Positions 1 to 61,554 of a DNA stretch of 61,554 nt are shown here, in pieces. Position numbers and translations under genes: made by a program. Under the pieces are notes generated by a model. The model was given only the letters and a program-made list of their open reading frames with translations, searched no databases and had not been told where the DNA came from. This stretch comes from Flavobacteriales bacterium TMED113. Its GTDB lineage: Bacteria; Bacteroidota; Bacteroidia; Flavobacteriales; TMED113. Every line of letters starts with the position of its first letter. Positions within the stretch are counted from its first letter, which is position 1. The stretch covers positions 2,560 to 64,113 of the forward strand of contig NHFO01000063.1 in the NCBI GenBank assembly GCA_002170235.1, read 5' to 3'.

Positions 1-330
1 AGAGAGAATAAGACCAATGCTATCAAAGAGTTTGGAGCAAGAAATAATATATGGAGAATTAAGAATTGTGGAGGATTTGGACAGACTAACAAAAACTCAT
101 ACAAACACCCTGCAACAATGCCAGAGGAGTTAGCAAGAGGACATATTCAGACATGGAGCAATGAGGGAGACATAGTTGTTGACCCATTCATGGGTAGTGG
201 CACAACAGCACAAATAAGTATAGAAGAGAATAGACAATTCATAGGATTTGAGATTGACCCAACATATCACAAAATGTGTGAGGATAGAGTCAGACCACTA
301 TTGGATAATTTGCTCACTCGATTATGTTAA
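1..330 (+). CDS. DNA methyltransferase (N6-A/N4-C type), C-terminal part
   Basis: The reading frame is open from the first base, so the gene begins upstream and only the last 109 residues are seen. The sequence HPATMPEELARGHI followed by DPFMGSGTT (from base 181) is the S-adenosylmethionine-binding motif I and its preceding segment, as found at the C-terminal end of beta-type amino-methyltransferases. It is followed by GFEIDPTYH, the usual end of that fold. The catalytic DPPY/NPPY motif and the target-recognition region lie outside the window, so target and base specificity cannot be read. No restriction endonuclease is visible next to it, so it is probably an orphan phage methylase. The next gene overlaps its end by 7 bases, suggesting co-translation. 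Confidence 0.85.
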   Translation, partial: RENKTNAIKEFGARNNIWRIKNCGGFGQTNKNSYKHPATMPEELARGHIQTWSNEGDIVVDPFMGSGTTAQISIEENRQFIGFEIDPTYHKMCEDRVRPLLDNLLTRLC

Positions 331-530
331 GACAAAAATGTAGAGTCACACCTAAGAGTGAGAAAGCAAAATACACCTATGCTACATATTTAAACAGTAA
401 TTCTATTTGTCACATTGAGCATAAAAGAAGTCATAGGTGGTTTCTAAGTGCTATCCAAAACCCTGATTACTGGTTTTGGGTGGATGTGCCAATAGATAAA
501 AACTGGGATTATCAGGAGATTACATCATGA
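324..530 (+). CDS. hypothetical protein, 68 aa
   Basis: I do not recognise this protein. It is basic at the N terminus (MLRQKCRVTPKSEKAKY) and aromatic at the C terminus, with several Trp and Tyr (NPDYWFWVDVP). The start lies inside the end of the methyltransferase gene (ATGTTAA) and the stop overlaps the next start (ATGA), so it sits in a tightly coupled operon. The overlaps and the coherent composition are the main reasons for calling it real. Confidence 0.6.
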   Translation: MLRQKCRVTPKSEKAKYTYATYLNSNSICHIEHKRSHRWFLSAIQNPDYWFWVDVPIDKNWDYQEITS

Positions 531-724
531 GAAATGGAGCAGACCTAGATTCACTAGATGGAAAACAACAGCAACAAAGATTTAATTGTTGGCATTGTGG
601 TAGTGAGTTAGTGTGGGGTGGTGACCACGATTTAGATGACTACACACAGGATTATGACATTGTATCTAATTTCCAATGTATGAATTGTGAAACATTTGTA
701 GAGGTATATCACAAATGTCAGTAG
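527..724 (+). CDS. small zinc-ribbon protein, 65 aa
   Basis: Two CxxC knuckles are visible: CWHCG near residue 22 and CMNC near residue 52, separated by an acidic stretch rich in Asp. This spacing fits a zinc ribbon, a fold used for nucleic-acid or protein contacts. Similar short CWHCG-type proteins are common in T4-type cyanophage genomes, from my memory of the family. The start codon overlaps the upstream stop (ATGA), and the next gene begins inside its last codons. The molecular partner is unknown. Confidence 0.7.
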   Translation: MRNGADLDSLDGKQQQQRFNCWHCGSELVWGGDHDLDDYTQDYDIVSNFQCMNCETFVEVYHKCQ

Positions 725-921
725 AAGGAGAAAATGCAAGAAAGAAAGCAGATAAAATGCTAGAGGCATTGCACAAATATAATAGTCAGATATTAGGAGA
801 CGATTTAGAGGATTCTATTATAGAGAGAATTAATAATGCTAAAGAATTAAAGGACATACTCGATAAAGCAAGAGAGCAACAACTCAAAGCAAAAGAGGAT
901 TATTTAAACAATGAAACTTAG
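715..921 (+). CDS. hypothetical coiled-coil protein, 68 aa
   Basis: This is a short, highly charged, Lys/Glu-rich protein predicted by eye to be almost entirely helical (NAKELKDILDKAREQQLKAK). It has no recognisable domain. It overlaps the zinc-ribbon gene by 10 bases and the oxygenase gene by 11 bases, which places it firmly in the same operon. Confidence 0.6.
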   Translation: MSVEGENARKKADKMLEALHKYNSQILGDDLEDSIIERINNAKELKDILDKAREQQLKAKEDYLNNET

Positions 922-1489
922 AGGTATGGATTACAAAGTTATTGATGACTATTTTCCTGAGTGGATAGTCAGTAGTATGTCAACATACTTTGAGAATTTC
1001 CCAGTATCATGGTCTAATTCAAGTAGAGAATCATATAAGGAAGGTGGGAGATTCTTTGGTAATATGTGCATACAGCACGAAGACTGGACAATACCAGAAG
1101 ATTTAAGAATATGGTTTTTCCAATATCTTAATGGGTGTGTTATGAATGACCTATTAAAAGGACAAGTCACGAATGTTAATAGAGTATTGGTCAATGGTCA
1201 GGTTAAAGGACAAGATGGAGTTAACCATAAAGATTGTGACATCAAGGACGAGGGATATAAAACATTAATATATCATGCTCATGGACATGAGGGAGACACA
1301 GTTATAGGAGTGGATAGAGTGCCATTTAAAGAGGGGAGAATTGTTATATTTGATTCATACTTGACACATAGAGGTGAAGCACCAAAAGATGATAGTTATA
1401 GAGTTAGTCTAGGTTGCATCTACACATATATTGAGGAGAATGATATGACAGTTGACAAAGCGTCACAACTATTAGACAAAAACAAATAG
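911..1489 (+). CDS. 2OG-Fe(II) oxygenase-like protein, 192 aa
   Basis: The protein carries the iron-binding facial triad of 2-oxoglutarate/Fe(II) dioxygenases: His106 and Asp108 in NHKDCD, then His153 in LTHRGEAP. Arg164 in SYRVSLG is suitably placed to bind the 2-oxoglutarate carboxylate. The segment GRIVIFDSYLTHRGE is typical of phage and prolyl-4-hydroxylase-like members. Such genes are frequent in cyanophages; proposed roles are protein or nucleic-acid hydroxylation, but the substrate is not known. Two starts are possible, 911 and 926; 911 is chosen because it overlaps the upstream gene in the pattern used throughout this operon. It is the last gene of the run before a non-coding, structured stretch. 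Confidence 0.8.
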   Translation: MKLRGMDYKVIDDYFPEWIVSSMSTYFENFPVSWSNSSRESYKEGGRFFGNMCIQHEDWTIPEDLRIWFFQYLNGCVMNDLLKGQVTNVNRVLVNGQVKGQDGVNHKDCDIKDEGYKTLIYHAHGHEGDTVIGVDRVPFKEGRIVIFDSYLTHRGEAPKDDSYRVSLGCIYTYIEENDMTVDKASQLLDKNK

Positions 1490-1507
1490 TTGTGTTATTA
1501 TATAAAT

Positions 1508-1656
1508 GGGGAAACAAACCCACTTGACATAAGACTTTCAAGGTAGCGGATACCATAACTGAGTTAGTACTTCCTTTGAGAAGTGAAGCACCTCTTGACC
1601 TGTTATGCATACGCTTTTAAATCGAACTTAAGCAGTCCAGTCGGTTTTGTTTCCTC
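1508..1656 (+). ncRNA. candidate structured RNA closed by a long-range helix
   Basis: The 188-bp gap between genes is bracketed by complementary ends: GGAAACAAA at 1510-1518 pairs with TTTGTTTCC at 1646-1654. The helix extends outward by a G-U and a G-C pair and inward by two G-C pairs past a bulged T. Inside are smaller hairpins: CTTGA/TCAAG at about 1523-1541, GGTA/TACC at about 1542-1554, and ACTTC/GAAGT at about 1569-1584. There is no sizeable reading frame. It could be a stable small RNA, a leader of the downstream membrane-protein genes or a processing element. It does not match any riboswitch or tRNA class I can recall. It also contains GTAC and GAAC, tetranucleotides absent from the preceding 1.5 kb of coding DNA. 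Confidence 0.4.
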
Positions 1657-1677
1657 TCACTAATATAATTAAATACT

Positions 1678-1830
1678 ATGAGCAACGTACCATTTTATGA
1701 CTTTCCACACTCACCTATATTGTTAATAGGTTTCGGTGGTATATTGACAGCACTTGTAGTGTTATTTGTTGCTAACAACAAATACTTTAATTCACCACTT
1801 AATAGGGATAGACCTAATGGTAAAGCATAG
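1678..1830 (+). CDS. small membrane protein, 50 aa
   Basis: This short frame begins MSNVPFYDFPHSP, then has one clear hydrophobic span (ILLIGFGGILTALVVLFVA, about residues 14-32) and a polar, basic C terminus. It looks like a single-pass membrane protein with a short N-terminal tail. The next gene starts inside its last codons (1817), which supports translation. Its function is unknown; small phage membrane proteins often act on the host envelope, but nothing in the sequence shows this. Confidence 0.6.
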   Translation: MSNVPFYDFPHSPILLIGFGGILTALVVLFVANNKYFNSPLNRDRPNGKA

Positions 1831-2059
1831 CACACCTGATGTAGTTTGTTTGAGAGTTGAGAGACTCACAAATATAATTACACAGTTGAAGAAAGCAATG
1901 GACATGAATGACAAAGCAACACCAAATGATCTTGGTTGCCAGTCATTACAATTTGCAAATAACTACACTAATCAAGTATTATTAGATGTCATTGCTGATT
2001 TAAAGAGAGATTTAGATATTCACGATTTAACATTTAAAGATTATCAATACGATTTATGA
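1817..2059 (+). CDS. hypothetical protein, 80 aa
   Basis: The start at 1817 (MVKHSTPDVVCLRVERL) is preferred over an upstream in-frame codon at 1766, because the upstream part lies wholly inside the membrane-protein gene. The product is mostly helical, with RLTNIITQLKKAMDMND and VLLDVIADLKRDLDIHD segments. It is not recognised. The stop overlaps the next start (ATGA). Confidence 0.6.
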   Translation: MVKHSTPDVVCLRVERLTNIITQLKKAMDMNDKATPNDLGCQSLQFANNYTNQVLLDVIADLKRDLDIHDLTFKDYQYDL

Positions 2060-2196
2060 AACCTTATTTACTATACATTTTTATAGGAGTTGTATTTTTA
2101 ACTCTCATTCGCACATCATTTAAAATTGATAGGAGCGAGAGAAATCAGAGATTATCTGATGAGTTATGCAAGATTGATAAAGTATATTGCAAATAG
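2056..2196 (+). CDS. small membrane protein, 46 aa
   Basis: The translation begins MKPYLLYIFIGVVFLTLIRT, a hydrophobic N-terminal segment of about 15 residues that could be a signal anchor, followed by a charged tail (SFKIDRSERNQRLSDELCK). It is coupled to the preceding gene by an ATGA overlap and followed by a strong terminator-like hairpin, so it ends the operon. Function unknown. Confidence 0.55.
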   Translation: MKPYLLYIFIGVVFLTLIRTSFKIDRSERNQRLSDELCKIDKVYCK

Positions 2197-2217
2197 ACCA
2201 ATTCACAAACTGTCACA

Positions 2218-2255
2218 ACCTCTAATGCGTAACAACGTGTTAGGGGTTATTATAT
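2218..2255 (+). terminator. rho-independent terminator candidate
   Basis: ACCTCTAA at 2218-2225 pairs with TTAGGGGT at 2240-2247 (one G-U). The stem continues after a small internal loop with CGT/ACG and an AACA loop. The helix is followed by TTATTATATT. It lies between the small membrane protein and the helicase and would separate the two transcription units. Confidence 0.6.
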
Positions 2256-2274
2256 TAATAGTTAAAGTTTATTA

Positions 2275-3507
2275 ATGCCAATTAGGTTAAGACCACATCA
2301 AGAGAAAGCACTACAGTCAATGCAACTTTCTAATCATGGTCAGATTATTGTGCCTACAGGTGGCGGTAAGACTTTTATAATGATACAGCACGCTAAAGAG
2401 TTATTTGAAGCAAACTTCAAAACTGTTGTTGTAGTCGCCCCTCGTATTCTACTAGCAAATCAGTTATCAGCAGATTTCTTAGAGCATATTGATAATGTTG
2501 ATGTCTTACACGTCCATAGTGGAGAGACACATCACACTAGCACAACTAAAACTGATATGATTGAAGAGTGGCACTTAGGTAGTGTCAAGAATCAAATCAT
2601 CTTCACAACATATCATTCATTACATAAGATTACATCTAGTCCTAGTATTGAAGTGAGTGTGATGTATTGTGATGAAGCACATAACGCTTGCACTAAAAAC
2701 TTCTTTAATGCAGTAAGTGATATGACTATGAAGTGTGACCAAAAGTATTTTTTTACAGCAACACCTCGTATATCACATAAGCACGATAGAGGTATGAATA
2801 ACAGTAAAGTATTCGGTCATGTATTAGAGAGTGTGCCTGCACCAACTCTTATTGATAACGGTAGCATCATACCACCAACTATTGTGCCATTCACAACTTC
2901 ACATGAAGTTGATAAGAAGAATCCACATTTAGTGCATAGTGATGCAGTCCAAGATATATTAGACGGACTAAGTGTTGAAGCATCATCTAAAGTATTAGTT
3001 GCAGTCCCGAGCAGTCGTATCCTTAGAAACATTCTAGTGGAGACTGATATATTGCCCCAACTTGCCGAGCGTGGGTATAACGTATTACACATAACAAGTA
3101 AATTTGGAGCATATGTCAATAAGACTAAAGTCAACAGAGAGAAATTCTTTGAGACACTTACAAAATGGGGTAAAGACCCACTTAAGAAGTTTATAGTGTT
3201 TCATTACTCTATATTATCTGAAGGTATCAATGTAAGTGGATTGACTCATGCTATATTATTGAGAAATCTAAATGTTGTCGAAATGGCACAAACAGTAGGT
3301 AGAGTAATTAGATTACATCCTAAGGATGCAAGAGACATTGCTAGTGGTGTTATACCTAAGGGTCAGTTATCACTCTATCGTAAACCAACTGGTTATGTAA
3401 CTATACCTATTCATAGGAATCATGGTAAGCACACAGTCAAGAGACTACAGAGAGTTGTAGATGAGATATTTGTTAAAGGTATCCCTGCAACAGCATATGT
3501 GGGATAA
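2275..3507 (+). CDS. SF2 DEAH-box helicase, UvsW-like
   Basis: A 410-residue superfamily 2 helicase. Visible motifs in order are RPHQEKAL (residues 6-13), Walker A VPTGGGKT (26-33), DEAH (133-136), TAT (161-163), SEGINV with the following LTHAILLRN in domain 2, and motif VI QTVGRVIR (339-346). The compact two-domain layout resembles the recombination/repair helicase UvsW of T4-type phages, although the N-terminal extra domain of T4 UvsW is not evident. The expected role is ATP-driven remodelling of DNA branches during phage replication. It stands alone between a terminator (2218-2255) and a hairpin (3511-3534). The gene contains no GATC, GAAC, GTTC or GTAC at all. Confidence 0.85.
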   Translation: MPIRLRPHQEKALQSMQLSNHGQIIVPTGGGKTFIMIQHAKELFEANFKTVVVVAPRILLANQLSADFLEHIDNVDVLHVHSGETHHTSTTKTDMIEEWHLGSVKNQIIFTTYHSLHKITSSPSIEVSVMYCDEAHNACTKNFFNAVSDMTMKCDQKYFFTATPRISHKHDRGMNNSKVFGHVLESVPAPTLIDNGSIIPPTIVPFTTSHEVDKKNPHLVHSDAVQDILDGLSVEASSKVLVAVPSSRILRNILVETDILPQLAERGYNVLHITSKFGAYVNKTKVNREKFFETLTKWGKDPLKKFIVFHYSILSEGINVSGLTHAILLRNLNVVEMAQTVGRVIRLHPKDARDIASGVIPKGQLSLYRKPTGYVTIPIHRNHGKHTVKRLQRVVDEIFVKGIPATAYVG

Positions 3508-3510
3508 ATG

Positions 3511-3534
3511 TGTGACAGTTATATTAGTGTCACA
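3511..3534 (+). terminator. TGTGACA hairpin, copy 1
   Basis: TGTGACA (3511-3517) and TGTCACA (3528-3534) form a 7-bp perfect stem with a 10-base AT-rich loop, just after the helicase stop. The same 24 bases recur exactly at 5527-5550, and variants occur at further gene ends. There is no strong T tract, so it may terminate, or stabilise a 3' end, or act as a protein-binding operator. Confidence 0.55.
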
Positions 3535-3575
3535 TCATTCCACACGTTGCACTCAAAATGCAGTATATTAAATAT

Positions 3576-3626
3576 ATCAGGTTAATGCTTACATTAACAA
3601 GTGCTAAGGGATACCTTTAACCTGAT
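3576..3626 (+). promoter_or_regulatory. competing inverted repeats in a leader
   Basis: ATCAGGTTAA at 3576-3585 is perfectly complementary to TTAACCTGAT at 3617-3626. GTTAATG at 3581-3587 is also perfectly complementary to CATTAAC at 3592-3598 with a CTTA loop. The two helices share bases 3581-3585, so they exclude each other. A third small hairpin, AAGG/CCTT, lies at 3606-3617. The ribosome-binding site AAGGAG of the next gene follows about 10 bases later. The layout is that of an attenuator or switchable leader. Confidence 0.4.
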
Positions 3627-3648
3627 AATCATTCTTAAGGAGACATCA

Positions 3649-3831
3649 ATGTCATCACTACATCACGAAACATTACTAGAAACTTGTTATGATGAGTCAT
3701 GGGAGGATTTTCGTAAAGAGAATAATCTAACTGATGACCAGTTATATGCAATGGAGCAAAACTCTCAGTATGGTTACTTACCAGTAATTGCAGAGGAAGC
3801 AACAAAACGATTTGAGGAGTTATGCCAATGA
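3649..3831 (+). CDS. hypothetical acidic protein, 60 aa
   Basis: The start at 3649 is chosen because AAGGAGA lies 7 bases upstream; an in-frame GTG at 3601 would run through the structured leader. The product (MSSLHHETLLETCYDESWED...) is acidic and helical and not recognised. It heads a run of overlapping small genes, with the next start in an ATGA overlap. Confidence 0.6.
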   Translation: MSSLHHETLLETCYDESWEDFRKENNLTDDQLYAMEQNSQYGYLPVIAEEATKRFEELCQ

Positions 3832-3959
3832 ATAAGTATGAAATCACATGGGATGAGCAATACCAACTCATCAAATTATATGATTTACTTAGGGATAATG
3901 GCATGATGAATGAGTTACCTAACGAAATCGAAACATTTTTTGAAAAACTATTGGATTAA
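3828..3959 (+). CDS. hypothetical protein, 43 aa
   Basis: A very short frame (MNKYEITWDEQYQLIKLYDL...) overlapping the upstream stop by ATGA. It is acidic, probably two short helices. Support is the coupling and the downstream gene starting 6 bases after its stop. Confidence 0.5.
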   Translation: MNKYEITWDEQYQLIKLYDLLRDNGMMNELPNEIETFFEKLLD

Positions 3960-3964
3960 TTACT

Positions 3965-4177
3965 ATGTTTACTAAGGAAGAATTATTTTACATTATTGAT
4001 TGTCTTGACCAAGACTATTATAATATCAAGGACATTGAGGACTTAGAGTTACAAAGAGCAGAATTATCCAAAAATGCCCGCATATGCTCTATATTATCTG
4101 ATTTAATTGATGTTGAAACAGCAAAAGAAGATAAGATAGAAAAGGCAAGAGCGAAGCAACCCCAAGCGGAGTGGTAA
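3965..4177 (+). CDS. hypothetical protein, 70 aa
   Basis: The protein (MFTKEELFYIIDCLDQDYYN...) is helical and acidic, ending in a Lys/Ala-rich stretch. TKEELFYIIDCL is a pattern I associate with short conserved proteins of T4-type cyanophages of unknown role. The next gene begins directly after it. Confidence 0.6.
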   Translation: MFTKEELFYIIDCLDQDYYNIKDIEDLELQRAELSKNARICSILSDLIDVETAKEDKIEKARAKQPQAEW

Positions 4178-4179
4178 CT

Positions 4180-4380
4180 ATGGAGCAACTAGCAGTATGG
4201 TTAACAAGTGATGAAATAATTGAAATTACTGATTCACTTCAATGGATAGCAGAAGATGAAGACAAAGAAGTCCAAGAGAATAATAAAGACTTAATTAACG
4301 CTTATCACAAACTACAAAAACAACTCAAGGATTATCATGAAGCAAGAGCAACTTTCATTAACAAATCAACAACTAAGTGA
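4180..4380 (+). CDS. hypothetical protein, 66 aa
   Basis: The ATG at 4180 (MEQLAVWLTSDEIIEITDSL) is preferred to the GTG at 4171, with GCGGAGTGG upstream as a possible ribosome-binding site. The SDEIIEITDSLQWIAEDED segment resembles the TKEELFYIIDCL segment of the gene before it, so the two may be diverged duplicates. Function unknown. Confidence 0.55.
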   Translation: MEQLAVWLTSDEIIEITDSLQWIAEDEDKEVQENNKDLINAYHKLQKQLKDYHEARATFINKSTTK

Positions 4381-4591
4381 ATTAAGAGATTTATTTGTTG
4401 ATAGATACGTTGATAATATGTCAACTAAAGATTTAGTTGAATATGTATATAATGATATGAGTCATTATGTTGAAGGTCAATCTGATGAAGCATTTATTAA
4501 TGATTGTAAGGACTACTGGGGAGATATGCTTCCAGAAATTGTTGAAGAAGTCAAGGAAGTATGTGACAGTATTAATAGTGGCACATTATGA
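4337..4591 (+). CDS. hypothetical protein, 84 aa
   Basis: It starts inside the previous gene, after AAGGATTATC, which provides a ribosome-binding site. The product (LSELRDLFVDRYVDNMSTKDL...) is helical and acidic. The last codons are part of the degenerate TGTGACA hairpin, which therefore encodes the C-terminal residues CDSINSGT. The gene at 6273 ends in a similar way (DSLESGT). Confidence 0.6.
   Translation: MKQEQLSLTNQQLSELRDLFVDRYVDNMSTKDLVEYVYNDMSHYVEGQSDEAFINDCKDYWGDMLPEIVEEVKEVCDSINSGTL
4562..4585 (+). terminator. TGTGACA hairpin, degenerate copy inside a 3' coding end
   Basis: TGTGACA (4562-4568) faces TGGCACA (4579-4585), six of seven positions paired. It lies within the last codons of the upstream gene and about 26 bases before a promoter-like block, repeating the hairpin-promoter order seen at several other junctions. 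Confidence 0.4.
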
Positions 4592-4610
4592 TGCACATAG
4601 CGTAAACTAT

Positions 4611-4632
4611 CCATTATAATATTAATATAATC
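4611..4632 (+). promoter_or_regulatory. TATAATA repeat promoter block, copy 1
   Basis: CCATTATAATATTAATATAA matches the recurrent block, preceded by AGCGTAAACTAT, which also recurs upstream of other copies. The start codon at 4645 follows at the usual distance. No TTGACA box is seen. Confidence 0.5.
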
Positions 4633-4644
4633 ACACAGAGAAAC

Positions 4645-4833
4645 ATGAAAAAAGGATTAAACATTGAAGTCACATCATCACAGTATAGTTTTCTATACGA
4701 AGTATTAATGGAAGCATACTCAAATGATGTTGCAGAGCAAAAAGGTTGGGATGTGCAAACTTTCGATAACCTAGTTGACAATGTTTGCCAAGCAACAGAA
4801 ACTAACCTATCCAACTCAGTAAAAGGTATTTAA
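4645..4833 (+). CDS. hypothetical protein, 62 aa
   Basis: First gene after a promoter block. The protein (MKKGLNIEVTSSQYSFLYEV...) has no recognised domain and is largely helical. The next gene starts 2 bases after its stop. Function unknown. Confidence 0.6.
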   Translation: MKKGLNIEVTSSQYSFLYEVLMEAYSNDVAEQKGWDVQTFDNLVDNVCQATETNLSNSVKGI

Positions 4834-4835
4834 TT

Positions 4836-5009
4836 ATGATTTACTCAGATTCATTAGACTTCTTATGTGACCTATATGAAGCATATCTCACTAAGCACTC
4901 ACTTCCAAAATTGAGTGCTGATGAGCAAGATTTATCAGTAATGACAGTTGAGCAAAGTGAGTGGATTACAAATTTTTCAAATCTATGGGAGAAAGTCCAA
5001 AATGCATGA
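4836..5009 (+). CDS. hypothetical acidic protein, 57 aa
   Basis: A short frame (MIYSDSLDFLCDLYEAYLTK...) directly after the stop of the preceding gene. It overlaps the following start by 8 bases. It is acidic and aromatic and is not recognised. Confidence 0.55.
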   Translation: MIYSDSLDFLCDLYEAYLTKHSLPKLSADEQDLSVMTVEQSEWITNFSNLWEKVQNA

Positions 5010-5175
5010 CCCTAAAGTTAAAATTCTAGAAGTCAAGGACGATTCTTTCGACATCTATGAATTACTATCTCGAAGAGATAGAGCAACCATTAATGAGATT
5101 ATTCTTGACACTATAGCATCAAAAGGTTATGATGTTGACAACTTTGATTATGATTTACGAGGTTTTGTATTATGA
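5002..5175 (+). CDS. hypothetical protein, 57 aa
   Basis: The start at 5002 (MHDPKVKILEVKDDSFDIYE) is chosen over 4948, which would lie fully within the neighbouring gene. The product is acidic, with the helix RDRATINEIILDTIASKGYD. The stop overlaps the next start by ATGA. Function unknown. Confidence 0.55.
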   Translation: MHDPKVKILEVKDDSFDIYELLSRRDRATINEIILDTIASKGYDVDNFDYDLRGFVL

Positions 5176-5507
5176 GGACATACATTTTTAAAGACTATCT
5201 TGCAATGGACAATGGCAAGTTTTTACCACTTCAAACAATAGAGAGCGAAGAATTCGGTAGGCACTTTTTTATTGATATTGCATTTGAGTTTATATCCGCC
5301 CCAAGTCTCAAATCTGGTGGATATGATGAAACACAGTTGGATTACGTTAGTAACTGGACTGACCTCGAAGGTGTTAACTTAAATGAGTTATTTGACATTA
5401 ACAGAAAACTATGTTGGAGTCAATGGCAAGAAGATAAAGATAAAGCACACACAGAAATGTGTGAATATATGGAAGCAGTTGAAAATGGAGAAATTGAATA
5501 CCTATGA
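5172..5507 (+). CDS. hypothetical protein, 111 aa
   Basis: Coupled to the upstream gene by ATGA. The sequence starts MRTYIFKDYLAMDNGKFLPL and is rich in aromatic and acidic residues, with a helical acidic C terminus (MCEYMEAVENGEIEYL). No family is recognised. It is the last sizeable gene before the exact second copy of the TGTGACA hairpin. Confidence 0.65.
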   Translation: MRTYIFKDYLAMDNGKFLPLQTIESEEFGRHFFIDIAFEFISAPSLKSGGYDETQLDYVSNWTDLEGVNLNELFDINRKLCWSQWQEDKDKAHTEMCEYMEAVENGEIEYL

Positions 5508-5590
5508 GTAAAATTGCAACCGCTCTTGTGACAGTTATATTAGTGTCACACACTTTTACCAGTAGCATTAATTTGCCACTATACTATTAA
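5504..5590 (+). CDS. possible 28-aa hydrophobic peptide across the hairpin
   Basis: An ATGA overlap with the preceding stop opens a 28-codon frame, MSKIATALVTVILVSHTFTS and eight more residues. It reads through the TGTGACA hairpin and stops within the promoter block. The peptide is hydrophobic and would suit a membrane segment. It may be a chance frame, since the hairpin itself encodes VTVILVSH. Confidence 0.2.
   Translation: MSKIATALVTVILVSHTFTSSINLPLYY
5527..5550 (+). terminator. TGTGACA hairpin, copy 2 (identical to copy 1)
   Basis: The 24 bases are identical to 3511-3534: stem TGTGACA/TGTCACA with the same loop. It is followed 26 bases later by a promoter block. Confidence 0.55.
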
Positions 5591-5604
5591 TATAGCAATC
5601 AAGG
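5576..5604 (+). promoter_or_regulatory. TATAATA repeat promoter block, copy 2
   Basis: CCACTATACTATTAATATAG followed by CAATCAAGG is a variant of the recurrent block. The AAGG at its end doubles as ribosome-binding site for the ATG at 5609. Confidence 0.5.
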
Positions 5605-5608
5605 AATT

Positions 5609-5911
5609 ATGACACCTCTTTCAATTCTCACAGCACATAGACAATTAGATGATTTCGTTGACTATGTTGACTCATTCTATGGTCAGAATGACCCACTATA
5701 CCCACTATACTACGAGGGTGAAGCATTGACTAAGGAAGATATTAGACACGCTAGTATTCTATACTTAGATAGATGTCAGGATGAGTCTTTTGAAAATATC
5801 ACATGGGGTGATGGTGATTCACTAGACAGAGAGAGAGTAAGAGACATTCTTACAGATAAGTTTAACTACTCTTACTCAGTATTAACATCATATAATAAGG
5901 GGAATTGGTAA
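5609..5911 (+). CDS. hypothetical protein, 100 aa
   Basis: The first gene of its cassette, with AAGGAATT upstream. The protein (MTPLSILTAHRQLDDFVDYV...) is acidic with aromatic clusters (DPLYPLYYEGEALTKEDI) and an ERVRDILTDKFNYSY segment. TKEDIRHASILYLD suggests a helical bundle. No family recognised. It overlaps the next start by one base (TAATG). Confidence 0.65.
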   Translation: MTPLSILTAHRQLDDFVDYVDSFYGQNDPLYPLYYEGEALTKEDIRHASILYLDRCQDESFENITWGDGDSLDRERVRDILTDKFNYSYSVLTSYNKGNW

Positions 5912-6069
5912 TGACAAGAAAAGAATACGAATTAGTCTTTCAAGCAATTAGACATTATAGATGTTTAATGACTGATGAGCAAGAGGTATTAAGCGAGAAA
6001 ATTCTAGATGATATTTTCTATCCATCATTTGATTCATTAACACAGGAGGATTTACAAAATGTGCAATAG
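5911..6069 (+). CDS. hypothetical protein, 52 aa
   Basis: Short frame MTRKEYELVFQAIRHYRCLM..., helical and mildly basic at its N terminus. TAATG coupling upstream and an 11-base overlap with the next start support it. Function unknown. Confidence 0.55.
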   Translation: MTRKEYELVFQAIRHYRCLMTDEQEVLSEKILDDIFYPSFDSLTQEDLQNVQ

Positions 6070-6271
6070 ACAATACCACACAGTTAAACAAATTGGTGTA
6101 GGTGACAATGTAACATATAAAAAGAGTCTATGGCAAGTGTTAATCAATTACATATCAGGTGAGACTGATAAGACTGGATACACACCTTTATTCAATCGCA
6201 CCATTCTCATTGATGAGACTGGACAACGTGTAACCGTCCATAATTACAAACAACTAAGGAGAGTGGACTAA
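6059..6271 (+). CDS. hypothetical protein, 70 aa
   Basis: GGAGG about 11 bases upstream decides the start. The sequence MCNRQYHTVKQIGVGDNVTY then YKKSLWQVLINYISGET looks like a small beta-barrel (SH3- or KOW-like spacing of V, W and G), ending ETGQRVTVHNYKQLRRVD. This is a weak inference from pattern only. It is followed one base later by the next start. Confidence 0.55.
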   Translation: MCNRQYHTVKQIGVGDNVTYKKSLWQVLINYISGETDKTGYTPLFNRTILIDETGQRVTVHNYKQLRRVD

Positions 6272-6272
6272 A

Positions 6273-6455
6273 ATGAAATGGAAACAACAAATTGAATTTG
6301 ATGGATACATCAATTTATGGGAATGCATCCCAGAGGACAAACATTCTAAAATTGCTAATACTATATGGAAAGCACTTGATAAAGAAGGAATTACACTAAC
6401 ACAGGATGCAGAGTTAAGCATTAGGGTGTATGACAGTTTAGAAAGTGGCACATAG
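6273..6455 (+). CDS. hypothetical protein, 60 aa
   Basis: Starts one base after the previous stop. The protein (MKWKQQIEFDGYINLWECIP...) is unrecognised. Its last codons (YDSLESGT) are encoded by the degenerate hairpin region, as in the gene at 4337, which shows that the cassette was fitted against, or into, the coding end. Confidence 0.55.
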   Translation: MKWKQQIEFDGYINLWECIPEDKHSKIANTIWKALDKEGITLTQDAELSIRVYDSLESGT

Positions 6456-6470
6456 TCACCCCAGTAGCAT
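6442..6470 (+). repeat. 29-bp direct repeat, copy A
   Basis: The 29 bases starting AAAGTGGCACATAGTCACCC are identical to 8216-8244. Both copies lie between a gene end and a promoter block. It belongs to the recurrent intergenic cassette. Confidence 0.8.
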
Positions 6471-6476
6471 AAACTA

Positions 6477-6507
6477 CCCACTATAATAGTAATATAAGCA
6501 ATCAAGG
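6477..6507 (+). promoter_or_regulatory. TATAATA repeat promoter block, copy 3
   Basis: CCCACTATAATAGTAATATA, then AGCAATCAAGG, preceded by GTAGCATAAACTA. This is close to the consensus of all copies. The ATG of the next gene is at 6516. Confidence 0.55.
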
Positions 6508-6515
6508 TAACACAC

Positions 6516-6923
6516 ATGGACAGATTTCAAACAAGAGTTATTGAAGCAATCGACAAGAGAGAATCACCATCACTCAAGAATGACATCACAATTCATAACA
6601 GTTATCATACTGGTAACGACTTCACTAGCAACATATTTTGCGGTAATGAAGTAATAGCAACAGTATATTATACTCACTCAATGGAGGATTTAAATTATAA
6701 TACAAATGGTGGCACGTTGACATACAACAATTTTGACCACAGTAAGGGTAATTTCGTTGATGCTATTCGTAACGATACATGGGCAATAGATGAAATTGTA
6801 TTCAATGAGAGAGCGATAGCAAGAGTAGGCGGTTATCTAGCAGTTAGATACAGAAATTTCTTGACTAAGCACTATGTTGAGAAAGGAGTAAAAATCGTAA
6901 ATGAAAGATATGTGACAGTTTAA
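6516..6923 (+). CDS. hypothetical protein, 135 aa
   Basis: MDRFQTRVIEAIDKRESPSL opens a protein with alternating beta-like segments (GNEVIATVYYTHS) and a C-terminal part with GGYLAVRYRNFLTKHYVEKG. Its N-terminal layout and the IATV block faintly resemble the protein at 8296, so the two may be distant relatives; this is tentative. The stop codon lies inside the loop of a perfect TGTGACAGT hairpin, and the last residues VTV are encoded by that stem. Confidence 0.65.
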   Translation: MDRFQTRVIEAIDKRESPSLKNDITIHNSYHTGNDFTSNIFCGNEVIATVYYTHSMEDLNYNTNGGTLTYNNFDHSKGNFVDAIRNDTWAIDEIVFNERAIARVGGYLAVRYRNFLTKHYVEKGVKIVNERYVTV

Positions 6924-6934
6924 TTACTGTCACA
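6911..6934 (+). terminator. TGTGACA hairpin, 9-bp perfect copy
   Basis: TGTGACAGT (6911-6919) and ACTGTCACA (6926-6934) form a perfect 9-bp stem around TTAATT. The upstream gene's TAA (6921-6923) is in the loop. Confidence 0.6.
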
Positions 6935-6957
6935 CACTCTCACACAGAGCGTAAAAA

Positions 6958-6987
6958 TCCATTATAATAGTAATATAAGCAACAGAG
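6958..6987 (+). promoter_or_regulatory. TATAATA repeat promoter block, copy 4
   Basis: TCCATTATAATAGTAATATA then AGCAACAGAG, preceded by AGCGTAAAAA. The ATG of the next gene is 6 bases downstream of the block. Confidence 0.55.
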
Positions 6988-6992
6988 AAACT

Positions 6993-7154
6993 ATGAATCA
7001 ATTTGAATCAATCTTTGAAGACCTAGTTAACCAACTGAAGGAAGCGGGTTTTGAAATTAATGACAATGCTCTAGAGGTATGTAACATTAGAGCAAATCAA
7101 ATAGCATGGTCTCAGTATCGTGAAATTGCAAACCAAGTTTATCAGGGAGCATAA
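6993..7154 (+). CDS. hypothetical protein, 53 aa
   Basis: MNQFESIFEDLVNQLKEAGF..., an acidic helical protein of 53 residues, directly behind a promoter block. It has no recognised family. The following gene starts 4 bases after its stop. Confidence 0.6.
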   Translation: MNQFESIFEDLVNQLKEAGFEINDNALEVCNIRANQIAWSQYREIANQVYQGA

Positions 7155-7158
7155 TCAA

Positions 7159-7341
7159 ATGAAAAAAGTTGAAGCAGTAGCACAATTTCGTCAAATGTGG
7201 AAGGAAGCAGTTGCATGGAATCCAAGTCTAAAAAATGACACAGTAGCACGCAGATGTGAATTTAATGATTATGTTGACTACCTACAGAAGGATGGACACA
7301 TAACAGAGTATCAAGCATACAACTGGAGCAACCCATTTTAG
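7159..7341 (+). CDS. hypothetical protein, 60 aa
   Basis: The start at 7159 (MKKVEAVAQFRQMWKEAVAW) is preferred to an in-frame ATG at 7120 that lies inside the preceding gene. The protein is basic in its N-terminal helix and has a second segment YVDYLQKDGHITEYQAYNW. Similar short helical proteins occur in T4-type marine phages. Function unknown. Confidence 0.6.
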   Translation: MKKVEAVAQFRQMWKEAVAWNPSLKNDTVARRCEFNDYVDYLQKDGHITEYQAYNWSNPF

Positions 7342-7349
7342 GAGATGTA

Positions 7350-7373
7350 TGTGACAGTTGTATTAGTGTCACA
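7350..7373 (+). terminator. TGTGACA hairpin, copy 5
   Basis: TGTGACA (7350-7356) and TGTCACA (7367-7373) with loop differing by one base from copies 1 and 2. It sits 9 bases after a stop codon and 25 bases before a promoter block. Confidence 0.55.
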
Positions 7374-7397
7374 TAGTAGCACACACACCTCTTTTAA

Positions 7398-7424
7398 TCC
7401 ATTATAATATTAGTATAAGCAACA
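7398..7424 (+). promoter_or_regulatory. TATAATA repeat promoter block, copy 5
   Basis: TCCATTATAATATTAGTATA then AGCAACA. The start codon of the next gene is at 7432 without an obvious Shine-Dalgarno sequence. Confidence 0.55.
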
Positions 7425-7431
7425 AACACAC

Positions 7432-7902
7432 ATGACTCAAACAAAAGTAATCGGTGAATCAGTCAAGCAAACCAATAGGACTTTCGTTAAGTCTTATACT
7501 GAAGACTATTGTAAAGCATTAGAAGAGAATTACAAACAACAGCACGTTGCTTCACTCAGAAGAAACAGCGAAATATTCTCAGAAGGACGTCAAGACCTAT
7601 CAGAGTATGCGAAGGAGCAATTAAGAGAGATAGAGGAAGGCACAGCGAAATTAATGAAATTCAGAGCGATAGAGGGTAAGAAGTATTATAAAGTGGTATC
7701 ACAAGAGTATCGTAACGGAGCATACACAGATGGGTCAGTAAATACATTTATCGATAAAAATACTGGTGACGTGTATAAAGCAGCATCATGGAAAGCACCT
7801 GCAAAGGGAGTAAGATTTACATTTCAAAAACCTGAGCATATCAGATTTCTACTCAACTGGAAAAATATAGCATGGACAGGAGGACATTTATACGTTAGGT
7901 AG
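7432..7902 (+). CDS. conserved phage protein, 156 aa
   Basis: The N-terminal half is charged and helical (YAKEQLREIEEGTAKLMKF). The C-terminal half has the pattern KYYKVV...GSVNTFIDKNTGDVYKAASW followed by KAPAKGVRF, which I know as a conserved uncharacterised module of T4-type cyanophages. The protein then extends about 25 residues further (LLNWKNIAWTGGHLYVR). Its role is unknown. It is the only gene between two cassettes. Confidence 0.7.
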   Translation: MTQTKVIGESVKQTNRTFVKSYTEDYCKALEENYKQQHVASLRRNSEIFSEGRQDLSEYAKEQLREIEEGTAKLMKFRAIEGKKYYKVVSQEYRNGAYTDGSVNTFIDKNTGDVYKAASWKAPAKGVRFTFQKPEHIRFLLNWKNIAWTGGHLYVR

Positions 7903-7909
7903 TCCAGTT

Positions 7910-7949
7910 GGGAAAGTGGCACAAACTCACACACGTTGCACACTTTCCC
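7910..7949 (+). terminator. GGGAAAGTG inverted repeat in a cassette
   Basis: GGGAAAGTG (7910-7918) and CACTTTCCC (7941-7949) are perfectly complementary over 9 bp, separated by 22 bases. The right arm touches the promoter block. This junction lacks the TGTGACA stem and uses a different hairpin in the same position. Confidence 0.5.
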
Positions 7950-7972
7950 CACTATAATAGTAATATAAGCAA
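7949..7972 (+). promoter_or_regulatory. TATAATA repeat promoter block, copy 6
   Basis: CCACTATAATAGTAATATAA then GCAA, adjoining the inverted repeat. The next ATG is at 7986. Confidence 0.55.
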
Positions 7973-7985
7973 ACAACTAAGAAAC

Positions 7986-8207
7986 ATGAAAAAAGTCAAT
8001 CCAAACCAAACATACAATGTTACTTTCGTAGAAGGAAGACCAAGCACTCTTATTAAGGGTAGAGTCATAAACAACTGTATTGAGAAGGCATGGGCGGATT
8101 TATACTATGGAGTTGATACAGACACCATTGACCCAGTTGAAGCACAACAGAAAATGGAGCAAACCACAGTAGCATACATTTTTCGTCATGTAATGTCAAG
8201 AAGGTGA
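7986..8207 (+). CDS. hypothetical protein, 73 aa
   Basis: The ATG at 7986 (MKKVNPNQTYNVTFVEGRPS) follows the promoter block; an in-frame ATG at 7908 would read through the cassette and is rejected. The protein begins with beta-like strands and ends in a basic helix (VAYIFRHVMSRR). The stop overlaps a short GGTGAC/GTCACC palindrome. Function unknown. Confidence 0.6.
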   Translation: MKKVNPNQTYNVTFVEGRPSTLIKGRVINNCIEKAWADLYYGVDTDTIDPVEAQQKMEQTTVAYIFRHVMSRR

Positions 8208-8215
8208 CAGTCACC
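8203..8215 (+). terminator. short GGTGAC palindrome at a gene end
   Basis: GGTGAC and GTCACC flank a single A, covering the TGA stop of the preceding gene. With a one-base spacer it is more likely a binding site, or part of a larger fold with the GTCACC at 8230-8235, than a simple hairpin. Confidence 0.35.
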
Positions 8216-8244
8216 AAAGTGGCACATAGTCACCCCAGTAGCAT
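8216..8244 (+). repeat. 29-bp direct repeat, copy B
   Basis: Identical to 6442-6470. It lies in the same position relative to a gene end and promoter block. Confidence 0.8.
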
Positions 8245-8250
8245 CAAAAC

Positions 8251-8275
8251 TACACTATAATATTAGTATAAGCAA
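8251..8275 (+). promoter_or_regulatory. TATAATA repeat promoter block, copy 7
   Basis: TACACTATAATATTAGTATA then AGCAA, preceded by AGCATCAAAAC. AGGAG follows at 8281-8285 before the ATG at 8296. Confidence 0.55.
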
Positions 8276-8295
8276 CAAACAGGAGTTTTCCCCAA

Positions 8296-8616
8296 ATGAG
8301 AAAAATCGAAAGAGACATGAATTCAGCAATCAGAAACGGAAGCAACTTCTCTTCATCCAATACAATGGTTAAGCAAGGATGGGAAGGCGAAGCGGACGTT
8401 TATCTACATGGCAATCATATAGCAACAGTTAAAAGAAATTCAATCATCATCAAAGATGGCGGTTGGCAGTCAAATACAACCAAATCACGCTTAAACGCTC
8501 TACTTGATGAATTCTCATATGGTATGAGAGTATTTCAGAAAAACTATGAGTGGTTCGTAGGTTACAAGAATGTTAAAGAGGATTTCGTAAGCGGTATGGA
8601 GTTAGCAATAGATTAA
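8296..8616 (+). CDS. conserved phage protein, 106 aa
   Basis: MRKIERDMNSAIRNGSNFSS and the following VYLHGNHIATV, KSRLNALLDEF and FQKNYEWFVG form a pattern I recall as a conserved uncharacterised family in T4-type cyanophages. It is probably a small alpha/beta protein. It is the last gene of the cassette-separated cluster and is followed by a hairpin at 8635-8668. Confidence 0.7.
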   Translation: MRKIERDMNSAIRNGSNFSSSNTMVKQGWEGEADVYLHGNHIATVKRNSIIIKDGGWQSNTTKSRLNALLDEFSYGMRVFQKNYEWFVGYKNVKEDFVSGMELAID

Positions 8617-8634
8617 CACCCATACCCACGCAAG

Positions 8635-8668
8635 GAGACGCCAAATTTTTTACATAGTGTGGCATCTC
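8635..8668 (+). terminator. hairpin after the small-gene cluster
   Basis: GAGACGCCA (8635-8643) faces TGGCATCTC (8660-8668) with one mismatch in nine pairs. It is AT-rich in the loop and followed by AAATTAATTAA. It could end transcription of the cluster. Confidence 0.4.
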
Positions 8669-8739
8669 GAAATTAATTAACATTGCATTGCATCTAGTTA
8701 TTAATTCTTTATAAGTCCACACTTCATTTATTAAACAGC

Positions 8740-8943
8740 ATGGAAACAGCAAACCAACTTCCCCAAAAACTCGCAAGTCTCTTAGATTTGTATGATAGCG
8801 GAAACTTACCCGCAGACCTCGAAATTGAAATGTGTCAGTATCTAATAGACACAGACCTAAGCGAAGTATTTACCCAGTATCAGCAATTATGCGATAGGTA
8901 TATACTGGAAGGATTATGTTATGACGTGGGAGTGGGGCAATGA
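8740..8943 (+). CDS. hypothetical protein, 67 aa
   Basis: METANQLPQKLASLLDLYDS followed by GNLPADLEIEMCQYLIDTD is a helical acidic protein. The LPADLE...CQYLID pattern is familiar from small T4-type cyanophage proteins of unknown role. No clear Shine-Dalgarno is seen. It is the last convincing gene before the low-coding stretch. Confidence 0.6.
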   Translation: METANQLPQKLASLLDLYDSGNLPADLEIEMCQYLIDTDLSEVFTQYQQLCDRYILEGLCYDVGVGQ

Positions 8944-8952
8944 ATTAAATGG

Positions 8953-8964
8953 TTAAATAAATAT
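8953..8964 (+). promoter_or_regulatory. late-promoter-like TTAAATAAATAT
   Basis: Resembles the T4-type late element TATAAATA but is not exact, and lacks a convincing gene immediately downstream. Weak. Confidence 0.25.
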
Positions 8965-9069
8965 AGGAGTGAGTCGTATAAGTCTCGCAGTTGTTGTTGT
9001 CTTAGAGCGTAACACAGGGACATTTTTTTGTCAAGCAACTGACAGGATATACACACAGACCACAGAAGA

Positions 9070-9131
9070 CCCCTTGCCCCTGCTTGCCTTTGCCCGCCTT
9101 TGCTTTCTTTCGCTTTGCCTTTACTTGCCCC
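9070..9131 (+). repeat. pyrimidine-rich degenerate CTTTGC repeat
   Basis: 52 of 62 bases are pyrimidines, with a single A. The tract iterates CTTGCC and CTTTGC units (TTGCCTTTGCCCGCCTTTGC). It is far richer in C+G than the surrounding AT-rich DNA, and its complementary strand is a purine, G-rich run. Confidence 0.6.
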
Positions 9132-9138
9132 ATTTCAT

Positions 9139-9306
9139 ATGACAGTAAACACAGTTAACAGAGCAATAAGACATACAAAGCAAGAAAAGGACTGTAAGGG
9201 AGGAATCACACAGTATAAGAGATATAAGAGAGTTTACCGCACGGAGTTCCAGGATCTCCGCATCCTCTATTATACAGCACTATGCACAACCAAATCACCC
9301 TATTGA
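9139..9306 (+). CDS. doubtful 55-aa reading frame
   Basis: From ATG 9139 the frame reads MTVNTVNRAIRHTKQEKDCK and is strongly basic. It contains a hairpin and a GATC/GTTC-containing segment, unlike neighbouring genes, and overlaps the -35 box at 9303. It may be a basic small protein or chance. Confidence 0.25.
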   Translation: MTVNTVNRAIRHTKQEKDCKGGITQYKRYKRVYRTEFQDLRILYYTALCTTKSPY

Positions 9307-9485
9307 CACCCACCCCTGTAGATGTTATAATATACAGTAAAGGGAGGAAATTCTTTTGGAGATTTAACTACACAGGCATGGAGACGTATGGGGCATTTAA
9401 GTCTTATACTCTAGCACTACAGGACGCACGACACCATAGCACACAGGGGAGTGGAGACATACATACGCATGTACTACACTGTTGA
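9282..9485 (+). CDS. hypothetical protein, up to 67 aa
   Basis: The frame encodes KGRKFFWRFNYTGMETYGAF then KSYTLALQDARHH, which has a plausible beta-beta-alpha pattern. The full frame starts at 9282. A perfect promoter within it suggests that an early transcript would begin downstream, giving a shorter product from ATG 9378. Which form is made cannot be decided here. Confidence 0.4.
   Translation: MHNQITLLTPTPVDVIIYSKGRKFFWRFNYTGMETYGAFKSYTLALQDARHHSTQGSGDIHTHVLHC
9303..9331 (+). promoter_or_regulatory. consensus sigma-70 promoter
   Basis: TTGACA at 9303-9308 and TATAAT at 9326-9331 are separated by exactly 17 bases, a perfect match to the bacterial housekeeping consensus. A GGGAGG at 9342-9347 lies just downstream of the expected start. 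It lies inside the 9282-9485 frame, so it may drive an internal start (ATG 9378) or the genes beyond. Confidence 0.6.
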
Positions 9486-9613
9486 AGAGAGTATGGGCAG
9501 TTAAAACAGTTAATTCGTGCTATATTAAATTCACTTACTACCCTAACCTACAAAAGTATCCCAAAGCGAGAGTTTTATTCTAATCGTATATAAAAAAATT
9601 TCCAATATAAAAA

Positions 9614-10129
9614 ATGCCTCTAGAGGGTCGCGTATATAAATCTAAGGTTGTTTCCGCCAACCATAGAGTAATGGTCAATATATTAGATAACTGTATACCA
9701 TTCTTTGATGGTGATGACCCTACTTGGTCATATGGAAAATATAATATATTTGGTTTAACCTCTCCTACTCAGGTCTTCTATGACTTATTCACTGAGTTGA
9801 GAGGTATTGTTTATGACTATCAGTCTAATAATGTATGGATGCAGTCATGGGTTAACTATCATATGCCTGATGAAGTGTTGAAATGGCATAATCATGAGTG
9901 GGATTATCATGGTTATATCTCTATCAGACCTCATAATACAGTTACTGTGTTTGAAGATAAGGAGATTAAGAATGAAATAGGTAATGTTTATATCGGACCT
10001 GGGAATAGATATCATGAAGTAAAGGTAATAGAAGACTATGACACTCCTAGAATTACAATAGGTTTTGATTTAACCTTGACACCTACCACTGCATCTGCTA
10101 ATATAGGGTTAATACCATTTCCAAGATGA
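9614..10129 (+). CDS. 2OG-Fe(II) oxygenase-like protein, 171 aa
   Basis: The central motif LKWHNHEWDYHGYISI supplies candidate iron ligands at His92 and His94, with His134 in RYHEV as the distal histidine and Arg146 in TPRITIGF for 2-oxoglutarate. This resembles the phage 2OG-FeII_Oxy_5-like family. The usual HxD acidic ligand is not obvious (HxH), so activity is uncertain. Unlike the oxygenase at 911, this gene is in the late structural cluster, and ATGA links it to the NlpC-like gene. AT-rich TATATAAAAAAA lies about 20 bases upstream. It may modify a virion or envelope component, but that is inference. Confidence 0.65.
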   Translation: MPLEGRVYKSKVVSANHRVMVNILDNCIPFFDGDDPTWSYGKYNIFGLTSPTQVFYDLFTELRGIVYDYQSNNVWMQSWVNYHMPDEVLKWHNHEWDYHGYISIRPHNTVTVFEDKEIKNEIGNVYIGPGNRYHEVKVIEDYDTPRITIGFDLTLTPTTASANIGLIPFPR

Positions 10130-10611
10130 ATAGAGAAGAAGATTACTTAGCACTTAGAGAAACATATGCACACCTATTAGGTAAGAAATGGACAGGTAAT
10201 AGACTATTTGGTTGTTATGAGATTATAAGAGATTACTATAGAGAGTTTCTAGGTAGGGATTTGATAGACTTCAATGCTAGGAAGGTATATGCTTTTACTG
10301 ATGATGCTATTAATGAAGAGGATGGTAAGTGGATATACAAGAAAGAATGGGGAATGGATGATGGTGGAGTAGACTTTACAATACTGGAAAAGAATGATAT
10401 ACTATTGTTTAGACTATACACTAACCCTCTAGGTGGTGGTTATAGTGCACCTAAGGGTAGAGCACCTAATCATGGTGGTGTATACTTAGGTAATGGATTC
10501 ATGTTGCATCATCCTTATGGTGGTTTATCTGAGATAGAAGACCTTTATGATAAGGGTGTGGTAGCATATCAAATCAGTTGTGTGGGTGCAATTCGTGGAA
10601 ACACTACATAA
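10126..10611 (+). CDS. NlpC/P60-like cysteine hydrolase, 161 aa
   Basis: FGCYEIIRDYY places a candidate catalytic Cys30 at the start of a helix, and NHGGVYLG places a candidate catalytic His116 at the start of a strand. This is the order and spacing of NlpC/P60 peptidases. LGNGFMLHHPYGG follows as in the family. In tailed phages such proteins sit in the tail tip and cut peptidoglycan peptides during entry, or take part in tail-tip assembly. The location before baseplate genes agrees. Size matches single-domain members. Confidence 0.75.
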   Translation: MNREEDYLALRETYAHLLGKKWTGNRLFGCYEIIRDYYREFLGRDLIDFNARKVYAFTDDAINEEDGKWIYKKEWGMDDGGVDFTILEKNDILLFRLYTNPLGGGYSAPKGRAPNHGGVYLGNGFMLHHPYGGLSEIEDLYDKGVVAYQISCVGAIRGNTT

Positions 10612-10617
10612 GGTGTA

Positions 10618-10791
10618 ATGACTTTAAGCAGTATGAAACGATACACTCTTGATATACTCGAGGATGATGACTTGAATGCCTATGTTAATCTTCCTGAGGA
10701 ATTGTTAAGGGAGACTGGTTGGTTGGCAGGAGATGTGCTAGAATATGAAGAAGACCTAGATGGAAACATTATCTTAAGGCGGTCAAACTAA
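10618..10791 (+). CDS. AbrB/MazE-like swapped-hairpin protein, 57 aa
   Basis: The segment AYVNLPEELLRETGWLAGDV then YEEDLDGNIILRR has the pattern of AbrB/SpoVT-like DNA-binding or antitoxin domains (LP.ell...GW..GD.....dg.i.l.r). No toxin gene adjoins it; the next gene (TAATG overlap) is a short conserved phage protein. It may be a regulator of late genes or a solitary antitoxin against a host toxin. The fold call is by pattern only. Confidence 0.6.
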   Translation: MTLSSMKRYTLDILEDDDLNAYVNLPEELLRETGWLAGDVLEYEEDLDGNIILRRSN

Positions 10792-10949
10792 TGGAGGGAC
10801 TTACCGACATGATTCACGAAGTAAAACTCTACGTAGCAGGACAAATCTTCTTTGAGGAAGTGCGTGCACGTAACTATGACGAGGCAAGAGAAGTAGCTCT
10901 AGCCCGAAACCCTAATGCTACTGTGTTAGGTGTAACTGCTAAATTCTAA
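10791..10949 (+). CDS. conserved small phage protein, 52 aa
   Basis: MEGLTDMIHEVKLYVAGQIF then EEVRARNYDEAREVALARNP is a pattern seen in T4-type cyanophages next to structural genes. The translation from the second ATG (MIHEVK) is also possible. It is probably a small alpha/beta protein of unknown role. Confidence 0.65.
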   Translation: MEGLTDMIHEVKLYVAGQIFFEEVRARNYDEAREVALARNPNATVLGVTAKF

Positions 10950-10959
10950 AAAAATCGCG

Positions 10960-11244
10960 ATGGAAAAAAATGGCGTCCCTGAGTTTGAGAGTGAGATGGA
11001 AGCGGTTGCTTGGTCTTTCAAACAACTAAGTGAAGCAGTAAAAAATTTAGCGTCTCGCATTGCGGTGCTCGAGACTGCTTTTAATAAGTTACCTCCACCT
11101 GGGGCGGATATGGTAAAGTATAAGATACCTGGGAATGACGAGTATAGTAATCTTAAGGAGTTATTCGATAATCTATATGAGAGACTAAATAAATTGGAAG
11201 AAGACTCCGCAATTAATGGCAACGTACATACAGGAGACAGGTAG
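10960..11244 (+). CDS. hypothetical coiled-coil virion-region protein, 94 aa
   Basis: The first part is a predicted coiled coil (FKQLSEAVKNLASRIAVLE), then a PPPG break and a second helix with NLKELFDNLYERLNKLEED. It overlaps the next large gene by 29 bases. Likely a small structural or assembly factor; not recognised further. Confidence 0.6.
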   Translation: MEKNGVPEFESEMEAVAWSFKQLSEAVKNLASRIAVLETAFNKLPPPGADMVKYKIPGNDEYSNLKELFDNLYERLNKLEEDSAINGNVHTGDR

Positions 11245-14200
11245 AAGTTTTCCCAATCCCATAGGAGGACCTGGGTTTAAGCAAACGTATAAGCGTCCTG
11301 CTAGTAGTAAGTATCGTTCTAATGCAAACCATAGCGGACCTGGGACAGATTATCAGATAACATTTAATAATAGTGGAGCAGGGAGTAATCCCTTAGGAGA
11401 GGATATAGTCCATTACATAGGAGCAAATGCTACACGTAACTGTGTAGACTACTGTGACTTTAGAAGAAGTCCTATACACCGTTGGTTTCGCCCTAGTAAG
11501 AGAGACCACAAGTATAGTGATGACGGAGGTCTAATTAAACTAGACTTCGGTAATGAGAATGAATCATGGCAATCAGTAGTAGAAGGATATAACGCAGAGC
11601 CACGTAGTGGTAAACCTGTCTTCTGGACAATGGAGAAACAGGTTACTAATACTCAACCACTCAATCTATATTACTCTTACTGGCCTGATGATACTATGCT
11701 TACAGTGGGTAGTGCCACTCCGTCAGCAGTAGGAGAGGGTAGAAACCAATATAAACTAATAAGGACAATAGGATATGTTTTTACATCAGAGTCAGATGCT
11801 AATACATTTAAAGACCCTAATGAGAATGTAGCAGCAATCTACCATTACAAGTATCAGAATCCTGATGGAGTGACTTATGGGGAGGATATAGACAACTTCT
11901 ATACTATCGACCCTGCTAGAGAAGTCAACCTACAAGGTGGGCCCATTGCTCCTGCAAGAGCATTTGACGAAGAGTATGTGTATCAGGGCATCATAGGGTA
12001 TTGTTTTACTAAGGATAGTCCAGTTGCACCAGTAGAAACTATCAATGATGGTAGTAATATAGGACCTACAGGTCAGTGTATTGATAAAAGTGGGTGGTAT
12101 GCCTACGATGAAAACAATACAGGTAGCGGAAGATACTCTGGAGGACCTGGATATAGTCTTAATAACTACAGAATGTTTGACCCAGTGGGTTATGCAGGAG
12201 GAAATGGAGCAAATCCAGCTACACCTGGGCTAGCAGGATGGGGAAATGGCACGGATGGAGTAGAAATACTTAGTGCAGATGCTAACTTTGAGTGGTTTTA
12301 CGGACTAAATGGTGCAACGAAGGCTGCGGTACCTCGTTACTTAGGATTTGAAGACTCCTATGACACACAATTCATGTATTATTTGTATGACACGTCATAT
12401 CCTTGGAATGGTCCTGTCTTCTCATGCCAGTATGTACTCAATGATGCACCTTGTTGTGATGCTGATGATGACCCATGCATCCCTAATCTGTCATTTCACT
12501 CACATTTTTACGAAATACGTCAAGATTCATGGCAAACTAACGAAACACGTATCAAAATTAACGATGGAGACGAGGATACTAACGCATGTTTCTTTGAAAT
12601 AGACACAAAAACGAAAAGAATACTGTTTAGATACACCTCTAACAACGGAAACTTCTTCTCAAGGGGTCAAAAACTCAATGGATGGGACTTAGCTGCTGTT
12701 TATTACTTCGGAGATGAGCTAAAATGTGGTATGATGGAGCTAACTGGTAACGGAAATGACTTTTCTTACGGCTCAACCATCACTTCTGAGACAGGAGCAA
12801 CCGCATTAGTGCTTGCAGGGCGCGGAATTCCCAACAAAGCTGCCTTTTGTGGGGTGTATGAGTTCCCAAAACGCATATCTTACTACAAAGTGGAGATAGA
12901 CCCTAACGCATTGATACCTCATCGCACACTAGATGAGGCAAAATTGAAGGCAGTAGTCAATAATAAGGGGGAAATCACTAAAATTAAGATTATAAATGGC
13001 GGAATAGGTTACAAAGACCCTATTATAAAGGTGATAGACCCGCGTGTCATGGATGATTTCTCCGCATCTGACACTTCTAAGTTTGTAAAGAAGTGGTCAC
13101 CTAAGATGAATCCCGATTTTCAGAAGGCAATTCCCGCACCATCGTCAAAAGATGAGAATCAAGAGCACATTGAAAACACATATACCGTATTTGACATCAA
13201 AGACAGGAAGAAAAAGGGCACAAGTAAGAATAAAGAGAAGGCAGTATTCCGCGAAGCAGTGTTAGAAATCCAAAGAGTCGACTCATATGGGTCTATTAAG
13301 TCAATTCGCATCGTAGATGGTGGGTCTGGATACAATCAAGTTAACTTACCAGAGGTTATGGTGACTGACCCAGAGAGTATGAAGTTTACATCACCCCCTG
13401 TAGACGATGGTGACGTCACTATTGATGCAATGGGGAAGGAAATGGCAGAGGCATTCAGTGCTGTAGGTGACTATGCACCTTCTATTGCTTCCGAAGACAC
13501 TGATAATAGGTCTTTTACAACTCAACTATTAGGTGATATTACTAGAGGTAAGGAAGTATCAGTCCCAGACAGTTACATTCGCGTTGCAGAGCAGACACAG
13601 GACGAGACTAGGCACTGTTTTAACATCAAACAGGACTGTATTGAAATAGATGCAAGGGGTAATGTATCCTCCGCACTCCCAGATGAGGAAACATTCCAGT
13701 ATGTGAGTCAGATATCCCCAGGTGTTGCTAAGTTTGAGAAGGATATTATGCCTGGGATATACTCTACTGGTCAAGCGGTAGACAAATATAACGATGACTC
13801 ATCACATGTATACGGTGCATTCGGTAAAAAGAATTGTATAACAACTGGTCAACCTAAATTATACAATATATCAAGGTGGTTTGATATGCCTTGCGCATAC
13901 TTAGATGTTGGACAAGAGGAAAACTTAACTAACAACCTACCCAACATCACTAAAGTGAGGAGAGGTGGTAGTAGGACTGCCAGTGATAATGAAAAAGCGT
14001 ATGGATATCTACCATATAAGTATTGCGCATCGGAAGAGGAGTCTGCATCATATAGAGTATCATTAGAAATTAAGGGTAAGACCATTGGTGCGCAGGGTGA
14101 AGCGTTTATGAATTTCTTTAAGAAGCAAACTAAACCTGTGCTTGCGCCAAGACGTGTAGTCCCAAAGAGTAACGCAAGCGGAAATGCGAAAGTATGGAAT

Positions 14201-14878
14201 TGTAATGATGGCACAGTAGATGGACGTTGCTACCGTGACCCTAGTAACTCTGCAAATATTATATTCATCCCTATAGGTGGAGATGAGAATACATATGATT
14301 ACAATACTGGTGTTGGTTTAAATGAGGTGCAGCAGTTACAACTATGGATGGGTAGTAATGTGTCAGGCACAACTTCCACTAATTACAATTATGGTGGTGG
14401 AAATTCTATATCATACAACGCAATGAATGTAAACTGCGGATCATACCCAGGTGCAGAGTGTTGGGATACGTATACTCGCGGAAGCGGTAACACTACAGGA
14501 CCTCTAGATGTGTATTGTGGATATGATGGAAGCGGAAATAAACTTGCAGGACAAAGATGGTGGGAGATAACTGCGTTTGGTCGCACTAATCCTTGGTGCA
14601 CAGGTTGCACAGGTGGTGGTGGGACTGGTGTTGGACTAACATTTGTGAATGATGCGTCGATTGCAATCAACCCTCAGCGTGTGGATGAAAACAATAATAT
14701 GCGTTTAGGACCATATGATGGTAAAATGACTGTAAGAAACTATTTGACTGGTAGTACTGTTGCACTAGGAAGGGCAATGAATAATACAGGTAATCCATTC
14801 TTTGATGAGTGTAGTCAAGAAGTGCCTACAGGACGACCATATAATGCAGGAAACGAACTTAACGGAGAATTCACTTAA
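11216..14878 (+). CDS. virion structural protein, 1220 aa, cysteine-rich
   Basis: Starts MATYIQETGRSFPNPIGGPG. An N-terminal region (about 150-270) has IYHYKYQ, DNFYTIDPAREV and YQGIIGYCFT, which resembles the repeat of DUF5648-type proteins. The middle and C-terminal regions are unusually rich in Cys (for example CCDADDDPC). Two GSGY-type repeats occur: ITKIKIINGGIGYKDP near residue 590 and KSIRIVDGGSGYNQV near residue 697. A Lys-rich linker (DRKKKGTSKNKEK) lies between. The last third is rich in Gly, Asn and Tyr, like a fibre tip or spike. Its place, before the PAAR-like protein and gp25, suggests a baseplate-associated or tail-spike component. No enzymatic motif was found. Confidence 0.7.
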   Translation: MATYIQETGRSFPNPIGGPGFKQTYKRPASSKYRSNANHSGPGTDYQITFNNSGAGSNPLGEDIVHYIGANATRNCVDYCDFRRSPIHRWFRPSKRDHKYSDDGGLIKLDFGNENESWQSVVEGYNAEPRSGKPVFWTMEKQVTNTQPLNLYYSYWPDDTMLTVGSATPSAVGEGRNQYKLIRTIGYVFTSESDANTFKDPNENVAAIYHYKYQNPDGVTYGEDIDNFYTIDPAREVNLQGGPIAPARAFDEEYVYQGIIGYCFTKDSPVAPVETINDGSNIGPTGQCIDKSGWYAYDENNTGSGRYSGGPGYSLNNYRMFDPVGYAGGNGANPATPGLAGWGNGTDGVEILSADANFEWFYGLNGATKAAVPRYLGFEDSYDTQFMYYLYDTSYPWNGPVFSCQYVLNDAPCCDADDDPCIPNLSFHSHFYEIRQDSWQTNETRIKINDGDEDTNACFFEIDTKTKRILFRYTSNNGNFFSRGQKLNGWDLAAVYYFGDELKCGMMELTGNGNDFSYGSTITSETGATALVLAGRGIPNKAAFCGVYEFPKRISYYKVEIDPNALIPHRTLDEAKLKAVVNNKGEITKIKIINGGIGYKDPIIKVIDPRVMDDFSASDTSKFVKKWSPKMNPDFQKAIPAPSSKDENQEHIENTYTVFDIKDRKKKGTSKNKEKAVFREAVLEIQRVDSYGSIKSIRIVDGGSGYNQVNLPEVMVTDPESMKFTSPPVDDGDVTIDAMGKEMAEAFSAVGDYAPSIASEDTDNRSFTTQLLGDITRGKEVSVPDSYIRVAEQTQDETRHCFNIKQDCIEIDARGNVSSALPDEETFQYVSQISPGVAKFEKDIMPGIYSTGQAVDKYNDDSSHVYGAFGKKNCITTGQPKLYNISRWFDMPCAYLDVGQEENLTNNLPNITKVRRGGSRTASDNEKAYGYLPYKYCASEEESASYRVSLEIKGKTIGAQGEAFMNFFKKQTKPVLAPRRVVPKSNASGNAKVWNCNDGTVDGRCYRDPSNSANIIFIPIGGDENTYDYNTGVGLNEVQQLQLWMGSNVSGTTSTNYNYGGGNSISYNAMNVNCGSYPGAECWDTYTRGSGNTTGPLDVYCGYDGSGNKLAGQRWWEITAFGRTNPWCTGCTGGGGTGVGLTFVNDASIAINPQRVDENNNMRLGPYDGKMTVRNYLTGSTVALGRAMNNTGNPFFDECSQEVPTGRPYNAGNELNGEFT

Positions 14879-14880
14879 TA

Positions 14881-15414
14881 ATGGCATTTGGATTTCTAAA
14901 ACCTGTCACATCATTGAATGGATTACCTTGCACTGGTCATGGTCTCTGTTTACCCTCCACTGTACACTCAGTACAGTCTTGCGGTAGTCCACCAATACCT
15001 TATACTATAGTAATTAAGAATAAGACTTGTTGGTGGCCACCTACACCACTGATACCTACTTTCCCTATTACGCCAGATCGCGCAATGGTGCAAGTAAACA
15101 GAATCCCTGTTATGGTATTTGGTGATACATTCACCTTGCACATTGCCACATGTACGAATATAATAATCTATATGTGTCCGTGTGGCAAATCAGTGTGTCC
15201 AATTCCAACTCCTATCCCCTGTAGTAACCTAACTATAGAAGATAATGGTGGAGTTGGTCACATTAGAGTCTGTAATGCAACAACGCTTACAGTCTTTGCA
15301 CATAAACGTCCACTGGCACGTATCCTAGACCCTCTAGGAGTCGGAGTACCTGGATTTTCTTATCCTTGTTACTCTATGATTGCATTTGGACACCCAACTG
15401 TGTTAGCATCTTAG
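14881..15414 (+). CDS. PAAR-like spike-tip candidate, 177 aa
   Basis: The protein is rich in Pro and Cys (about eleven Cys). Two segments, VQVNRIPVMVFGDTF and TVFAHKRPLARILDPLG, resemble the strand-turn units of PAAR proteins (V.vnG.P.a..gDp). PAAR proteins form a metal-pinned cone on the tip of the gp5/VgrG spike. The position two genes before gp25, in a tail cluster, suits this. The identification is by pattern and could be wrong, since the exact PAAR motif is not kept. Confidence 0.45.
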   Translation: MAFGFLKPVTSLNGLPCTGHGLCLPSTVHSVQSCGSPPIPYTIVIKNKTCWWPPTPLIPTFPITPDRAMVQVNRIPVMVFGDTFTLHIATCTNIIIYMCPCGKSVCPIPTPIPCSNLTIEDNGGVGHIRVCNATTLTVFAHKRPLARILDPLGVGVPGFSYPCYSMIAFGHPTVLAS

Positions 15415-15431
15415 TAAATTAACCTTAAATT

Positions 15432-15578
15432 ATGGCAACTAAAACTGGAATGATGGGTACATCTTATAATACTGATGTAAGACCCAAGAAAACTCGTCAA
15501 GGACGAGGTCAACATACCAAATATTCGGCAACAAGTAGGAATAGCGCGAAAAAAAGATATAGAGGTCAAGGAAAATAG
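15432..15578 (+). CDS. small basic conserved protein, 48 aa
   Basis: MATKTGMMGTSYNTDVRPKK then TRQGRGQHTKYSATSRNSA is strongly basic (Arg/Lys/Gln-rich) with no acidic cluster. A nearly identical type of small protein sits upstream of gp25 in T4-type cyanophages, from memory. Function unknown; a role in nucleic acid or virion contacts is possible. Confidence 0.7.
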   Translation: MATKTGMMGTSYNTDVRPKKTRQGRGQHTKYSATSRNSAKKRYRGQGK

Positions 15579-15589
15579 TCGGAAAACCC

Positions 15590-15597
15590 TATAAATA
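15590..15597 (+). promoter_or_regulatory. T4-type late promoter TATAAATA
   Basis: Exact TATAAATA in the gap before gp25. In T4 this -10-like element is read by RNA polymerase with gp55/gp33 and the clamp. It precedes the baseplate operon 25-6-giant gene. Confidence 0.65.
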
Positions 15598-15651
15598 GAT
15601 TATAGCGATAGTAACCGCCTGTAAAAGTTCTTGTTCATACCCAGGAATAAC

Positions 15652-15807
15652 ATGGTGATTAGAGTAGACAGAGCAGAATGGTTTATCGCTGAGGGTAAAA
15701 CGTTAATAACCGACTACCCAAGTGATAAATATTCCAAAAAAGGATGTAAATGCCGAGTTACAAATTCAGAGCAGAAAAATACGTCAGTAGAGGGTTCAAG
15801 GACTTAG
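15652..15807 (+). CDS. possible 51-aa protein overlapping gp25
   Basis: ATG 15652 with CAGGA upstream opens MVIRVDRAEWFIAEGKTLIT and more, overlapping the first 58 bases of gp25 in another frame. The non-overlapping 33 residues look protein-like, the overlapping tail does not. Could be a true small gene or a leader frame. Confidence 0.3.
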   Translation: MVIRVDRAEWFIAEGKTLITDYPSDKYSKKGCKCRVTNSEQKNTSVEGSRT

Positions 15808-16163
15808 CAATTTCGTTAAATGCTAACCCTTCTACTAAAGATTTTGGTGCTGTGAAGAATGAGAGAGCAATTTCTCAATCTGTAAGGAATCTTTTACTGA
15901 CTATGTTTGGCGAAAGACCATTTCAACCTGAGATTGGGTCTAGAGTCAGAAAACTTTTATTTGAGCAATGGGATGTCTTTGCTGCTGATGCTATTCGTAC
16001 AGAGATATTCAATACAATGGAAAGACTAGAGCCTCGTATTGAAGTGACAGAGGTTAAAGTTGATGATTCACCAGATAATAATGCTGTTGATATATCAATG
16101 GATTATATTATTGTTGGACAAGAGTTAGTCCAAAACGTAGAATTCCTATTAGAGAAGACGTAA
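15750..16163 (+). CDS. 25: baseplate wedge protein gp25
   Basis: 137 residues, close to T4 gp25 (132). KDFGAVKNERAISQSVRNLL and FGERPFQPEIGSRVRKLLFE are the hallmark segments of the gp25/lysozyme-like sheath-initiation family (GPW_gp25). The EPR motif region appears as LEPRIEV. In T4, gp25 joins gp6 and gp53 at the core of the wedge and starts sheath assembly. AAAAGGA precedes the ATG. The gp6 gene begins 2 bases after the stop. Confidence 0.92.
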   Translation: MPSYKFRAEKYVSRGFKDLAISLNANPSTKDFGAVKNERAISQSVRNLLLTMFGERPFQPEIGSRVRKLLFEQWDVFAADAIRTEIFNTMERLEPRIEVTEVKVDDSPDNNAVDISMDYIIVGQELVQNVEFLLEKT

Positions 16164-16164
16164 C

Positions 16165-18258
16165 ATGCCTGCTATACCGTCACAATTAACTTCTCTAGAT
16201 TTCTTTGAGATAAAAGAATCAATCAGGTCTTACCTAAGAACTAGGAAAGAATTTACTGATTATGATTTTGAAGGTAGTGCTGCCTCATATCTTATTGATA
16301 TTCTAGCTTACAATACTTACTACACTGCTTTTAATGCTAACATGGCATTGAATGAAGCGTTCTTAGAATCTGCAACTGTAAGAGATAATATTGTAAGAAT
16401 TGCTAAACAATTAAATTACACTCCTCGCTCAATTAAAGCACCGAAGGCATGTGTCCATATTAAGGTGCAAACTACTACAGCATTAAATGGCACTACATTC
16501 CCTGAGTTTTGCATATTAAGTAAAGGAGATGTATTTGTCGCTGATAACGCATTAGACACATTTACGTTTACTTTGACTAGAGATATTCAAGTCCCAGTAA
16601 ATACAGGCACAGGTATTGCAGACTTTTCTAACGTTGTCATATATCAAGGGAATTTATTAACATATAATTATACAGTTGACTACACTAAGAATCAGGAATT
16701 TGTAATTCCTGCAGAAAGTGTTGATACTGAATTGTTAACTGTAGATATTTCACCAAATGCTCAGTCTAGTGAAACTGATACTTACAATCTAGCAGGAAAC
16801 GTAACAGGACTTGATGAAAACTCTCGTGTTTACTATCTGGAAGAGACTGATGACCAAAGATATAAGGTTATCTTCGGTGATGGTATAATCGGACGTCGTT
16901 TAATTGATGGTGAATACATCACTATGAGTTATGTCACCACTTTTGGTGTCGAAGCAAACGGTGCTGACAACTTTGCATTCATAGGACAGATAAGAGACTC
17001 TGATGGTCGTGTGATACCTCCACAGAATATCTCCACAATGACAATGGAGAAGGGTCAGCAAGGTGAAGACCAAGAATCATCATTAAGTATTAAGTTTAGA
17101 GCACCTAGAGCATATGCAACTCAAAACCGTGCTGTAACAGAATCTGACTATGAGCACATTGTCACTGAAATATACCCACAGGCAGCGTCTGTAACCGCCT
17201 ACGGTGGCGAGAAACTATCTCCACCTGTATATGGTAAGGTATACGTTGCAATTAGACCAAAAACAGGAAATAAACTGAATGAGTCTACAAAAGCAAAAAT
17301 TGAAAAAGATTTAAGGAAGTATGCAGTTGCATCTATCCAACCTGAGGTCATTGACCCAACCAGTTTTTACATTATTCCAAAAGTTTACGTTTATTACAAC
17401 GCAAATGGCACTGCACTTACTGGAAGTCAGTTAGGTACTAAAATTTTACAGTCAATCGACGAATATAACAGAAGCGGACAGACTGACAGATTTAATAATC
17501 GAGTTGAGGGGTCAAAATTCGGTGCAATGGTCGATAATAGTGATACATCAATTTCTGGTAACGTTACACAACTTACATTGGGTCAAAATATTGATAAATT
17601 CACATTTGGTAACGTATTTACACAATGTTTAAATTTTGGTAACCCACTTTATGACCCAAGTAGCTTTGCAGGAGACCCAGAAGGCAATGGAAGCAATTTA
17701 GGTGAAAAATGTAAACCTAATTTCTCTGTTGTTAAGTCTGGCACATTCTATGCAACTGATTATACTGAAGAATTGGTTAATTTGACTACTGGGACAACTA
17801 CTACTGCTTCTACAACAAGCACAGTCTTCTCTACCGACGACACAACACAAGTTTTAGTGCCTGTAAACATCAGAGACGATGGAATGGGCAATCTTATGTT
17901 GGTTACTACTAGAGATGAGACAGAAGTTGTCTTAAATGCTGCTGTAGGCACTGTAAACTATGGAAGTGGAGAAGTTTGTGTAGGTCCTATTGCTATTCAG
18001 CAAACACCTGACGGTACAGAGCAACTTCCAATCTCTGTTATGCCAATATCTCCAACTATTGAGATTCCCCCAGGTGTAGACCCAACTTTCTTTAACCCAG
18101 TAGTCAATCCTATAGATTATAACACTCAGAGTTTGCCGATTGCGTCTTTTGACCCTAACAATTTCTCTGGTTATAACTTAGGTGACACAAGTGGTCTAAA
18201 TATCATTGACTACCCCTCCGATACCTTTACGTATCCCGTAGATACCTCTTGTTTCTAG
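16165..18258 (+). CDS. 6: baseplate wedge protein gp6
   Basis: 697 residues (T4 gp6 is about 660). The N-terminal region (SYLRTRKEFTDYDFEGSAAS, YLIDILAYNTYYTAFNANMA, ATVRDNIVRIAKQLNYTPRS) is the well-conserved gp6/gpJ domain. The C-terminal half carries RAYATQNRAVTESDYEHIVT and a beta-rich end. The last 120 residues are Thr/Pro/Asn-rich and look like an extra tail compared with T4. gp6 forms the inner ring that holds the wedges together. Follows gp25 directly and precedes the giant gene by 6 bases. Confidence 0.92.
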   Translation: MPAIPSQLTSLDFFEIKESIRSYLRTRKEFTDYDFEGSAASYLIDILAYNTYYTAFNANMALNEAFLESATVRDNIVRIAKQLNYTPRSIKAPKACVHIKVQTTTALNGTTFPEFCILSKGDVFVADNALDTFTFTLTRDIQVPVNTGTGIADFSNVVIYQGNLLTYNYTVDYTKNQEFVIPAESVDTELLTVDISPNAQSSETDTYNLAGNVTGLDENSRVYYLEETDDQRYKVIFGDGIIGRRLIDGEYITMSYVTTFGVEANGADNFAFIGQIRDSDGRVIPPQNISTMTMEKGQQGEDQESSLSIKFRAPRAYATQNRAVTESDYEHIVTEIYPQAASVTAYGGEKLSPPVYGKVYVAIRPKTGNKLNESTKAKIEKDLRKYAVASIQPEVIDPTSFYIIPKVYVYYNANGTALTGSQLGTKILQSIDEYNRSGQTDRFNNRVEGSKFGAMVDNSDTSISGNVTQLTLGQNIDKFTFGNVFTQCLNFGNPLYDPSSFAGDPEGNGSNLGEKCKPNFSVVKSGTFYATDYTEELVNLTTGTTTTASTTSTVFSTDDTTQVLVPVNIRDDGMGNLMLVTTRDETEVVLNAAVGTVNYGSGEVCVGPIAIQQTPDGTEQLPISVMPISPTIEIPPGVDPTFFNPVVNPIDYNTQSLPIASFDPNNFSGYNLGDTSGLNIIDYPSDTFTYPVDTSCF

Positions 18259-18264
18259 GTAATA

Positions 18265-21200
18265 ATGCAGACTAAGAATATCAACGTATCAGATAGAGTT
18301 GAAAATCAACTTCCTGAGTTTATTAGGCAGGAAGATAGACAACTTGTTAATTTTCTTTTTGAGTATTACAAATCTCAAGAGAAAACAGGACGTCCTTATG
18401 ACATTCTGAATAATCTGTTAAATTATCTCAATCTTGATAACTACAACTCTAAAACGTTGTCAAGTTCTACATTATTGCTTAGTGAAATTAGCACTATTGA
18501 TACAAAGATAGAAATAGAGAGTATTGATGGATTTGTCGAGAAAAATGGCTCGATAATGATTGATAATGAGGTTATCTACTACGAGTCTGTGACTCGAGGA
18601 CCTGATGCCATCATTACCCCAGGTGTATCGTATCCACAATTTAATAAAAAGAAACAACAACTAGAAAATCCATTTCTTCTGTTTGATGGTGTAAGAAGAG
18701 AGTTTCCTTTATCATTTTTAGGCACTCCTGTAGCACCTCCTAGTGCACAACACCTAATAGTCATAACATACAACGATATGTTGACTCCTGATGTTGATTA
18801 TACAATCAATGGTAGTAATTTAGTATTTACAGTAGCACCTAGAGCAAGAAGTGGTGCAGACGACTCAGAATTTACTCAAGTTACATATTTGGTCGGTTAT
18901 GCAGACCAACCTATTATAACATTAGACGATGTTAGCTATACAGAGTGGCAAGGCACAAAAAATTATCCATTACGTGTAAATGATGTTGCATATAGTCCAA
19001 CATCTGACATTGGACTCGTAATTCAGAAAAATGGTAGATTACAACAACCATATGTTGATTATACTGTTTTTGAGACTACCGTAATCTTCAAAAATCCGAT
19101 TGGAGCAGCAGACGAGATTGATATTAGGTCTGTTGAGTATATTGCTCCTGTTTTTGGTAGTGGTGCTTCTGCTGTTGTTGCTGTTAACGCTGCAGGGCAA
19201 GTTTCCAGAATTATTCCTAAAACAGGTGGTGAGAAGTATCGTTTAGACTTCAACCCTAAAGTAATAATCACTTCTAACGATGGAAGTGGTGCTACTGTTA
19301 GGTCTTTGATTGGTGGTATTAAAAATATTAACTTAATTGATGGTGGACAAGGATATAACTCTTATAACCCTCCTATACCTGTTGTAGCAACCCCTACAGA
19401 CCCTAATGGCACTGCTGCAGTAGTTTCATTAACTGTAGATGATGAAACAGGCACGGTTGATAGTATTACTATAGATGACAGTGGTAGTGGTTATAGTTTT
19501 ATCCCTTCAATCACATTTAAGAATCCATCAGGTGCTACAATCAGTCCCTGCACGATTGATAGTGAAGGAAGAGTAAATGTTGACAGCATTTCTGTATTAA
19601 CAATGGGAAGTGGATATTCTAATCCACCAACTGTTTATATTGACCCTGCCCCTGCTGATGGTATCAATGCACAAGCACAGGCAAGAATAAACCAAGATGG
19701 TCAAGTATATGAGATACAAATAACCAATAGAGGTAGAGGATATGTAACTGCACCTAGAGTTGCTATCATAGACCCTGTTGGTGCTCAAGTCCTCGATGTT
19801 ACTGTTGCATCTGGGTCAGTTACCAACATTGAGATGTTGACAGGTGGTAGTGGTTACAATGATGCTCCATCTGTGTATATTGTTGACGATAGAAAGGATG
19901 GATTTGGCGAACCTATCGGTGGTATTGGTGCAACTGCTGCAGCAACTATATTCAACGGTGAAATTACTGATATTAATATTACAAACTTTGGTAGTGGATA
20001 TTCTACTGAGTTTCCTCCTAAAATCTTTATCGCTGAGCCAAAAGCAGCAAGAGCATCTTTAGATGTTGGATTTGATGAAGTTACTGGATATGACGTAATA
20101 GAACCTGGAATAGGTTATTCACCTTCTGCCTTTTTAGAGTGCTCTAGAGGCGTTTCTGGTGCTGTTACATACGACAATTATCATAACGAAGTATATGCTA
20201 GTGAAGCAAACTTAAGACAGTCAAATCACCTTGCAGGAGCAGTTGTTGCTAATCTTGACAGTCTGTTTATCAAAGAAGTATTTGATAAGTTTAGAAGGCA
20301 ATATTTACCTACTCTAGATATTGATTTTTCAAAAGTAGACCCTGTACAAGTTATTAAAAATATTAGTGACTTCTATATCTCAAAAGGTACTGAATTAGCA
20401 ACTCAATATTTGTTTAAAATTCTTTTTGGTGAGAATGTATCACTATTCTACCCAAGAGACGAAATCATCTCACCATCCAACGCTACATGGGTCGTAGACA
20501 CTGTTTTACGTGCTGAGTTGATATCTGGTGACCCTGCTAACCTAATTGACTCCCAAGTAGTCCAATATGCTGATGCTGTTGACCTAAACATCAAACAAGC
20601 AAACGCATTGATTGAAAACGTCATTACTATTATTGAAGGTACTGACACAATCTATGAATTAGCAATATCAGAAGAAACATTAGTAGGTCTCTTTAAGATT
20701 CCTTATAAAACGACTCTAGTTGAGCCTTTATCTACAGATGGGCAAATAATTACCGTTGACTCGACTATTGGATGGCCAGAAAGAAATGGTACTATATTAA
20801 TTAACGATGTAGAGCAAGTCCAGTATAAAGAGAAGTCACTTAACCAGTTTATAGAATGTACTCGTAGTAAAAACAATGTTGTAGAGGATTGGGATCCAGG
20901 TACAATTGTCCAATCCGATATCTTCGTATATACCAATTTTGGCACAGATACCGAGTGTAAGATGAGAATTCTTGGTATTGCTGAAGCAGGTACAACAATA
21001 CTAAACGATACTGGGTCATACTATCTAAAAGGTGATAAATTAAAAGTTGCTAACTTAGGTGCGACTGATATTGACGAAAGATTAACTTCTTGGTTGTATA
21101 ACGTTAAAAAACTTATTCAAGTTACTTCTGCTACCCCAGGTGGTGTTAATAATCAGACAGCAACTATAGTTTGCGATAATCCACATGGTTTACTTGTTTC

Positions 21201-24200
21201 TGACCAAGTTACCATCTATGGTGCTAACCCTGTTGTTTATAATGGCACATTTACTGTTACTGCACGTCTAGACGACTTTTCATTCTCATATCAACTAAAC
21301 GTCCCTACAGAAATTATACCTGAGGGTAATATTCTATTATCTGTTGATTTAAACAGAGGTAAGTCAGATATAACCTCTATTAACAATGTTGTTAGTGAAT
21401 TTACCACTAATATTCAAAACTCTTTCTTTAATGACCAATATGCTTATATTGCAGCATCAGGATTACCCAACTATAAGATAGGACCTTTTACTGGGTCTGC
21501 TCTTATCCCAGGTAACCAAAGAAAGTTACTAAGATTCCCTAGAATTGTTGAAACTATATCTGAGAGACAAGATATTGCTGCCAACAGTCCTATAGGTACA
21601 TGGATAAACGGTGTATCTATATGGGGATACAAATCTGGTGATTTCGTCCAATTCGGACCATTAACACAGATTACTGTTGACAATTCTGGTGAAGGATATG
21701 ATGCAGGAGCAAAACCAACTGTAGAAATCAACGGTGGTGGAGGTACAGGTGCTGCTGCTGAAGTTATTGTTAATGGTAGTCTTACAGGATTTGATGTAAC
21801 TGCAGGAGGTAGTGGATACACAGAATCACCTCTTGTATCGATTGTTGGAGGAAATGGTAGTGGTGCAACTGCACAAGCAGTTATTACTGGTGGTAGAGTA
21901 ACAAGAATCTTGGTTGAGCAAGGTGGTCAGAATTATACAACTCAACCTACTGTGTCTATTACAGGTGGTGGAGGTACAGGTGCTACTGCTACTGCAAGTG
22001 TTAGAGGGTCTATTCAATCTGTTAATATTACTAACTTCGGTACAGGTTATACATCACTTCCCACTATAAAAGTAAATTCGGGTGAAGGTGCACTAGCACA
22101 AGCCATTGTTATCAATGGTAGGATTGTATCTATCGCTATTATTAACTCAGGTAGTGGTTATACAACTTCACCAACTGTTATTATCAATGGAGATGGATTT
22201 GGTGCGATTGCAAAGGCAACTATAGGTACAATTGGTGAAGATAAAGGACGTGTATTGGGAATTGTTATTTCAAACAGAGGTATAGGATATACACAAGGTA
22301 ATACAACTATTAGACTAGAGGCAGTTGGTCAACTTGCAGAATTTACTCCAGAAGTCTTTAAATGGAATAAAAACTTAGAATATGAATTAGCATCTAAGTA
22401 TGATAATGCAAAAGGTTATGTATTTACTGGATATAACAACCAGTTTGGTGGTGAATATGCTCACCTATCTGACCCTAAAGAATTAAGATATGTTGTTGGT
22501 GATAACGTATTTTTAAATCCTGTTACACAACAATTCCAAGAATTAGAATCTAATTTCCAACATTCTCCAATATTAGGTTGGGCATTTGATGGTAACCCAA
22601 TATACGGTCCTTATGGTTACATTGACCCTACTGACCAAAACAGTGGTATTAGAAGATTACGTACATCATACAAATTAAAAGCAAACGTTGTATATGATGA
22701 AGCAACTAACCCAAATCCTTCTAGAGTTGACGGACCTTTAATTTCTGAATATGCTGCAGGGACATTTGTTGCTGACTACTTCTATGACTTCCAGTCAGGT
22801 GACTTAGACAACTATAATGGACGTTTCTGTAAAACACCTGAGTATCCTGATGGCACATATGCATACTTTATTACTATTGATGCATCAGACACTGGTGTGC
22901 CAGAATACCCTTATATTCTAGGACCTCAGTTTAACTCACTTCCTGATAATTGGAATTTCACTCAAGGTGCAACACAAGAGAATATTCCAGATGGTGTTGT
23001 AAGATTTAGAGACCCTTATGTAAATGTTGATATTGATGTTGACCGTCAACCTAACCAAGAAGCAGATGTCCTTACAACTGAGATAGAAGGTTATCCTATT
23101 ATCTTTGAGGTGCAGGATAGTAACAATGACGGTATTATTGATGCTAATGAGCAACAAGAAATACTTGAGATGTCAGAAGAGGCAACTCTACAAATTTATG
23201 ATTACTTCCCAAGAGTATCTGCAGAATCTAGAGTTGATATTGAAGTTGAGACAACTACACAGTTTGAATCTGCACAGATAGACGGATTTGTTATTGAAAA
23301 CCCAGGTGAGTCTTATCAGGTTAATGATACTGTATTCTTTGATGATACTGACACTGGTGGTTTTGGTGCATCTGCAATTATCGAATCCGTTAAAGGTAAT
23401 ACTGTTATGCAGTATACTAAGGAGATAATTGGTGACCGTCCTTATGGTGTCATTACAACTGATATTGGTCATGAGTTAAGAGCACAAGATGAAATCATCG
23501 TTAACTCAACACCTGTTATCGATAATACTAACAAACTATTCAAAGTAAAAGTTGTTGCGGGTATTGAATCACTAACTGTTGATACATCAGGCACAGGATA
23601 TAATGCTGATATCCCACCAACATTTGAATTGATTACTGCATCAGGTCAAGATGCTCAACTAAGAATCAATTTACTTAATACTGGTAATATTAATACTGTT
23701 GATATTATAAACTCAGGTAATGGATACGATACTGCAAATCCTCCACAGATACGTATTTCACATCCACAACAATTTAATAAAACTCGTTACTGGTTAGCAG
23801 AGTATTTTGAAGCGAGTGCTAATGTAGAGATTAATGATATTCAAACAACCGAAGACCGTTTTACATATATCTGTGGTACTATTGTTGAAACTGATGGAGA
23901 CCAATCTGGATTCCTTGCTAAGTTTGATGACTTAGGTCAAAAGGTTTGGGAAAGATATTACATTCCACAAAACCAAAATCAGAAGAAAGCTGAATTTATA
24001 AAGATGTATCTAGATACGTCTTATGAAAACGACTGCATTTATGTTACAGGCCAAACATATGACCCCCAAAACTCAGTCTACAACCCAGACGTCTGGTTAG
24101 CAAAATTTGAGTCAGGATTCAATAATGCTAATAATCCTGATGGTATTTTAGAATGGCAGAAAGCAATAGCTGGTATATCTGGTAGCACAAGAAGAGACTA

Positions 24201-27200
24201 TATTACTACTATTGCATTAGACCAAGAGAAACGCATCTACATTGGTGGTTATACAGATAGTAATTCACCTGACCCCAATGATATGTGGATTATTCAGTGT
24301 GATATAGATGGTAACTTAGTAGAGAAACGTAAGATTGCATCTGAGGATGGGTCAGAAGAAATGACACAAGTTATGTGGGTGTCAAATGATAGATTCTTCT
24401 TTACTGGTGTAAATGATGAGAATAATGATTTAATATTTGGTGAAATCTACTATGATGGAGCAAATATTGAGATTGACTATATTCGTCAGATGCCAGCTAT
24501 TGGTGGATACGTTAGAAACCCAAAATTTGTTAAAGATAATTATGGTGATATTATCTTAATATTTGATGTCTATAATAATGCTACTTCTAAGACTGATAAA
24601 ATACAAATTAATAAATTTGCATATGCAACTGCAAAATCATCTTGGGAGTGGGCAAAAACATTAACTCTCAGCAATACAACATTTAGAAACATACACCATT
24701 CTGGTATAACTGTTGATGCATTTGGTAATTATACTGTTGTAACTGATGTTGATGAGTCTGAAAATAACAGATATTCCGTTATCACTTACATGAAGTATAA
24801 TGGCACTATACTTACTGAAACTAAAGTCGATGATACTGCAACTGTTGGATTTAAGTCAAAAGGACATTCTGTAGATAACTCAGGTGACCCTATACTTGCT
24901 ATAGACCGTCAAGTGCCTAATCAGTTAGCATCTTTCCGTTTCAATGATGATAGTAATCTAACCTTTGACCACACTAAACTTAATAAAGGCACATGGCAGT
25001 ATGTAAACCAATCTGAGATATCTGTAGATACCAACATCTATAAGTTTGGCACAGGGTCAATGAAGATTAACTCTGCTGCACCTGTTGCTATAACAAACCT
25101 CAATACTGTTACTGTAGAGTGGTCTACACAGGCATGGTTTGCTATGGATACAACAACCTATGCAACTAACCATAAACCAATATTATTCCATATTTTACCA
25201 ACACTTGGCTCAGAATTATTCTGTGAATTAGATGGAGATTCAACATCACCTGGGTATGGTAAAGTTTATATTCATCTTAATAATGTCCAAGTAGCAGGGT
25301 CTACTGCAGCAACATACTGGACAGGTTTTGGTGGAGCAGCATGGAATCATGTTTTATTCCAGAAACGTCAAGAATCATTAGGTCTTTATAAGTATGAAGT
25401 TTACATCAATGGTAACCTAGCAGTTGAGTATCAGAGCACTACAGATGTATCTCTATCTGCTATAACTGTTGGAGGACCTAGTGCTGCCCCATCATCTGCT
25501 AATTGTTATGTTGGTCATGTTGACGATTTAGTAATTGATGATGTAGCACCTTATTCTGCAACATTCTCTGCTCCTGCTGCTGAGATTCCTATTACTATGT
25601 CTAATAGTGATGCTGCTCTTCTCAAGTTTGATAGGTTACACAGTAAGGCAGGGACTTACACAATGTCTGGTTTGACTAATCATACAAACTATGCATTTAC
25701 AGATATAACTGCTAATACACTATGGAGTGATGTTAATATCCCTGCAATCAGTGTATGGGAGGTAGGACCTGGTGGATTACAGATTCTTGATATGTCTCAG
25801 ACAGTATCAACTCTTACTAATAGCACATATACATTAACAGCAGACAAATATGAGTATGGCACTAAGACATCTACCATACCATCACCACAGGGTAGACAAC
25901 TACAGATTACTGCAAACGTTGTTAACAAATTCTACTTAAGAGATGCTCTATACCAGAAAATTGATAACGTTAGAGAGTTTACATTTACACAAGGTGTAAA
26001 ATTAACTAAAGGCAGTATACTACAACAATTTAACGCTGCAGGAATCACATCAGCATATGCTACGATTGTGGATGTCCCAGAAGGCACATTATTGAATCCT
26101 GGGTTTGGCACAAAATATAAGATTGGTAAGGCATATGGTAATTTCAATAATACTGATAGATTCCGCACAACTGCTAATGATGTAAACCAGATTACAGGCA
26201 CTTATTTTGATACTATTGAAGAGGAAGACCCATGGCAGTCTGGTGTTGCATATAACACAGGTGATAGAGTCTACAATGGTAAGAGAATCTATGCAGCACA
26301 AGGAGCAGGCACATCAGGTAGTATTTCACCTGTCCACACAACTGGTGTTGTAAGTGATGGAGTTATTAACTGGGCATTCATTGATGATGCGGGTAAATTT
26401 ACTGTTGACCTAACACAGCATCCATATCCTAGACCTCAATATCTTGGGTCAGACATGCCTGAGTGGGTACCTGGATTGTTATATGCTACTGGACAACGTG
26501 TATGGTATAAGTTGAATGTTTATCAAGTAGCAGTCAGTGGTGGTGGTGTTGCAGGCACAACCGCACCTATACACACTACTGGTGATGATACAGATGGTGG
26601 TGTAACATGGACATTTGTAGAGACTATAGAAGCAATTAGTCTTTATACAAGGGTGATGCCCTATGATATGGGTAACAACTATTCTGTAAGAATAGAAGCA
26701 GTGCAGCCTGGCTCAACATACATTCCTGGGGACGTTGTTTCACTTAATAGTGGTAATATAACTCTTGCTGCTGATGAGAAGAGTGTTGAAATATCTGGAT
26801 TTGCGGGTGTTAAGAAAATTCGTGTAACTGCTAGATTAGAAAAAGATATTATAAGAGCGAGTGAAGTAAGGACTGAATTTGTATATGCAACTTCAAATAG
26901 TCCACATAACTTTAAAGCAGGAGACATCCTATTTACAGAAGGATTCCAAGGTAATCAGTTTAACGGTAGTTTCTTTATCGACCAACTTATAGGGTCTAGA
27001 GAATTTACATTTGCTATTAGAGAAACTGCATTAGACGAACCTGCATTTGTTAATAATGCAATCGCTAGAGTCAACATATATGGTAAGCACCCAACCTTAG
27101 AATTTACTAGAAATCATCAATATGTTTTTGATGTATCAGATGTTTCTAACTTTGGTTACTACCTATCATTCTCACAAGACAACCAGTATAAACTAGAATA

Positions 27201-30200
27201 CTCATTTAACAATATTGAAAGAGTAGGTACCCCAGGTATTGATGCTACTGGGTCTAATGCACCTTTTGTTAAATTCTCTGTATTAGGTGAAGTTACTAAT
27301 ATTTCATACTACTTTGACCCATCTAGATTAGGAGCAGATTCACCTGTTGGTGAAAACTCATTTATTGATGTTATTACAACTCCATTCCAAGGTACATTTA
27401 CTATATCAGAAATTGTAACTGATTTCCAATTCAAATTCCCATTATTAAAAGAACCTGAAAGGGCATCTGCAGAAATCATTACAGATGAGTTTGATAATCC
27501 ATATACATTCTATTCTACAACTTCTACAAGAGCAGTAGGACCTATTAATAGTATTAAACTTGTTAGCCCAGGTGGTTTCTATCAGAGGTTACCTATTATC
27601 AGTGACATTGCATCATTTAGACAAATTGAGAAGATTGTTGTTACTGATGGAGGTACAGAATATGCCCCAGGAAACTATTATGATGTGCCTATTAATGGAG
27701 ATGGAGAAGGTGGTAAAGCATCAATTCTTGTAGAATTAGATGATGAAGTTGGGTCTGGCACAATTAGAAGTGCATCAGTTACAGATCCTGGAAAAGGTTA
27801 TACAACTGCAACTGTAGATATTGATGCTATCCCAGGTATCTTAGGTAGCACACTTGCAGGTTCTGGTGGTGCAGTTAATGTTATTATTCCTTCTGAAGGT
27901 AGTGGTGCATCTGTATTCCTAACTGGTAGAAATATTGGTAAGATTAAGAGATTGAAGAATAATGAATTTGGTTTTGGATATTCACATGACTATACTTTAA
28001 AACCAGAAATTACCTTCCCTGTAAACTTACAACTCTTCAACACATCCATACTTGCACAGATTAAGATTACAAATCCAGGTTCAGGATACTCTTCAGTTCC
28101 TGCAGTTATAATTGAAGGTGGTGGAGGCACAGGGGCTGCTGCTGAGGCAATAATTAAGAATAATCGTCTTTCTGAGATTATTATTAAAAACCCAGGTGGA
28201 GGATATTCATCTGAGCCTACTGTAACTCTAAAATCAGAATTCAACTATGTTGTTAACTTAGACCTTAACTATCTACAGTTTAACTTCCCACATGGTATTA
28301 CAACTGGTGCAGAAGTGCAATTCCGTGCTGATAATGTTGGTAGCACAACTGGTGAATTACCAAAACCAAGTAGTGCGGGTTTAACAAGTTTAGTTGCAGG
28401 ACAGACTTACTATGCTATAGCAGGAGAAGCAGCAGGATTAGAAACTGACCAACTACGTTTTGGTTTGACTTTACAATCAGCACAAGGTGGAGATTACATC
28501 ACATTCTTAACACAAGGTAGTGGTCGTCAGACATTACTTACTGAAGTATTCGGTGGTCAAGCAGTTGCTGTTGTAGAAACATCTAGATTCTTAGAAGGTG
28601 AAGAAGTATATCAAGGTAGTAGTCCTGAGAATGCTACTGCAGTCGGCACAGTATCTACTAATACTGGTTGGCAGATAGGTCCTAAGATTCTTAAGATTGT
28701 TGATTATACTGGTGATTGGACTGCAGGAGAAAGAGTAACAGGTCAAATATCTAAGGCAGCTGGTGTTATCGATAACCTCAGTATTGCTCGTGGTGTATTG
28801 AATATTGGCTCACTAACACGCACCCCAGGTAGGTTTATTGATGATGTTGGTAAACCATCAGAGATTGTCCAGAAGATTCAAGACTCTTACTTCTATCAAA
28901 ACTTCTCTTATGTTGTTAAGTCTCAAATTCCTATTACAGAGTGGAAAACTCAGGTATTAGAAAATAATCACCCTGCAGGATTCAATATGTTTGGTCAACT
29001 TGAGTTGACTGGTGGTAAAGACATTTCTGGAAGAAATATCGGCACAGAATTTACAAAACAGGTTAATATTAACAACTATAGTAATGTAAACGAGATTACA
29101 TCATTTGGTGCTGCTCAACCAATTTATACTGACTATAACAACACAGAAGTCTTATTCAGAAAGAGAAGATTAACATCTTCCGAAGAAATCTTGACATCTA
29201 TCGTTAAAAAGATGGATGACATCTCTGGTGCTTTCAATGGTATTGATAAGCAATTCCCAATCACTGTAGAAGGTGAGCAAGTCATCGTACAAAACGACCA
29301 GTTACTAATTACGTTAAATGGTGTTGTCCAATCCCCAGGTGAGTCATATCAAGTTGTTGGCGGTAATATCGTTTTTGCTGAGCCACCTAAACCACCATCT
29401 AAGGTTAATTACAGGACTTTAGGTGTTACTACAACTCCTATCTACAGAATTGCACTTTATGACTCAAATGGCACAAATGAGTTTGGTATTTTCCCAACTT
29501 TAGGTCAACAAGTGCAAGGTGAGTTTTCAGACACCTTTGCAACTGTTATTGATAGTGGATTAGCACATATTGACGTTATTAACGTAACTGGGGGCACATT
29601 CCAACTTAATGAAGAAATTGTAAGGGGAGAATTATTCTCAGCACTTATACAGTCTGTAACTCTACTTAATACTGAAACTATCTTTGAATTTGGCGAATCT
29701 ATCACTAACTTAGAAGGGGATACCGCAATTATTGAAGAAACAAACGTTGATACTCAAGGAGTCATTAGTGACCGTGTTGTTGTAAGTAAAACATCAGGTA
29801 CTCCAGAATTTGAGACTGGAATCTTTGATTTAAGATTAAACGAATATATTTACTCTGCTAAGTCTAAAATAGCTGGTCAAATCACATTTATCGCTCCATA
29901 CGAAGACCCTGCTACAAATGACGTTGTAGACGAGTTAATTATCAACCCTGGCTCTACATTCTTCGGATTACTGTTTGAGCGTCTTGTTAGCATCACAAAC
30001 CCTAACGTAATCGTAGATGACATTTCTAAATCTTCAATTACACCTACAGAGTTATATGATGCTTCTCAAAGAATAAATGACGATTTCTTAGACTTTGAGC
30101 AAGTAAGAAGCACGGAAGTTGTATATACTGGATTATCTGGTGGCACAATATCTGCAGGAGATGTAATAATCAATAAGAGAGTTGATTACAATAATCCTAA

Positions 30201-33200
30201 CTCCTCATTCCATGGCACTGCAGAAAACAGATTTAAAGATGCTTCTGCAATGATTCTTGGTAATAAGCAAGAAATTATCGATTTTGCAGATGCACAGATT
30301 GCAGTTGAGCATCCATACTTCTATTTCCCAGGTGATGTAATTACAAATCCTTGGTCAAGATATTCTGATGCGTATCGTCTAATTCAACTTAATAAAGATT
30401 ATATTGCTGCTGTAGCTTACGATGAGATGATTACACAATATCCATCTCTTACAGTATCTGACCCAGGCAAGTGTATCCGTGACCTTCATTATTATATCGA
30501 TGCAGTCTCTGTTGACATCTTTAGAGGTGGTAACGTTTATACACGTAAATTATCACAAGATTACTTCGATGCAAGTGGTAACTTTGTATATGTAAATAAC
30601 GAATCTGCTGAAACACGTTATGGTTTCACTAGAGCAAAAGAATGGATGAAGTTAGCAATAATAAACAATATCACTGCTAACTATACTGCATCATCTGGAA
30701 GTCTAACTGGCATCACATTTAAACCTCACAATGAGATAGATGAGGGTGGTTATGATGGTCATGGTATTACTGCTGACCCATCACCTAATGATGACTATGG
30801 CACAGCAGGAGCTAACACATCAAATAATGGCACAGATAATTGCTCTGATGTGCAAGCTGCAATAACAACATTACATGACATTGTAGATACAACTCTAACC
30901 AATGGTAATCTAACAGAGTTGCCTGATGAAACCGTCGGCACATATACTACAGGCCAGACTAAATGTCGTCGTGATATTGGTCTAATGATTGATGCTGTAG
31001 CAGAGGATGTTTCTAATGGTGGTAACTACAATACTGTAGAATTTACTAAGAAGTATTTTAATGCCGATGGAAGTCCTATCAGTAATGGTTTAACTGGTGA
31101 GGAAGGTCCTTCAATTAGTGCAATTACTAAAGCAAGAGACTTAATGTTTAGAGCAATCAACAACTTGCTCTACTATAAGAGAAATGCTACTGTCTCTGAG
31201 ACAGGTTACATGTTGAAAGACCCAACAACATATGCAGGACCTTATACTAATGGCTCAACAGAATTAGAAGAGAAAGATGTAACTGGCGCAACTTATAATT
31301 CAACAACTGGTATCATGACCCTAACCTTGAGTGGAGGACACTCATGGACTACAGCTGATAGCGTTACTGTTAGACCTTATTCTATAAGGTTTACATGCAG
31401 TATGGATAATGATGAGACATTCCATGATTATCCTAGAGCGGGTGACCCTGCATTTAACACTCCTATTACTATTTCTGGTACAGGTGCAACAACTATTGAC
31501 CTTGACGTTGGCTCATCTCCATTAGTATCTCACACTCCAACAGGTGCAACATACGACCCTTCTACAGGTATGATGGTGTTGACTATTGGTGCTCACAACC
31601 TATCAGTCGGTGAGTATGTTAAGTTAGACGATGATTCCATTACATTTACATGTGCAATGGATGATAATGCTACTAACCATTCATATCCTCGTAACACTGA
31701 CCCTGCATCTAACGTCCCTCTACAAATTATTGCAAGGACTGATACTACAATTAAGTTATTTGTTGCTGCACAAAACAGTGAGCCATTATATACTCATACA
31801 TTTGTTTCTGCTACAACAGGAGCAGTTAAGTCTGGTGGTGGATATACTCATACATTCATATCTGCATTACCTAATGCAGTATTCTTGGGTGGTGGTAGTA
31901 GGGCAGAATACTTTGACCCTAACTATGCATCTGGTAGAAATCAGTCTATACAAAACTGTGCAAACGTCCAAGCATACATTGCAACCTTAGCAGATATAGC
32001 AACAACAGCAATCAGTCATGGTGACCTTGATAATGTCAATGCATTAGCATCTATTACTGATGGCACATTTGTTGATGGTGAAACTATCAGGACTATTAAA
32101 CTTGCTTATCAGAATAAGTCTAGTGGTCTATTTGTAACTGGTGACCAGATTAAGGGTATGACCTCAGGTGCAGTGACATCTGCTATCGGTATTAATACTG
32201 GTCTTAAGTGGATATTCTCAGGTGCTATTACAGGCACATTCCAAGCTGGTGAATTTATTACTAACTCAACACTATCAAATACTAATTGCACAACCAGTGT
32301 TATAGAAAGAAAAACTACTTTAGTTGGTAGTCAGTCAGTTAGAATTCCTTCTAATGGATATCTTGCTGCAGCAGATAGTTATGATTTCACATGGGGCACT
32401 GCAGACTTTACTTTAGAGACATGGTTTAGACCCGATGCAGTATCTGGCACACAGCATATATTTGATTTCAGACGCACATCTGCAGCTACAGGTCTTAGAG
32501 TTTACTTAGATGGCTCAACAATTCGCGTTGCGAATGGCACTAGTACATTAGTATCGGGTGGCACAGTCCAAGCAACTGTATGGCAGCATCTTGCAGTTGT
32601 TAGGTCAACTGGCGTTATAACACTATATCTTAATGGTAATGTTATTGCTAGTGCTGCTGACACAAACAACTATCTCTATGCTCCTGCATGGGTTGGCACA
32701 TCATTCCAACAAAGTTTAGGATTTACTGGATATATTGATTTACTTTGTATGAGAAGAGGAGAGGCAGATTATACTGCTACATTTAGTCCTCCATCACAAA
32801 TTGATTATACTAGACAAAATATTTCACTAGGTATAGATGGTGAGCAACCATTCATACTTTCTACTACAGAATGTTATGCAACATTCACTGGTCAACGCTC
32901 ATCTAATGCTACTGCTAGAAAGGTAGATTATGGCACAGATGATATTATCATTAAAGACGTTGATTTAGGTAGAGCATCATATCGTGACGCTGCAGGAATT
33001 ATTTCACTTAACGCTGAGTGGATTGCTGAGGAAGCAGTTGGATATATGCAAGCACAATTCCCAGACTTTACAATTCCTGGGGACACTATGGCGACACAGT
33101 CATACGGTGGTACTAGCACATGTATTCGTGATACTAAAGACTATATTTTAAGTGCTTTAGTTAAAGACCTTGCAGATGGTGGTAACTATAATACACTTTA

Positions 33201-36200
33201 TACTGCTAGGACTTATCTAGAAGTTAGTGGTAAATTGAAGCATGTCCAACAAGAGATTTTACAGACTCTGTATACATGGGATTATGCTGCAACTTTATGT
33301 AATGAGGTTATTACAACTACAAGCACTGACCTTACAGGTACTTACACACAGAAATTAAGAATACCAAATAACTTTACATCTCCTGCCTCTACTGCAATTC
33401 AGAATGAAGTTACAACATTAATGAATGATATCTTAGAAGTCCTTGCACCTACTGGTGATAGATTTAGAGATGGTGGTGTTGCTATCTGGAAGAATAGAGA
33501 TTACATTGCAGAAGAAACTGTTGGGTATATTCAAAACAAATATACACAAACTATTGATGGCACAGAATATGATTACTTAGTCATGCCTGGCTATGGTGAG
33601 CCATATTGTTTAAGAGACCTTAAAGACCATATTCTTCCTGCAGTTATTAGTGACTTAGCAACAGGAGGCACATATAATATTGAGAATGTTGTCGACCAAT
33701 ATCTAGATGGTCAAGAAAATATTCTACATGTAGAGAATGAATTAAATCCAATGCTTGATGCATTTGCATATGCCGAAATGTTGGCAGAAAAAGCAGTGAA
33801 TCAGTTATTACTTAGCCCAGGTGAGACTGCTTCATCTCTAGGATTCCCTGCACAATATCAAGATGACTACCATTCTCCTGTATATACAGCACGTGGTGCA
33901 TATAGAGATGATACCGTAACTATTGACACAGAAGGATATCCACAAGTAAATCGTAATGCTAATGATAGATTTGTAGATGCTGTCGATGCAATTCAAGCTA
34001 ATAAGAGAATAATCGCACAGGAAGCTGTTGAGATTATGAATGATATGTCTAAGTATTCAGCACTTGCAATTACAGGTGGTGCTGTAAATTGTGTAGATGA
34101 TGTTGTTGATATACTTGATGCTGTATCACATGACCTCCTATTTGATTGTAATGAAAAAATATATGATGCATCTGCATTATATGTTGAGACAGAAAATAAT
34201 TCTCTAAAACATATTGAGTCAGAATGGGAAGCATCTATTACAACATTTAAGATTGCTAGAGACATTGCTATACTAGCGTTTAGAAATGGTTTTGGTAGAG
34301 ACTATGTTGAGGGTAATGAGCCTGATACAACACAAGTCCAATCTTATGAGCAAAATCCTAGAACAACAATATACCAAAAATGTGGTGATGCTATAGATGC
34401 AAACATTCGTTATATCGCTGAAAATGCTGTAGCGTTAGGTAGAATTCAATACCCATCATTATCAATCCCAGGTGGTCCTATAAATTGCGTCCATGACGTT
34501 ACTGATTTATTAAGGGCGATGGTATTCAACCTTAAGTATGGTGGTGATAACTACGTCCAGTATGGTGCAGAATTCTATGTTGGTTATGGTGGGTCTGCTT
34601 TAATCCATGTTAACAGTCAATCTACTGAAACACTTTGGATATTTAATAAAGCAAAAGACCTTGCTATTCGTGCAATGAAAGACCAGATTATCACAGATAA
34701 TGCTGGCTATGGATATCAAAGATTCTATAATGCAGTTCTTAATCCAACTACAGCATTAGTAGATGGAGGAGGAATTAATGGAAATGCAAATCTTCTTCTA
34801 ACTAGAACTATTCATCAGAAGAAAAATAATATTGATGTTTCAGAAAATAGTAGCAGTGGTGTTGACCCAACTGAAGATTCTGTATTCAGTGTTGTAACTG
34901 TTATTCCATCAACTGCAGTAGATGCATGTCTATTTGAGTTAGGTGGTGCTGCACAAGGTGTATGGGTTGGATTTAGAGATGGTGGCACATACTTTAGAAT
35001 TCGTGCAGGAAACAGCAACCAGTCATATTCTGGTGGTGCAACTTACACAACTGATAGTGGTCTTGCAATGCTTGATATCCCCATTGGAGATATTACTGAA
35101 TATATGGATGACGAAGAGCATGAGATAACTTGGGAAATTAAAATTGGTGGAGACTTAGCAGTTGGTAAAGGAAGCATAAGAGCATGGATTGACGGTAATT
35201 ATATGGGTCAAGCAACAACACCTGGGGGTATCAATGATGCTACTGGATTAGGTGCAGGGGCTGGTCTAATGTCAGATACTGGTGATGGTGGATTTGCTGC
35301 GACAAATGGCACTGTAGCAAACTCAGAACCTACTGCTCTTAACACATTTACAGTTAACGTTGGCTCATCACCTAAGTCAACATATGATGTTAGTGGTGCA
35401 ACTTATGACCCTGCTACTGGTGAAATGGTGCTTAATATTGGTAACCATGACTTCAGAGACACATCACTGCTAACAACAACAGGTGCGACATATGATCCTG
35501 CTACTGGATTAATGGTATTAACATCTAATGGGCATGGCATCAAAAAAGGTGATAGAGTCATTGTTAAAGATATAACATTTACATGTGCTATGGATGGTGG
35601 AGCATCTAACCATACATATCCAAGAACTACTGACCCATATTACAACAAGATGATGATTGTATCTGCAGCAGATGCAAATACTTTCACAATCAATGTTGGT
35701 GTAGCGGGTGCAACTGGACAGCATGCTCATACATGGGTTTCAAATACAAATAACAATATAATTCACTCAACAGAGACAGTTAGATTCTTAGGTGAGTCAA
35801 TCAACTTTACATGCACAATGGATAGTAATCAAACTACCCATGCATATCCAAGAGTTACAGATTGGGCGTATAATTCTTCAATCGGTATTACAGGTGTAGG
35901 TAGCACAGCACATACTCCATCAACTGCAACATATGACGCTGCAACTGGTGACTTAGGTCTTACATTACCAAGTGTTTCTGGATTCACAGCACCTACTAAC
36001 ATATCACCTACAGGAGCGACATATGATTCTTCCACTGGTGATTTGACTGTGGTTGCAGCAGGTCATGGCGTAACGACTGGTGGTAAAGTTAAGTTTGTCC
36101 AGAATGCATTTACATTTACTTGCACAATGGATAATAATGCAACTCAGCATTCATATCCAAGAACAACTGACCCATGGTATGACCAGTGGATTCTTGTTAA

Positions 36201-39200
36201 GTCTTATACTGCAGATACATTTACTGTCAACGTTGGAGTAGCAGCACAAGACAGCAGATATACACATGCCTTTATTAGTGCTGCATCAAATGGCGTTGCA
36301 AGAGCAAATACAATGGTTGAGATTGCTCCAGACGGTGTTACATTTACTTGCACACAAGACGGTAATAATACAAACCATTCATATCCAAGAGCAGATGACC
36401 CTGCAATAAAAGAATGGTTACCTGTTGAGTCTGTTGTTGGTAACGTAATTACTGTTGATGTTGGAGCATCACAACAAGGTCAGCAATATCCTCATACATT
36501 CGTTTCTGCTTTAACTGGCGCAGTCAAGAAACAAGATGGCACACTTACAGTACATATTGGTGCATCTCCTGCAGGACAACAATATCCTCATACATTTGTA
36601 AATGCAACATCAGGTGCATTAATTACTGGTGGTGGATATGTCCATAGATTTGTCAGTGCAGATAGTAATGCAATTCAAATTGTTGGTGGTGCACAGTTAA
36701 CACCAACCAATGCATACTACACTCCTGAGACTGGTGAGTTAACATTTACAGTTGCAGGACATACATTAACAACTGCTAATAAAATTACTATTGCACCTCA
36801 GTCATTGACAATGAGTTGCTCTTCTGACCAGTTTGCATCTCAGCATGTATATCCACGTCCTCATGACCCAGTGATTGATAGTGAGTTAGATGTTATTGAA
36901 ACCTCTACATGGGCATGGCCTATAAAGGGTGAGCTTGAATACTACCGTAATCGTCTAGTTAGCGAAGAATATACAGGAACTGAGGGTGACGAAGTTGAAA
37001 CAGAAGTTACCAGTTTGATGGCAATATTCAATGATACATTGACTAACCCAAGTAATATTCTCAACAGGTCTTATACTTTACCATTCGCATGGCCTGTTAA
37101 GTATACTCCAGATTTACCAATTCGTGATTTAACTGTTACTTATGATTCAAGTAATGGTGGAGAAGGTAGTAACTCTTCATGGAATCTAACATGCCCTGAG
37201 GTTGTATCTGCACTTAATACATTGATGGAAATTCCTATCAATACGATTATAGAAGCAGCAACAAATAATGTAAATTATCTAACTGGTAGTGTTACAAAAA
37301 CATTCCCTTATAACAGTAATACAAATTATCAGGGAGGCACATGTTATAACGTAACATCTGCTGTAGACACATTGATGGGTCTATTATCTGCAGCACTCGG
37401 TGGTGGCACACAAAATGACCAAAGAGTTGCTAATCAACTTCTATTCAATACAAATGCTATTGAGCAAAGAGCATACGACCAAACAGTATCTTACTATGGC
37501 ACTACAAACGCCACATTACAGTTTGCTACTGATGTGATGAAAGCAGTGCGTTATGACATGATTACTATGGGTAACGCTGGATCATTCCGTTTACTACAAG
37601 ACTGGTTTGATGGTGAAGGTAACTTTATAGCATATCAAGATGTAACTAGGTCTCATCTAATTTACTATCTAACAAGAATTAGAGAATACATGAAGAGTGT
37701 CCTCTATGACAGAGCGGATACAGGTTGGACAGGTTATCCTGTATATATTCCTTCTGAGAGATTGGAGTATAACCAAGAGGCAGCTGAGTTTATTATGGAC
37801 TCATCTCTAAACCCAATCGAGTATGCTCTAGAATTATCTAAATTCCCAACTGAGGCATCTGTTACATGGATACCTAGCACAGACGCAGAAAATCTTGGTA
37901 AGACATATCAAATGGGTATTGACTACAACACAGACCCTGCTCTTGTTGTACTTACACCTACAGTTGATGTTGGATTTGACCGTGCAGAATATAGAGTCAG
38001 AGTCAACCGTGCAAACCAATTCCGTCGTGGTGATATCTTAACTTACATTCCTGCATCTCAAACTTCTGTAACTGCATTTACTACCCAACCTTACTGGTAT
38101 GTTATGACTGCAACTGCACAGTGGTTTGAAATTGGTGCACATTACATTCATGATGGTAGACATAGAAACGTAACTGTAGACACTAATAACTCAGGGTCTC
38201 AAATATTCTCGGTTGTTAGAAGGTCTGGTATTACAAGGACTTCTCCTGTATTCCCATCTGACCCATCAGAGACACCAATACAGGGTGGATTTAATCCTGC
38301 TGATGTTATCTACGGTTCTACATCAGATGCTACTGCTGAAATTGGCACAGTATTTGCTAATGAATCAAACATCAGAGTGTTGATGAAGTATTATGGATTA
38401 TCAACTATTACTGCTAACTTTGTTAACGGTGAAAATGTAGTTGTCTCAGGTGCTACATCCAACACAGGTAAGGTAATTCAGACTGTTACTAAGGATGCAG
38501 ATTCAAATGGATTTGTAAAACTTATAGATGTAGCAGGCACTATAAACGTAGGTGATACAATAGAGGGCACAACTTCTGGTGCTACTGGTGTTGTTACAGC
38601 AGACGTTAGTGATAGGATGTTAATCAACGTTGAGAAAGGAGATTTCAACACTGGCGATTATGCATTTAATAAAGAAAATGCTGCTGAAGTATACTTCTCA
38701 ACTTACACTAATAAGTCTGGTAGTCTAACAGACACAGAGGGTGGACGTATAACAATAGATGTAGAAACTATCTCTAATGCATGGGATGCAGGGGATGTTG
38801 TTTACGGTAGTGTTACTGATTATATTTTAGATGTTAAGGGATTGTCTGGCACACAGATTCAACTTAACCAGTATATTCATGGAAGAGCTATTTACGAATT
38901 GACTCTAGGACCTCCTATCGTTGATACTGGTGTTAACGATACATTTAACGTTGGTGACCAGATATCATTACTACAAGGTACAACCCAGAAGTCCCCAGGT
39001 TGGACAGCAACTGTTACTCAGTATATCAATGGATTGAGTATAACAGATTCTAATGACCCTAACTATCAAGTCCATAAACTTTGGATTGGTAATTTAATAC
39101 CTGTTGGTGCAGAAACCTCAGACATATCAGAAGTTTCTAATCCTACAAATAATATCGGTAAGATTGAGCTTGGAAGTAACTTCCCAACAATATACACTAA

Positions 39201-40689
39201 CGTTGTTGGATACACTGCTACAGAGTATAGTGCATACGGTAAGGTTGTTGCTATTGAGCAAGCTGGTATTAATGCAACAATTTGGGTTGAGGATGCACAA
39301 GGAGAATTCCTTAACAATATGAGTGTGCAGTCTGATTATGGATGGGGTGGTGCGGTATCATCTGCTCGCACCCTTGAGGGTAGAGTTGACAGATACTTTA
39401 GAGGATTTGACGGTACACAAACTACATTCGACCTTACTATCAACAATGGTGAAGCATACTTCCCAGACCCTGCAGGACACTTACTTGTATATGTTAATGG
39501 TATCTTACAACCCCCAGGTGGTAATGCAAGTTATGTTGCATTCTCTGATAAGATTCAATACAATGAAGCACCTGACATCGGTAGTGAATTTATTGGATAC
39601 TATGTTGGTAAACTAAGACAGTTAGATGACATATCATTTGAGTTTGATTCATTAAGGTCTTCATTCAACCTTAAGCGTGGTGGACTATTCTACTCATTGA
39701 CATTGACTGAGGGTGTTTCTTCTAACACTATACTTCCAGAAAACAATATTATTGTTTCACTGAATGGTATTATCCAAGAGCCAGGAACAGCATATGAATT
39801 GGTTGGTAGTAGAATAATCTTTGCTGAGACTCCTCGTGCAGGAAGCACATTTGTTGGATTCTCATACATTGGTAGTGACGCTGACGTTATTGCAGCAACA
39901 GTTGTGCCACCAATAGAATCTGGTGATAATCTCTTAATAGAGGGTGAAGAATTTGCAAGAGAAGTTGCTCTAATTGAGTCTTCTAACTCTTTGATTACAT
40001 TTGAATATACAGGTTCAGTCAAAGGTAGAAATGCAGCTGCACTTGCTACTGTTACACGTGGTCAGATAACTAACGCAATCCTCACAAACCCAGGTGACGG
40101 TTATGACTCACGTCCTAACGTTGACGTTATATCATCTTCTGGATTCGATGCAAATATCAAGGCATTGACTGGTATTACAAGGATTGATGTTAAGTCAGCT
40201 GGTGTTGGATATTCTATGCCTTCAGTTTTAGTTGAAACAGAAGTCCCAGATGATTTCGTAGAACCTACAGGCACACCTGTAAATGGTGGATTTGATATCC
40301 TTGCGGGTGAGGGTAGTGAATACACTGGTGGCACTACAATTACTGAGGGTACAATTGCTATTACTCAAGACCCAACTAACGTAACTGTCAATCAAGGTCA
40401 GACTGCATCATTCACAGTTGTTTCTACTGTAACTAATACTTCTACTATGAATTATCAGTGGCAGAAGAAGGAGTATGGCACACAAACTTGGAGTAACATT
40501 ATTGGTGCTAACCAAGCAACATACTTCACTAATGCAACTACACAAGCTGATGATAGTGATGAGTATCGTGTAGCAATAACTGCTGCGGGTGCAACTCCTG
40601 TCTACTCACTATCTGCTGTATTATCTGTCCAAACAGGTGCAACTGTAATTACAGGATTCACACCTAACCAAATCTTCGATGACATCTAA
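18265..40689 (+). CDS. giant virion protein, 7474 aa, in the gene 7 position
   Basis: One uninterrupted 22.4-kb frame (roughly 800 kDa). It lies between gp6 and gp8, where T4 has gp7 (1032 aa); it may carry the gp7 function, by position only. Approximate layout: helical N terminus (1-60); GSGY block (345-620); helical segment with QYLFKILFGENVSLFYPRDE (667-750); second GSGY block (1130-1350); degenerate YHYH domain with WAFDGNPIYGPYGY (1370-1555); propeller-like repeats (1840-2220); LamG-like domain (2220-2430); two carbohydrate-binding-like repeats (2650-2790); GSGY/gp8-like segment (about 3125-3320); helical modules (3987-5476) with a second LamG-like domain (4690-4850); Cys/His YPR repeats (4340-4540 and 5700-6205); further helical segment (6309-6486); terminal Ig-like domain (about 7370-7460). 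Expected to be a baseplate-anchored adhesin or fibre. No protease or enzyme motif was recognised. Confidence 0.85.
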   Translation: MQTKNINVSDRVENQLPEFIRQEDRQLVNFLFEYYKSQEKTGRPYDILNNLLNYLNLDNYNSKTLSSSTLLLSEISTIDTKIEIESIDGFVEKNGSIMIDNEVIYYESVTRGPDAIITPGVSYPQFNKKKQQLENPFLLFDGVRREFPLSFLGTPVAPPSAQHLIVITYNDMLTPDVDYTINGSNLVFTVAPRARSGADDSEFTQVTYLVGYADQPIITLDDVSYTEWQGTKNYPLRVNDVAYSPTSDIGLVIQKNGRLQQPYVDYTVFETTVIFKNPIGAADEIDIRSVEYIAPVFGSGASAVVAVNAAGQVSRIIPKTGGEKYRLDFNPKVIITSNDGSGATVRSLIGGIKNINLIDGGQGYNSYNPPIPVVATPTDPNGTAAVVSLTVDDETGTVDSITIDDSGSGYSFIPSITFKNPSGATISPCTIDSEGRVNVDSISVLTMGSGYSNPPTVYIDPAPADGINAQAQARINQDGQVYEIQITNRGRGYVTAPRVAIIDPVGAQVLDVTVASGSVTNIEMLTGGSGYNDAPSVYIVDDRKDGFGEPIGGIGATAAATIFNGEITDINITNFGSGYSTEFPPKIFIAEPKAARASLDVGFDEVTGYDVIEPGIGYSPSAFLECSRGVSGAVTYDNYHNEVYASEANLRQSNHLAGAVVANLDSLFIKEVFDKFRRQYLPTLDIDFSKVDPVQVIKNISDFYISKGTELATQYLFKILFGENVSLFYPRDEIISPSNATWVVDTVLRAELISGDPANLIDSQVVQYADAVDLNIKQANALIENVITIIEGTDTIYELAISEETLVGLFKIPYKTTLVEPLSTDGQIITVDSTIGWPERNGTILINDVEQVQYKEKSLNQFIECTRSKNNVVEDWDPGTIVQSDIFVYTNFGTDTECKMRILGIAEAGTTILNDTGSYYLKGDKLKVANLGATDIDERLTSWLYNVKKLIQVTSATPGGVNNQTATIVCDNPHGLLVSDQVTIYGANPVVYNGTFTVTARLDDFSFSYQLNVPTEIIPEGNILLSVDLNRGKSDITSINNVVSEFTTNIQNSFFNDQYAYIAASGLPNYKIGPFTGSALIPGNQRKLLRFPRIVETISERQDIAANSPIGTWINGVSIWGYKSGDFVQFGPLTQITVDNSGEGYDAGAKPTVEINGGGGTGAAAEVIVNGSLTGFDVTAGGSGYTESPLVSIVGGNGSGATAQAVITGGRVTRILVEQGGQNYTTQPTVSITGGGGTGATATASVRGSIQSVNITNFGTGYTSLPTIKVNSGEGALAQAIVINGRIVSIAIINSGSGYTTSPTVIINGDGFGAIAKATIGTIGEDKGRVLGIVISNRGIGYTQGNTTIRLEAVGQLAEFTPEVFKWNKNLEYELASKYDNAKGYVFTGYNNQFGGEYAHLSDPKELRYVVGDNVFLNPVTQQFQELESNFQHSPILGWAFDGNPIYGPYGYIDPTDQNSGIRRLRTSYKLKANVVYDEATNPNPSRVDGPLISEYAAGTFVADYFYDFQSGDLDNYNGRFCKTPEYPDGTYAYFITIDASDTGVPEYPYILGPQFNSLPDNWNFTQGATQENIPDGVVRFRDPYVNVDIDVDRQPNQEADVLTTEIEGYPIIFEVQDSNNDGIIDANEQQEILEMSEEATLQIYDYFPRVSAESRVDIEVETTTQFESAQIDGFVIENPGESYQVNDTVFFDDTDTGGFGASAIIESVKGNTVMQYTKEIIGDRPYGVITTDIGHELRAQDEIIVNSTPVIDNTNKLFKVKVVAGIESLTVDTSGTGYNADIPPTFELITASGQDAQLRINLLNTGNINTVDIINSGNGYDTANPPQIRISHPQQFNKTRYWLAEYFEASANVEINDIQTTEDRFTYICGTIVETDGDQSGFLAKFDDLGQKVWERYYIPQNQNQKKAEFIKMYLDTSYENDCIYVTGQTYDPQNSVYNPDVWLAKFESGFNNANNPDGILEWQKAIAGISGSTRRDYITTIALDQEKRIYIGGYTDSNSPDPNDMWIIQCDIDGNLVEKRKIASEDGSEEMTQVMWVSNDRFFFTGVNDENNDLIFGEIYYDGANIEIDYIRQMPAIGGYVRNPKFVKDNYGDIILIFDVYNNATSKTDKIQINKFAYATAKSSWEWAKTLTLSNTTFRNIHHSGITVDAFGNYTVVTDVDESENNRYSVITYMKYNGTILTETKVDDTATVGFKSKGHSVDNSGDPILAIDRQVPNQLASFRFNDDSNLTFDHTKLNKGTWQYVNQSEISVDTNIYKFGTGSMKINSAAPVAITNLNTVTVEWSTQAWFAMDTTTYATNHKPILFHILPTLGSELFCELDGDSTSPGYGKVYIHLNNVQVAGSTAATYWTGFGGAAWNHVLFQKRQESLGLYKYEVYINGNLAVEYQSTTDVSLSAITVGGPSAAPSSANCYVGHVDDLVIDDVAPYSATFSAPAAEIPITMSNSDAALLKFDRLHSKAGTYTMSGLTNHTNYAFTDITANTLWSDVNIPAISVWEVGPGGLQILDMSQTVSTLTNSTYTLTADKYEYGTKTSTIPSPQGRQLQITANVVNKFYLRDALYQKIDNVREFTFTQGVKLTKGSILQQFNAAGITSAYATIVDVPEGTLLNPGFGTKYKIGKAYGNFNNTDRFRTTANDVNQITGTYFDTIEEEDPWQSGVAYNTGDRVYNGKRIYAAQGAGTSGSISPVHTTGVVSDGVINWAFIDDAGKFTVDLTQHPYPRPQYLGSDMPEWVPGLLYATGQRVWYKLNVYQVAVSGGGVAGTTAPIHTTGDDTDGGVTWTFVETIEAISLYTRVMPYDMGNNYSVRIEAVQPGSTYIPGDVVSLNSGNITLAADEKSVEISGFAGVKKIRVTARLEKDIIRASEVRTEFVYATSNSPHNFKAGDILFTEGFQGNQFNGSFFIDQLIGSREFTFAIRETALDEPAFVNNAIARVNIYGKHPTLEFTRNHQYVFDVSDVSNFGYYLSFSQDNQYKLEYSFNNIERVGTPGIDATGSNAPFVKFSVLGEVTNISYYFDPSRLGADSPVGENSFIDVITTPFQGTFTISEIVTDFQFKFPLLKEPERASAEIITDEFDNPYTFYSTTSTRAVGPINSIKLVSPGGFYQRLPIISDIASFRQIEKIVVTDGGTEYAPGNYYDVPINGDGEGGKASILVELDDEVGSGTIRSASVTDPGKGYTTATVDIDAIPGILGSTLAGSGGAVNVIIPSEGSGASVFLTGRNIGKIKRLKNNEFGFGYSHDYTLKPEITFPVNLQLFNTSILAQIKITNPGSGYSSVPAVIIEGGGGTGAAAEAIIKNNRLSEIIIKNPGGGYSSEPTVTLKSEFNYVVNLDLNYLQFNFPHGITTGAEVQFRADNVGSTTGELPKPSSAGLTSLVAGQTYYAIAGEAAGLETDQLRFGLTLQSAQGGDYITFLTQGSGRQTLLTEVFGGQAVAVVETSRFLEGEEVYQGSSPENATAVGTVSTNTGWQIGPKILKIVDYTGDWTAGERVTGQISKAAGVIDNLSIARGVLNIGSLTRTPGRFIDDVGKPSEIVQKIQDSYFYQNFSYVVKSQIPITEWKTQVLENNHPAGFNMFGQLELTGGKDISGRNIGTEFTKQVNINNYSNVNEITSFGAAQPIYTDYNNTEVLFRKRRLTSSEEILTSIVKKMDDISGAFNGIDKQFPITVEGEQVIVQNDQLLITLNGVVQSPGESYQVVGGNIVFAEPPKPPSKVNYRTLGVTTTPIYRIALYDSNGTNEFGIFPTLGQQVQGEFSDTFATVIDSGLAHIDVINVTGGTFQLNEEIVRGELFSALIQSVTLLNTETIFEFGESITNLEGDTAIIEETNVDTQGVISDRVVVSKTSGTPEFETGIFDLRLNEYIYSAKSKIAGQITFIAPYEDPATNDVVDELIINPGSTFFGLLFERLVSITNPNVIVDDISKSSITPTELYDASQRINDDFLDFEQVRSTEVVYTGLSGGTISAGDVIINKRVDYNNPNSSFHGTAENRFKDASAMILGNKQEIIDFADAQIAVEHPYFYFPGDVITNPWSRYSDAYRLIQLNKDYIAAVAYDEMITQYPSLTVSDPGKCIRDLHYYIDAVSVDIFRGGNVYTRKLSQDYFDASGNFVYVNNESAETRYGFTRAKEWMKLAIINNITANYTASSGSLTGITFKPHNEIDEGGYDGHGITADPSPNDDYGTAGANTSNNGTDNCSDVQAAITTLHDIVDTTLTNGNLTELPDETVGTYTTGQTKCRRDIGLMIDAVAEDVSNGGNYNTVEFTKKYFNADGSPISNGLTGEEGPSISAITKARDLMFRAINNLLYYKRNATVSETGYMLKDPTTYAGPYTNGSTELEEKDVTGATYNSTTGIMTLTLSGGHSWTTADSVTVRPYSIRFTCSMDNDETFHDYPRAGDPAFNTPITISGTGATTIDLDVGSSPLVSHTPTGATYDPSTGMMVLTIGAHNLSVGEYVKLDDDSITFTCAMDDNATNHSYPRNTDPASNVPLQIIARTDTTIKLFVAAQNSEPLYTHTFVSATTGAVKSGGGYTHTFISALPNAVFLGGGSRAEYFDPNYASGRNQSIQNCANVQAYIATLADIATTAISHGDLDNVNALASITDGTFVDGETIRTIKLAYQNKSSGLFVTGDQIKGMTSGAVTSAIGINTGLKWIFSGAITGTFQAGEFITNSTLSNTNCTTSVIERKTTLVGSQSVRIPSNGYLAAADSYDFTWGTADFTLETWFRPDAVSGTQHIFDFRRTSAATGLRVYLDGSTIRVANGTSTLVSGGTVQATVWQHLAVVRSTGVITLYLNGNVIASAADTNNYLYAPAWVGTSFQQSLGFTGYIDLLCMRRGEADYTATFSPPSQIDYTRQNISLGIDGEQPFILSTTECYATFTGQRSSNATARKVDYGTDDIIIKDVDLGRASYRDAAGIISLNAEWIAEEAVGYMQAQFPDFTIPGDTMATQSYGGTSTCIRDTKDYILSALVKDLADGGNYNTLYTARTYLEVSGKLKHVQQEILQTLYTWDYAATLCNEVITTTSTDLTGTYTQKLRIPNNFTSPASTAIQNEVTTLMNDILEVLAPTGDRFRDGGVAIWKNRDYIAEETVGYIQNKYTQTIDGTEYDYLVMPGYGEPYCLRDLKDHILPAVISDLATGGTYNIENVVDQYLDGQENILHVENELNPMLDAFAYAEMLAEKAVNQLLLSPGETASSLGFPAQYQDDYHSPVYTARGAYRDDTVTIDTEGYPQVNRNANDRFVDAVDAIQANKRIIAQEAVEIMNDMSKYSALAITGGAVNCVDDVVDILDAVSHDLLFDCNEKIYDASALYVETENNSLKHIESEWEASITTFKIARDIAILAFRNGFGRDYVEGNEPDTTQVQSYEQNPRTTIYQKCGDAIDANIRYIAENAVALGRIQYPSLSIPGGPINCVHDVTDLLRAMVFNLKYGGDNYVQYGAEFYVGYGGSALIHVNSQSTETLWIFNKAKDLAIRAMKDQIITDNAGYGYQRFYNAVLNPTTALVDGGGINGNANLLLTRTIHQKKNNIDVSENSSSGVDPTEDSVFSVVTVIPSTAVDACLFELGGAAQGVWVGFRDGGTYFRIRAGNSNQSYSGGATYTTDSGLAMLDIPIGDITEYMDDEEHEITWEIKIGGDLAVGKGSIRAWIDGNYMGQATTPGGINDATGLGAGAGLMSDTGDGGFAATNGTVANSEPTALNTFTVNVGSSPKSTYDVSGATYDPATGEMVLNIGNHDFRDTSLLTTTGATYDPATGLMVLTSNGHGIKKGDRVIVKDITFTCAMDGGASNHTYPRTTDPYYNKMMIVSAADANTFTINVGVAGATGQHAHTWVSNTNNNIIHSTETVRFLGESINFTCTMDSNQTTHAYPRVTDWAYNSSIGITGVGSTAHTPSTATYDAATGDLGLTLPSVSGFTAPTNISPTGATYDSSTGDLTVVAAGHGVTTGGKVKFVQNAFTFTCTMDNNATQHSYPRTTDPWYDQWILVKSYTADTFTVNVGVAAQDSRYTHAFISAASNGVARANTMVEIAPDGVTFTCTQDGNNTNHSYPRADDPAIKEWLPVESVVGNVITVDVGASQQGQQYPHTFVSALTGAVKKQDGTLTVHIGASPAGQQYPHTFVNATSGALITGGGYVHRFVSADSNAIQIVGGAQLTPTNAYYTPETGELTFTVAGHTLTTANKITIAPQSLTMSCSSDQFASQHVYPRPHDPVIDSELDVIETSTWAWPIKGELEYYRNRLVSEEYTGTEGDEVETEVTSLMAIFNDTLTNPSNILNRSYTLPFAWPVKYTPDLPIRDLTVTYDSSNGGEGSNSSWNLTCPEVVSALNTLMEIPINTIIEAATNNVNYLTGSVTKTFPYNSNTNYQGGTCYNVTSAVDTLMGLLSAALGGGTQNDQRVANQLLFNTNAIEQRAYDQTVSYYGTTNATLQFATDVMKAVRYDMITMGNAGSFRLLQDWFDGEGNFIAYQDVTRSHLIYYLTRIREYMKSVLYDRADTGWTGYPVYIPSERLEYNQEAAEFIMDSSLNPIEYALELSKFPTEASVTWIPSTDAENLGKTYQMGIDYNTDPALVVLTPTVDVGFDRAEYRVRVNRANQFRRGDILTYIPASQTSVTAFTTQPYWYVMTATAQWFEIGAHYIHDGRHRNVTVDTNNSGSQIFSVVRRSGITRTSPVFPSDPSETPIQGGFNPADVIYGSTSDATAEIGTVFANESNIRVLMKYYGLSTITANFVNGENVVVSGATSNTGKVIQTVTKDADSNGFVKLIDVAGTINVGDTIEGTTSGATGVVTADVSDRMLINVEKGDFNTGDYAFNKENAAEVYFSTYTNKSGSLTDTEGGRITIDVETISNAWDAGDVVYGSVTDYILDVKGLSGTQIQLNQYIHGRAIYELTLGPPIVDTGVNDTFNVGDQISLLQGTTQKSPGWTATVTQYINGLSITDSNDPNYQVHKLWIGNLIPVGAETSDISEVSNPTNNIGKIELGSNFPTIYTNVVGYTATEYSAYGKVVAIEQAGINATIWVEDAQGEFLNNMSVQSDYGWGGAVSSARTLEGRVDRYFRGFDGTQTTFDLTINNGEAYFPDPAGHLLVYVNGILQPPGGNASYVAFSDKIQYNEAPDIGSEFIGYYVGKLRQLDDISFEFDSLRSSFNLKRGGLFYSLTLTEGVSSNTILPENNIIVSLNGIIQEPGTAYELVGSRIIFAETPRAGSTFVGFSYIGSDADVIAATVVPPIESGDNLLIEGEEFAREVALIESSNSLITFEYTGSVKGRNAAALATVTRGQITNAILTNPGDGYDSRPNVDVISSSGFDANIKALTGITRIDVKSAGVGYSMPSVLVETEVPDDFVEPTGTPVNGGFDILAGEGSEYTGGTTITEGTIAITQDPTNVTVNQGQTASFTVVSTVTNTSTMNYQWQKKEYGTQTWSNIIGANQATYFTNATTQADDSDEYRVAITAAGATPVYSLSAVLSVQTGATVITGFTPNQIFDDI
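19300..20130 (+). repeat. GSGY repeat block 1 in the giant gene
   Basis: About seven units of 35-45 residues, each with a hydrophobic strand, then D/N-x-GxGY, then P and a strand (SISVLTMGSGYSNPPTVYI; IEMLTGGSGYNDAPSVYI; INITNFGSGYSTEFPP). Probably a beta-solenoid or beta-helix rod. Confidence 0.7.
21655..22320 (+). repeat. GSGY repeat block 2 in the giant gene
   Basis: About six more regular units (FDVTAGGSGYTESPLVSIVG; NITNFGTGYTSLPTIKV; AIINSGSGYTTSPTVII), often followed by GGGGTGA or GNGSGA turns. Same family as block 1 and as repeats in three neighbouring genes. Confidence 0.7.
30225..34690 (+). repeat. helical repeat modules in the giant gene
   Basis: At least five units of about 110-150 residues share helices of the type I..N...IA.EAV..M, then C.RD....DA...DL..GGN, then a segment ending l.hv..e..... 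f..A.dla..a. Examples start near 30225, 30840, 32975, 33460, 33955 and 34375. A related segment is at 37190-37720. Confidence 0.6.
31375..36870 (+). repeat. Cys/His YPR repeats in the giant gene
   Basis: Seven copies of FTCxMD-x5-HxYPRxxDP or close variants, two near 31387-31740 and five from 35573 to 36870. They alternate with ATYDPATGxMxLT strands and YxHTFVSAxxGAV strands. Each copy keeps one Cys and one His. Confidence 0.7.
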
Positions 40690-40697
40690 ATAATATC

Positions 40698-42290
40698 ATG
40701 GCAGCAACAGCATCATTTAATAACGCAACAAAGGTTATAACCGTAGCATCAGATGGTCTACCAAGACCAGTATCTTTCGGTACTTTTCCTAATGAGAATA
40801 ATCCAAACACAGTAACAGAGCAGGACTTTGACCATGATTTCTTATACCGTGGAGGAACATTTGGTATTAGTAGAGTTTTTGATTCTAATCAGTATACCCA
40901 TGACGGATTTATCAGATCTGTAACACTATCCGTTAACGACATTGCATTATTCACAGGAGTTAATGCAAGCATTAAAGTGGATGATAGAATATTATTTGTT
41001 TTTAATGATTATAAGTTAACGTTTATATTCAGAGGAACAACATTCACATCCATTGCAGGAGAATGTTGGTTAGCAGCAGATGATAGATTAGATTTAATCG
41101 TAAGTGACCAAGCACTGACTCCTACAACAGGAACATATGAATATTATGACCAAAGAAATGGTAGAGGTCCCACACCATTAGGCACTATCGGAGTTGCTGC
41201 AAATGGTGTTGCACTATTCAATCCCAGTGCAGGGACTGGTGGTAACCCACCCCCAGGTTTTAGTTGGAATGCACATTTCCCTAACTCACCTGTAACCTTC
41301 GGTCCTGACTCTTGTGGTGGACATCCAGAGCAGTCTGGACAATATCATTATCATGATACACATTTTCTTGACTGTTGGAGAGAGGGGTCTTCAATAGCAT
41401 CATATAATGATTACTATGGGTCTACTCAGTATAACGGTGATAATATTAGACATCCTGATGGTCATTCTAAAATGATAGGAATATCATTTGATGGATTTCC
41501 TATTTACGGTCCGTTTGGTTATACACAACCTTGGGATAGTCTTTCTAGCACTACTACTATGTCTAGCTCATATTCTGCTAGAGATACTGAAGCAGCAGGA
41601 AGACCTGATTATGGTAGCACAAGTGAAAATCCACCAGCTGGTGCTTTGATTGTGGATTGGGAATATGTGGAAGGAACTGGAAGCCTTGACTACCATAATG
41701 GTAGATTTTGTGTAACTCCAGAATATCCTGATGGGACATATGCTTATTTCTTGTCTGTTGATGACCAAGATGCTCCTGATTTCCCTTATATGATTGGATT
41801 GACAACAAGGGAAACTATAGATACAACATTCACAGTGACACCTGTCCAACAGGATCAGGGAGGTGGTGATGATGATGGTGGAGATGCACCTACACCACCA
41901 ACGTTGCAGTTTACATTGCAACCTCAAAGTGCCACAGTCAATGCGGGTGAAACTGCGACATTCACAGTTAACGCACAAATCTTACCAGAAAACGGAACTA
42001 TCGCTTATCAGTGGTATAGGTCAACTGATGGTGGATTTGCATTTGCTGCTATCACAGGTGCAACAGCAGCATCATATAGTGTTACTGGTCTGGCATATAT
42101 GACAGGGTATAAGTATCGTTGTCGAATCATCGGACCTGTACCAGCTAACAATGCCCAAAACTCACCACTTGATTCAAATCAGGCAAATCTGACTGTATCT
42201 GGTTCTGGTGGAAGTGGAGATTTGCAGAATAGATTTGATTCTACATCAAGTAACTTTGACTCTACTGCACAATCCTTCGATGGCACATAA
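40698..42290 (+). CDS. YHYH-domain and Ig-like virion protein, 530 aa
   Basis: The middle contains an intact YHYH domain: GQYHYHDTHFLDCW, then ISFDGFPIYGPFGY and NGRFCVTPEYPDGTYAYFLS. A Gly/Asp linker (QGGGDDDGGDAPTPP) joins an Ig-like domain (about 400-500) with VNAGETATFTV and AYQWYRSTDGG. The C terminus is Ser/Asp/Phe-rich (RFDSTSSNFDSTAQSFDGT). Both domain types also occur in the giant protein just upstream, and both genes end in the Ig-like domain, so the pair are probably related by duplication. Gly-Thr pairs use GGAACA here, while neighbours use GGCACA, suggesting a different origin. Confidence 0.75.
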   Translation: MAATASFNNATKVITVASDGLPRPVSFGTFPNENNPNTVTEQDFDHDFLYRGGTFGISRVFDSNQYTHDGFIRSVTLSVNDIALFTGVNASIKVDDRILFVFNDYKLTFIFRGTTFTSIAGECWLAADDRLDLIVSDQALTPTTGTYEYYDQRNGRGPTPLGTIGVAANGVALFNPSAGTGGNPPPGFSWNAHFPNSPVTFGPDSCGGHPEQSGQYHYHDTHFLDCWREGSSIASYNDYYGSTQYNGDNIRHPDGHSKMIGISFDGFPIYGPFGYTQPWDSLSSTTTMSSSYSARDTEAAGRPDYGSTSENPPAGALIVDWEYVEGTGSLDYHNGRFCVTPEYPDGTYAYFLSVDDQDAPDFPYMIGLTTRETIDTTFTVTPVQQDQGGGDDDGGDAPTPPTLQFTLQPQSATVNAGETATFTVNAQILPENGTIAYQWYRSTDGGFAFAAITGATAASYSVTGLAYMTGYKYRCRIIGPVPANNAQNSPLDSNQANLTVSGSGGSGDLQNRFDSTSSNFDSTAQSFDGT

Positions 42291-42315
42291 ATAAACTTGT
42301 AGAAAACTACCGAAA

Positions 42316-43809
42316 ATGGCAAAGCAAAATCTTAATATAGGCTCTTCAGCGAATGATGGCACAGGTGACAGCCTGCGAGATGGAGCTATAAAATTAAATT
42401 CAGTCATCGATGAGTTATATACCAATCTTGGTAATGACACTAATTTACAGATAAACGTCGGGTCTCCCAGTGCAGGACAATTCCTAAAATGGAATGGGTC
42501 TCAGTTTGCTGAGGGTGCTTTAGATTCTTTAACAGCAGACCTTGATGTAGCAGGAAACAAAATTATATCATCTGCTAATGGTGATATAACTGTAATGCCA
42601 AATGGCACAGGAGATATTAAATTCTGGGCTGGTGGCACAGGTGCTGCATTAACATATGTTGATGGTGCTGATGGTAAGTTAAAGTATAGCAATGTGTTTG
42701 CCACTACAGGAGATTTACCAGATAACACTGTGCATCATGGTATGTTTGCGTATGTGTCTGGTGACACTAAAGCAAGATTTGCAACATCAGGCGGTTGGGT
42801 AAACATAATAAGTGAGAGTAGTAGTATAGGTCTTCTTAGTGATGTTGACTTAACTGTAGGTGGTGGTGCATCTGATGGACAAGTATTGAAATGGGATGGC
42901 ACTAATAGTTACTGGTATCCTGCCAATGATGAGACTGCAACAGGTGGTGGAGGTAGCACACAAAATTTATTTGAAACTGTAAACGCAGATAGTGGAGCAA
43001 CCACAGCATCTGCTGCAACTGATACTTTAACTATTGCGGGTGGCACAAACATATCCACTTCAATAGCTGGTGACACAGTTACTATCAATATGACAGGGAC
43101 ACTAGGTGCTCCTGACCAAAATGTATTTACTACTATAGGGACAGATAATAATAGTAAGACTGCAAATAGTGCATCTACTTTAATTAATTTTGTAGGTGGC
43201 ACTGGTATATCAACAGATGTTGCAGGAGATAATTTAACAATTACAAACTCCTCACCTAACGTTGTGCAAAATGCATTGCAATCTGTATCAGGTGACAGTG
43301 GAAGTTATACTGCTGTAGCTGCAACATCTGGTGTTGAGGTTTTGGGTGGTACTGGTGTTACAACTGCTTTGGTTTCTAATCAGCTAACGATAACAGCTGA
43401 GTTAGGCATGAAGATTGGACAGAATAAAAATGAAAATGGAAAAGTAATATTCTGTGATAACGGTACCTTTGAAAGAGTTGCTTCTTCTGGGATAGGATGG
43501 AATATTGGGGCAAATGGTTCTTCAGCATATACTTTCAATGGAGCTGGTGTTGCTACAACTGATGCCAACCCAACTCTCTATTTGTATAGAGGATTTACTT
43601 ATAGATTTAATAATACAACAGGTGCATCACACCCATTTGAAATCAAAGTATCAGCAGGAGGAGCTTTAATTACTGATGGTGTAAGTGGTGATACCGAAGG
43701 AATTCAGTATTACACTGTGCCTATGGATTTGGCAGCAGGCACAACTTACAAATACCAATGTGGAGTTCCTTCACACGTCAACATGATAGGTGACTTAGTA
43801 ATCGTATGA
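42316..43809 (+). CDS. tail-fibre protein with cupredoxin-like C terminus, 497 aa
   Basis: The N terminus, LNIGSSANDGTGDSLRDGA then IKLNSVIDELYTNLG, is a common attachment motif of tail-fibre and whisker-like proteins. Three tandem units of about 45 residues follow (ADSGATTASAATDTLTIAGG; GTDNNSKTANSASTLINFVG; SGDSGSYTAVAATSGVEVLG; about 43000-43400). The last 80 residues look like a cupredoxin: SHPFEIKV, then YKYQCGVPSHVNMIGDL, giving His...Cys-x4-His-x2-Met in the order of type-1 copper ligands. It would be a trimeric fibre with a copper-protein-like tip. Its stop overlaps the next start by ATGA. Confidence 0.7.
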   Translation: MAKQNLNIGSSANDGTGDSLRDGAIKLNSVIDELYTNLGNDTNLQINVGSPSAGQFLKWNGSQFAEGALDSLTADLDVAGNKIISSANGDITVMPNGTGDIKFWAGGTGAALTYVDGADGKLKYSNVFATTGDLPDNTVHHGMFAYVSGDTKARFATSGGWVNIISESSSIGLLSDVDLTVGGGASDGQVLKWDGTNSYWYPANDETATGGGGSTQNLFETVNADSGATTASAATDTLTIAGGTNISTSIAGDTVTINMTGTLGAPDQNVFTTIGTDNNSKTANSASTLINFVGGTGISTDVAGDNLTITNSSPNVVQNALQSVSGDSGSYTAVAATSGVEVLGGTGVTTALVSNQLTITAELGMKIGQNKNENGKVIFCDNGTFERVASSGIGWNIGANGSSAYTFNGAGVATTDANPTLYLYRGFTYRFNNTTGASHPFEIKVSAGGALITDGVSGDTEGIQYYTVPMDLAAGTTYKYQCGVPSHVNMIGDLVIV

Positions 43810-45650
43810 CACGTACAGTTCCTGGCTCTGGTGCACAAATCGTCCCGATGTTTAACAGCGTCTACGGTGTTAGAGAGGTGTACGTTACTGCCAATGGAAG
43901 TGGATATGATTCAAATGACCCACCCAGACTTCGTATAGGAAACTGTGGCACACCTATTAGAGAGGCAGTGTTAAGACCAGTTATAGCAGGAGTTGCAGGA
44001 GAAATTATAGCAGTAGAGGTATTAGACCCAGGTGAGGGATATGACCCTTTACGTTTAAAGATTGAGGATGAAAATTCTAATGGATATGCTACTGGTAATG
44101 TATATTTAAAGGATGATGGTGCTATAGACTTTATCCAGATGACTGGATTTGGTGATAATTATTTTGATTCTACTGCAGTTATAGAAGGTGGTGGAGGTAG
44201 TGGTGCAGAATTAGTCCCTATCACAGGACTGCTAACAGGTTTATCAATTCAGCAGCAAGGTAGAAACTATACAGAAGAAGATGTAAATATTATTATTTCT
44301 GGTGGAGGTGGACAGGGTGCAACTGGTGTTGCTTCTGTAAACCAGTTTGGTGAGGTATCTTCTATATCTTTGACCAATGCAGGAGAATTCTTTGAGACAC
44401 CACCACTCATACAAATCATAGGTGGTGGTGGAAGTGGTGCATCTGCTGCAGCATTTATTGACTTAGGTGTTATCACAAACATCGACCTTATATCAGGAGG
44501 TGGCGGATATCAGGGAACACCGAGTATTATCTTCACAAGAGACACTGACCTGATCCGTACTGCAAGAAATCGTCAATCTTTAAACAGTGTCCTATACAAT
44601 CTGTCTGGTATACTTACAAACGTTGACTCGAATGACACAACTATCCACATAGAAACTACTGACCCATATCCAGGATCAGGTAAGTTTTTGGTTGGAAGAG
44701 AAGTTATTAGATATACAGGTAAAACTGCAACATCATTTACTGGATGTGATAGAGGTGTAAATTTCCGTTTTGACCAGAAGGTTACATTAGATAGTTTACA
44801 AGATGATGCAAATACAGGTATCACACAGTATGATTTCTCTGTTACTGATAAGGTAAGACGTGTTGTTGAATCATCTAATAACAGAGTTGCTATTGTATAT
44901 GACTGGGATCCTACTACTAGGTCACTATATCTAACATTCCAAGTTGATGAATTAGCATTCATTGATGGTGGTAGGTCTAATGAGAAATCTCAAATCATAG
45001 CATTTGTAGGAGGCACATCTGGGTCTACTGGCACTGGTGTTCCTCCACATAACTTATTAGAATTAGAGGGAAATGATATTGTCACATTTACAGATCCCTT
45101 AGGATTAATTCTTAATAGAAAATTTGAAGATGATGATGAATTGGATGGAGCTGGTGATGGAATTATTGACCTTATTAATACTGGCACTGAATATGAAAAC
45201 CAAATTAATCTAGATGGTGGCATCGCCTCGTCTAAATATGGTATTGAGGAAACATTAGGTGGACAAAACACCACTCTATTCCAAATTGGAGACCAGATAT
45301 ATGATGGTAATGCAACACCTCTAACCGCAACTATCCAAGCTGCGGGTGAATTGGGAGACGGTGATACTCATACATCAACCGCAACTATTATCATTACATA
45401 TAACACTACTACCCTGTTTAACATAGGAGAGGTAGTAGAAGGATTAACATCAGGTTTAACTGCAACAACAACCACTCGTGTAACAGGTCCTAAATCAGGA
45501 CAATTTACACTAACAGTTGAAAATATTGTAGATAATGACCCAACTTATAAGTTTACAGTCGGTGAAATCTTGAGAGGAAACTCCTCAGGAGCACAAGCCG
45601 ACATCATTTCTGTTGAATATACAACGTTTATCAGAAATGAAGAAGACTAA
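43806..45650 (+). CDS. GSGY-repeat virion protein, 614 aa
   Basis: The N-terminal 260 residues are GSGY-type repeats (VYVTANGSGYDSNDPPRL; EVLDPGEGYDPLRL; IDLISGGGGYQGTPSIIF) with GGGGSGA turns. The C-terminal third holds two modules of the type FxxGExVxGxTSGA (FNIGEVVEGLTSGLTA; FTVGEILRGNSSGAQA). It sits just before gp8 and shares both repeat types with the giant protein and gp8. Probably a baseplate or fibre connector. It contains four of the fifteen GATC sites in the window. Confidence 0.65.
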   Translation: MTRTVPGSGAQIVPMFNSVYGVREVYVTANGSGYDSNDPPRLRIGNCGTPIREAVLRPVIAGVAGEIIAVEVLDPGEGYDPLRLKIEDENSNGYATGNVYLKDDGAIDFIQMTGFGDNYFDSTAVIEGGGGSGAELVPITGLLTGLSIQQQGRNYTEEDVNIIISGGGGQGATGVASVNQFGEVSSISLTNAGEFFETPPLIQIIGGGGSGASAAAFIDLGVITNIDLISGGGGYQGTPSIIFTRDTDLIRTARNRQSLNSVLYNLSGILTNVDSNDTTIHIETTDPYPGSGKFLVGREVIRYTGKTATSFTGCDRGVNFRFDQKVTLDSLQDDANTGITQYDFSVTDKVRRVVESSNNRVAIVYDWDPTTRSLYLTFQVDELAFIDGGRSNEKSQIIAFVGGTSGSTGTGVPPHNLLELEGNDIVTFTDPLGLILNRKFEDDDELDGAGDGIIDLINTGTEYENQINLDGGIASSKYGIEETLGGQNTTLFQIGDQIYDGNATPLTATIQAAGELGDGDTHTSTATIIITYNTTTLFNIGEVVEGLTSGLTATTTTRVTGPKSGQFTLTVENIVDNDPTYKFTVGEILRGNSSGAQADIISVEYTTFIRNEED

Positions 45651-45654
45651 CCCC

Positions 45655-45662
45655 TATAAATA
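45655..45662 (+). promoter_or_regulatory. T4-type late promoter TATAAATA
   Basis: Exact TATAAATA in the 33-bp gap before gp8, 22 bases upstream of its ATG. Confidence 0.65.
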
Positions 45663-45683
45663 TAAAGAAGGCAATCGCTAGAC

Positions 45684-47219
45684 ATGGCACTATTAACCGA
45701 CCAATTTAGAATCTTTACTGCCGAACGTTTCAGAAGTGCACTTGAGGGTCCCGACCCAACACAGTCCGACCTCTTAGCTGGAGCTGACCGTGACCGTTTG
45801 TACGTATTCATTGGTCGTCCACAGACATGGGATAACGAAAATGCACCACCTGACCCAGTAGATTCTTTCCAAGAATTTTCCGACGACTATGCGGATATGA
45901 TATCCCTTAAGAGGGTCTTGGCAAATGATACTATTCAAGTTATCAGACGTACTGACTGGATTCCCCCAGAGCAAACTACTGGTGGATTGGGTTATGTGTA
46001 TGACATGTATAGACATGACTATAGTGCTACAAAGACTGCATCTTCTGGTGCAACTAAATTATATGATGCAGATTTCTATGTTGTAAACTCAAGTTATCAA
46101 GTATATAAGTGCATCTATAACGGTACATCACCTAGCGACCCTAACGGTAAACCTTCAACTGTTGAGCCTACAGGTACTTCTACATCTATCATCACAACTG
46201 CTGATGGTTATCGTTGGAAGTATATGTATACCATTCCAGTTGGACAGGTTTTGAAGTTTTTCTCTAACGAATATATGCCAGTGCTGTTTGATACAGCAGT
46301 TGTAGCAGATGCTATTGGTGGAGAAATTGATACAGTTATTATCGCTTCTTCTGGTAGTGGATATAATAACGGTACATACGAAAACGTCCCTATTAAAGGA
46401 GATGGTATTGGTGGTCGTGTATCACTCGTTGTTGATGGTGGTAGAATTGTATCTGCTACTGTAACATCTGGTGGTAGTGGATATACATTCGGTAAAGTAA
46501 TTATCGATGAAGTTAATGGTATTGGAGCAGGTACAGGAACAGGCGGTAGTGTTGAAGTTGTTATTGCCCCAGTAGAAGGACATGGAGCATCCCCTGCAAC
46601 TGAGTTAGGTGGATTCCGAGTCATGATTAATACCAAGTTTACATACGCTGAAGGTAGTGGTGACTTCCCAACTGATAACGACTATCGTCGTATTGGTTTG
46701 GTTATCAATCCTAACAAGTATGGCACAGAAGAATTAACTTCTGACCTTACATTATCAGCAACAAAGGCAGTTATCTTTTCACCAACCTTTACAGGTAACT
46801 TCCAGACTGACGAAATTATTACACAATCCAGAACTATTGGTGGTCAACAGGTGACTGCACGTGGTCGTGTAATATCATGGAATAACACAACTAAAGTGTT
46901 AAAATATTATCAAAATAGAATTGACGGTGTATTCCCAGAATTCACTGGAAATCTAATTGAGTTTGAAGGTGGAAACCCTGTTGTAGGTGCAACATCTGGT
47001 GCATCTGCTGACCCTGATATCAACTTCCCGATTGTATCAGGTGCTAGTACTAGAATCATAAACAACACAGAATATGATTTAGGTATGGCATTCACCAACG
47101 GCTATGCTAAACCCGAAGTTGAGCCTAACTCTGGTGAAGTTATCTACATAGATAACAGAGGAGCAATTACTCGTGCGGGTGACCAAATCGAGGATATAAA
47201 AATCGTAATCGAGTTCTAA
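45684..47219 (+). CDS. 8: baseplate wedge protein gp8, enlarged
   Basis: 511 residues against 334 in T4. The ends match the gp8 family: YVFIGRPQTWDNENAPPDP and YKCIYNGTSPSD, TTADGYRWKYMYTIPVGQVL, and at the C terminus RRIGLVINPNKYG and NSGEVIYIDNRGAITRAGDQ. In between is an insertion of about 90 residues made of GSGY repeats (SGSGYNNGTYENVPIKGDG; TSGGSGYTFGKVII), and another with GATSGASAD. The first insertion closely resembles a segment of the giant protein (NYYDVPINGDGEGG). gp8 links wedge proteins gp6, gp7 and gp10 in T4. The gene starts behind an exact late promoter and abuts the next gene. Confidence 0.88.
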   Translation: MALLTDQFRIFTAERFRSALEGPDPTQSDLLAGADRDRLYVFIGRPQTWDNENAPPDPVDSFQEFSDDYADMISLKRVLANDTIQVIRRTDWIPPEQTTGGLGYVYDMYRHDYSATKTASSGATKLYDADFYVVNSSYQVYKCIYNGTSPSDPNGKPSTVEPTGTSTSIITTADGYRWKYMYTIPVGQVLKFFSNEYMPVLFDTAVVADAIGGEIDTVIIASSGSGYNNGTYENVPIKGDGIGGRVSLVVDGGRIVSATVTSGGSGYTFGKVIIDEVNGIGAGTGTGGSVEVVIAPVEGHGASPATELGGFRVMINTKFTYAEGSGDFPTDNDYRRIGLVINPNKYGTEELTSDLTLSATKAVIFSPTFTGNFQTDEIITQSRTIGGQQVTARGRVISWNNTTKVLKYYQNRIDGVFPEFTGNLIEFEGGNPVVGATSGASADPDINFPIVSGASTRIINNTEYDLGMAFTNGYAKPEVEPNSGEVIYIDNRGAITRAGDQIEDIKIVIEF

Positions 47220-47220
47220 G

Positions 47221-50200
47221 ATGCCACAGAATACTAATCTGAATATTTCTCCTTATTTCGACGATTTCGATAAGGACAACAATTTTTACAGAGTCCTTTT
47301 CCGCCCAGGATATCCAATCCAAGCAAGAGAATTGACTACTATGCAGTCAATTCTGCAGAATCAAATGGAGTCCATAGGTCAGCACTTCTTCAAAGAAGGT
47401 GCTATGGTTATCCCAGGTCAGGTAGGATATGACCTTCAAGTGCAAGCAATTATATTACAGCAGTCTTTCTTAGGTGTTGACGTTGAGACATATAGGACAC
47501 AGTTAAATGGACAAATAATTGAGGGTATCACCACTGGCATCAAGGCGAAAGTCCTCTATTCAATTCCATCAACTGAGTCATCTCGTGGGTATGTAACGTT
47601 ATATGTCAAATATGTTGAGTCAGGTGACACCACTTCTGATACAACTCTTAAAACTTTCCAACCAAATGAGCAGTTATTAGCAGAGAATGAAATAACTTTC
47701 GGCACAACTTTGATTGAAGTTGGGTCACCATTCGGACAGTTGTTACCAGTTGAATCAAGTGCAGTGGCATCTGTTGCTTATATTAATTCTGGTGTATATT
47801 TTATTAGAGGACACTTTGTAGATATTCCATCTTCATATTTAATCCTTGACCAGTATACTAACACACCATCATATCGTGTTGGTTTGGAAGTTAGTGAATC
47901 TATTGTAACTCCAGAAGATGACCCTAATCTAAATGACAACGCTGCAGGCACATCTAACTATTCTGCCCCAGGTGGTCATAGATTTAGAATCAGGACAAGT
48001 CTTGTAAAGAAAGCAATAAACGATACTACAGATAAAAACTTTATTGAATTACTACGTCTTAATAATTCTAAGGTAGAGGAATTTGTTACTTCTACAGCAT
48101 ACTCTGAATTAGAGAAATCATTAGCACGTAGGACATATGAAGAATCAGGTGACTATGTAATTGATACATTTACTATTACACCTAGAGAAAATTTAGATGA
48201 TGGTTTTAACAACGGTGTGTATCGTGCAGGGTCAACATCTGCAAATGGTAATTTAGCATCAGATGATTTAATGTCATTTGAGATATCCCCAGGTCGTGCT
48301 TACGTTAAAGGATATAGGACTGAGTTTTTAGTCCCAGAATTTGTAGATGCTCCTAAACCTAGAGATTTTGAATGTGTGCAGAATGGTATTATATCATTCC
48401 GTCTAGGTCAATTCATGAAAGTGTATGACATATATGGGTGGCCTGACCTAACTGGTGAAGGTGTTACTTCCGCATATCAAACATTAGAATTGTATGATGA
48501 CTGGACACTAAACAATACATCTTCTATTGTTGGTAGACAGATTGGTAGATGTCGCACAATTCAGTTACAGGATGATAATGCGGGTATCTACGATATGTGG
48601 ATATTTGATGCACAAATGTGGACAGGTATTAACTTTGCTGCAGGAAACAATGCAGTAGTTATTGGTGATGTATTAAAAGGTAGGACATCTAACGCTAGAG
48701 GTTTCGTTGCTGATGCAGGAAGTGGCACACATTGTTTTGTTGAGCAAGTATCAGGTGACTTTATTAACGGTGAAGTTATAGAAAGAGATGGTCGTGTTAT
48801 AGGTACATTAGAAGCAGCACATTCATTTAACTTGACTGATGCAAGGACAGTTAGAGGTAGAAACGCAAGTAATGCAGTTACATTTGGTGCAAACTTATTA
48901 CTAAATGACCAAGCAATTATTGAAGGTGTTAGTGTAACTATTGACCAAGCAGGAAATACAAATATTATAGGTAACAATACCAAGATGGCAGCAGACCTTC
49001 GCCCAGGTGATGTTGTTACACCTGTAAACTCCACAGGAGAAGGTGAAAGGACTCTAAGAATTGCAAGAGTAGATACATCTAGTGGTATCAATACAGTATC
49101 AACAAATGCTGCAACAGGACAGTCAAGTTATATCTTTGACTTTCAAACACAGACAGCATTACTAGAGACAGGATTAACTAAGGGTAGTATCACTGATGGT
49201 GACTACACCAATCTATTAAGAATGCGTCCTTTCGTATTCCAGAAAGACTACCAGAATGGTGAGATGACCATTGATACACCTCGCACATCGATGAAGTCAA
49301 TCGCTGACGAATCATTCTTTGTGTTTAGGACATTTAATAATAAGACAGTTGTATCTGGTGGTGTTACTGTATCTCTACCAGAATCTGAGCAGTTTGCTAC
49401 ATTAGATAATGAAAATTATTTCCTAACAGTATTAGCAGAATCAGGGTCAGCATACTCCCCAGGTGATAACCTTGACATAGATGCATTAAATGATGCAGGC
49501 ACATTGACAGTTACATTTGGTGCTGACAGACAGTCAGTTACTATTGACGGACTAGCAAATGTATCCACTGTTAAATTAACCGCGTTGGTATCTAAAAATA
49601 TTGTTACCAAGAAAATTAAGACTGCTGCAAAAATGCGTGCACTTAAAGTTAGTCGCACACGTGTACAGCAAGACCAACAGAGATATGGTCTAGCATATGG
49701 TAACTTATATGGGTCACGTATTGAAGACGAAGAAATATCATTTGCACTGAATGACGTTTATAAAATTCAAGCAGTATACGAATCAGAGAATGATGCTGAT
49801 GCTACAGCACCTTATCTTGTATTAACAGAATCTAGATTCTTTGACAATGGTAGTGTTGTTGTAGGTAAGACATCTGGTGCTCGTGGTAGAGTTATTCAGT
49901 TTATCAACTCCACATTAAGACTATACTTTGTTGCTCTTAATGAAATTCCATTCATCCCAGGTGAAACTATTGACGGTGTTGATGATGATAACGTTGTATT
50001 ATCTGGTATTATTGATGACGCAGAAGGGTCTGTAACTAAAGGTAGTAAAGTTGTTACCAGTCAGTTTGAATTAGATGCAGGACAGAAAGCACATTATTAT
50101 GATGTGTCTAAGATGACTAGACTACCACAGTTCACACCACCTATTAGAAAGATTCTTGTTATCTTTGATTACTTCGTCCATGAATCATCAGGTGATTATT

Positions 50201-53200
50201 TCAGTAACCAATCATATACTGGTATTACCTTCAAAGAGATTCCTAAATACAAACTGGATGGTTCTATTAACTTCCTAAGAGACCAAATTGACTTCCGCCC
50301 AGGTGTGGGTGAATTAGCGTCAGGTAGTGGTCTTATTACTGCACCTTATTATGTAAACTGTGCATCATTAGATTTCGCTGCGAGGACTTTTGATACCAGT
50401 GGTGGCTCGGGAGGGTCTACTATATTTGACATACCCAAAGTTAATAGCGAATTTAGATGCGACTATTGTTACTACTTACCTAGAGCAGATAAGTTATTCT
50501 TAACTCACGATAACCAATTAAAAATTGTCAAAGGTGTATCTTCGGAAGACCTTCCACCTCCTGACAACATTGACAACGCTATGTTGTTAGCACAAATTGA
50601 ATATCGTCCATACGTTTATGATGTAGAAAGAGACATTTTAATCAACCCTGAGATTATTCGTCGTTATACGATGAAGGATATTGGTGACATTGAAACAAGA
50701 TTGTCACATGTTGAGTACTATACGTCTCTAACTATGCTAGAATCGCAGGCAGAGAACACTAAATCTTATGACGATAATGGATTTGATAGACTTAAGAATG
50801 GATACATTGTTGATGACTTTACAGACCATACTATTGGTGACGTCCTTAATGTTGACTATAAATGCAGCATGGACTTTAGCCAAGGTCATTTACGTCCTTC
50901 TCATTATACAACCAATGTCCCGCTCGAATTAAACTTAGCAGACTCAACCAATGTAATTAAAACTCAGGGTAACATGGTTATGTTACCTTACGTTGATGCT
51001 CCTATTGTTACACAACCATATGCATCTAGAGTAGAGAATGTAAACCCATTCAACGTGTTTACTTTCATTGGTCGTATTGACTTAACTCCTGCATCTGATG
51101 ACTGGATTGACATCGAGCGTAAACCCGCAAGAATTGAAAACGTAGAAGGTGACTTCTCTGCTGTAGCAAGAGATTTACAGGTTGACCAAAACGGTTTTGC
51201 TCCTATTCAGTGGGGTGGTTGGAGAACCAACTGGACTGGTGAATCATTAATTTCTAGCACTAGATTTAGAAATAGGTCTGGTAGTTTCTCAGCTGGTGGT
51301 CGTAGACTTGGTAGATTAGGTCACGGACAGGGAAGACAACCACTATTCGTACATGAAAGAAGGACTTGGAGGGTTGTTAATAACCAAGCAAGACAAGGTA
51401 TCAGGACACGTATTATACCGAAGATTGAAAGAAAATCACTTGGTGATACAATATTATCACAATCAGTAGTACCTTGGATTCGCTCAAGAAATATTGGATT
51501 TAACGTTGACAGACTAAAACCACGCACAAGAATGTATGCATTCTTCGATGGTGTGGATGTTACTGGTTACATGTTACCTAAGGTCATTGAGATTACTAAG
51601 TCATCTACACAAGACCCTAATACAAACGAAACACCTTTCGTTGTTGGTGAGACAGTTATTGGTCAAACATCTAAGTGTCAATTAAAAGTTGCTCCTGCAA
51701 ATGATGGATTAAAGACTGACCCATACGGTGTCGGACAAGCAGGATTAGCAGAGTCATATGCATCACAAACTAACTTCTTGAATATTGATATCACTGCAAT
51801 GGCAGAAAGTGTCAATCCAAACTTCTTTGGTAACGCTAACGTTGGTGAGGTATTAGTAGGACAGACATCAGGTGCACGTGCTGTTGTTAGAGACAGACGT
51901 CTATTGTCAGATAACATTGGTAACCTACAAGGTACATTGTTTATCCCATCACCTAAGAATGATTCAAACCCACGTTGGGCAACAGGTACTCGCTCAGTTA
52001 GATTTACAACATCTAATACTAACAGTAAGGCATCAGGTGACGTAGATTCTTCTGCAGATACCACATATCAGGCAACAGGTACATTGAGGGTTGTTAGAGA
52101 GAATATCCTAGCAATTAGAAACGCTGAGGTTGTTAGAGATACGGTTAATGACACAAGGACTGTTACAACTACTAGGACATCTACACGTCAGATTGGTTGG
52201 TATGACCCTCTTGCACAATCATTCCTTGTTGCAGAAGAAGGTGGTGTATTCTTAAGTAGTGTTGATATCTACTTCAAGACTAAGGATAGTAATATTCCTA
52301 TCTCTATGCAGATAAGGACTATGGAAAATGGTTATCCAAGTAAAGAGATTCTACCTTTCTCTGACTGCACAGTTGATTCCGACCAGATTGAATTATCAGA
52401 CAACGCAGCAATACCATCAAGATTTGTCTTTAGGTCTCCTGTATACATCAAGGCAGATACAGAATATTGTGTTGTGCTTCTATCTGACTCTAATGAATAT
52501 CAAGTTTGGATATCCAGAATGGGTGACATTGATGTGTCAGGCACAAGGACTATATCTGAGCAACCATACTCAGGTGTGTTATTCAAATCACAAAACGCAT
52601 CTACATGGACTGCTGACCAGTATGAAGATTTGAAGTTTACAATATACCGTGCAAGTTTCACACAACCTACTGGCACAGTTATTCTTAATAACGCTGAGTT
52701 AGGACGTGGTAATAGAGGTATTCATCAACTTATTGAAAACCCAATCCAAACAATCAAACCATCACAACAGTTATTAATGCCTGCGGGTAATAATTATAAC
52801 TTTACAGTTGGTGCAAGAATAGTACAGCAACCATCAGGTGCTGCAGGTACTATTAAAGAATACGATGCAGTATCTGACCCAGAGAAAATGACATTGACAG
52901 ATATCAGTGGAATATTCTCAGCTGGTTTCCTCGATACTAACGGTGACCCATTCCAAGGTTTAACTTCATCACAATCTACAGCGACGATTGTATTATCTGC
53001 AATCTTCAACGGTGTGTTTGAAGTCGGTGACCAAGTAACAGGGTCAACATCAGGTGCAGTAGGTACATGCACATCTTATGATTCAGGTACTTCAACATTA
53101 ATATTGAATTTCATTACTAAGGCATTCGATACATCTGATACACTAAACGAACCTGGTGGCACAAGTGCTACTATCACATCCATTAACTATGCAGGAGATT

Positions 53201-54543
53201 CATATACTGCATATCCAACTCAAGCACCATCATTCCCATCTGATGATAAGGAAGTACTTATCTATCATAGAAATCATGGTATGCATCAACGCACAAACAA
53301 CGTTGAGTTAATGGGTATTGTATCTGAGGTACCTGACACAACATTAACTACTACACTTGCACAATCAAGTACAAGTATACAGGTGCAGGATGCATCACAA
53401 TTCCATAACATCATTGGTGGTGCTGCAATAGGAAACTTAAATCCTGGGTATCTTAAAATTGGCGATGAAATTATAACATATTCTTCAATATCATCTAATG
53501 GTCAAGTTATAACTGTTGCTACTTCTGGTAGAGGTAGTAATGGTACTGCAGATGTAGAGCATCCATCTGGCACAGTAGTTGAATGTTATAACTTAGATGG
53601 TATACCACTAACAGAAATCAATAAAGTCCACTCTAGCATTGAGTGTCCTTGGATTGATACTTACATGTTAGCAGTAGACCACGTTGCTTCTAATGGTATT
53701 CGTGGTGGTGGTGCTGAAGTATGGGGCACACAAAACGTCCAGTTTGAGTGCTTGACTCCTACTGTTTCCACAATGCAAATTCCAGAAACTGAGATTATTG
53801 CTCGTGTAAATACTACCACTGCTACATCGGTTGGTGATGGTGGTGGTGAAGGAGGGTCATCTCCTAGAGACCAGTCTTCATTCATTAATAATGGCACATA
53901 TTATGATGTCGTGCTTAATGAAGAAAACTCATTTACATCACCTCAGATGATTGCATCTAAGGTTAATGAGCAAAACAAACTGGATGGTAATAAGTCTCTA
54001 ACTATGGCAATAACTCTGAGCACAGAAAAAGAAACTGTGTCTCCATGTATTGACCTAGATAGAATGTCGCTTATTACGACTACAAACAGAGTCAACATAT
54101 GGCCTGGTGGTCCTTCACCATACGGACAACAAGGTGATATTGATAGGACTCAGGACGTATCGACGTTACCTACAGGTGACCAAAACGACGCGGTTTATAT
54201 TACTCGTCTTGCAAGATTGGGTAGTGAAGCGCGAGCAATTAAGGTTGATTTCCAAATCACTAGACACCCACAAACGGAAGTAAGAATTTATTATCGTGCT
54301 TTCAAAACAGGTGACAACGCTGACCCCAATAACGTTGGATGGTCACCGATTGGAGACCCAATTACAACCTTGAATCAAGACTATGATACAAGTCCAACAG
54401 ATGAATATCTTTGGAAGGATTATGCATACGAGAAGAAAGGATTGAGTTTCAATGCTTTCCAATTAAAAATCGTAATGCGCTCTAAGAATCAGGCACGAGT
54501 ACCACTCATTGCTGACCTAAGGGCAATAGCTCTTGCAACCTAA
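47221..54543 (+). CDS. DUF4815-type virion structural protein, 2440 aa
   Basis: The N terminus (NISPYFDDFDKDNNFYRVLF, RPGYPIQARELTTMQSILQN, QMESIGQHFFKEG) is the conserved DUF4815 start known from T4-type marine phage tail proteins. Multiple FxxGExVxGxTSGA modules follow (VVIGDVLKGRTSNARGF; VGEVLVGQTSGARAVV; FEVGDQVTGSTSGAVGT). A conserved segment QSFLVAEEGGVFLSSVDIYF and PVYIKADTEYCVVLLSD lies around residues 1660-1760. The C terminus resembles a beta-sandwich with VDFQITRHPQTEVRIYYRAF. It takes the gp9/gp10 place after gp8 and probably joins baseplate and fibres. It has no GATC over its whole 7.3 kb. Confidence 0.8.
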   Translation: MPQNTNLNISPYFDDFDKDNNFYRVLFRPGYPIQARELTTMQSILQNQMESIGQHFFKEGAMVIPGQVGYDLQVQAIILQQSFLGVDVETYRTQLNGQIIEGITTGIKAKVLYSIPSTESSRGYVTLYVKYVESGDTTSDTTLKTFQPNEQLLAENEITFGTTLIEVGSPFGQLLPVESSAVASVAYINSGVYFIRGHFVDIPSSYLILDQYTNTPSYRVGLEVSESIVTPEDDPNLNDNAAGTSNYSAPGGHRFRIRTSLVKKAINDTTDKNFIELLRLNNSKVEEFVTSTAYSELEKSLARRTYEESGDYVIDTFTITPRENLDDGFNNGVYRAGSTSANGNLASDDLMSFEISPGRAYVKGYRTEFLVPEFVDAPKPRDFECVQNGIISFRLGQFMKVYDIYGWPDLTGEGVTSAYQTLELYDDWTLNNTSSIVGRQIGRCRTIQLQDDNAGIYDMWIFDAQMWTGINFAAGNNAVVIGDVLKGRTSNARGFVADAGSGTHCFVEQVSGDFINGEVIERDGRVIGTLEAAHSFNLTDARTVRGRNASNAVTFGANLLLNDQAIIEGVSVTIDQAGNTNIIGNNTKMAADLRPGDVVTPVNSTGEGERTLRIARVDTSSGINTVSTNAATGQSSYIFDFQTQTALLETGLTKGSITDGDYTNLLRMRPFVFQKDYQNGEMTIDTPRTSMKSIADESFFVFRTFNNKTVVSGGVTVSLPESEQFATLDNENYFLTVLAESGSAYSPGDNLDIDALNDAGTLTVTFGADRQSVTIDGLANVSTVKLTALVSKNIVTKKIKTAAKMRALKVSRTRVQQDQQRYGLAYGNLYGSRIEDEEISFALNDVYKIQAVYESENDADATAPYLVLTESRFFDNGSVVVGKTSGARGRVIQFINSTLRLYFVALNEIPFIPGETIDGVDDDNVVLSGIIDDAEGSVTKGSKVVTSQFELDAGQKAHYYDVSKMTRLPQFTPPIRKILVIFDYFVHESSGDYFSNQSYTGITFKEIPKYKLDGSINFLRDQIDFRPGVGELASGSGLITAPYYVNCASLDFAARTFDTSGGSGGSTIFDIPKVNSEFRCDYCYYLPRADKLFLTHDNQLKIVKGVSSEDLPPPDNIDNAMLLAQIEYRPYVYDVERDILINPEIIRRYTMKDIGDIETRLSHVEYYTSLTMLESQAENTKSYDDNGFDRLKNGYIVDDFTDHTIGDVLNVDYKCSMDFSQGHLRPSHYTTNVPLELNLADSTNVIKTQGNMVMLPYVDAPIVTQPYASRVENVNPFNVFTFIGRIDLTPASDDWIDIERKPARIENVEGDFSAVARDLQVDQNGFAPIQWGGWRTNWTGESLISSTRFRNRSGSFSAGGRRLGRLGHGQGRQPLFVHERRTWRVVNNQARQGIRTRIIPKIERKSLGDTILSQSVVPWIRSRNIGFNVDRLKPRTRMYAFFDGVDVTGYMLPKVIEITKSSTQDPNTNETPFVVGETVIGQTSKCQLKVAPANDGLKTDPYGVGQAGLAESYASQTNFLNIDITAMAESVNPNFFGNANVGEVLVGQTSGARAVVRDRRLLSDNIGNLQGTLFIPSPKNDSNPRWATGTRSVRFTTSNTNSKASGDVDSSADTTYQATGTLRVVRENILAIRNAEVVRDTVNDTRTVTTTRTSTRQIGWYDPLAQSFLVAEEGGVFLSSVDIYFKTKDSNIPISMQIRTMENGYPSKEILPFSDCTVDSDQIELSDNAAIPSRFVFRSPVYIKADTEYCVVLLSDSNEYQVWISRMGDIDVSGTRTISEQPYSGVLFKSQNASTWTADQYEDLKFTIYRASFTQPTGTVILNNAELGRGNRGIHQLIENPIQTIKPSQQLLMPAGNNYNFTVGARIVQQPSGAAGTIKEYDAVSDPEKMTLTDISGIFSAGFLDTNGDPFQGLTSSQSTATIVLSAIFNGVFEVGDQVTGSTSGAVGTCTSYDSGTSTLILNFITKAFDTSDTLNEPGGTSATITSINYAGDSYTAYPTQAPSFPSDDKEVLIYHRNHGMHQRTNNVELMGIVSEVPDTTLTTTLAQSSTSIQVQDASQFHNIIGGAAIGNLNPGYLKIGDEIITYSSISSNGQVITVATSGRGSNGTADVEHPSGTVVECYNLDGIPLTEINKVHSSIECPWIDTYMLAVDHVASNGIRGGGAEVWGTQNVQFECLTPTVSTMQIPETEIIARVNTTTATSVGDGGGEGGSSPRDQSSFINNGTYYDVVLNEENSFTSPQMIASKVNEQNKLDGNKSLTMAITLSTEKETVSPCIDLDRMSLITTTNRVNIWPGGPSPYGQQGDIDRTQDVSTLPTGDQNDAVYITRLARLGSEARAIKVDFQITRHPQTEVRIYYRAFKTGDNADPNNVGWSPIGDPITTLNQDYDTSPTDEYLWKDYAYEKKGLSFNAFQLKIVMRSKNQARVPLIADLRAIALAT

Positions 54544-54573
54544 CACGGTTGATTGTACACATAATGATGACCT

Positions 54574-54858
54574 ATGTCAAGTCCAGACAAAACCACAGAC
54601 CATATAGAGCCATACTCAAACGACCTAATCCCTGTTAAGGGAAAGGATGGATGGTACAGAGACCCAGATTCAAATGCTGTTGTAAACTGTAACAAAACAG
54701 AGTATGATGATTATATGACAGCTTATAATAAGAGGAAGGCAAAGGAAGAAAGTTTCAAAGCTTTACAAACCGATGTCGATGCTGTAAAATTAGATTTGAG
54801 TGAAATCAAATCTCTTCTTAAACAAATTATCGTAAATGGAGAAAACCATGCCAGTTGA
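54574..54858 (+). CDS. small conserved virion-region protein, 94 aa
   Basis: KGKDGWYRDPDSNAVVNCNK followed by a helical C terminus (DVDAVKLDLSEIKSLLKQI). Short proteins of this type follow the DUF4815 gene in related phages, from memory. A 5-bp hairpin (CAACC/GGTTG at 54536-54551) marks the end of the previous gene. It overlaps the next gene. Confidence 0.6.
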   Translation: MSSPDKTTDHIEPYSNDLIPVKGKDGWYRDPDSNAVVNCNKTEYDDYMTAYNKRKAKEESFKALQTDVDAVKLDLSEIKSLLKQIIVNGENHAS

Positions 54859-55075
54859 TGTGAAGGAAACTGCTACACAAGAAGAATTGTTAGAGCAATT
54901 TCAAACTCGCTATAGCAGTCTTATTTCAGAAAACCAAGAGTTAGCAAAAAAAATCAAGGATAATGAGGCAACTGCTCTCAAATTACTTGGTGCTATCGAG
55001 ACACTACAATATCTGAATCCTGCTCCCCCAGAACCTACTGAGGTAGAGGAACCTGCAGAAGTGCCTGCAGCATAA
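54848..55075 (+). CDS. hypothetical coiled-coil protein, 75 aa
   Basis: ATG 54848 is chosen because GGAG lies 7 bases upstream; 54836 is an alternative. MPVDVKETATQEELLEQFQT is followed by a coiled coil and a Pro/Glu-rich tail (PAPPEPTEVEEPAEVPAA). Possibly an assembly chaperone for the downstream fibre, by position only. Confidence 0.55.
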   Translation: MPVDVKETATQEELLEQFQTRYSSLISENQELAKKIKDNEATALKLLGAIETLQYLNPAPPEPTEVEEPAEVPAA

Positions 55076-55102
55076 CAGAAACGTGGGGTCTCTTCGTTAT
55101 TG

Positions 55103-55110
55103 CATAAATA
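55103..55110 (+). promoter_or_regulatory. late-promoter-like CATAAATA
   Basis: One base different from TATAAATA, placed 39 bases before the tail-fibre ATG, in the only gap in this part of the window. Confidence 0.5.
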
Positions 55111-55113
55111 AAT

Positions 55114-55129
55114 CAGACGGAATCGTCTG
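55114..55129 (+). promoter_or_regulatory. leader hairpin of the tail-fibre transcript
   Basis: CAGACG (55114-55119) and CGTCTG (55124-55129) form a perfect stem with loop GAAT, just downstream of the late promoter and 19 bases before the start codon. It could stabilise the mRNA 5' end. Confidence 0.45.
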
Positions 55130-55148
55130 CAGCCCAAAATAAAAGGTA

Positions 55149-58100
55149 ATGGCAAATAGACTACAACTACGACGTGACGGTGCACAGCAATGGGCTAACG
55201 TCAATCCGATACTTGCTCAGGGTGAGTTGGGTATTGAGATTGATACTTCACGTATTAAAATAGGAGACGGTGTTACAGCATGGAACTCTCTAAAGTATGA
55301 GAGACCTATTGAAACCGAATCAAACACCGCTAACACTCTTGTTAAAAGGGATGCTGACGGTAACTTTGAAGCGGGTGCAATTACTGCATCTGTAATTGGT
55401 AATGCTGCAACTGCTACACGTCTTGCTAACGCTCGTCAGATATCACTTGGTGGTGATATGTCTGGAGCAGGTACTTTTGATGGGTCTGCAAACTTAACCA
55501 TCACAGCAGAATTAAACTATGTGGTCGCACTACCACATTACGATGCAAATAACTTAGACGCACAAGGCACATATTCTCAGGTAACTATCGACTCTAGAGG
55601 TCGTATTGTAGATGCTACAACTCCTACATCTTTAGCAGCGTATGGAATTGCTGACGCTCAACCATTAGATAGCGACTTAACATCTCTATCTAACATGACC
55701 ACATTCGGTCTGATATCACGTCAGGCAGAAGGCACAATAGTTAGTAGGACAATCACTGGTGGTAGTGGACGTGTTATTGTCCAGAATGGTAATGGTCAAT
55801 CATCTAACCCATTCTTAGACCTTGCTGATACAACAGTTGTTGTTGATAACTACAACCCAATAGGTAATGCAGATACACCTCTTATCTCTGCTACCACAGG
55901 TACTGAAACTGTTAACACAACCAACTTCAACGTTGATAGATATGGTCGTTTAACATTCGCACAGACTTCTCCTATTGCAACTGCAACACAGGGAAGTTTT
56001 GCTGCAGCATATAGTAACTCTTCAGCATATCCAAGATATTCTAAGATAAAGAATAGTTCTGACGTTTTATATGAAGCAATATTAGATATCGGTGCAGGAG
56101 TAGGAGAGCCTACTCATACAGATTCATCTGATGCAGGAAGTTGGAGATACTTAGGGACTGCTATAGCACCACAAAAAGGTATAGCAGCATTTAACCAAGA
56201 AGATTTTGATGTAACTGCATGGGATGCAGGAAACAGTATAGAAGGTGGTTTCGTAACCATCGCTGCTGCGGGTGTAGATAATACTCAACTACAAAATAAT
56301 CGCGTTTCGTTTGCTGATGGTAACTCACATGAGCATTTTGAATTAGACCAAGAATTAACTCCTGTTACTGGTTATAGAGGATTTAATTACCTTAACTATA
56401 CGAAGGTAAATGATACAACTGGTAACTTACTCTTTAGTGTTAATAATACAGGTGATGGTAGTGGTGGGACTCAACAGTTAGTTACTAACAAAACAGTCAC
56501 AGTTGGTGTAGATACTGTTGGAGGACAATCAACTGGTGTATTCTATATTGATGGTGTAGAAACACCTGTCTTGAATGTCAAGAGAGGAGTAACATACGTC
56601 TTCAATCAGAATGATTCCACTAATGCTACCTATGGTGGTGGTCAACCTCACCCATTAATGTTTAGTCTTACAGAAGATGGAGACTTAGTTCCTGGTGGTG
56701 CTCACTACATGCCAGGGATTGTCTACACATTAGATGGTGTTGAGAAAACTATGGCAGAGTATACTGCTGAGTTTGCTTCTGCTACAGTTCGCACAGTAAC
56801 ATGGATAGTGCAGGCTGATGCACCCGCAACTCTCTACTACTGGTGTCATCATCATACAGGACAAGGTAACAGTATATCTCTCACTGATGGTGGTGCAGGA
56901 GAAGTTGATATTAATGTAAGGACTTACTTCTCTGATACAGACATCACTTTAGATGGTGCAATCGACCAGATACTAGACAAGACTGGTGATGGTAATCTAG
57001 ACTTTAAACTCACCCAGAATACTACGATGCCTAGAGCACTTAGTATTTCATCTACTAACTCAGGTAGTGGTGACGCTAACATCAATATAACATCTGATAA
57101 TGATATCACTATTAGTGCAACTAATGTTTCTAATAGAGTAAACGTAGAAGGTTATCAATTCCAAGATAATACCTTATCTACAACTAATGCCACAATGGTA
57201 TTAGACCCTAATGATGACGATGCAGTCACAGGTCTAGTCCAAATTCGTGGTGATTTACAAGTTGATGGCACAACCACGACTGTCAACTCCACAACTATTA
57301 CTGTGCAAGACCCTATCATCACACTTGGTGGTGAGGATACTTTAGTAGTTGACGATAACAAGGATCGTGGTGTAGAATTTAGGTACTATGATACACAGGA
57401 AAGATTTGGTTTCTTCGGTTGGGATGAGAATTACGCGGACTCTAACATGTGGTCTGGCACTGGCGGCTATCGCTTCCTCTACGACGCGACCAATGTCAGC
57501 GAAGTTTACTCTGGCACTGACGCTCCTGTTATTGCAGGGAATCTCCGTCTAACAACCAATACGTCTTCTACTTGGAAGACACCTACAACTGGCACACTGG
57601 TAGTAACTGGTGGTGCAGGCATTTCTGAAAACCTTAACGTTGGTGGCACAACTCACTTGAATGGTGACGTTGAAATAGATGGTGCTGTTGACATAGATGC
57701 CAACTTCGCAATTAGAGATAATACTACTGATAAGTTTACTGTTGCAAGTGCGACAGGTAACACAGTTATTCAAGGTACAGTTGACATTCAGTTACAGACA
57801 AATATAACTGATGGTCTTCTTATACAAGCAGACAATAAAAAATTCGAGATTCAAACTGCGGGTGGCACTAGCGTATTTGATATTGATACAGATAATGGTA
57901 ATACACATACAGATGGCACACTGGATGTGGATAGTGGAGTAACATTTAACAGCACTCTTGATGTAGATTCTGCTGTTACATTCAATTCAACCTTAGACGT
58001 TGATAATGATTCAGTATTCCACGATGATATTACACTCGATACTACTGGTAAATTCTTCACGATAACCAATGGTAGTGGCCAGACATTTAAAGTGTCTTCT

Positions 58101-61100
58101 ACAAATGGTAATACAGACATAGAAGGTAGTCTAAATGTCGGTGGTGTCAATACTTTTGAAAGGACAAATAATATAGTTGTTGACTCTACAACATCAGAAT
58201 CTGCAATCACATTGACCAGTGGTGGTAACGCAACATATGCGGGTGGTGTTAATATTGATAAAGATGTCAGAGTGGGCACTGACTTATATGTTTCTGATAG
58301 AATCGTAGTTAAGGACGCAGGCACTGCTCGCACACGTCCTTCTCTACTTAATAACGTTGATATAAAATATCGTCAGTATGTTGGAGCATCAGCAGCACAC
58401 AATGCTTCATTTGCTAATGATGCAGATGCTAACTTAAGAGTTGCGGGTGGTGCAGGAATAGTTGCAGACTTACATGTTGGTGATGACTTCTACGTTGGTA
58501 AAGTAGCAACTAATGACACTGTTGAATTCTCTATCTTAGGAGAATCAGGTGCTACCACAATAGGACGTGTCGGTCAAGGAAATGCCACAGATGGCTCGCT
58601 AACTGTGCATGGATTTGTTACAATGAATGAGCGGGTAACAATCAACGCTCCTTTGACGACGATTGGCGATGCTAACACAGATGTCCTAACAGTAAATGCA
58701 GTCTCTCAATTTACAGATGATGTAACTGTCGACGGTAGTTTAACTGTTAATACAAATGCTTTAATAGAGGGTAACCTCACTGTTAATGGCACAACTACAA
58801 CTGTAAATTCTACAGTAACCACTATCGATGACCCTATCATCACAGTTGGTGGTGACACTGCTCCTTCATCAGATGATGCTAAGGATAGAGGTGTTGAGTT
58901 TAGATACTATGATTCACAAGCACGTCTTGGATTCTTTGGTTGGGATAACTCAGCAGAAAGATTTGCAGTTTATCATGCAGCAACTAACAGTAGTGAAGCA
59001 TTTAGTGGCACTAGGTCTGGTATCGACGCAGGCTCTATAAAATTATTTGATACAACAAATGCAACGAATTCTGCTACAGGTACTCTCATCGTTGGTGGTG
59101 GCGCGGGTATTGGTCTTGACTTACACGTCGGTGACGACCTCATCGTCGTTGACGATGGAAGCTTTGGTGGAAATGTCGACATCACTGGCACGCTCGATGT
59201 AACTGATGACTTTGCTGTTGCTGCTACATTCACAGTAGATGCACAGACAGGTAATACATTTACTGCAGGGACATTCCAAGTCAATGGTAATACAACGATT
59301 GGTAATGCTGGCTCTGATGCACATAGCGTATCAGGTACTGTCCAGTTTAACCATGCGATAACTTCTACAGATATTACTGCGGATAACATTAAGATTGGTG
59401 TAGATGGAGCAACAGAAATTTCTACTACCTCTGGAAATCTAATTCTAGATTCACAAGGTGGCACAGTTAATATTACAGATGATGCTGACGTAGACGGAGA
59501 CTTGAATGTTGATGGTAATCAGCAACTAGATGGCACATTAACTGTTGATAGCACATCAACCTTTAAAGACCATGTATTAATAGAAGATAATAAGTATTTA
59601 AAATTAGGAACTGATACTGATTACAGTATAGGATATGTTACTGCTATTAATTCAGTTTTTGAAACTGTTGCTACTGGGAATCAGAAAATTACCCAAGCAG
59701 ATGGCATCACTTTACAAGACAATAGTGGTAATAAATTCTTTAAAGGAGGAAGTACTAATACTAAATTATATCATGTAGGAAGCTCAAAACTTACCACAAC
59801 TGCGACTGGTGTTACTGTAACTGGTCTAACAACCACTGATACTCTCTTAGTCAACACAACTTCTACATTTAGCGGTGCGATAACTTCAACCGATATCACT
59901 GCTGACAGTATTAAGATTGGTGTTGATGCTGCAAACGAAATCAGCACTACTGCGGGTAACTTAGTATTAGACTCTCAGGCAGGCACAGTTTCAATTACGG
60001 ATGACGTAGATATTAGCGGTGAGCTAGAAGTTACTGGCCAAACAAAAATCACTGACACCCTAATCATAGACTCAACCAATGAGCAGTTTATTGTTAGGTC
60101 TTCTCTAGTTGATAGGTTTACTGTTGACACAGATAATGGTAATACTTTCATTGCAGGCACTGCGACAATAGAAGGTCTTACAACTATCAATGATGACTTA
60201 GGTGTAACAGGTGCTGTTGACTTTGACACTACATTAAACGTAGATGGTCAAGCAGTATTCCAAGATAACTTAATTCTTAATGCAGATAATAAAGCATTCA
60301 AGGTACAAAATAATTCTAACGTTGACCAGTTTACAGTTGACTCTGACAACGGTAATACTGTAATAGGTGGCACAGCGACTGTTGATGAATCAATATCAGT
60401 CGGCACAACTTCTCTACTAAGTGGCAACGTAACTGCTGATGCAAACACAACTGCAACTCGTCTTGCAGGAAGTGCAGCAATCATGGTACCTAACGGTGGT
60501 ATCACAGTATTTGAAGATTCATTCTTCGGAGAGGATATATTTGTAGGACCTGACCAAGCACAGACAATTACATTGTTTGGTGCTACAGGTAACATCACAG
60601 CAGATGGCACAGTTTCTGCATCAACATTTAGTGGCACAACTGGTAACATCTCCACAATAACCACTACATCTAACATCAACGTTGGTGGTAGTGTTATCGT
60701 CAACACTAACAAGTTTATTGTTACAGGGTCAAGTGGTAACACTGATATTGCAGGTACTCTAGACGTTGGTGGTAGGACTATTATTGATGATACTCTTAAC
60801 GTCACTAATGATGTTGACTTTGATGCTAACTTAAATGTTGATGGTAATCAGCAACTAGATGGCACACTGACTGTAGATAGCACATCAATATTCAAAGATA
60901 GTATGGTAATTAAGGGGTCTACTAAGACACTTAAATTACAAAATGGTAGTAACACAACTAAAGTTGAATTGCAATCTACTTCTGGTAATGCAACATTCGC
61001 AGGATTAACAACAACAAATACTTTAGATGTAACTTCTAACTCAACTATCGGTGGCACACTTGGTGTGACAGGACAGATAACTGGTAACATCACTGGTGAG

Positions 61101-61554
61101 GTAACTGGTAATGCTTCTTCTGCATCATTGGTTGATGTATCTGAGACTGCATCTTCAAACCTAACATACTTCCCAACATTCGTTTCTGCTTCATCTGGAA
61201 ACACTGAGATAAGGACTGACTCACAAAACTTACAATACAATCCATTTGAAAACAGACTTACTGTTACTAACTTCAAATCAACAACTGACTTTGAGATTCA
61301 AGGTAACTTAAACGTTACTGGAGCATTAACATTCTTCCAGTCACAGGTTGGTAGTATTGCAAACCATGATACTGATGCATTAACAGAAGGCACAACTAAT
61401 CTATACTTTACTGATGAAAGAGTTGATGATAGAGTTAACGCTCTAATCACAGGTGGCACAGGTATTACTGCTACTTACGATGATGCAGGAAATATCTTAA
61501 CATTGAGTGCAACTCAGGCAGATATCAACACTGATAATATTACTGAGGGTAGCA
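55149..61554 (+). CDS. long tail-fibre protein, 3'-truncated (2135 codons seen)
   Basis: The start MANRLQLRRDGAQQWANVNP, then LAQGELGIEIDTSRIKIGDG, is the attachment domain found in many fibres and in major tropism determinant-like proteins. A cupredoxin-like domain lies at about residues 450-585 (QPHPLMFSLTEDGD, LYYWCHHHTGQGN). The shaft is repetitive: NLNVDGNQQLDGTLTVDS-type units, and two copies of a GVEFRYYDxQxRxGFFGWD module. Near the window end LTEGTTNLYFTDERVDDRVN is a common fibre motif. The frame stays open to the last base. It is the presumed receptor-binding distal fibre; its tip is outside the window. Confidence 0.85.
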   Translation, partial: MANRLQLRRDGAQQWANVNPILAQGELGIEIDTSRIKIGDGVTAWNSLKYERPIETESNTANTLVKRDADGNFEAGAITASVIGNAATATRLANARQISLGGDMSGAGTFDGSANLTITAELNYVVALPHYDANNLDAQGTYSQVTIDSRGRIVDATTPTSLAAYGIADAQPLDSDLTSLSNMTTFGLISRQAEGTIVSRTITGGSGRVIVQNGNGQSSNPFLDLADTTVVVDNYNPIGNADTPLISATTGTETVNTTNFNVDRYGRLTFAQTSPIATATQGSFAAAYSNSSAYPRYSKIKNSSDVLYEAILDIGAGVGEPTHTDSSDAGSWRYLGTAIAPQKGIAAFNQEDFDVTAWDAGNSIEGGFVTIAAAGVDNTQLQNNRVSFADGNSHEHFELDQELTPVTGYRGFNYLNYTKVNDTTGNLLFSVNNTGDGSGGTQQLVTNKTVTVGVDTVGGQSTGVFYIDGVETPVLNVKRGVTYVFNQNDSTNATYGGGQPHPLMFSLTEDGDLVPGGAHYMPGIVYTLDGVEKTMAEYTAEFASATVRTVTWIVQADAPATLYYWCHHHTGQGNSISLTDGGAGEVDINVRTYFSDTDITLDGAIDQILDKTGDGNLDFKLTQNTTMPRALSISSTNSGSGDANINITSDNDITISATNVSNRVNVEGYQFQDNTLSTTNATMVLDPNDDDAVTGLVQIRGDLQVDGTTTTVNSTTITVQDPIITLGGEDTLVVDDNKDRGVEFRYYDTQERFGFFGWDENYADSNMWSGTGGYRFLYDATNVSEVYSGTDAPVIAGNLRLTTNTSSTWKTPTTGTLVVTGGAGISENLNVGGTTHLNGDVEIDGAVDIDANFAIRDNTTDKFTVASATGNTVIQGTVDIQLQTNITDGLLIQADNKKFEIQTAGGTSVFDIDTDNGNTHTDGTLDVDSGVTFNSTLDVDSAVTFNSTLDVDNDSVFHDDITLDTTGKFFTITNGSGQTFKVSSTNGNTDIEGSLNVGGVNTFERTNNIVVDSTTSESAITLTSGGNATYAGGVNIDKDVRVGTDLYVSDRIVVKDAGTARTRPSLLNNVDIKYRQYVGASAAHNASFANDADANLRVAGGAGIVADLHVGDDFYVGKVATNDTVEFSILGESGATTIGRVGQGNATDGSLTVHGFVTMNERVTINAPLTTIGDANTDVLTVNAVSQFTDDVTVDGSLTVNTNALIEGNLTVNGTTTTVNSTVTTIDDPIITVGGDTAPSSDDAKDRGVEFRYYDSQARLGFFGWDNSAERFAVYHAATNSSEAFSGTRSGIDAGSIKLFDTTNATNSATGTLIVGGGAGIGLDLHVGDDLIVVDDGSFGGNVDITGTLDVTDDFAVAATFTVDAQTGNTFTAGTFQVNGNTTIGNAGSDAHSVSGTVQFNHAITSTDITADNIKIGVDGATEISTTSGNLILDSQGGTVNITDDADVDGDLNVDGNQQLDGTLTVDSTSTFKDHVLIEDNKYLKLGTDTDYSIGYVTAINSVFETVATGNQKITQADGITLQDNSGNKFFKGGSTNTKLYHVGSSKLTTTATGVTVTGLTTTDTLLVNTTSTFSGAITSTDITADSIKIGVDAANEISTTAGNLVLDSQAGTVSITDDVDISGELEVTGQTKITDTLIIDSTNEQFIVRSSLVDRFTVDTDNGNTFIAGTATIEGLTTINDDLGVTGAVDFDTTLNVDGQAVFQDNLILNADNKAFKVQNNSNVDQFTVDSDNGNTVIGGTATVDESISVGTTSLLSGNVTADANTTATRLAGSAAIMVPNGGITVFEDSFFGEDIFVGPDQAQTITLFGATGNITADGTVSASTFSGTTGNISTITTTSNINVGGSVIVNTNKFIVTGSSGNTDIAGTLDVGGRTIIDDTLNVTNDVDFDANLNVDGNQQLDGTLTVDSTSIFKDSMVIKGSTKTLKLQNGSNTTKVELQSTSGNATFAGLTTTNTLDVTSNSTIGGTLGVTGQITGNITGEVTGNASSASLVDVSETASSNLTYFPTFVSASSGNTEIRTDSQNLQYNPFENRLTVTNFKSTTDFEIQGNLNVTGALTFFQSQVGSIANHDTDALTEGTTNLYFTDERVDDRVNALITGGTGITATYDDAGNILTLSATQADINTDNITEGS
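57266..59040 (+). repeat. duplicated RYYD/GFFGWD module in the tail fibre
   Basis: Copies at 57266-57540 and 58786-59040 share TTTVNST, DPIIT.GG, KDRGVEFRYYD, GFFGWD, DATN/AATN and SGT in the same order. The first copy includes a stretch with 53% G+C and C-ending codons. Confidence 0.7.
59505..59537 (+). repeat. 33-bp exact repeat in the tail fibre, copy A
   Basis: The 33 bases beginning AATGTTGATGGTAATCAGCA are identical to 60834-60866 and encode NVDGNQQLDGT. The similarity continues into TVDSTS and FKD. Confidence 0.75.
60834..60866 (+). repeat. 33-bp exact repeat in the tail fibre, copy B
   Basis: Identical to 59505-59537, 1.3 kb downstream in the same frame. Points to recent internal duplication or conversion within the fibre shaft. 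Confidence 0.75.

Follow-up and report, generated by a model that had tools for sequence, protein, structure and literature searches.

Genome-wide avoidance of GWWC-type words accompanies a putative nuclease and methyltransferase cassette in T4-like cyanophages

Introduction

The restriction-modification (R-M) enzymes of chloroviruses are usually assigned a role in host DNA degradation. Described viral pairs include R.CviAI/M.CviAI of chlorovirus PBCV-1 and mel_015/mel_016 of melbournevirus, each directed at GATC, and the text searched on marseilleviruses has their R-M systems sparing host DNA while being able to cut related viruses (PMC7253447). The cassette that we describe here in T4-like cyanophages resembles these systems, as far as that text goes, in belonging to a lytic virus, in placing a small restriction nuclease next to a methyltransferase (MTase) and in its patchy, lineage-linked distribution. 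The role proposed there, degradation of host or rival virus DNA, is also the one proposed here. The cyanophage cassette differs in residing in a tailed phage, in having a predicted nuclease without sequence match in Pfam, NCBIfam, PADLOC or the PDB, and in a degenerate WW target, which is deduced from avoidance. A further difference is that the carrier's own genome is strongly depleted of the word, of which the searched text on marseilleviruses (PMC7253447) makes no mention.

Avoidance of restriction sites has been described for phages as well as for bacteria that bear R-M systems (Gelfand and Koonin 1997, cited in PMC8262939). As in those cases, so far as the citing text describes them, short restriction words are under-represented here; unlike in them, the avoided word would belong to a predicted nuclease that the virus itself encodes, and a change of nuclease allele brings a change in the set of words avoided. 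With Type II R-M systems of the PvuII/EcoRV kind the cassette shares the order of the gene pair, a nuclease predicted to be EcoRV/PvuII/NaeI-like, a D-x8-ExK motif and a beta-class MTase with a TSPPY motif. Two hallmarks of such systems are present, an active site of restriction-endonuclease (REase) type, with structural support, and an adjoining MTase gene. Unlike these systems, the cassette has no sequence similarity to known REases, appears to address a degenerate 4-bp word and is phage-borne.

Bacteriophage T4 degrades host DNA with EndoII and EndoIV, its own DNA carrying modified cytosine. A cyanophage nuclease would likewise have to discriminate phage from host DNA, by site loss and presumed site-specific methylation rather than by base substitution; to our knowledge, cyanophages have no T4-like cytosine modification. 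Within an incomplete coverage of the literature, we met no earlier account of a cyanophage cassette of this kind.

Results

Depleted words on a cyanophage contig

Contig C54 is 64,113 bp long and part of a 1.3-Mb bin; the window, the whole 61,554-nt stretch analysed here, comprises its sequence from base 2560 onwards, window base 1 being C54:2560. The gene content of C54 is that of a T4-like cyanophage (Kyanoviridae), and by helicase its nearest isolate is P-TIM40. The bin lacks photosystem I genes (PsaA/PsaB), and GWWC words are not avoided on the rest of its contigs, so C54 has been mis-binned into a non-cyanobacterial genome, and for the same reasons the bin is uninformative about the host. 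Cyanophage contigs also occur in other non-cyanobacterial assemblies, one of them, 188 kb long and P-TIM40-like, being part of a Nonlabens genome (L310, NZ_RMVE01000006.1) and another of a Euryarchaeota MAG (L311). A single ORF of 7474 aa at window 18265-40689, a giant baseplate or structural gene, is syntenic with P-TIM40_99. The features of the window that bear on the depletion are:

Window 2275..3507, plus strand: helicase of T4-GC_36 type, the landmark of the variable locus that houses the cassette
Window 1..61554, no strand: depletion of GATC, GAAC/GTTC and GTAC by Markov and shuffle counts, throughout the 64-kb contig
Window 44552..45096, no strand: locally relaxed stretch within ORF 43806-45650, where four of the 15 residual GATC sites are clustered

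Against a second-order Markov expectation for single-strand counts, the window holds 15 GATC instead of 230 (7%), 57 GAAC plus GTTC instead of 430 (13%) and 87 GTAC instead of 243 (36%). The sequence-only reading that preceded this work had listed the 15 GATC sites by eye, with every coordinate exact, and had called the helicase gene free of all four words, where we find 0 and expect about 15-17. It had also named synonymous shuffling as the test that could overturn its claim. Across 200 codon shuffles of 16 window genes (46 kb), the observed and shuffled counts were 12 and 160 for GATC, 19 and 157 for GTTC, 26 and 150 for GAAC, and 71 and 186 for GTAC; for each word, 0/200 shuffles came as low as the observed count, and the depletion stands. 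Word counts in relatives showed it to be lineage-specific. Avoidance is weakest around C54 40-48 kb, and nowhere on the contig are GATC and GAAC less avoided than in the tile that holds the GATC cluster (0.19 and 0.26).

Codon choice that depends on the next base, also claimed from the sequence, proved to be the route. Before C, Asp is encoded by GAC 147 times and by GAT 7 times, as against 250 and 638 before other bases, and Glu by GAG 47 times and GAA 9 times, as against 260 and 445; Asn and Ile codons have no such next-base effect in the window, and in P-SSM4 this kind of choice is absent. The words enriched beside GATC in the window are GATG/CATC and GAAG/CTTC. A longer target that includes flanking bases was rejected, there being no strong flank preference.

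Other words are also short in the window, namely CCGG (0 against 22 expected), AGCT, GGCC and AGCC, and their avoidance is common to nearly all cyanophages examined. Nearly every marine cyanophage in the sample, comprising all of the Prochlorococcus phages and most of the Synechococcus phages, lacks CCGG and is short of RGCY words. This depletion is a shared pressure unrelated to the cassette.

The putative cassette

The cassette starts 1.2 kb ahead of the window, and in related loci it lies within 10 kb of the helicase gene. Its two genes are:

C54:1392-2024, plus strand, about 0.5-1.2 kb 5' of window base 1: predicted nuclease of about 206-210 aa (phrog_11812, "unknown function")
Window 1..331, plus strand: 3' part of the cassette MTase, whose full ORF, C54:2056-2890, is open with two ambiguous codons

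The homologues in P-TIM40 are PTIM40_59 (nuclease) and PTIM40_60 (MTase). The MTase matches Pfam N6_N4_Mtase (E 4e-40) and is of the beta class with a TSPPY motif. Its best PDB matches are m4C methyltransferases, 8s9m being the closest, and it is probably of the m4C kind itself.

The nuclease family gave no match in Pfam, NCBIfam or PADLOC, and no sequence-level relative was found in the PDB. G88, D90, E99 and K101, within a D-x8-E-x-K motif, are invariant in 26 aligned homologues. AlphaFold models of two alleles, window type and P-TIM40 type, reached pLDDT 85 and 88, and the leading Foldseek matches of both are Type II REases (EcoRV, ThaI, DpnI, NaeI and PvuII). The E-values are only about 4e-3 and the TM-scores 0.3-0.4, and it is the agreement among the matches, together with the motif, that carries the fold assignment; on that footing the phrog_11812 protein is predicted to be a small PD-(D/E)XK nuclease with an EcoRV/PvuII-like fold. 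The window-type and P-TIM40-type nucleases are only about 30% identical and the MTases 74%, as expected of a fast-evolving restriction nuclease beside its MTase. Profile comparison shows homology to the nuclease (probability 98%) for another group of upstream genes, which has diverged further (L244, L263, L273-L277).

In most carriers the nuclease gene is 5'-adjacent to the MTase gene or overlaps it, and in some the two are 7-8 kb apart; they co-occur wherever the sequence is complete. We found no clear MTase-only genome; apparent gaps come from a nuclease 7-8 kb off or from a contig end. Both a nuclease and a methylase had been proposed as things to look for, and the phage encodes the predicted nuclease and its adjoining MTase. 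Another MTase, the common N6_N4 'dam' PTIM40_74 (T4-GC_38), was rejected as the cause, being also present in the non-avoiders P-SSM4, P-SSM7 and P-SSM2.

The cassette occurs on viral contigs, many of them from IMG/VR, and in 17 phage genome records, with the window-type allele in separate helicase clades. A scan of genome contigs for a bacterial homologue of known specificity gave only three matches in bacterial and archaeal assemblies, all of which look like phage contigs or fragments; from these sequence searches the nuclease family is apparently confined to cyanophages.

Avoidance follows the cassette

Among 80 contigs with related helicases, those closest to the window (L001-L003) avoid GATC, GAAC and GTAC, the P-TIM40 group (L004-L010, L077 and L079) avoids GAAC and GTAC and keeps GATC, and the other marine cyanophages do not avoid GAAC and mostly do not avoid GATC. 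Complete P-TIM40 has 104 GAAC against 1245 expected and 272 GTAC against 1336, with GATC at expectation (both-strand counts for palindromes).

Orthologues of the cassette MTase at 69% identity or more are found only in GAAC-avoiding phages. In a sample of 94 phages with distinct helicases, GAAC observed/expected (O/E) spans 0.03-0.47 (median 0.13) where the cassette MTase is present (n=32) and has a median of 0.97 where it is absent (n=62), absence in IMG/VR loci meaning absence within about 20 kb of sequence. The sole mismatch is L003, an avoider in which no cassette MTase was found and whose sequence breaks off at a distance of 2.1 kb from the helicase. A tblastn search placed the nuclease in 17 phage records, and these are exactly the ones with the MTase at 60% identity or more. 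P-TIM40 alone of these had been examined for avoidance before the prediction was tested. Regions of four isolated Synechococcus phages predicted to be avoiders, S-MS29, S-H35, S-MbCM6 and syn9, gave GAAC 0.13-0.20, GTAC 0.16-0.29 and GATC 0.90-0.95, and the nearest cassette-free relatives (S-MbCM100, S-RIM50, S-SM1 and WH25-B) gave GAAC 0.93-1.01.

Cassette state has changed at least seven times. The four supported independent contrasts comprise three that are concordant and none that is discordant; with only three to four such contrasts, a sign test cannot reach significance. Some carriers avoid GAAC only in part (L280-L285, 0.56-0.83; L267, 0.87), and these may be recent or relaxed cases. 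In the 199-kb phage G001, the 10-kb tile that contains the cassette stands at GAAC 0.09, GATC 0.22 and GTAC 0.13, and GAAC is 0.35-0.6 in most of the remaining tiles, a pattern that recent arrival of the cassette from an adapted donor would produce.

GATC and the nuclease allele

Avoidance has two layers, with GAAC/GTTC lost by all carriers, GTAC by most and GATC by some. Among helicase-distinct carriers (L270, on a long branch, left out), GATC O/E is 0.54 or less in all 11 with a window-type nuclease and 0.80 or more in the 20 with other types, 0/20 of which avoid it. The switch falls in separate helicase clades, and 3/3 independent pairs agree. In the nuclease tree, carriers of the window type and of the L275-L277 type avoid GATC and nearly all others keep it. 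GATC loss thus follows the nuclease allele and not the universal Dam gene. D12 Dam is present in 16/16 isolates tested, in the window-type carrier G001 and partly in L098 (0 GATC), so its presence does not separate keepers from avoiders and we rejected it as the simple reason that sister phages keep GATC. The sequence-only reading had taken GWWC as one degenerate target. This is plausible for the window's own clade; it is not general, since GATC separates from GAAC/GTTC/GTAC in relatives.

Other loci and other words

S-RIM50 and WH25-B avoid GATC and have no phrog_11812 cassette. A second locus, analogous to that cassette but unrelated to it, gives each of them an additional D12 methyltransferase with a strong match and, after it, a candidate nuclease:

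L325:2734-4216 (WH25-B): D12 MTase and nuclease candidate beside the helicase, the candidate belonging to phrog_15364 and annotated MutH
L324:2942-4263 (S-RIM50): D12 MTase and nuclease candidate beside the helicase, the candidate matching PDDEXK_11

Two further carriers of phrog_15364, S-RIM8 (L327) and S-IOM18 (L328), were predicted to avoid GATC and gave 0.15 and 0.34; across all four phages with such loci GATC is 0.15-0.34. This second, independent case suggests that avoidance of the phage's own nuclease may be general in T4-like cyanophages.

Further words are missing elsewhere. S-SM1 (L305, L326; NC_015282.1) has no GTAC on 68 kb, and 0 against 299 expected (both strands) on 45 kb. A search of it for the cassette MTase was negative; the ORF just after its helicase (L326:13522-14034) contains a D...ESK stretch and has no counterpart in any other phage of the collection. 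CATG is fully absent from a marine cyanophage clade (L018, L023, L032, L033, L075 and L133), with 67-96 expected in most members, among which no nuclease was identified. S-BM3 (L198, OQ319121.1) has 46 TTAA against 302, 15% of expectation, and a gene annotated 'restriction endonuclease' (T4-GC_685) that gave no nuclease match in Pfam.

Discussion

We propose that these phages carry a restriction-modification-like cassette with a degenerate GWWC target and avoid the sites of their own nuclease, a reading to which we give a probability of about 0.8. We infer cleavage, exact target, methylation and purpose of the cassette alike. In the proposed model, the nuclease would recognize a 4-bp word, GAAC/GTTC and usually GTAC, with the window allele also taking GATC, that is, GWWC, and the adjoining MTase would probably methylate the same word. 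During infection the nuclease may cut unmethylated host DNA, rival DNA or both; destruction of host DNA and exclusion of rival phages would be equally plausible purposes. A fully efficient MTase should make avoidance unnecessary, which counts against this reading. We suggest that methylation of fast-replicating phage DNA is imperfect and each unprotected site costly, so that selection would favour synonymous codons that rid the phage genome of the word. The cassette would pass between cyanophage lineages, each recipient genome then gradually shedding the word.

The sequence-only reading had put forward either evasion of a host nuclease or protection from a phage nuclease as the explanation. 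Avoidance is seen only in carriers of the nuclease and MTase pair and follows the nuclease allele, which argues for the latter: the virus most likely avoids its own cutter and not a host defence. Phages are known to lose the sites of host enzymes, a phage MTase is a classic anti-restriction device, and the avoidance of CCGG, GCGC and RGCY common to nearly all cyanophages here is what host or environmental pressure would produce. A host enzyme for GWWC, with the MTase serving as anti-restriction and its neighbour incidental, is nevertheless improbable, because the words persist in cassette-free phages of the same hosts. GAAC is 0.08-0.20 in carriers and 0.85-1.07 in non-carriers, comparing P-TIM40 with P-SSM4 and P-RSM6 on NATL2A, and S-MbCM25/S-MbCM6 with S-MbCM100 and WH25-B on WH7803 (S-MbCM25 being represented in the word counts by its 99.5%-identical relative S-MbCM6); the NATL1A phages P-SSM7 and P-SSM2 do not avoid GAAC either. 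Moreover, the avoided set changes with the nuclease allele though the MTase stays about 70-95% identical, the neighbour has a predicted restriction-endonuclease fold with an invariant active site, and the two genes keep company where sequence is complete, even at 7-8 kb in some genomes. That the methylation itself is harmful, being mutagenic or read by a modification-dependent host nuclease, would fit with the MTase being the best conserved of the markers that go with avoidance, yet we give this only a slim chance: GATC loss tracks the nuclease and not the MTase, and neither the synonymous replacements (GAT to GAC, GAA to GAG) nor the words enriched beside GATC form one mutational product.

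The sparing of GATC by phages of the P-TIM40 type can be read as a narrower specificity or, alternatively, as a Dam-sensitive enzyme. It is conceivable, if rather unlikely, that all alleles cut GATC and that phage Dam protects it in the lineages that keep it, as P-TIM40 and other GATC-keeping isolates do encode a D12 Dam-like MTase. The same gene in avoiders and keepers alike speaks against this, but a Dam-insensitive nuclease of the window type would still fit. Chance, composition or codon bias has low G+C in its favour and nothing more, and the shuffles and the next-base effect missing from P-SSM4 leave it a negligible probability.

Beyond the GWWC-type cassette, we lean slightly towards a broader picture in which exchangeable nuclease cassettes, with or without an MTase, sit in the variable locus beside the helicase of T4-like cyanophages, each imprinting its word on the genome as a genome-wide hole. 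If true, avoided words would read out specificities, GWWC-type for phrog_11812, GATC for phrog_15364 and perhaps GTAC, TTAA and CATG for others. Missing words thereby suggest a way to find site-specific nucleases of abundant marine viruses and to read their targets, and a WW-degenerate 4-bp cutter, if real, would be an unusual reagent. An uncharacterised cyanophage protein family gains a testable function, and a large genome-wide codon constraint would be explained by a gene carried on the phage itself. The cassette also bears on how cyanophages may destroy host DNA yet spare their own, and on phage-phage competition within one cell.
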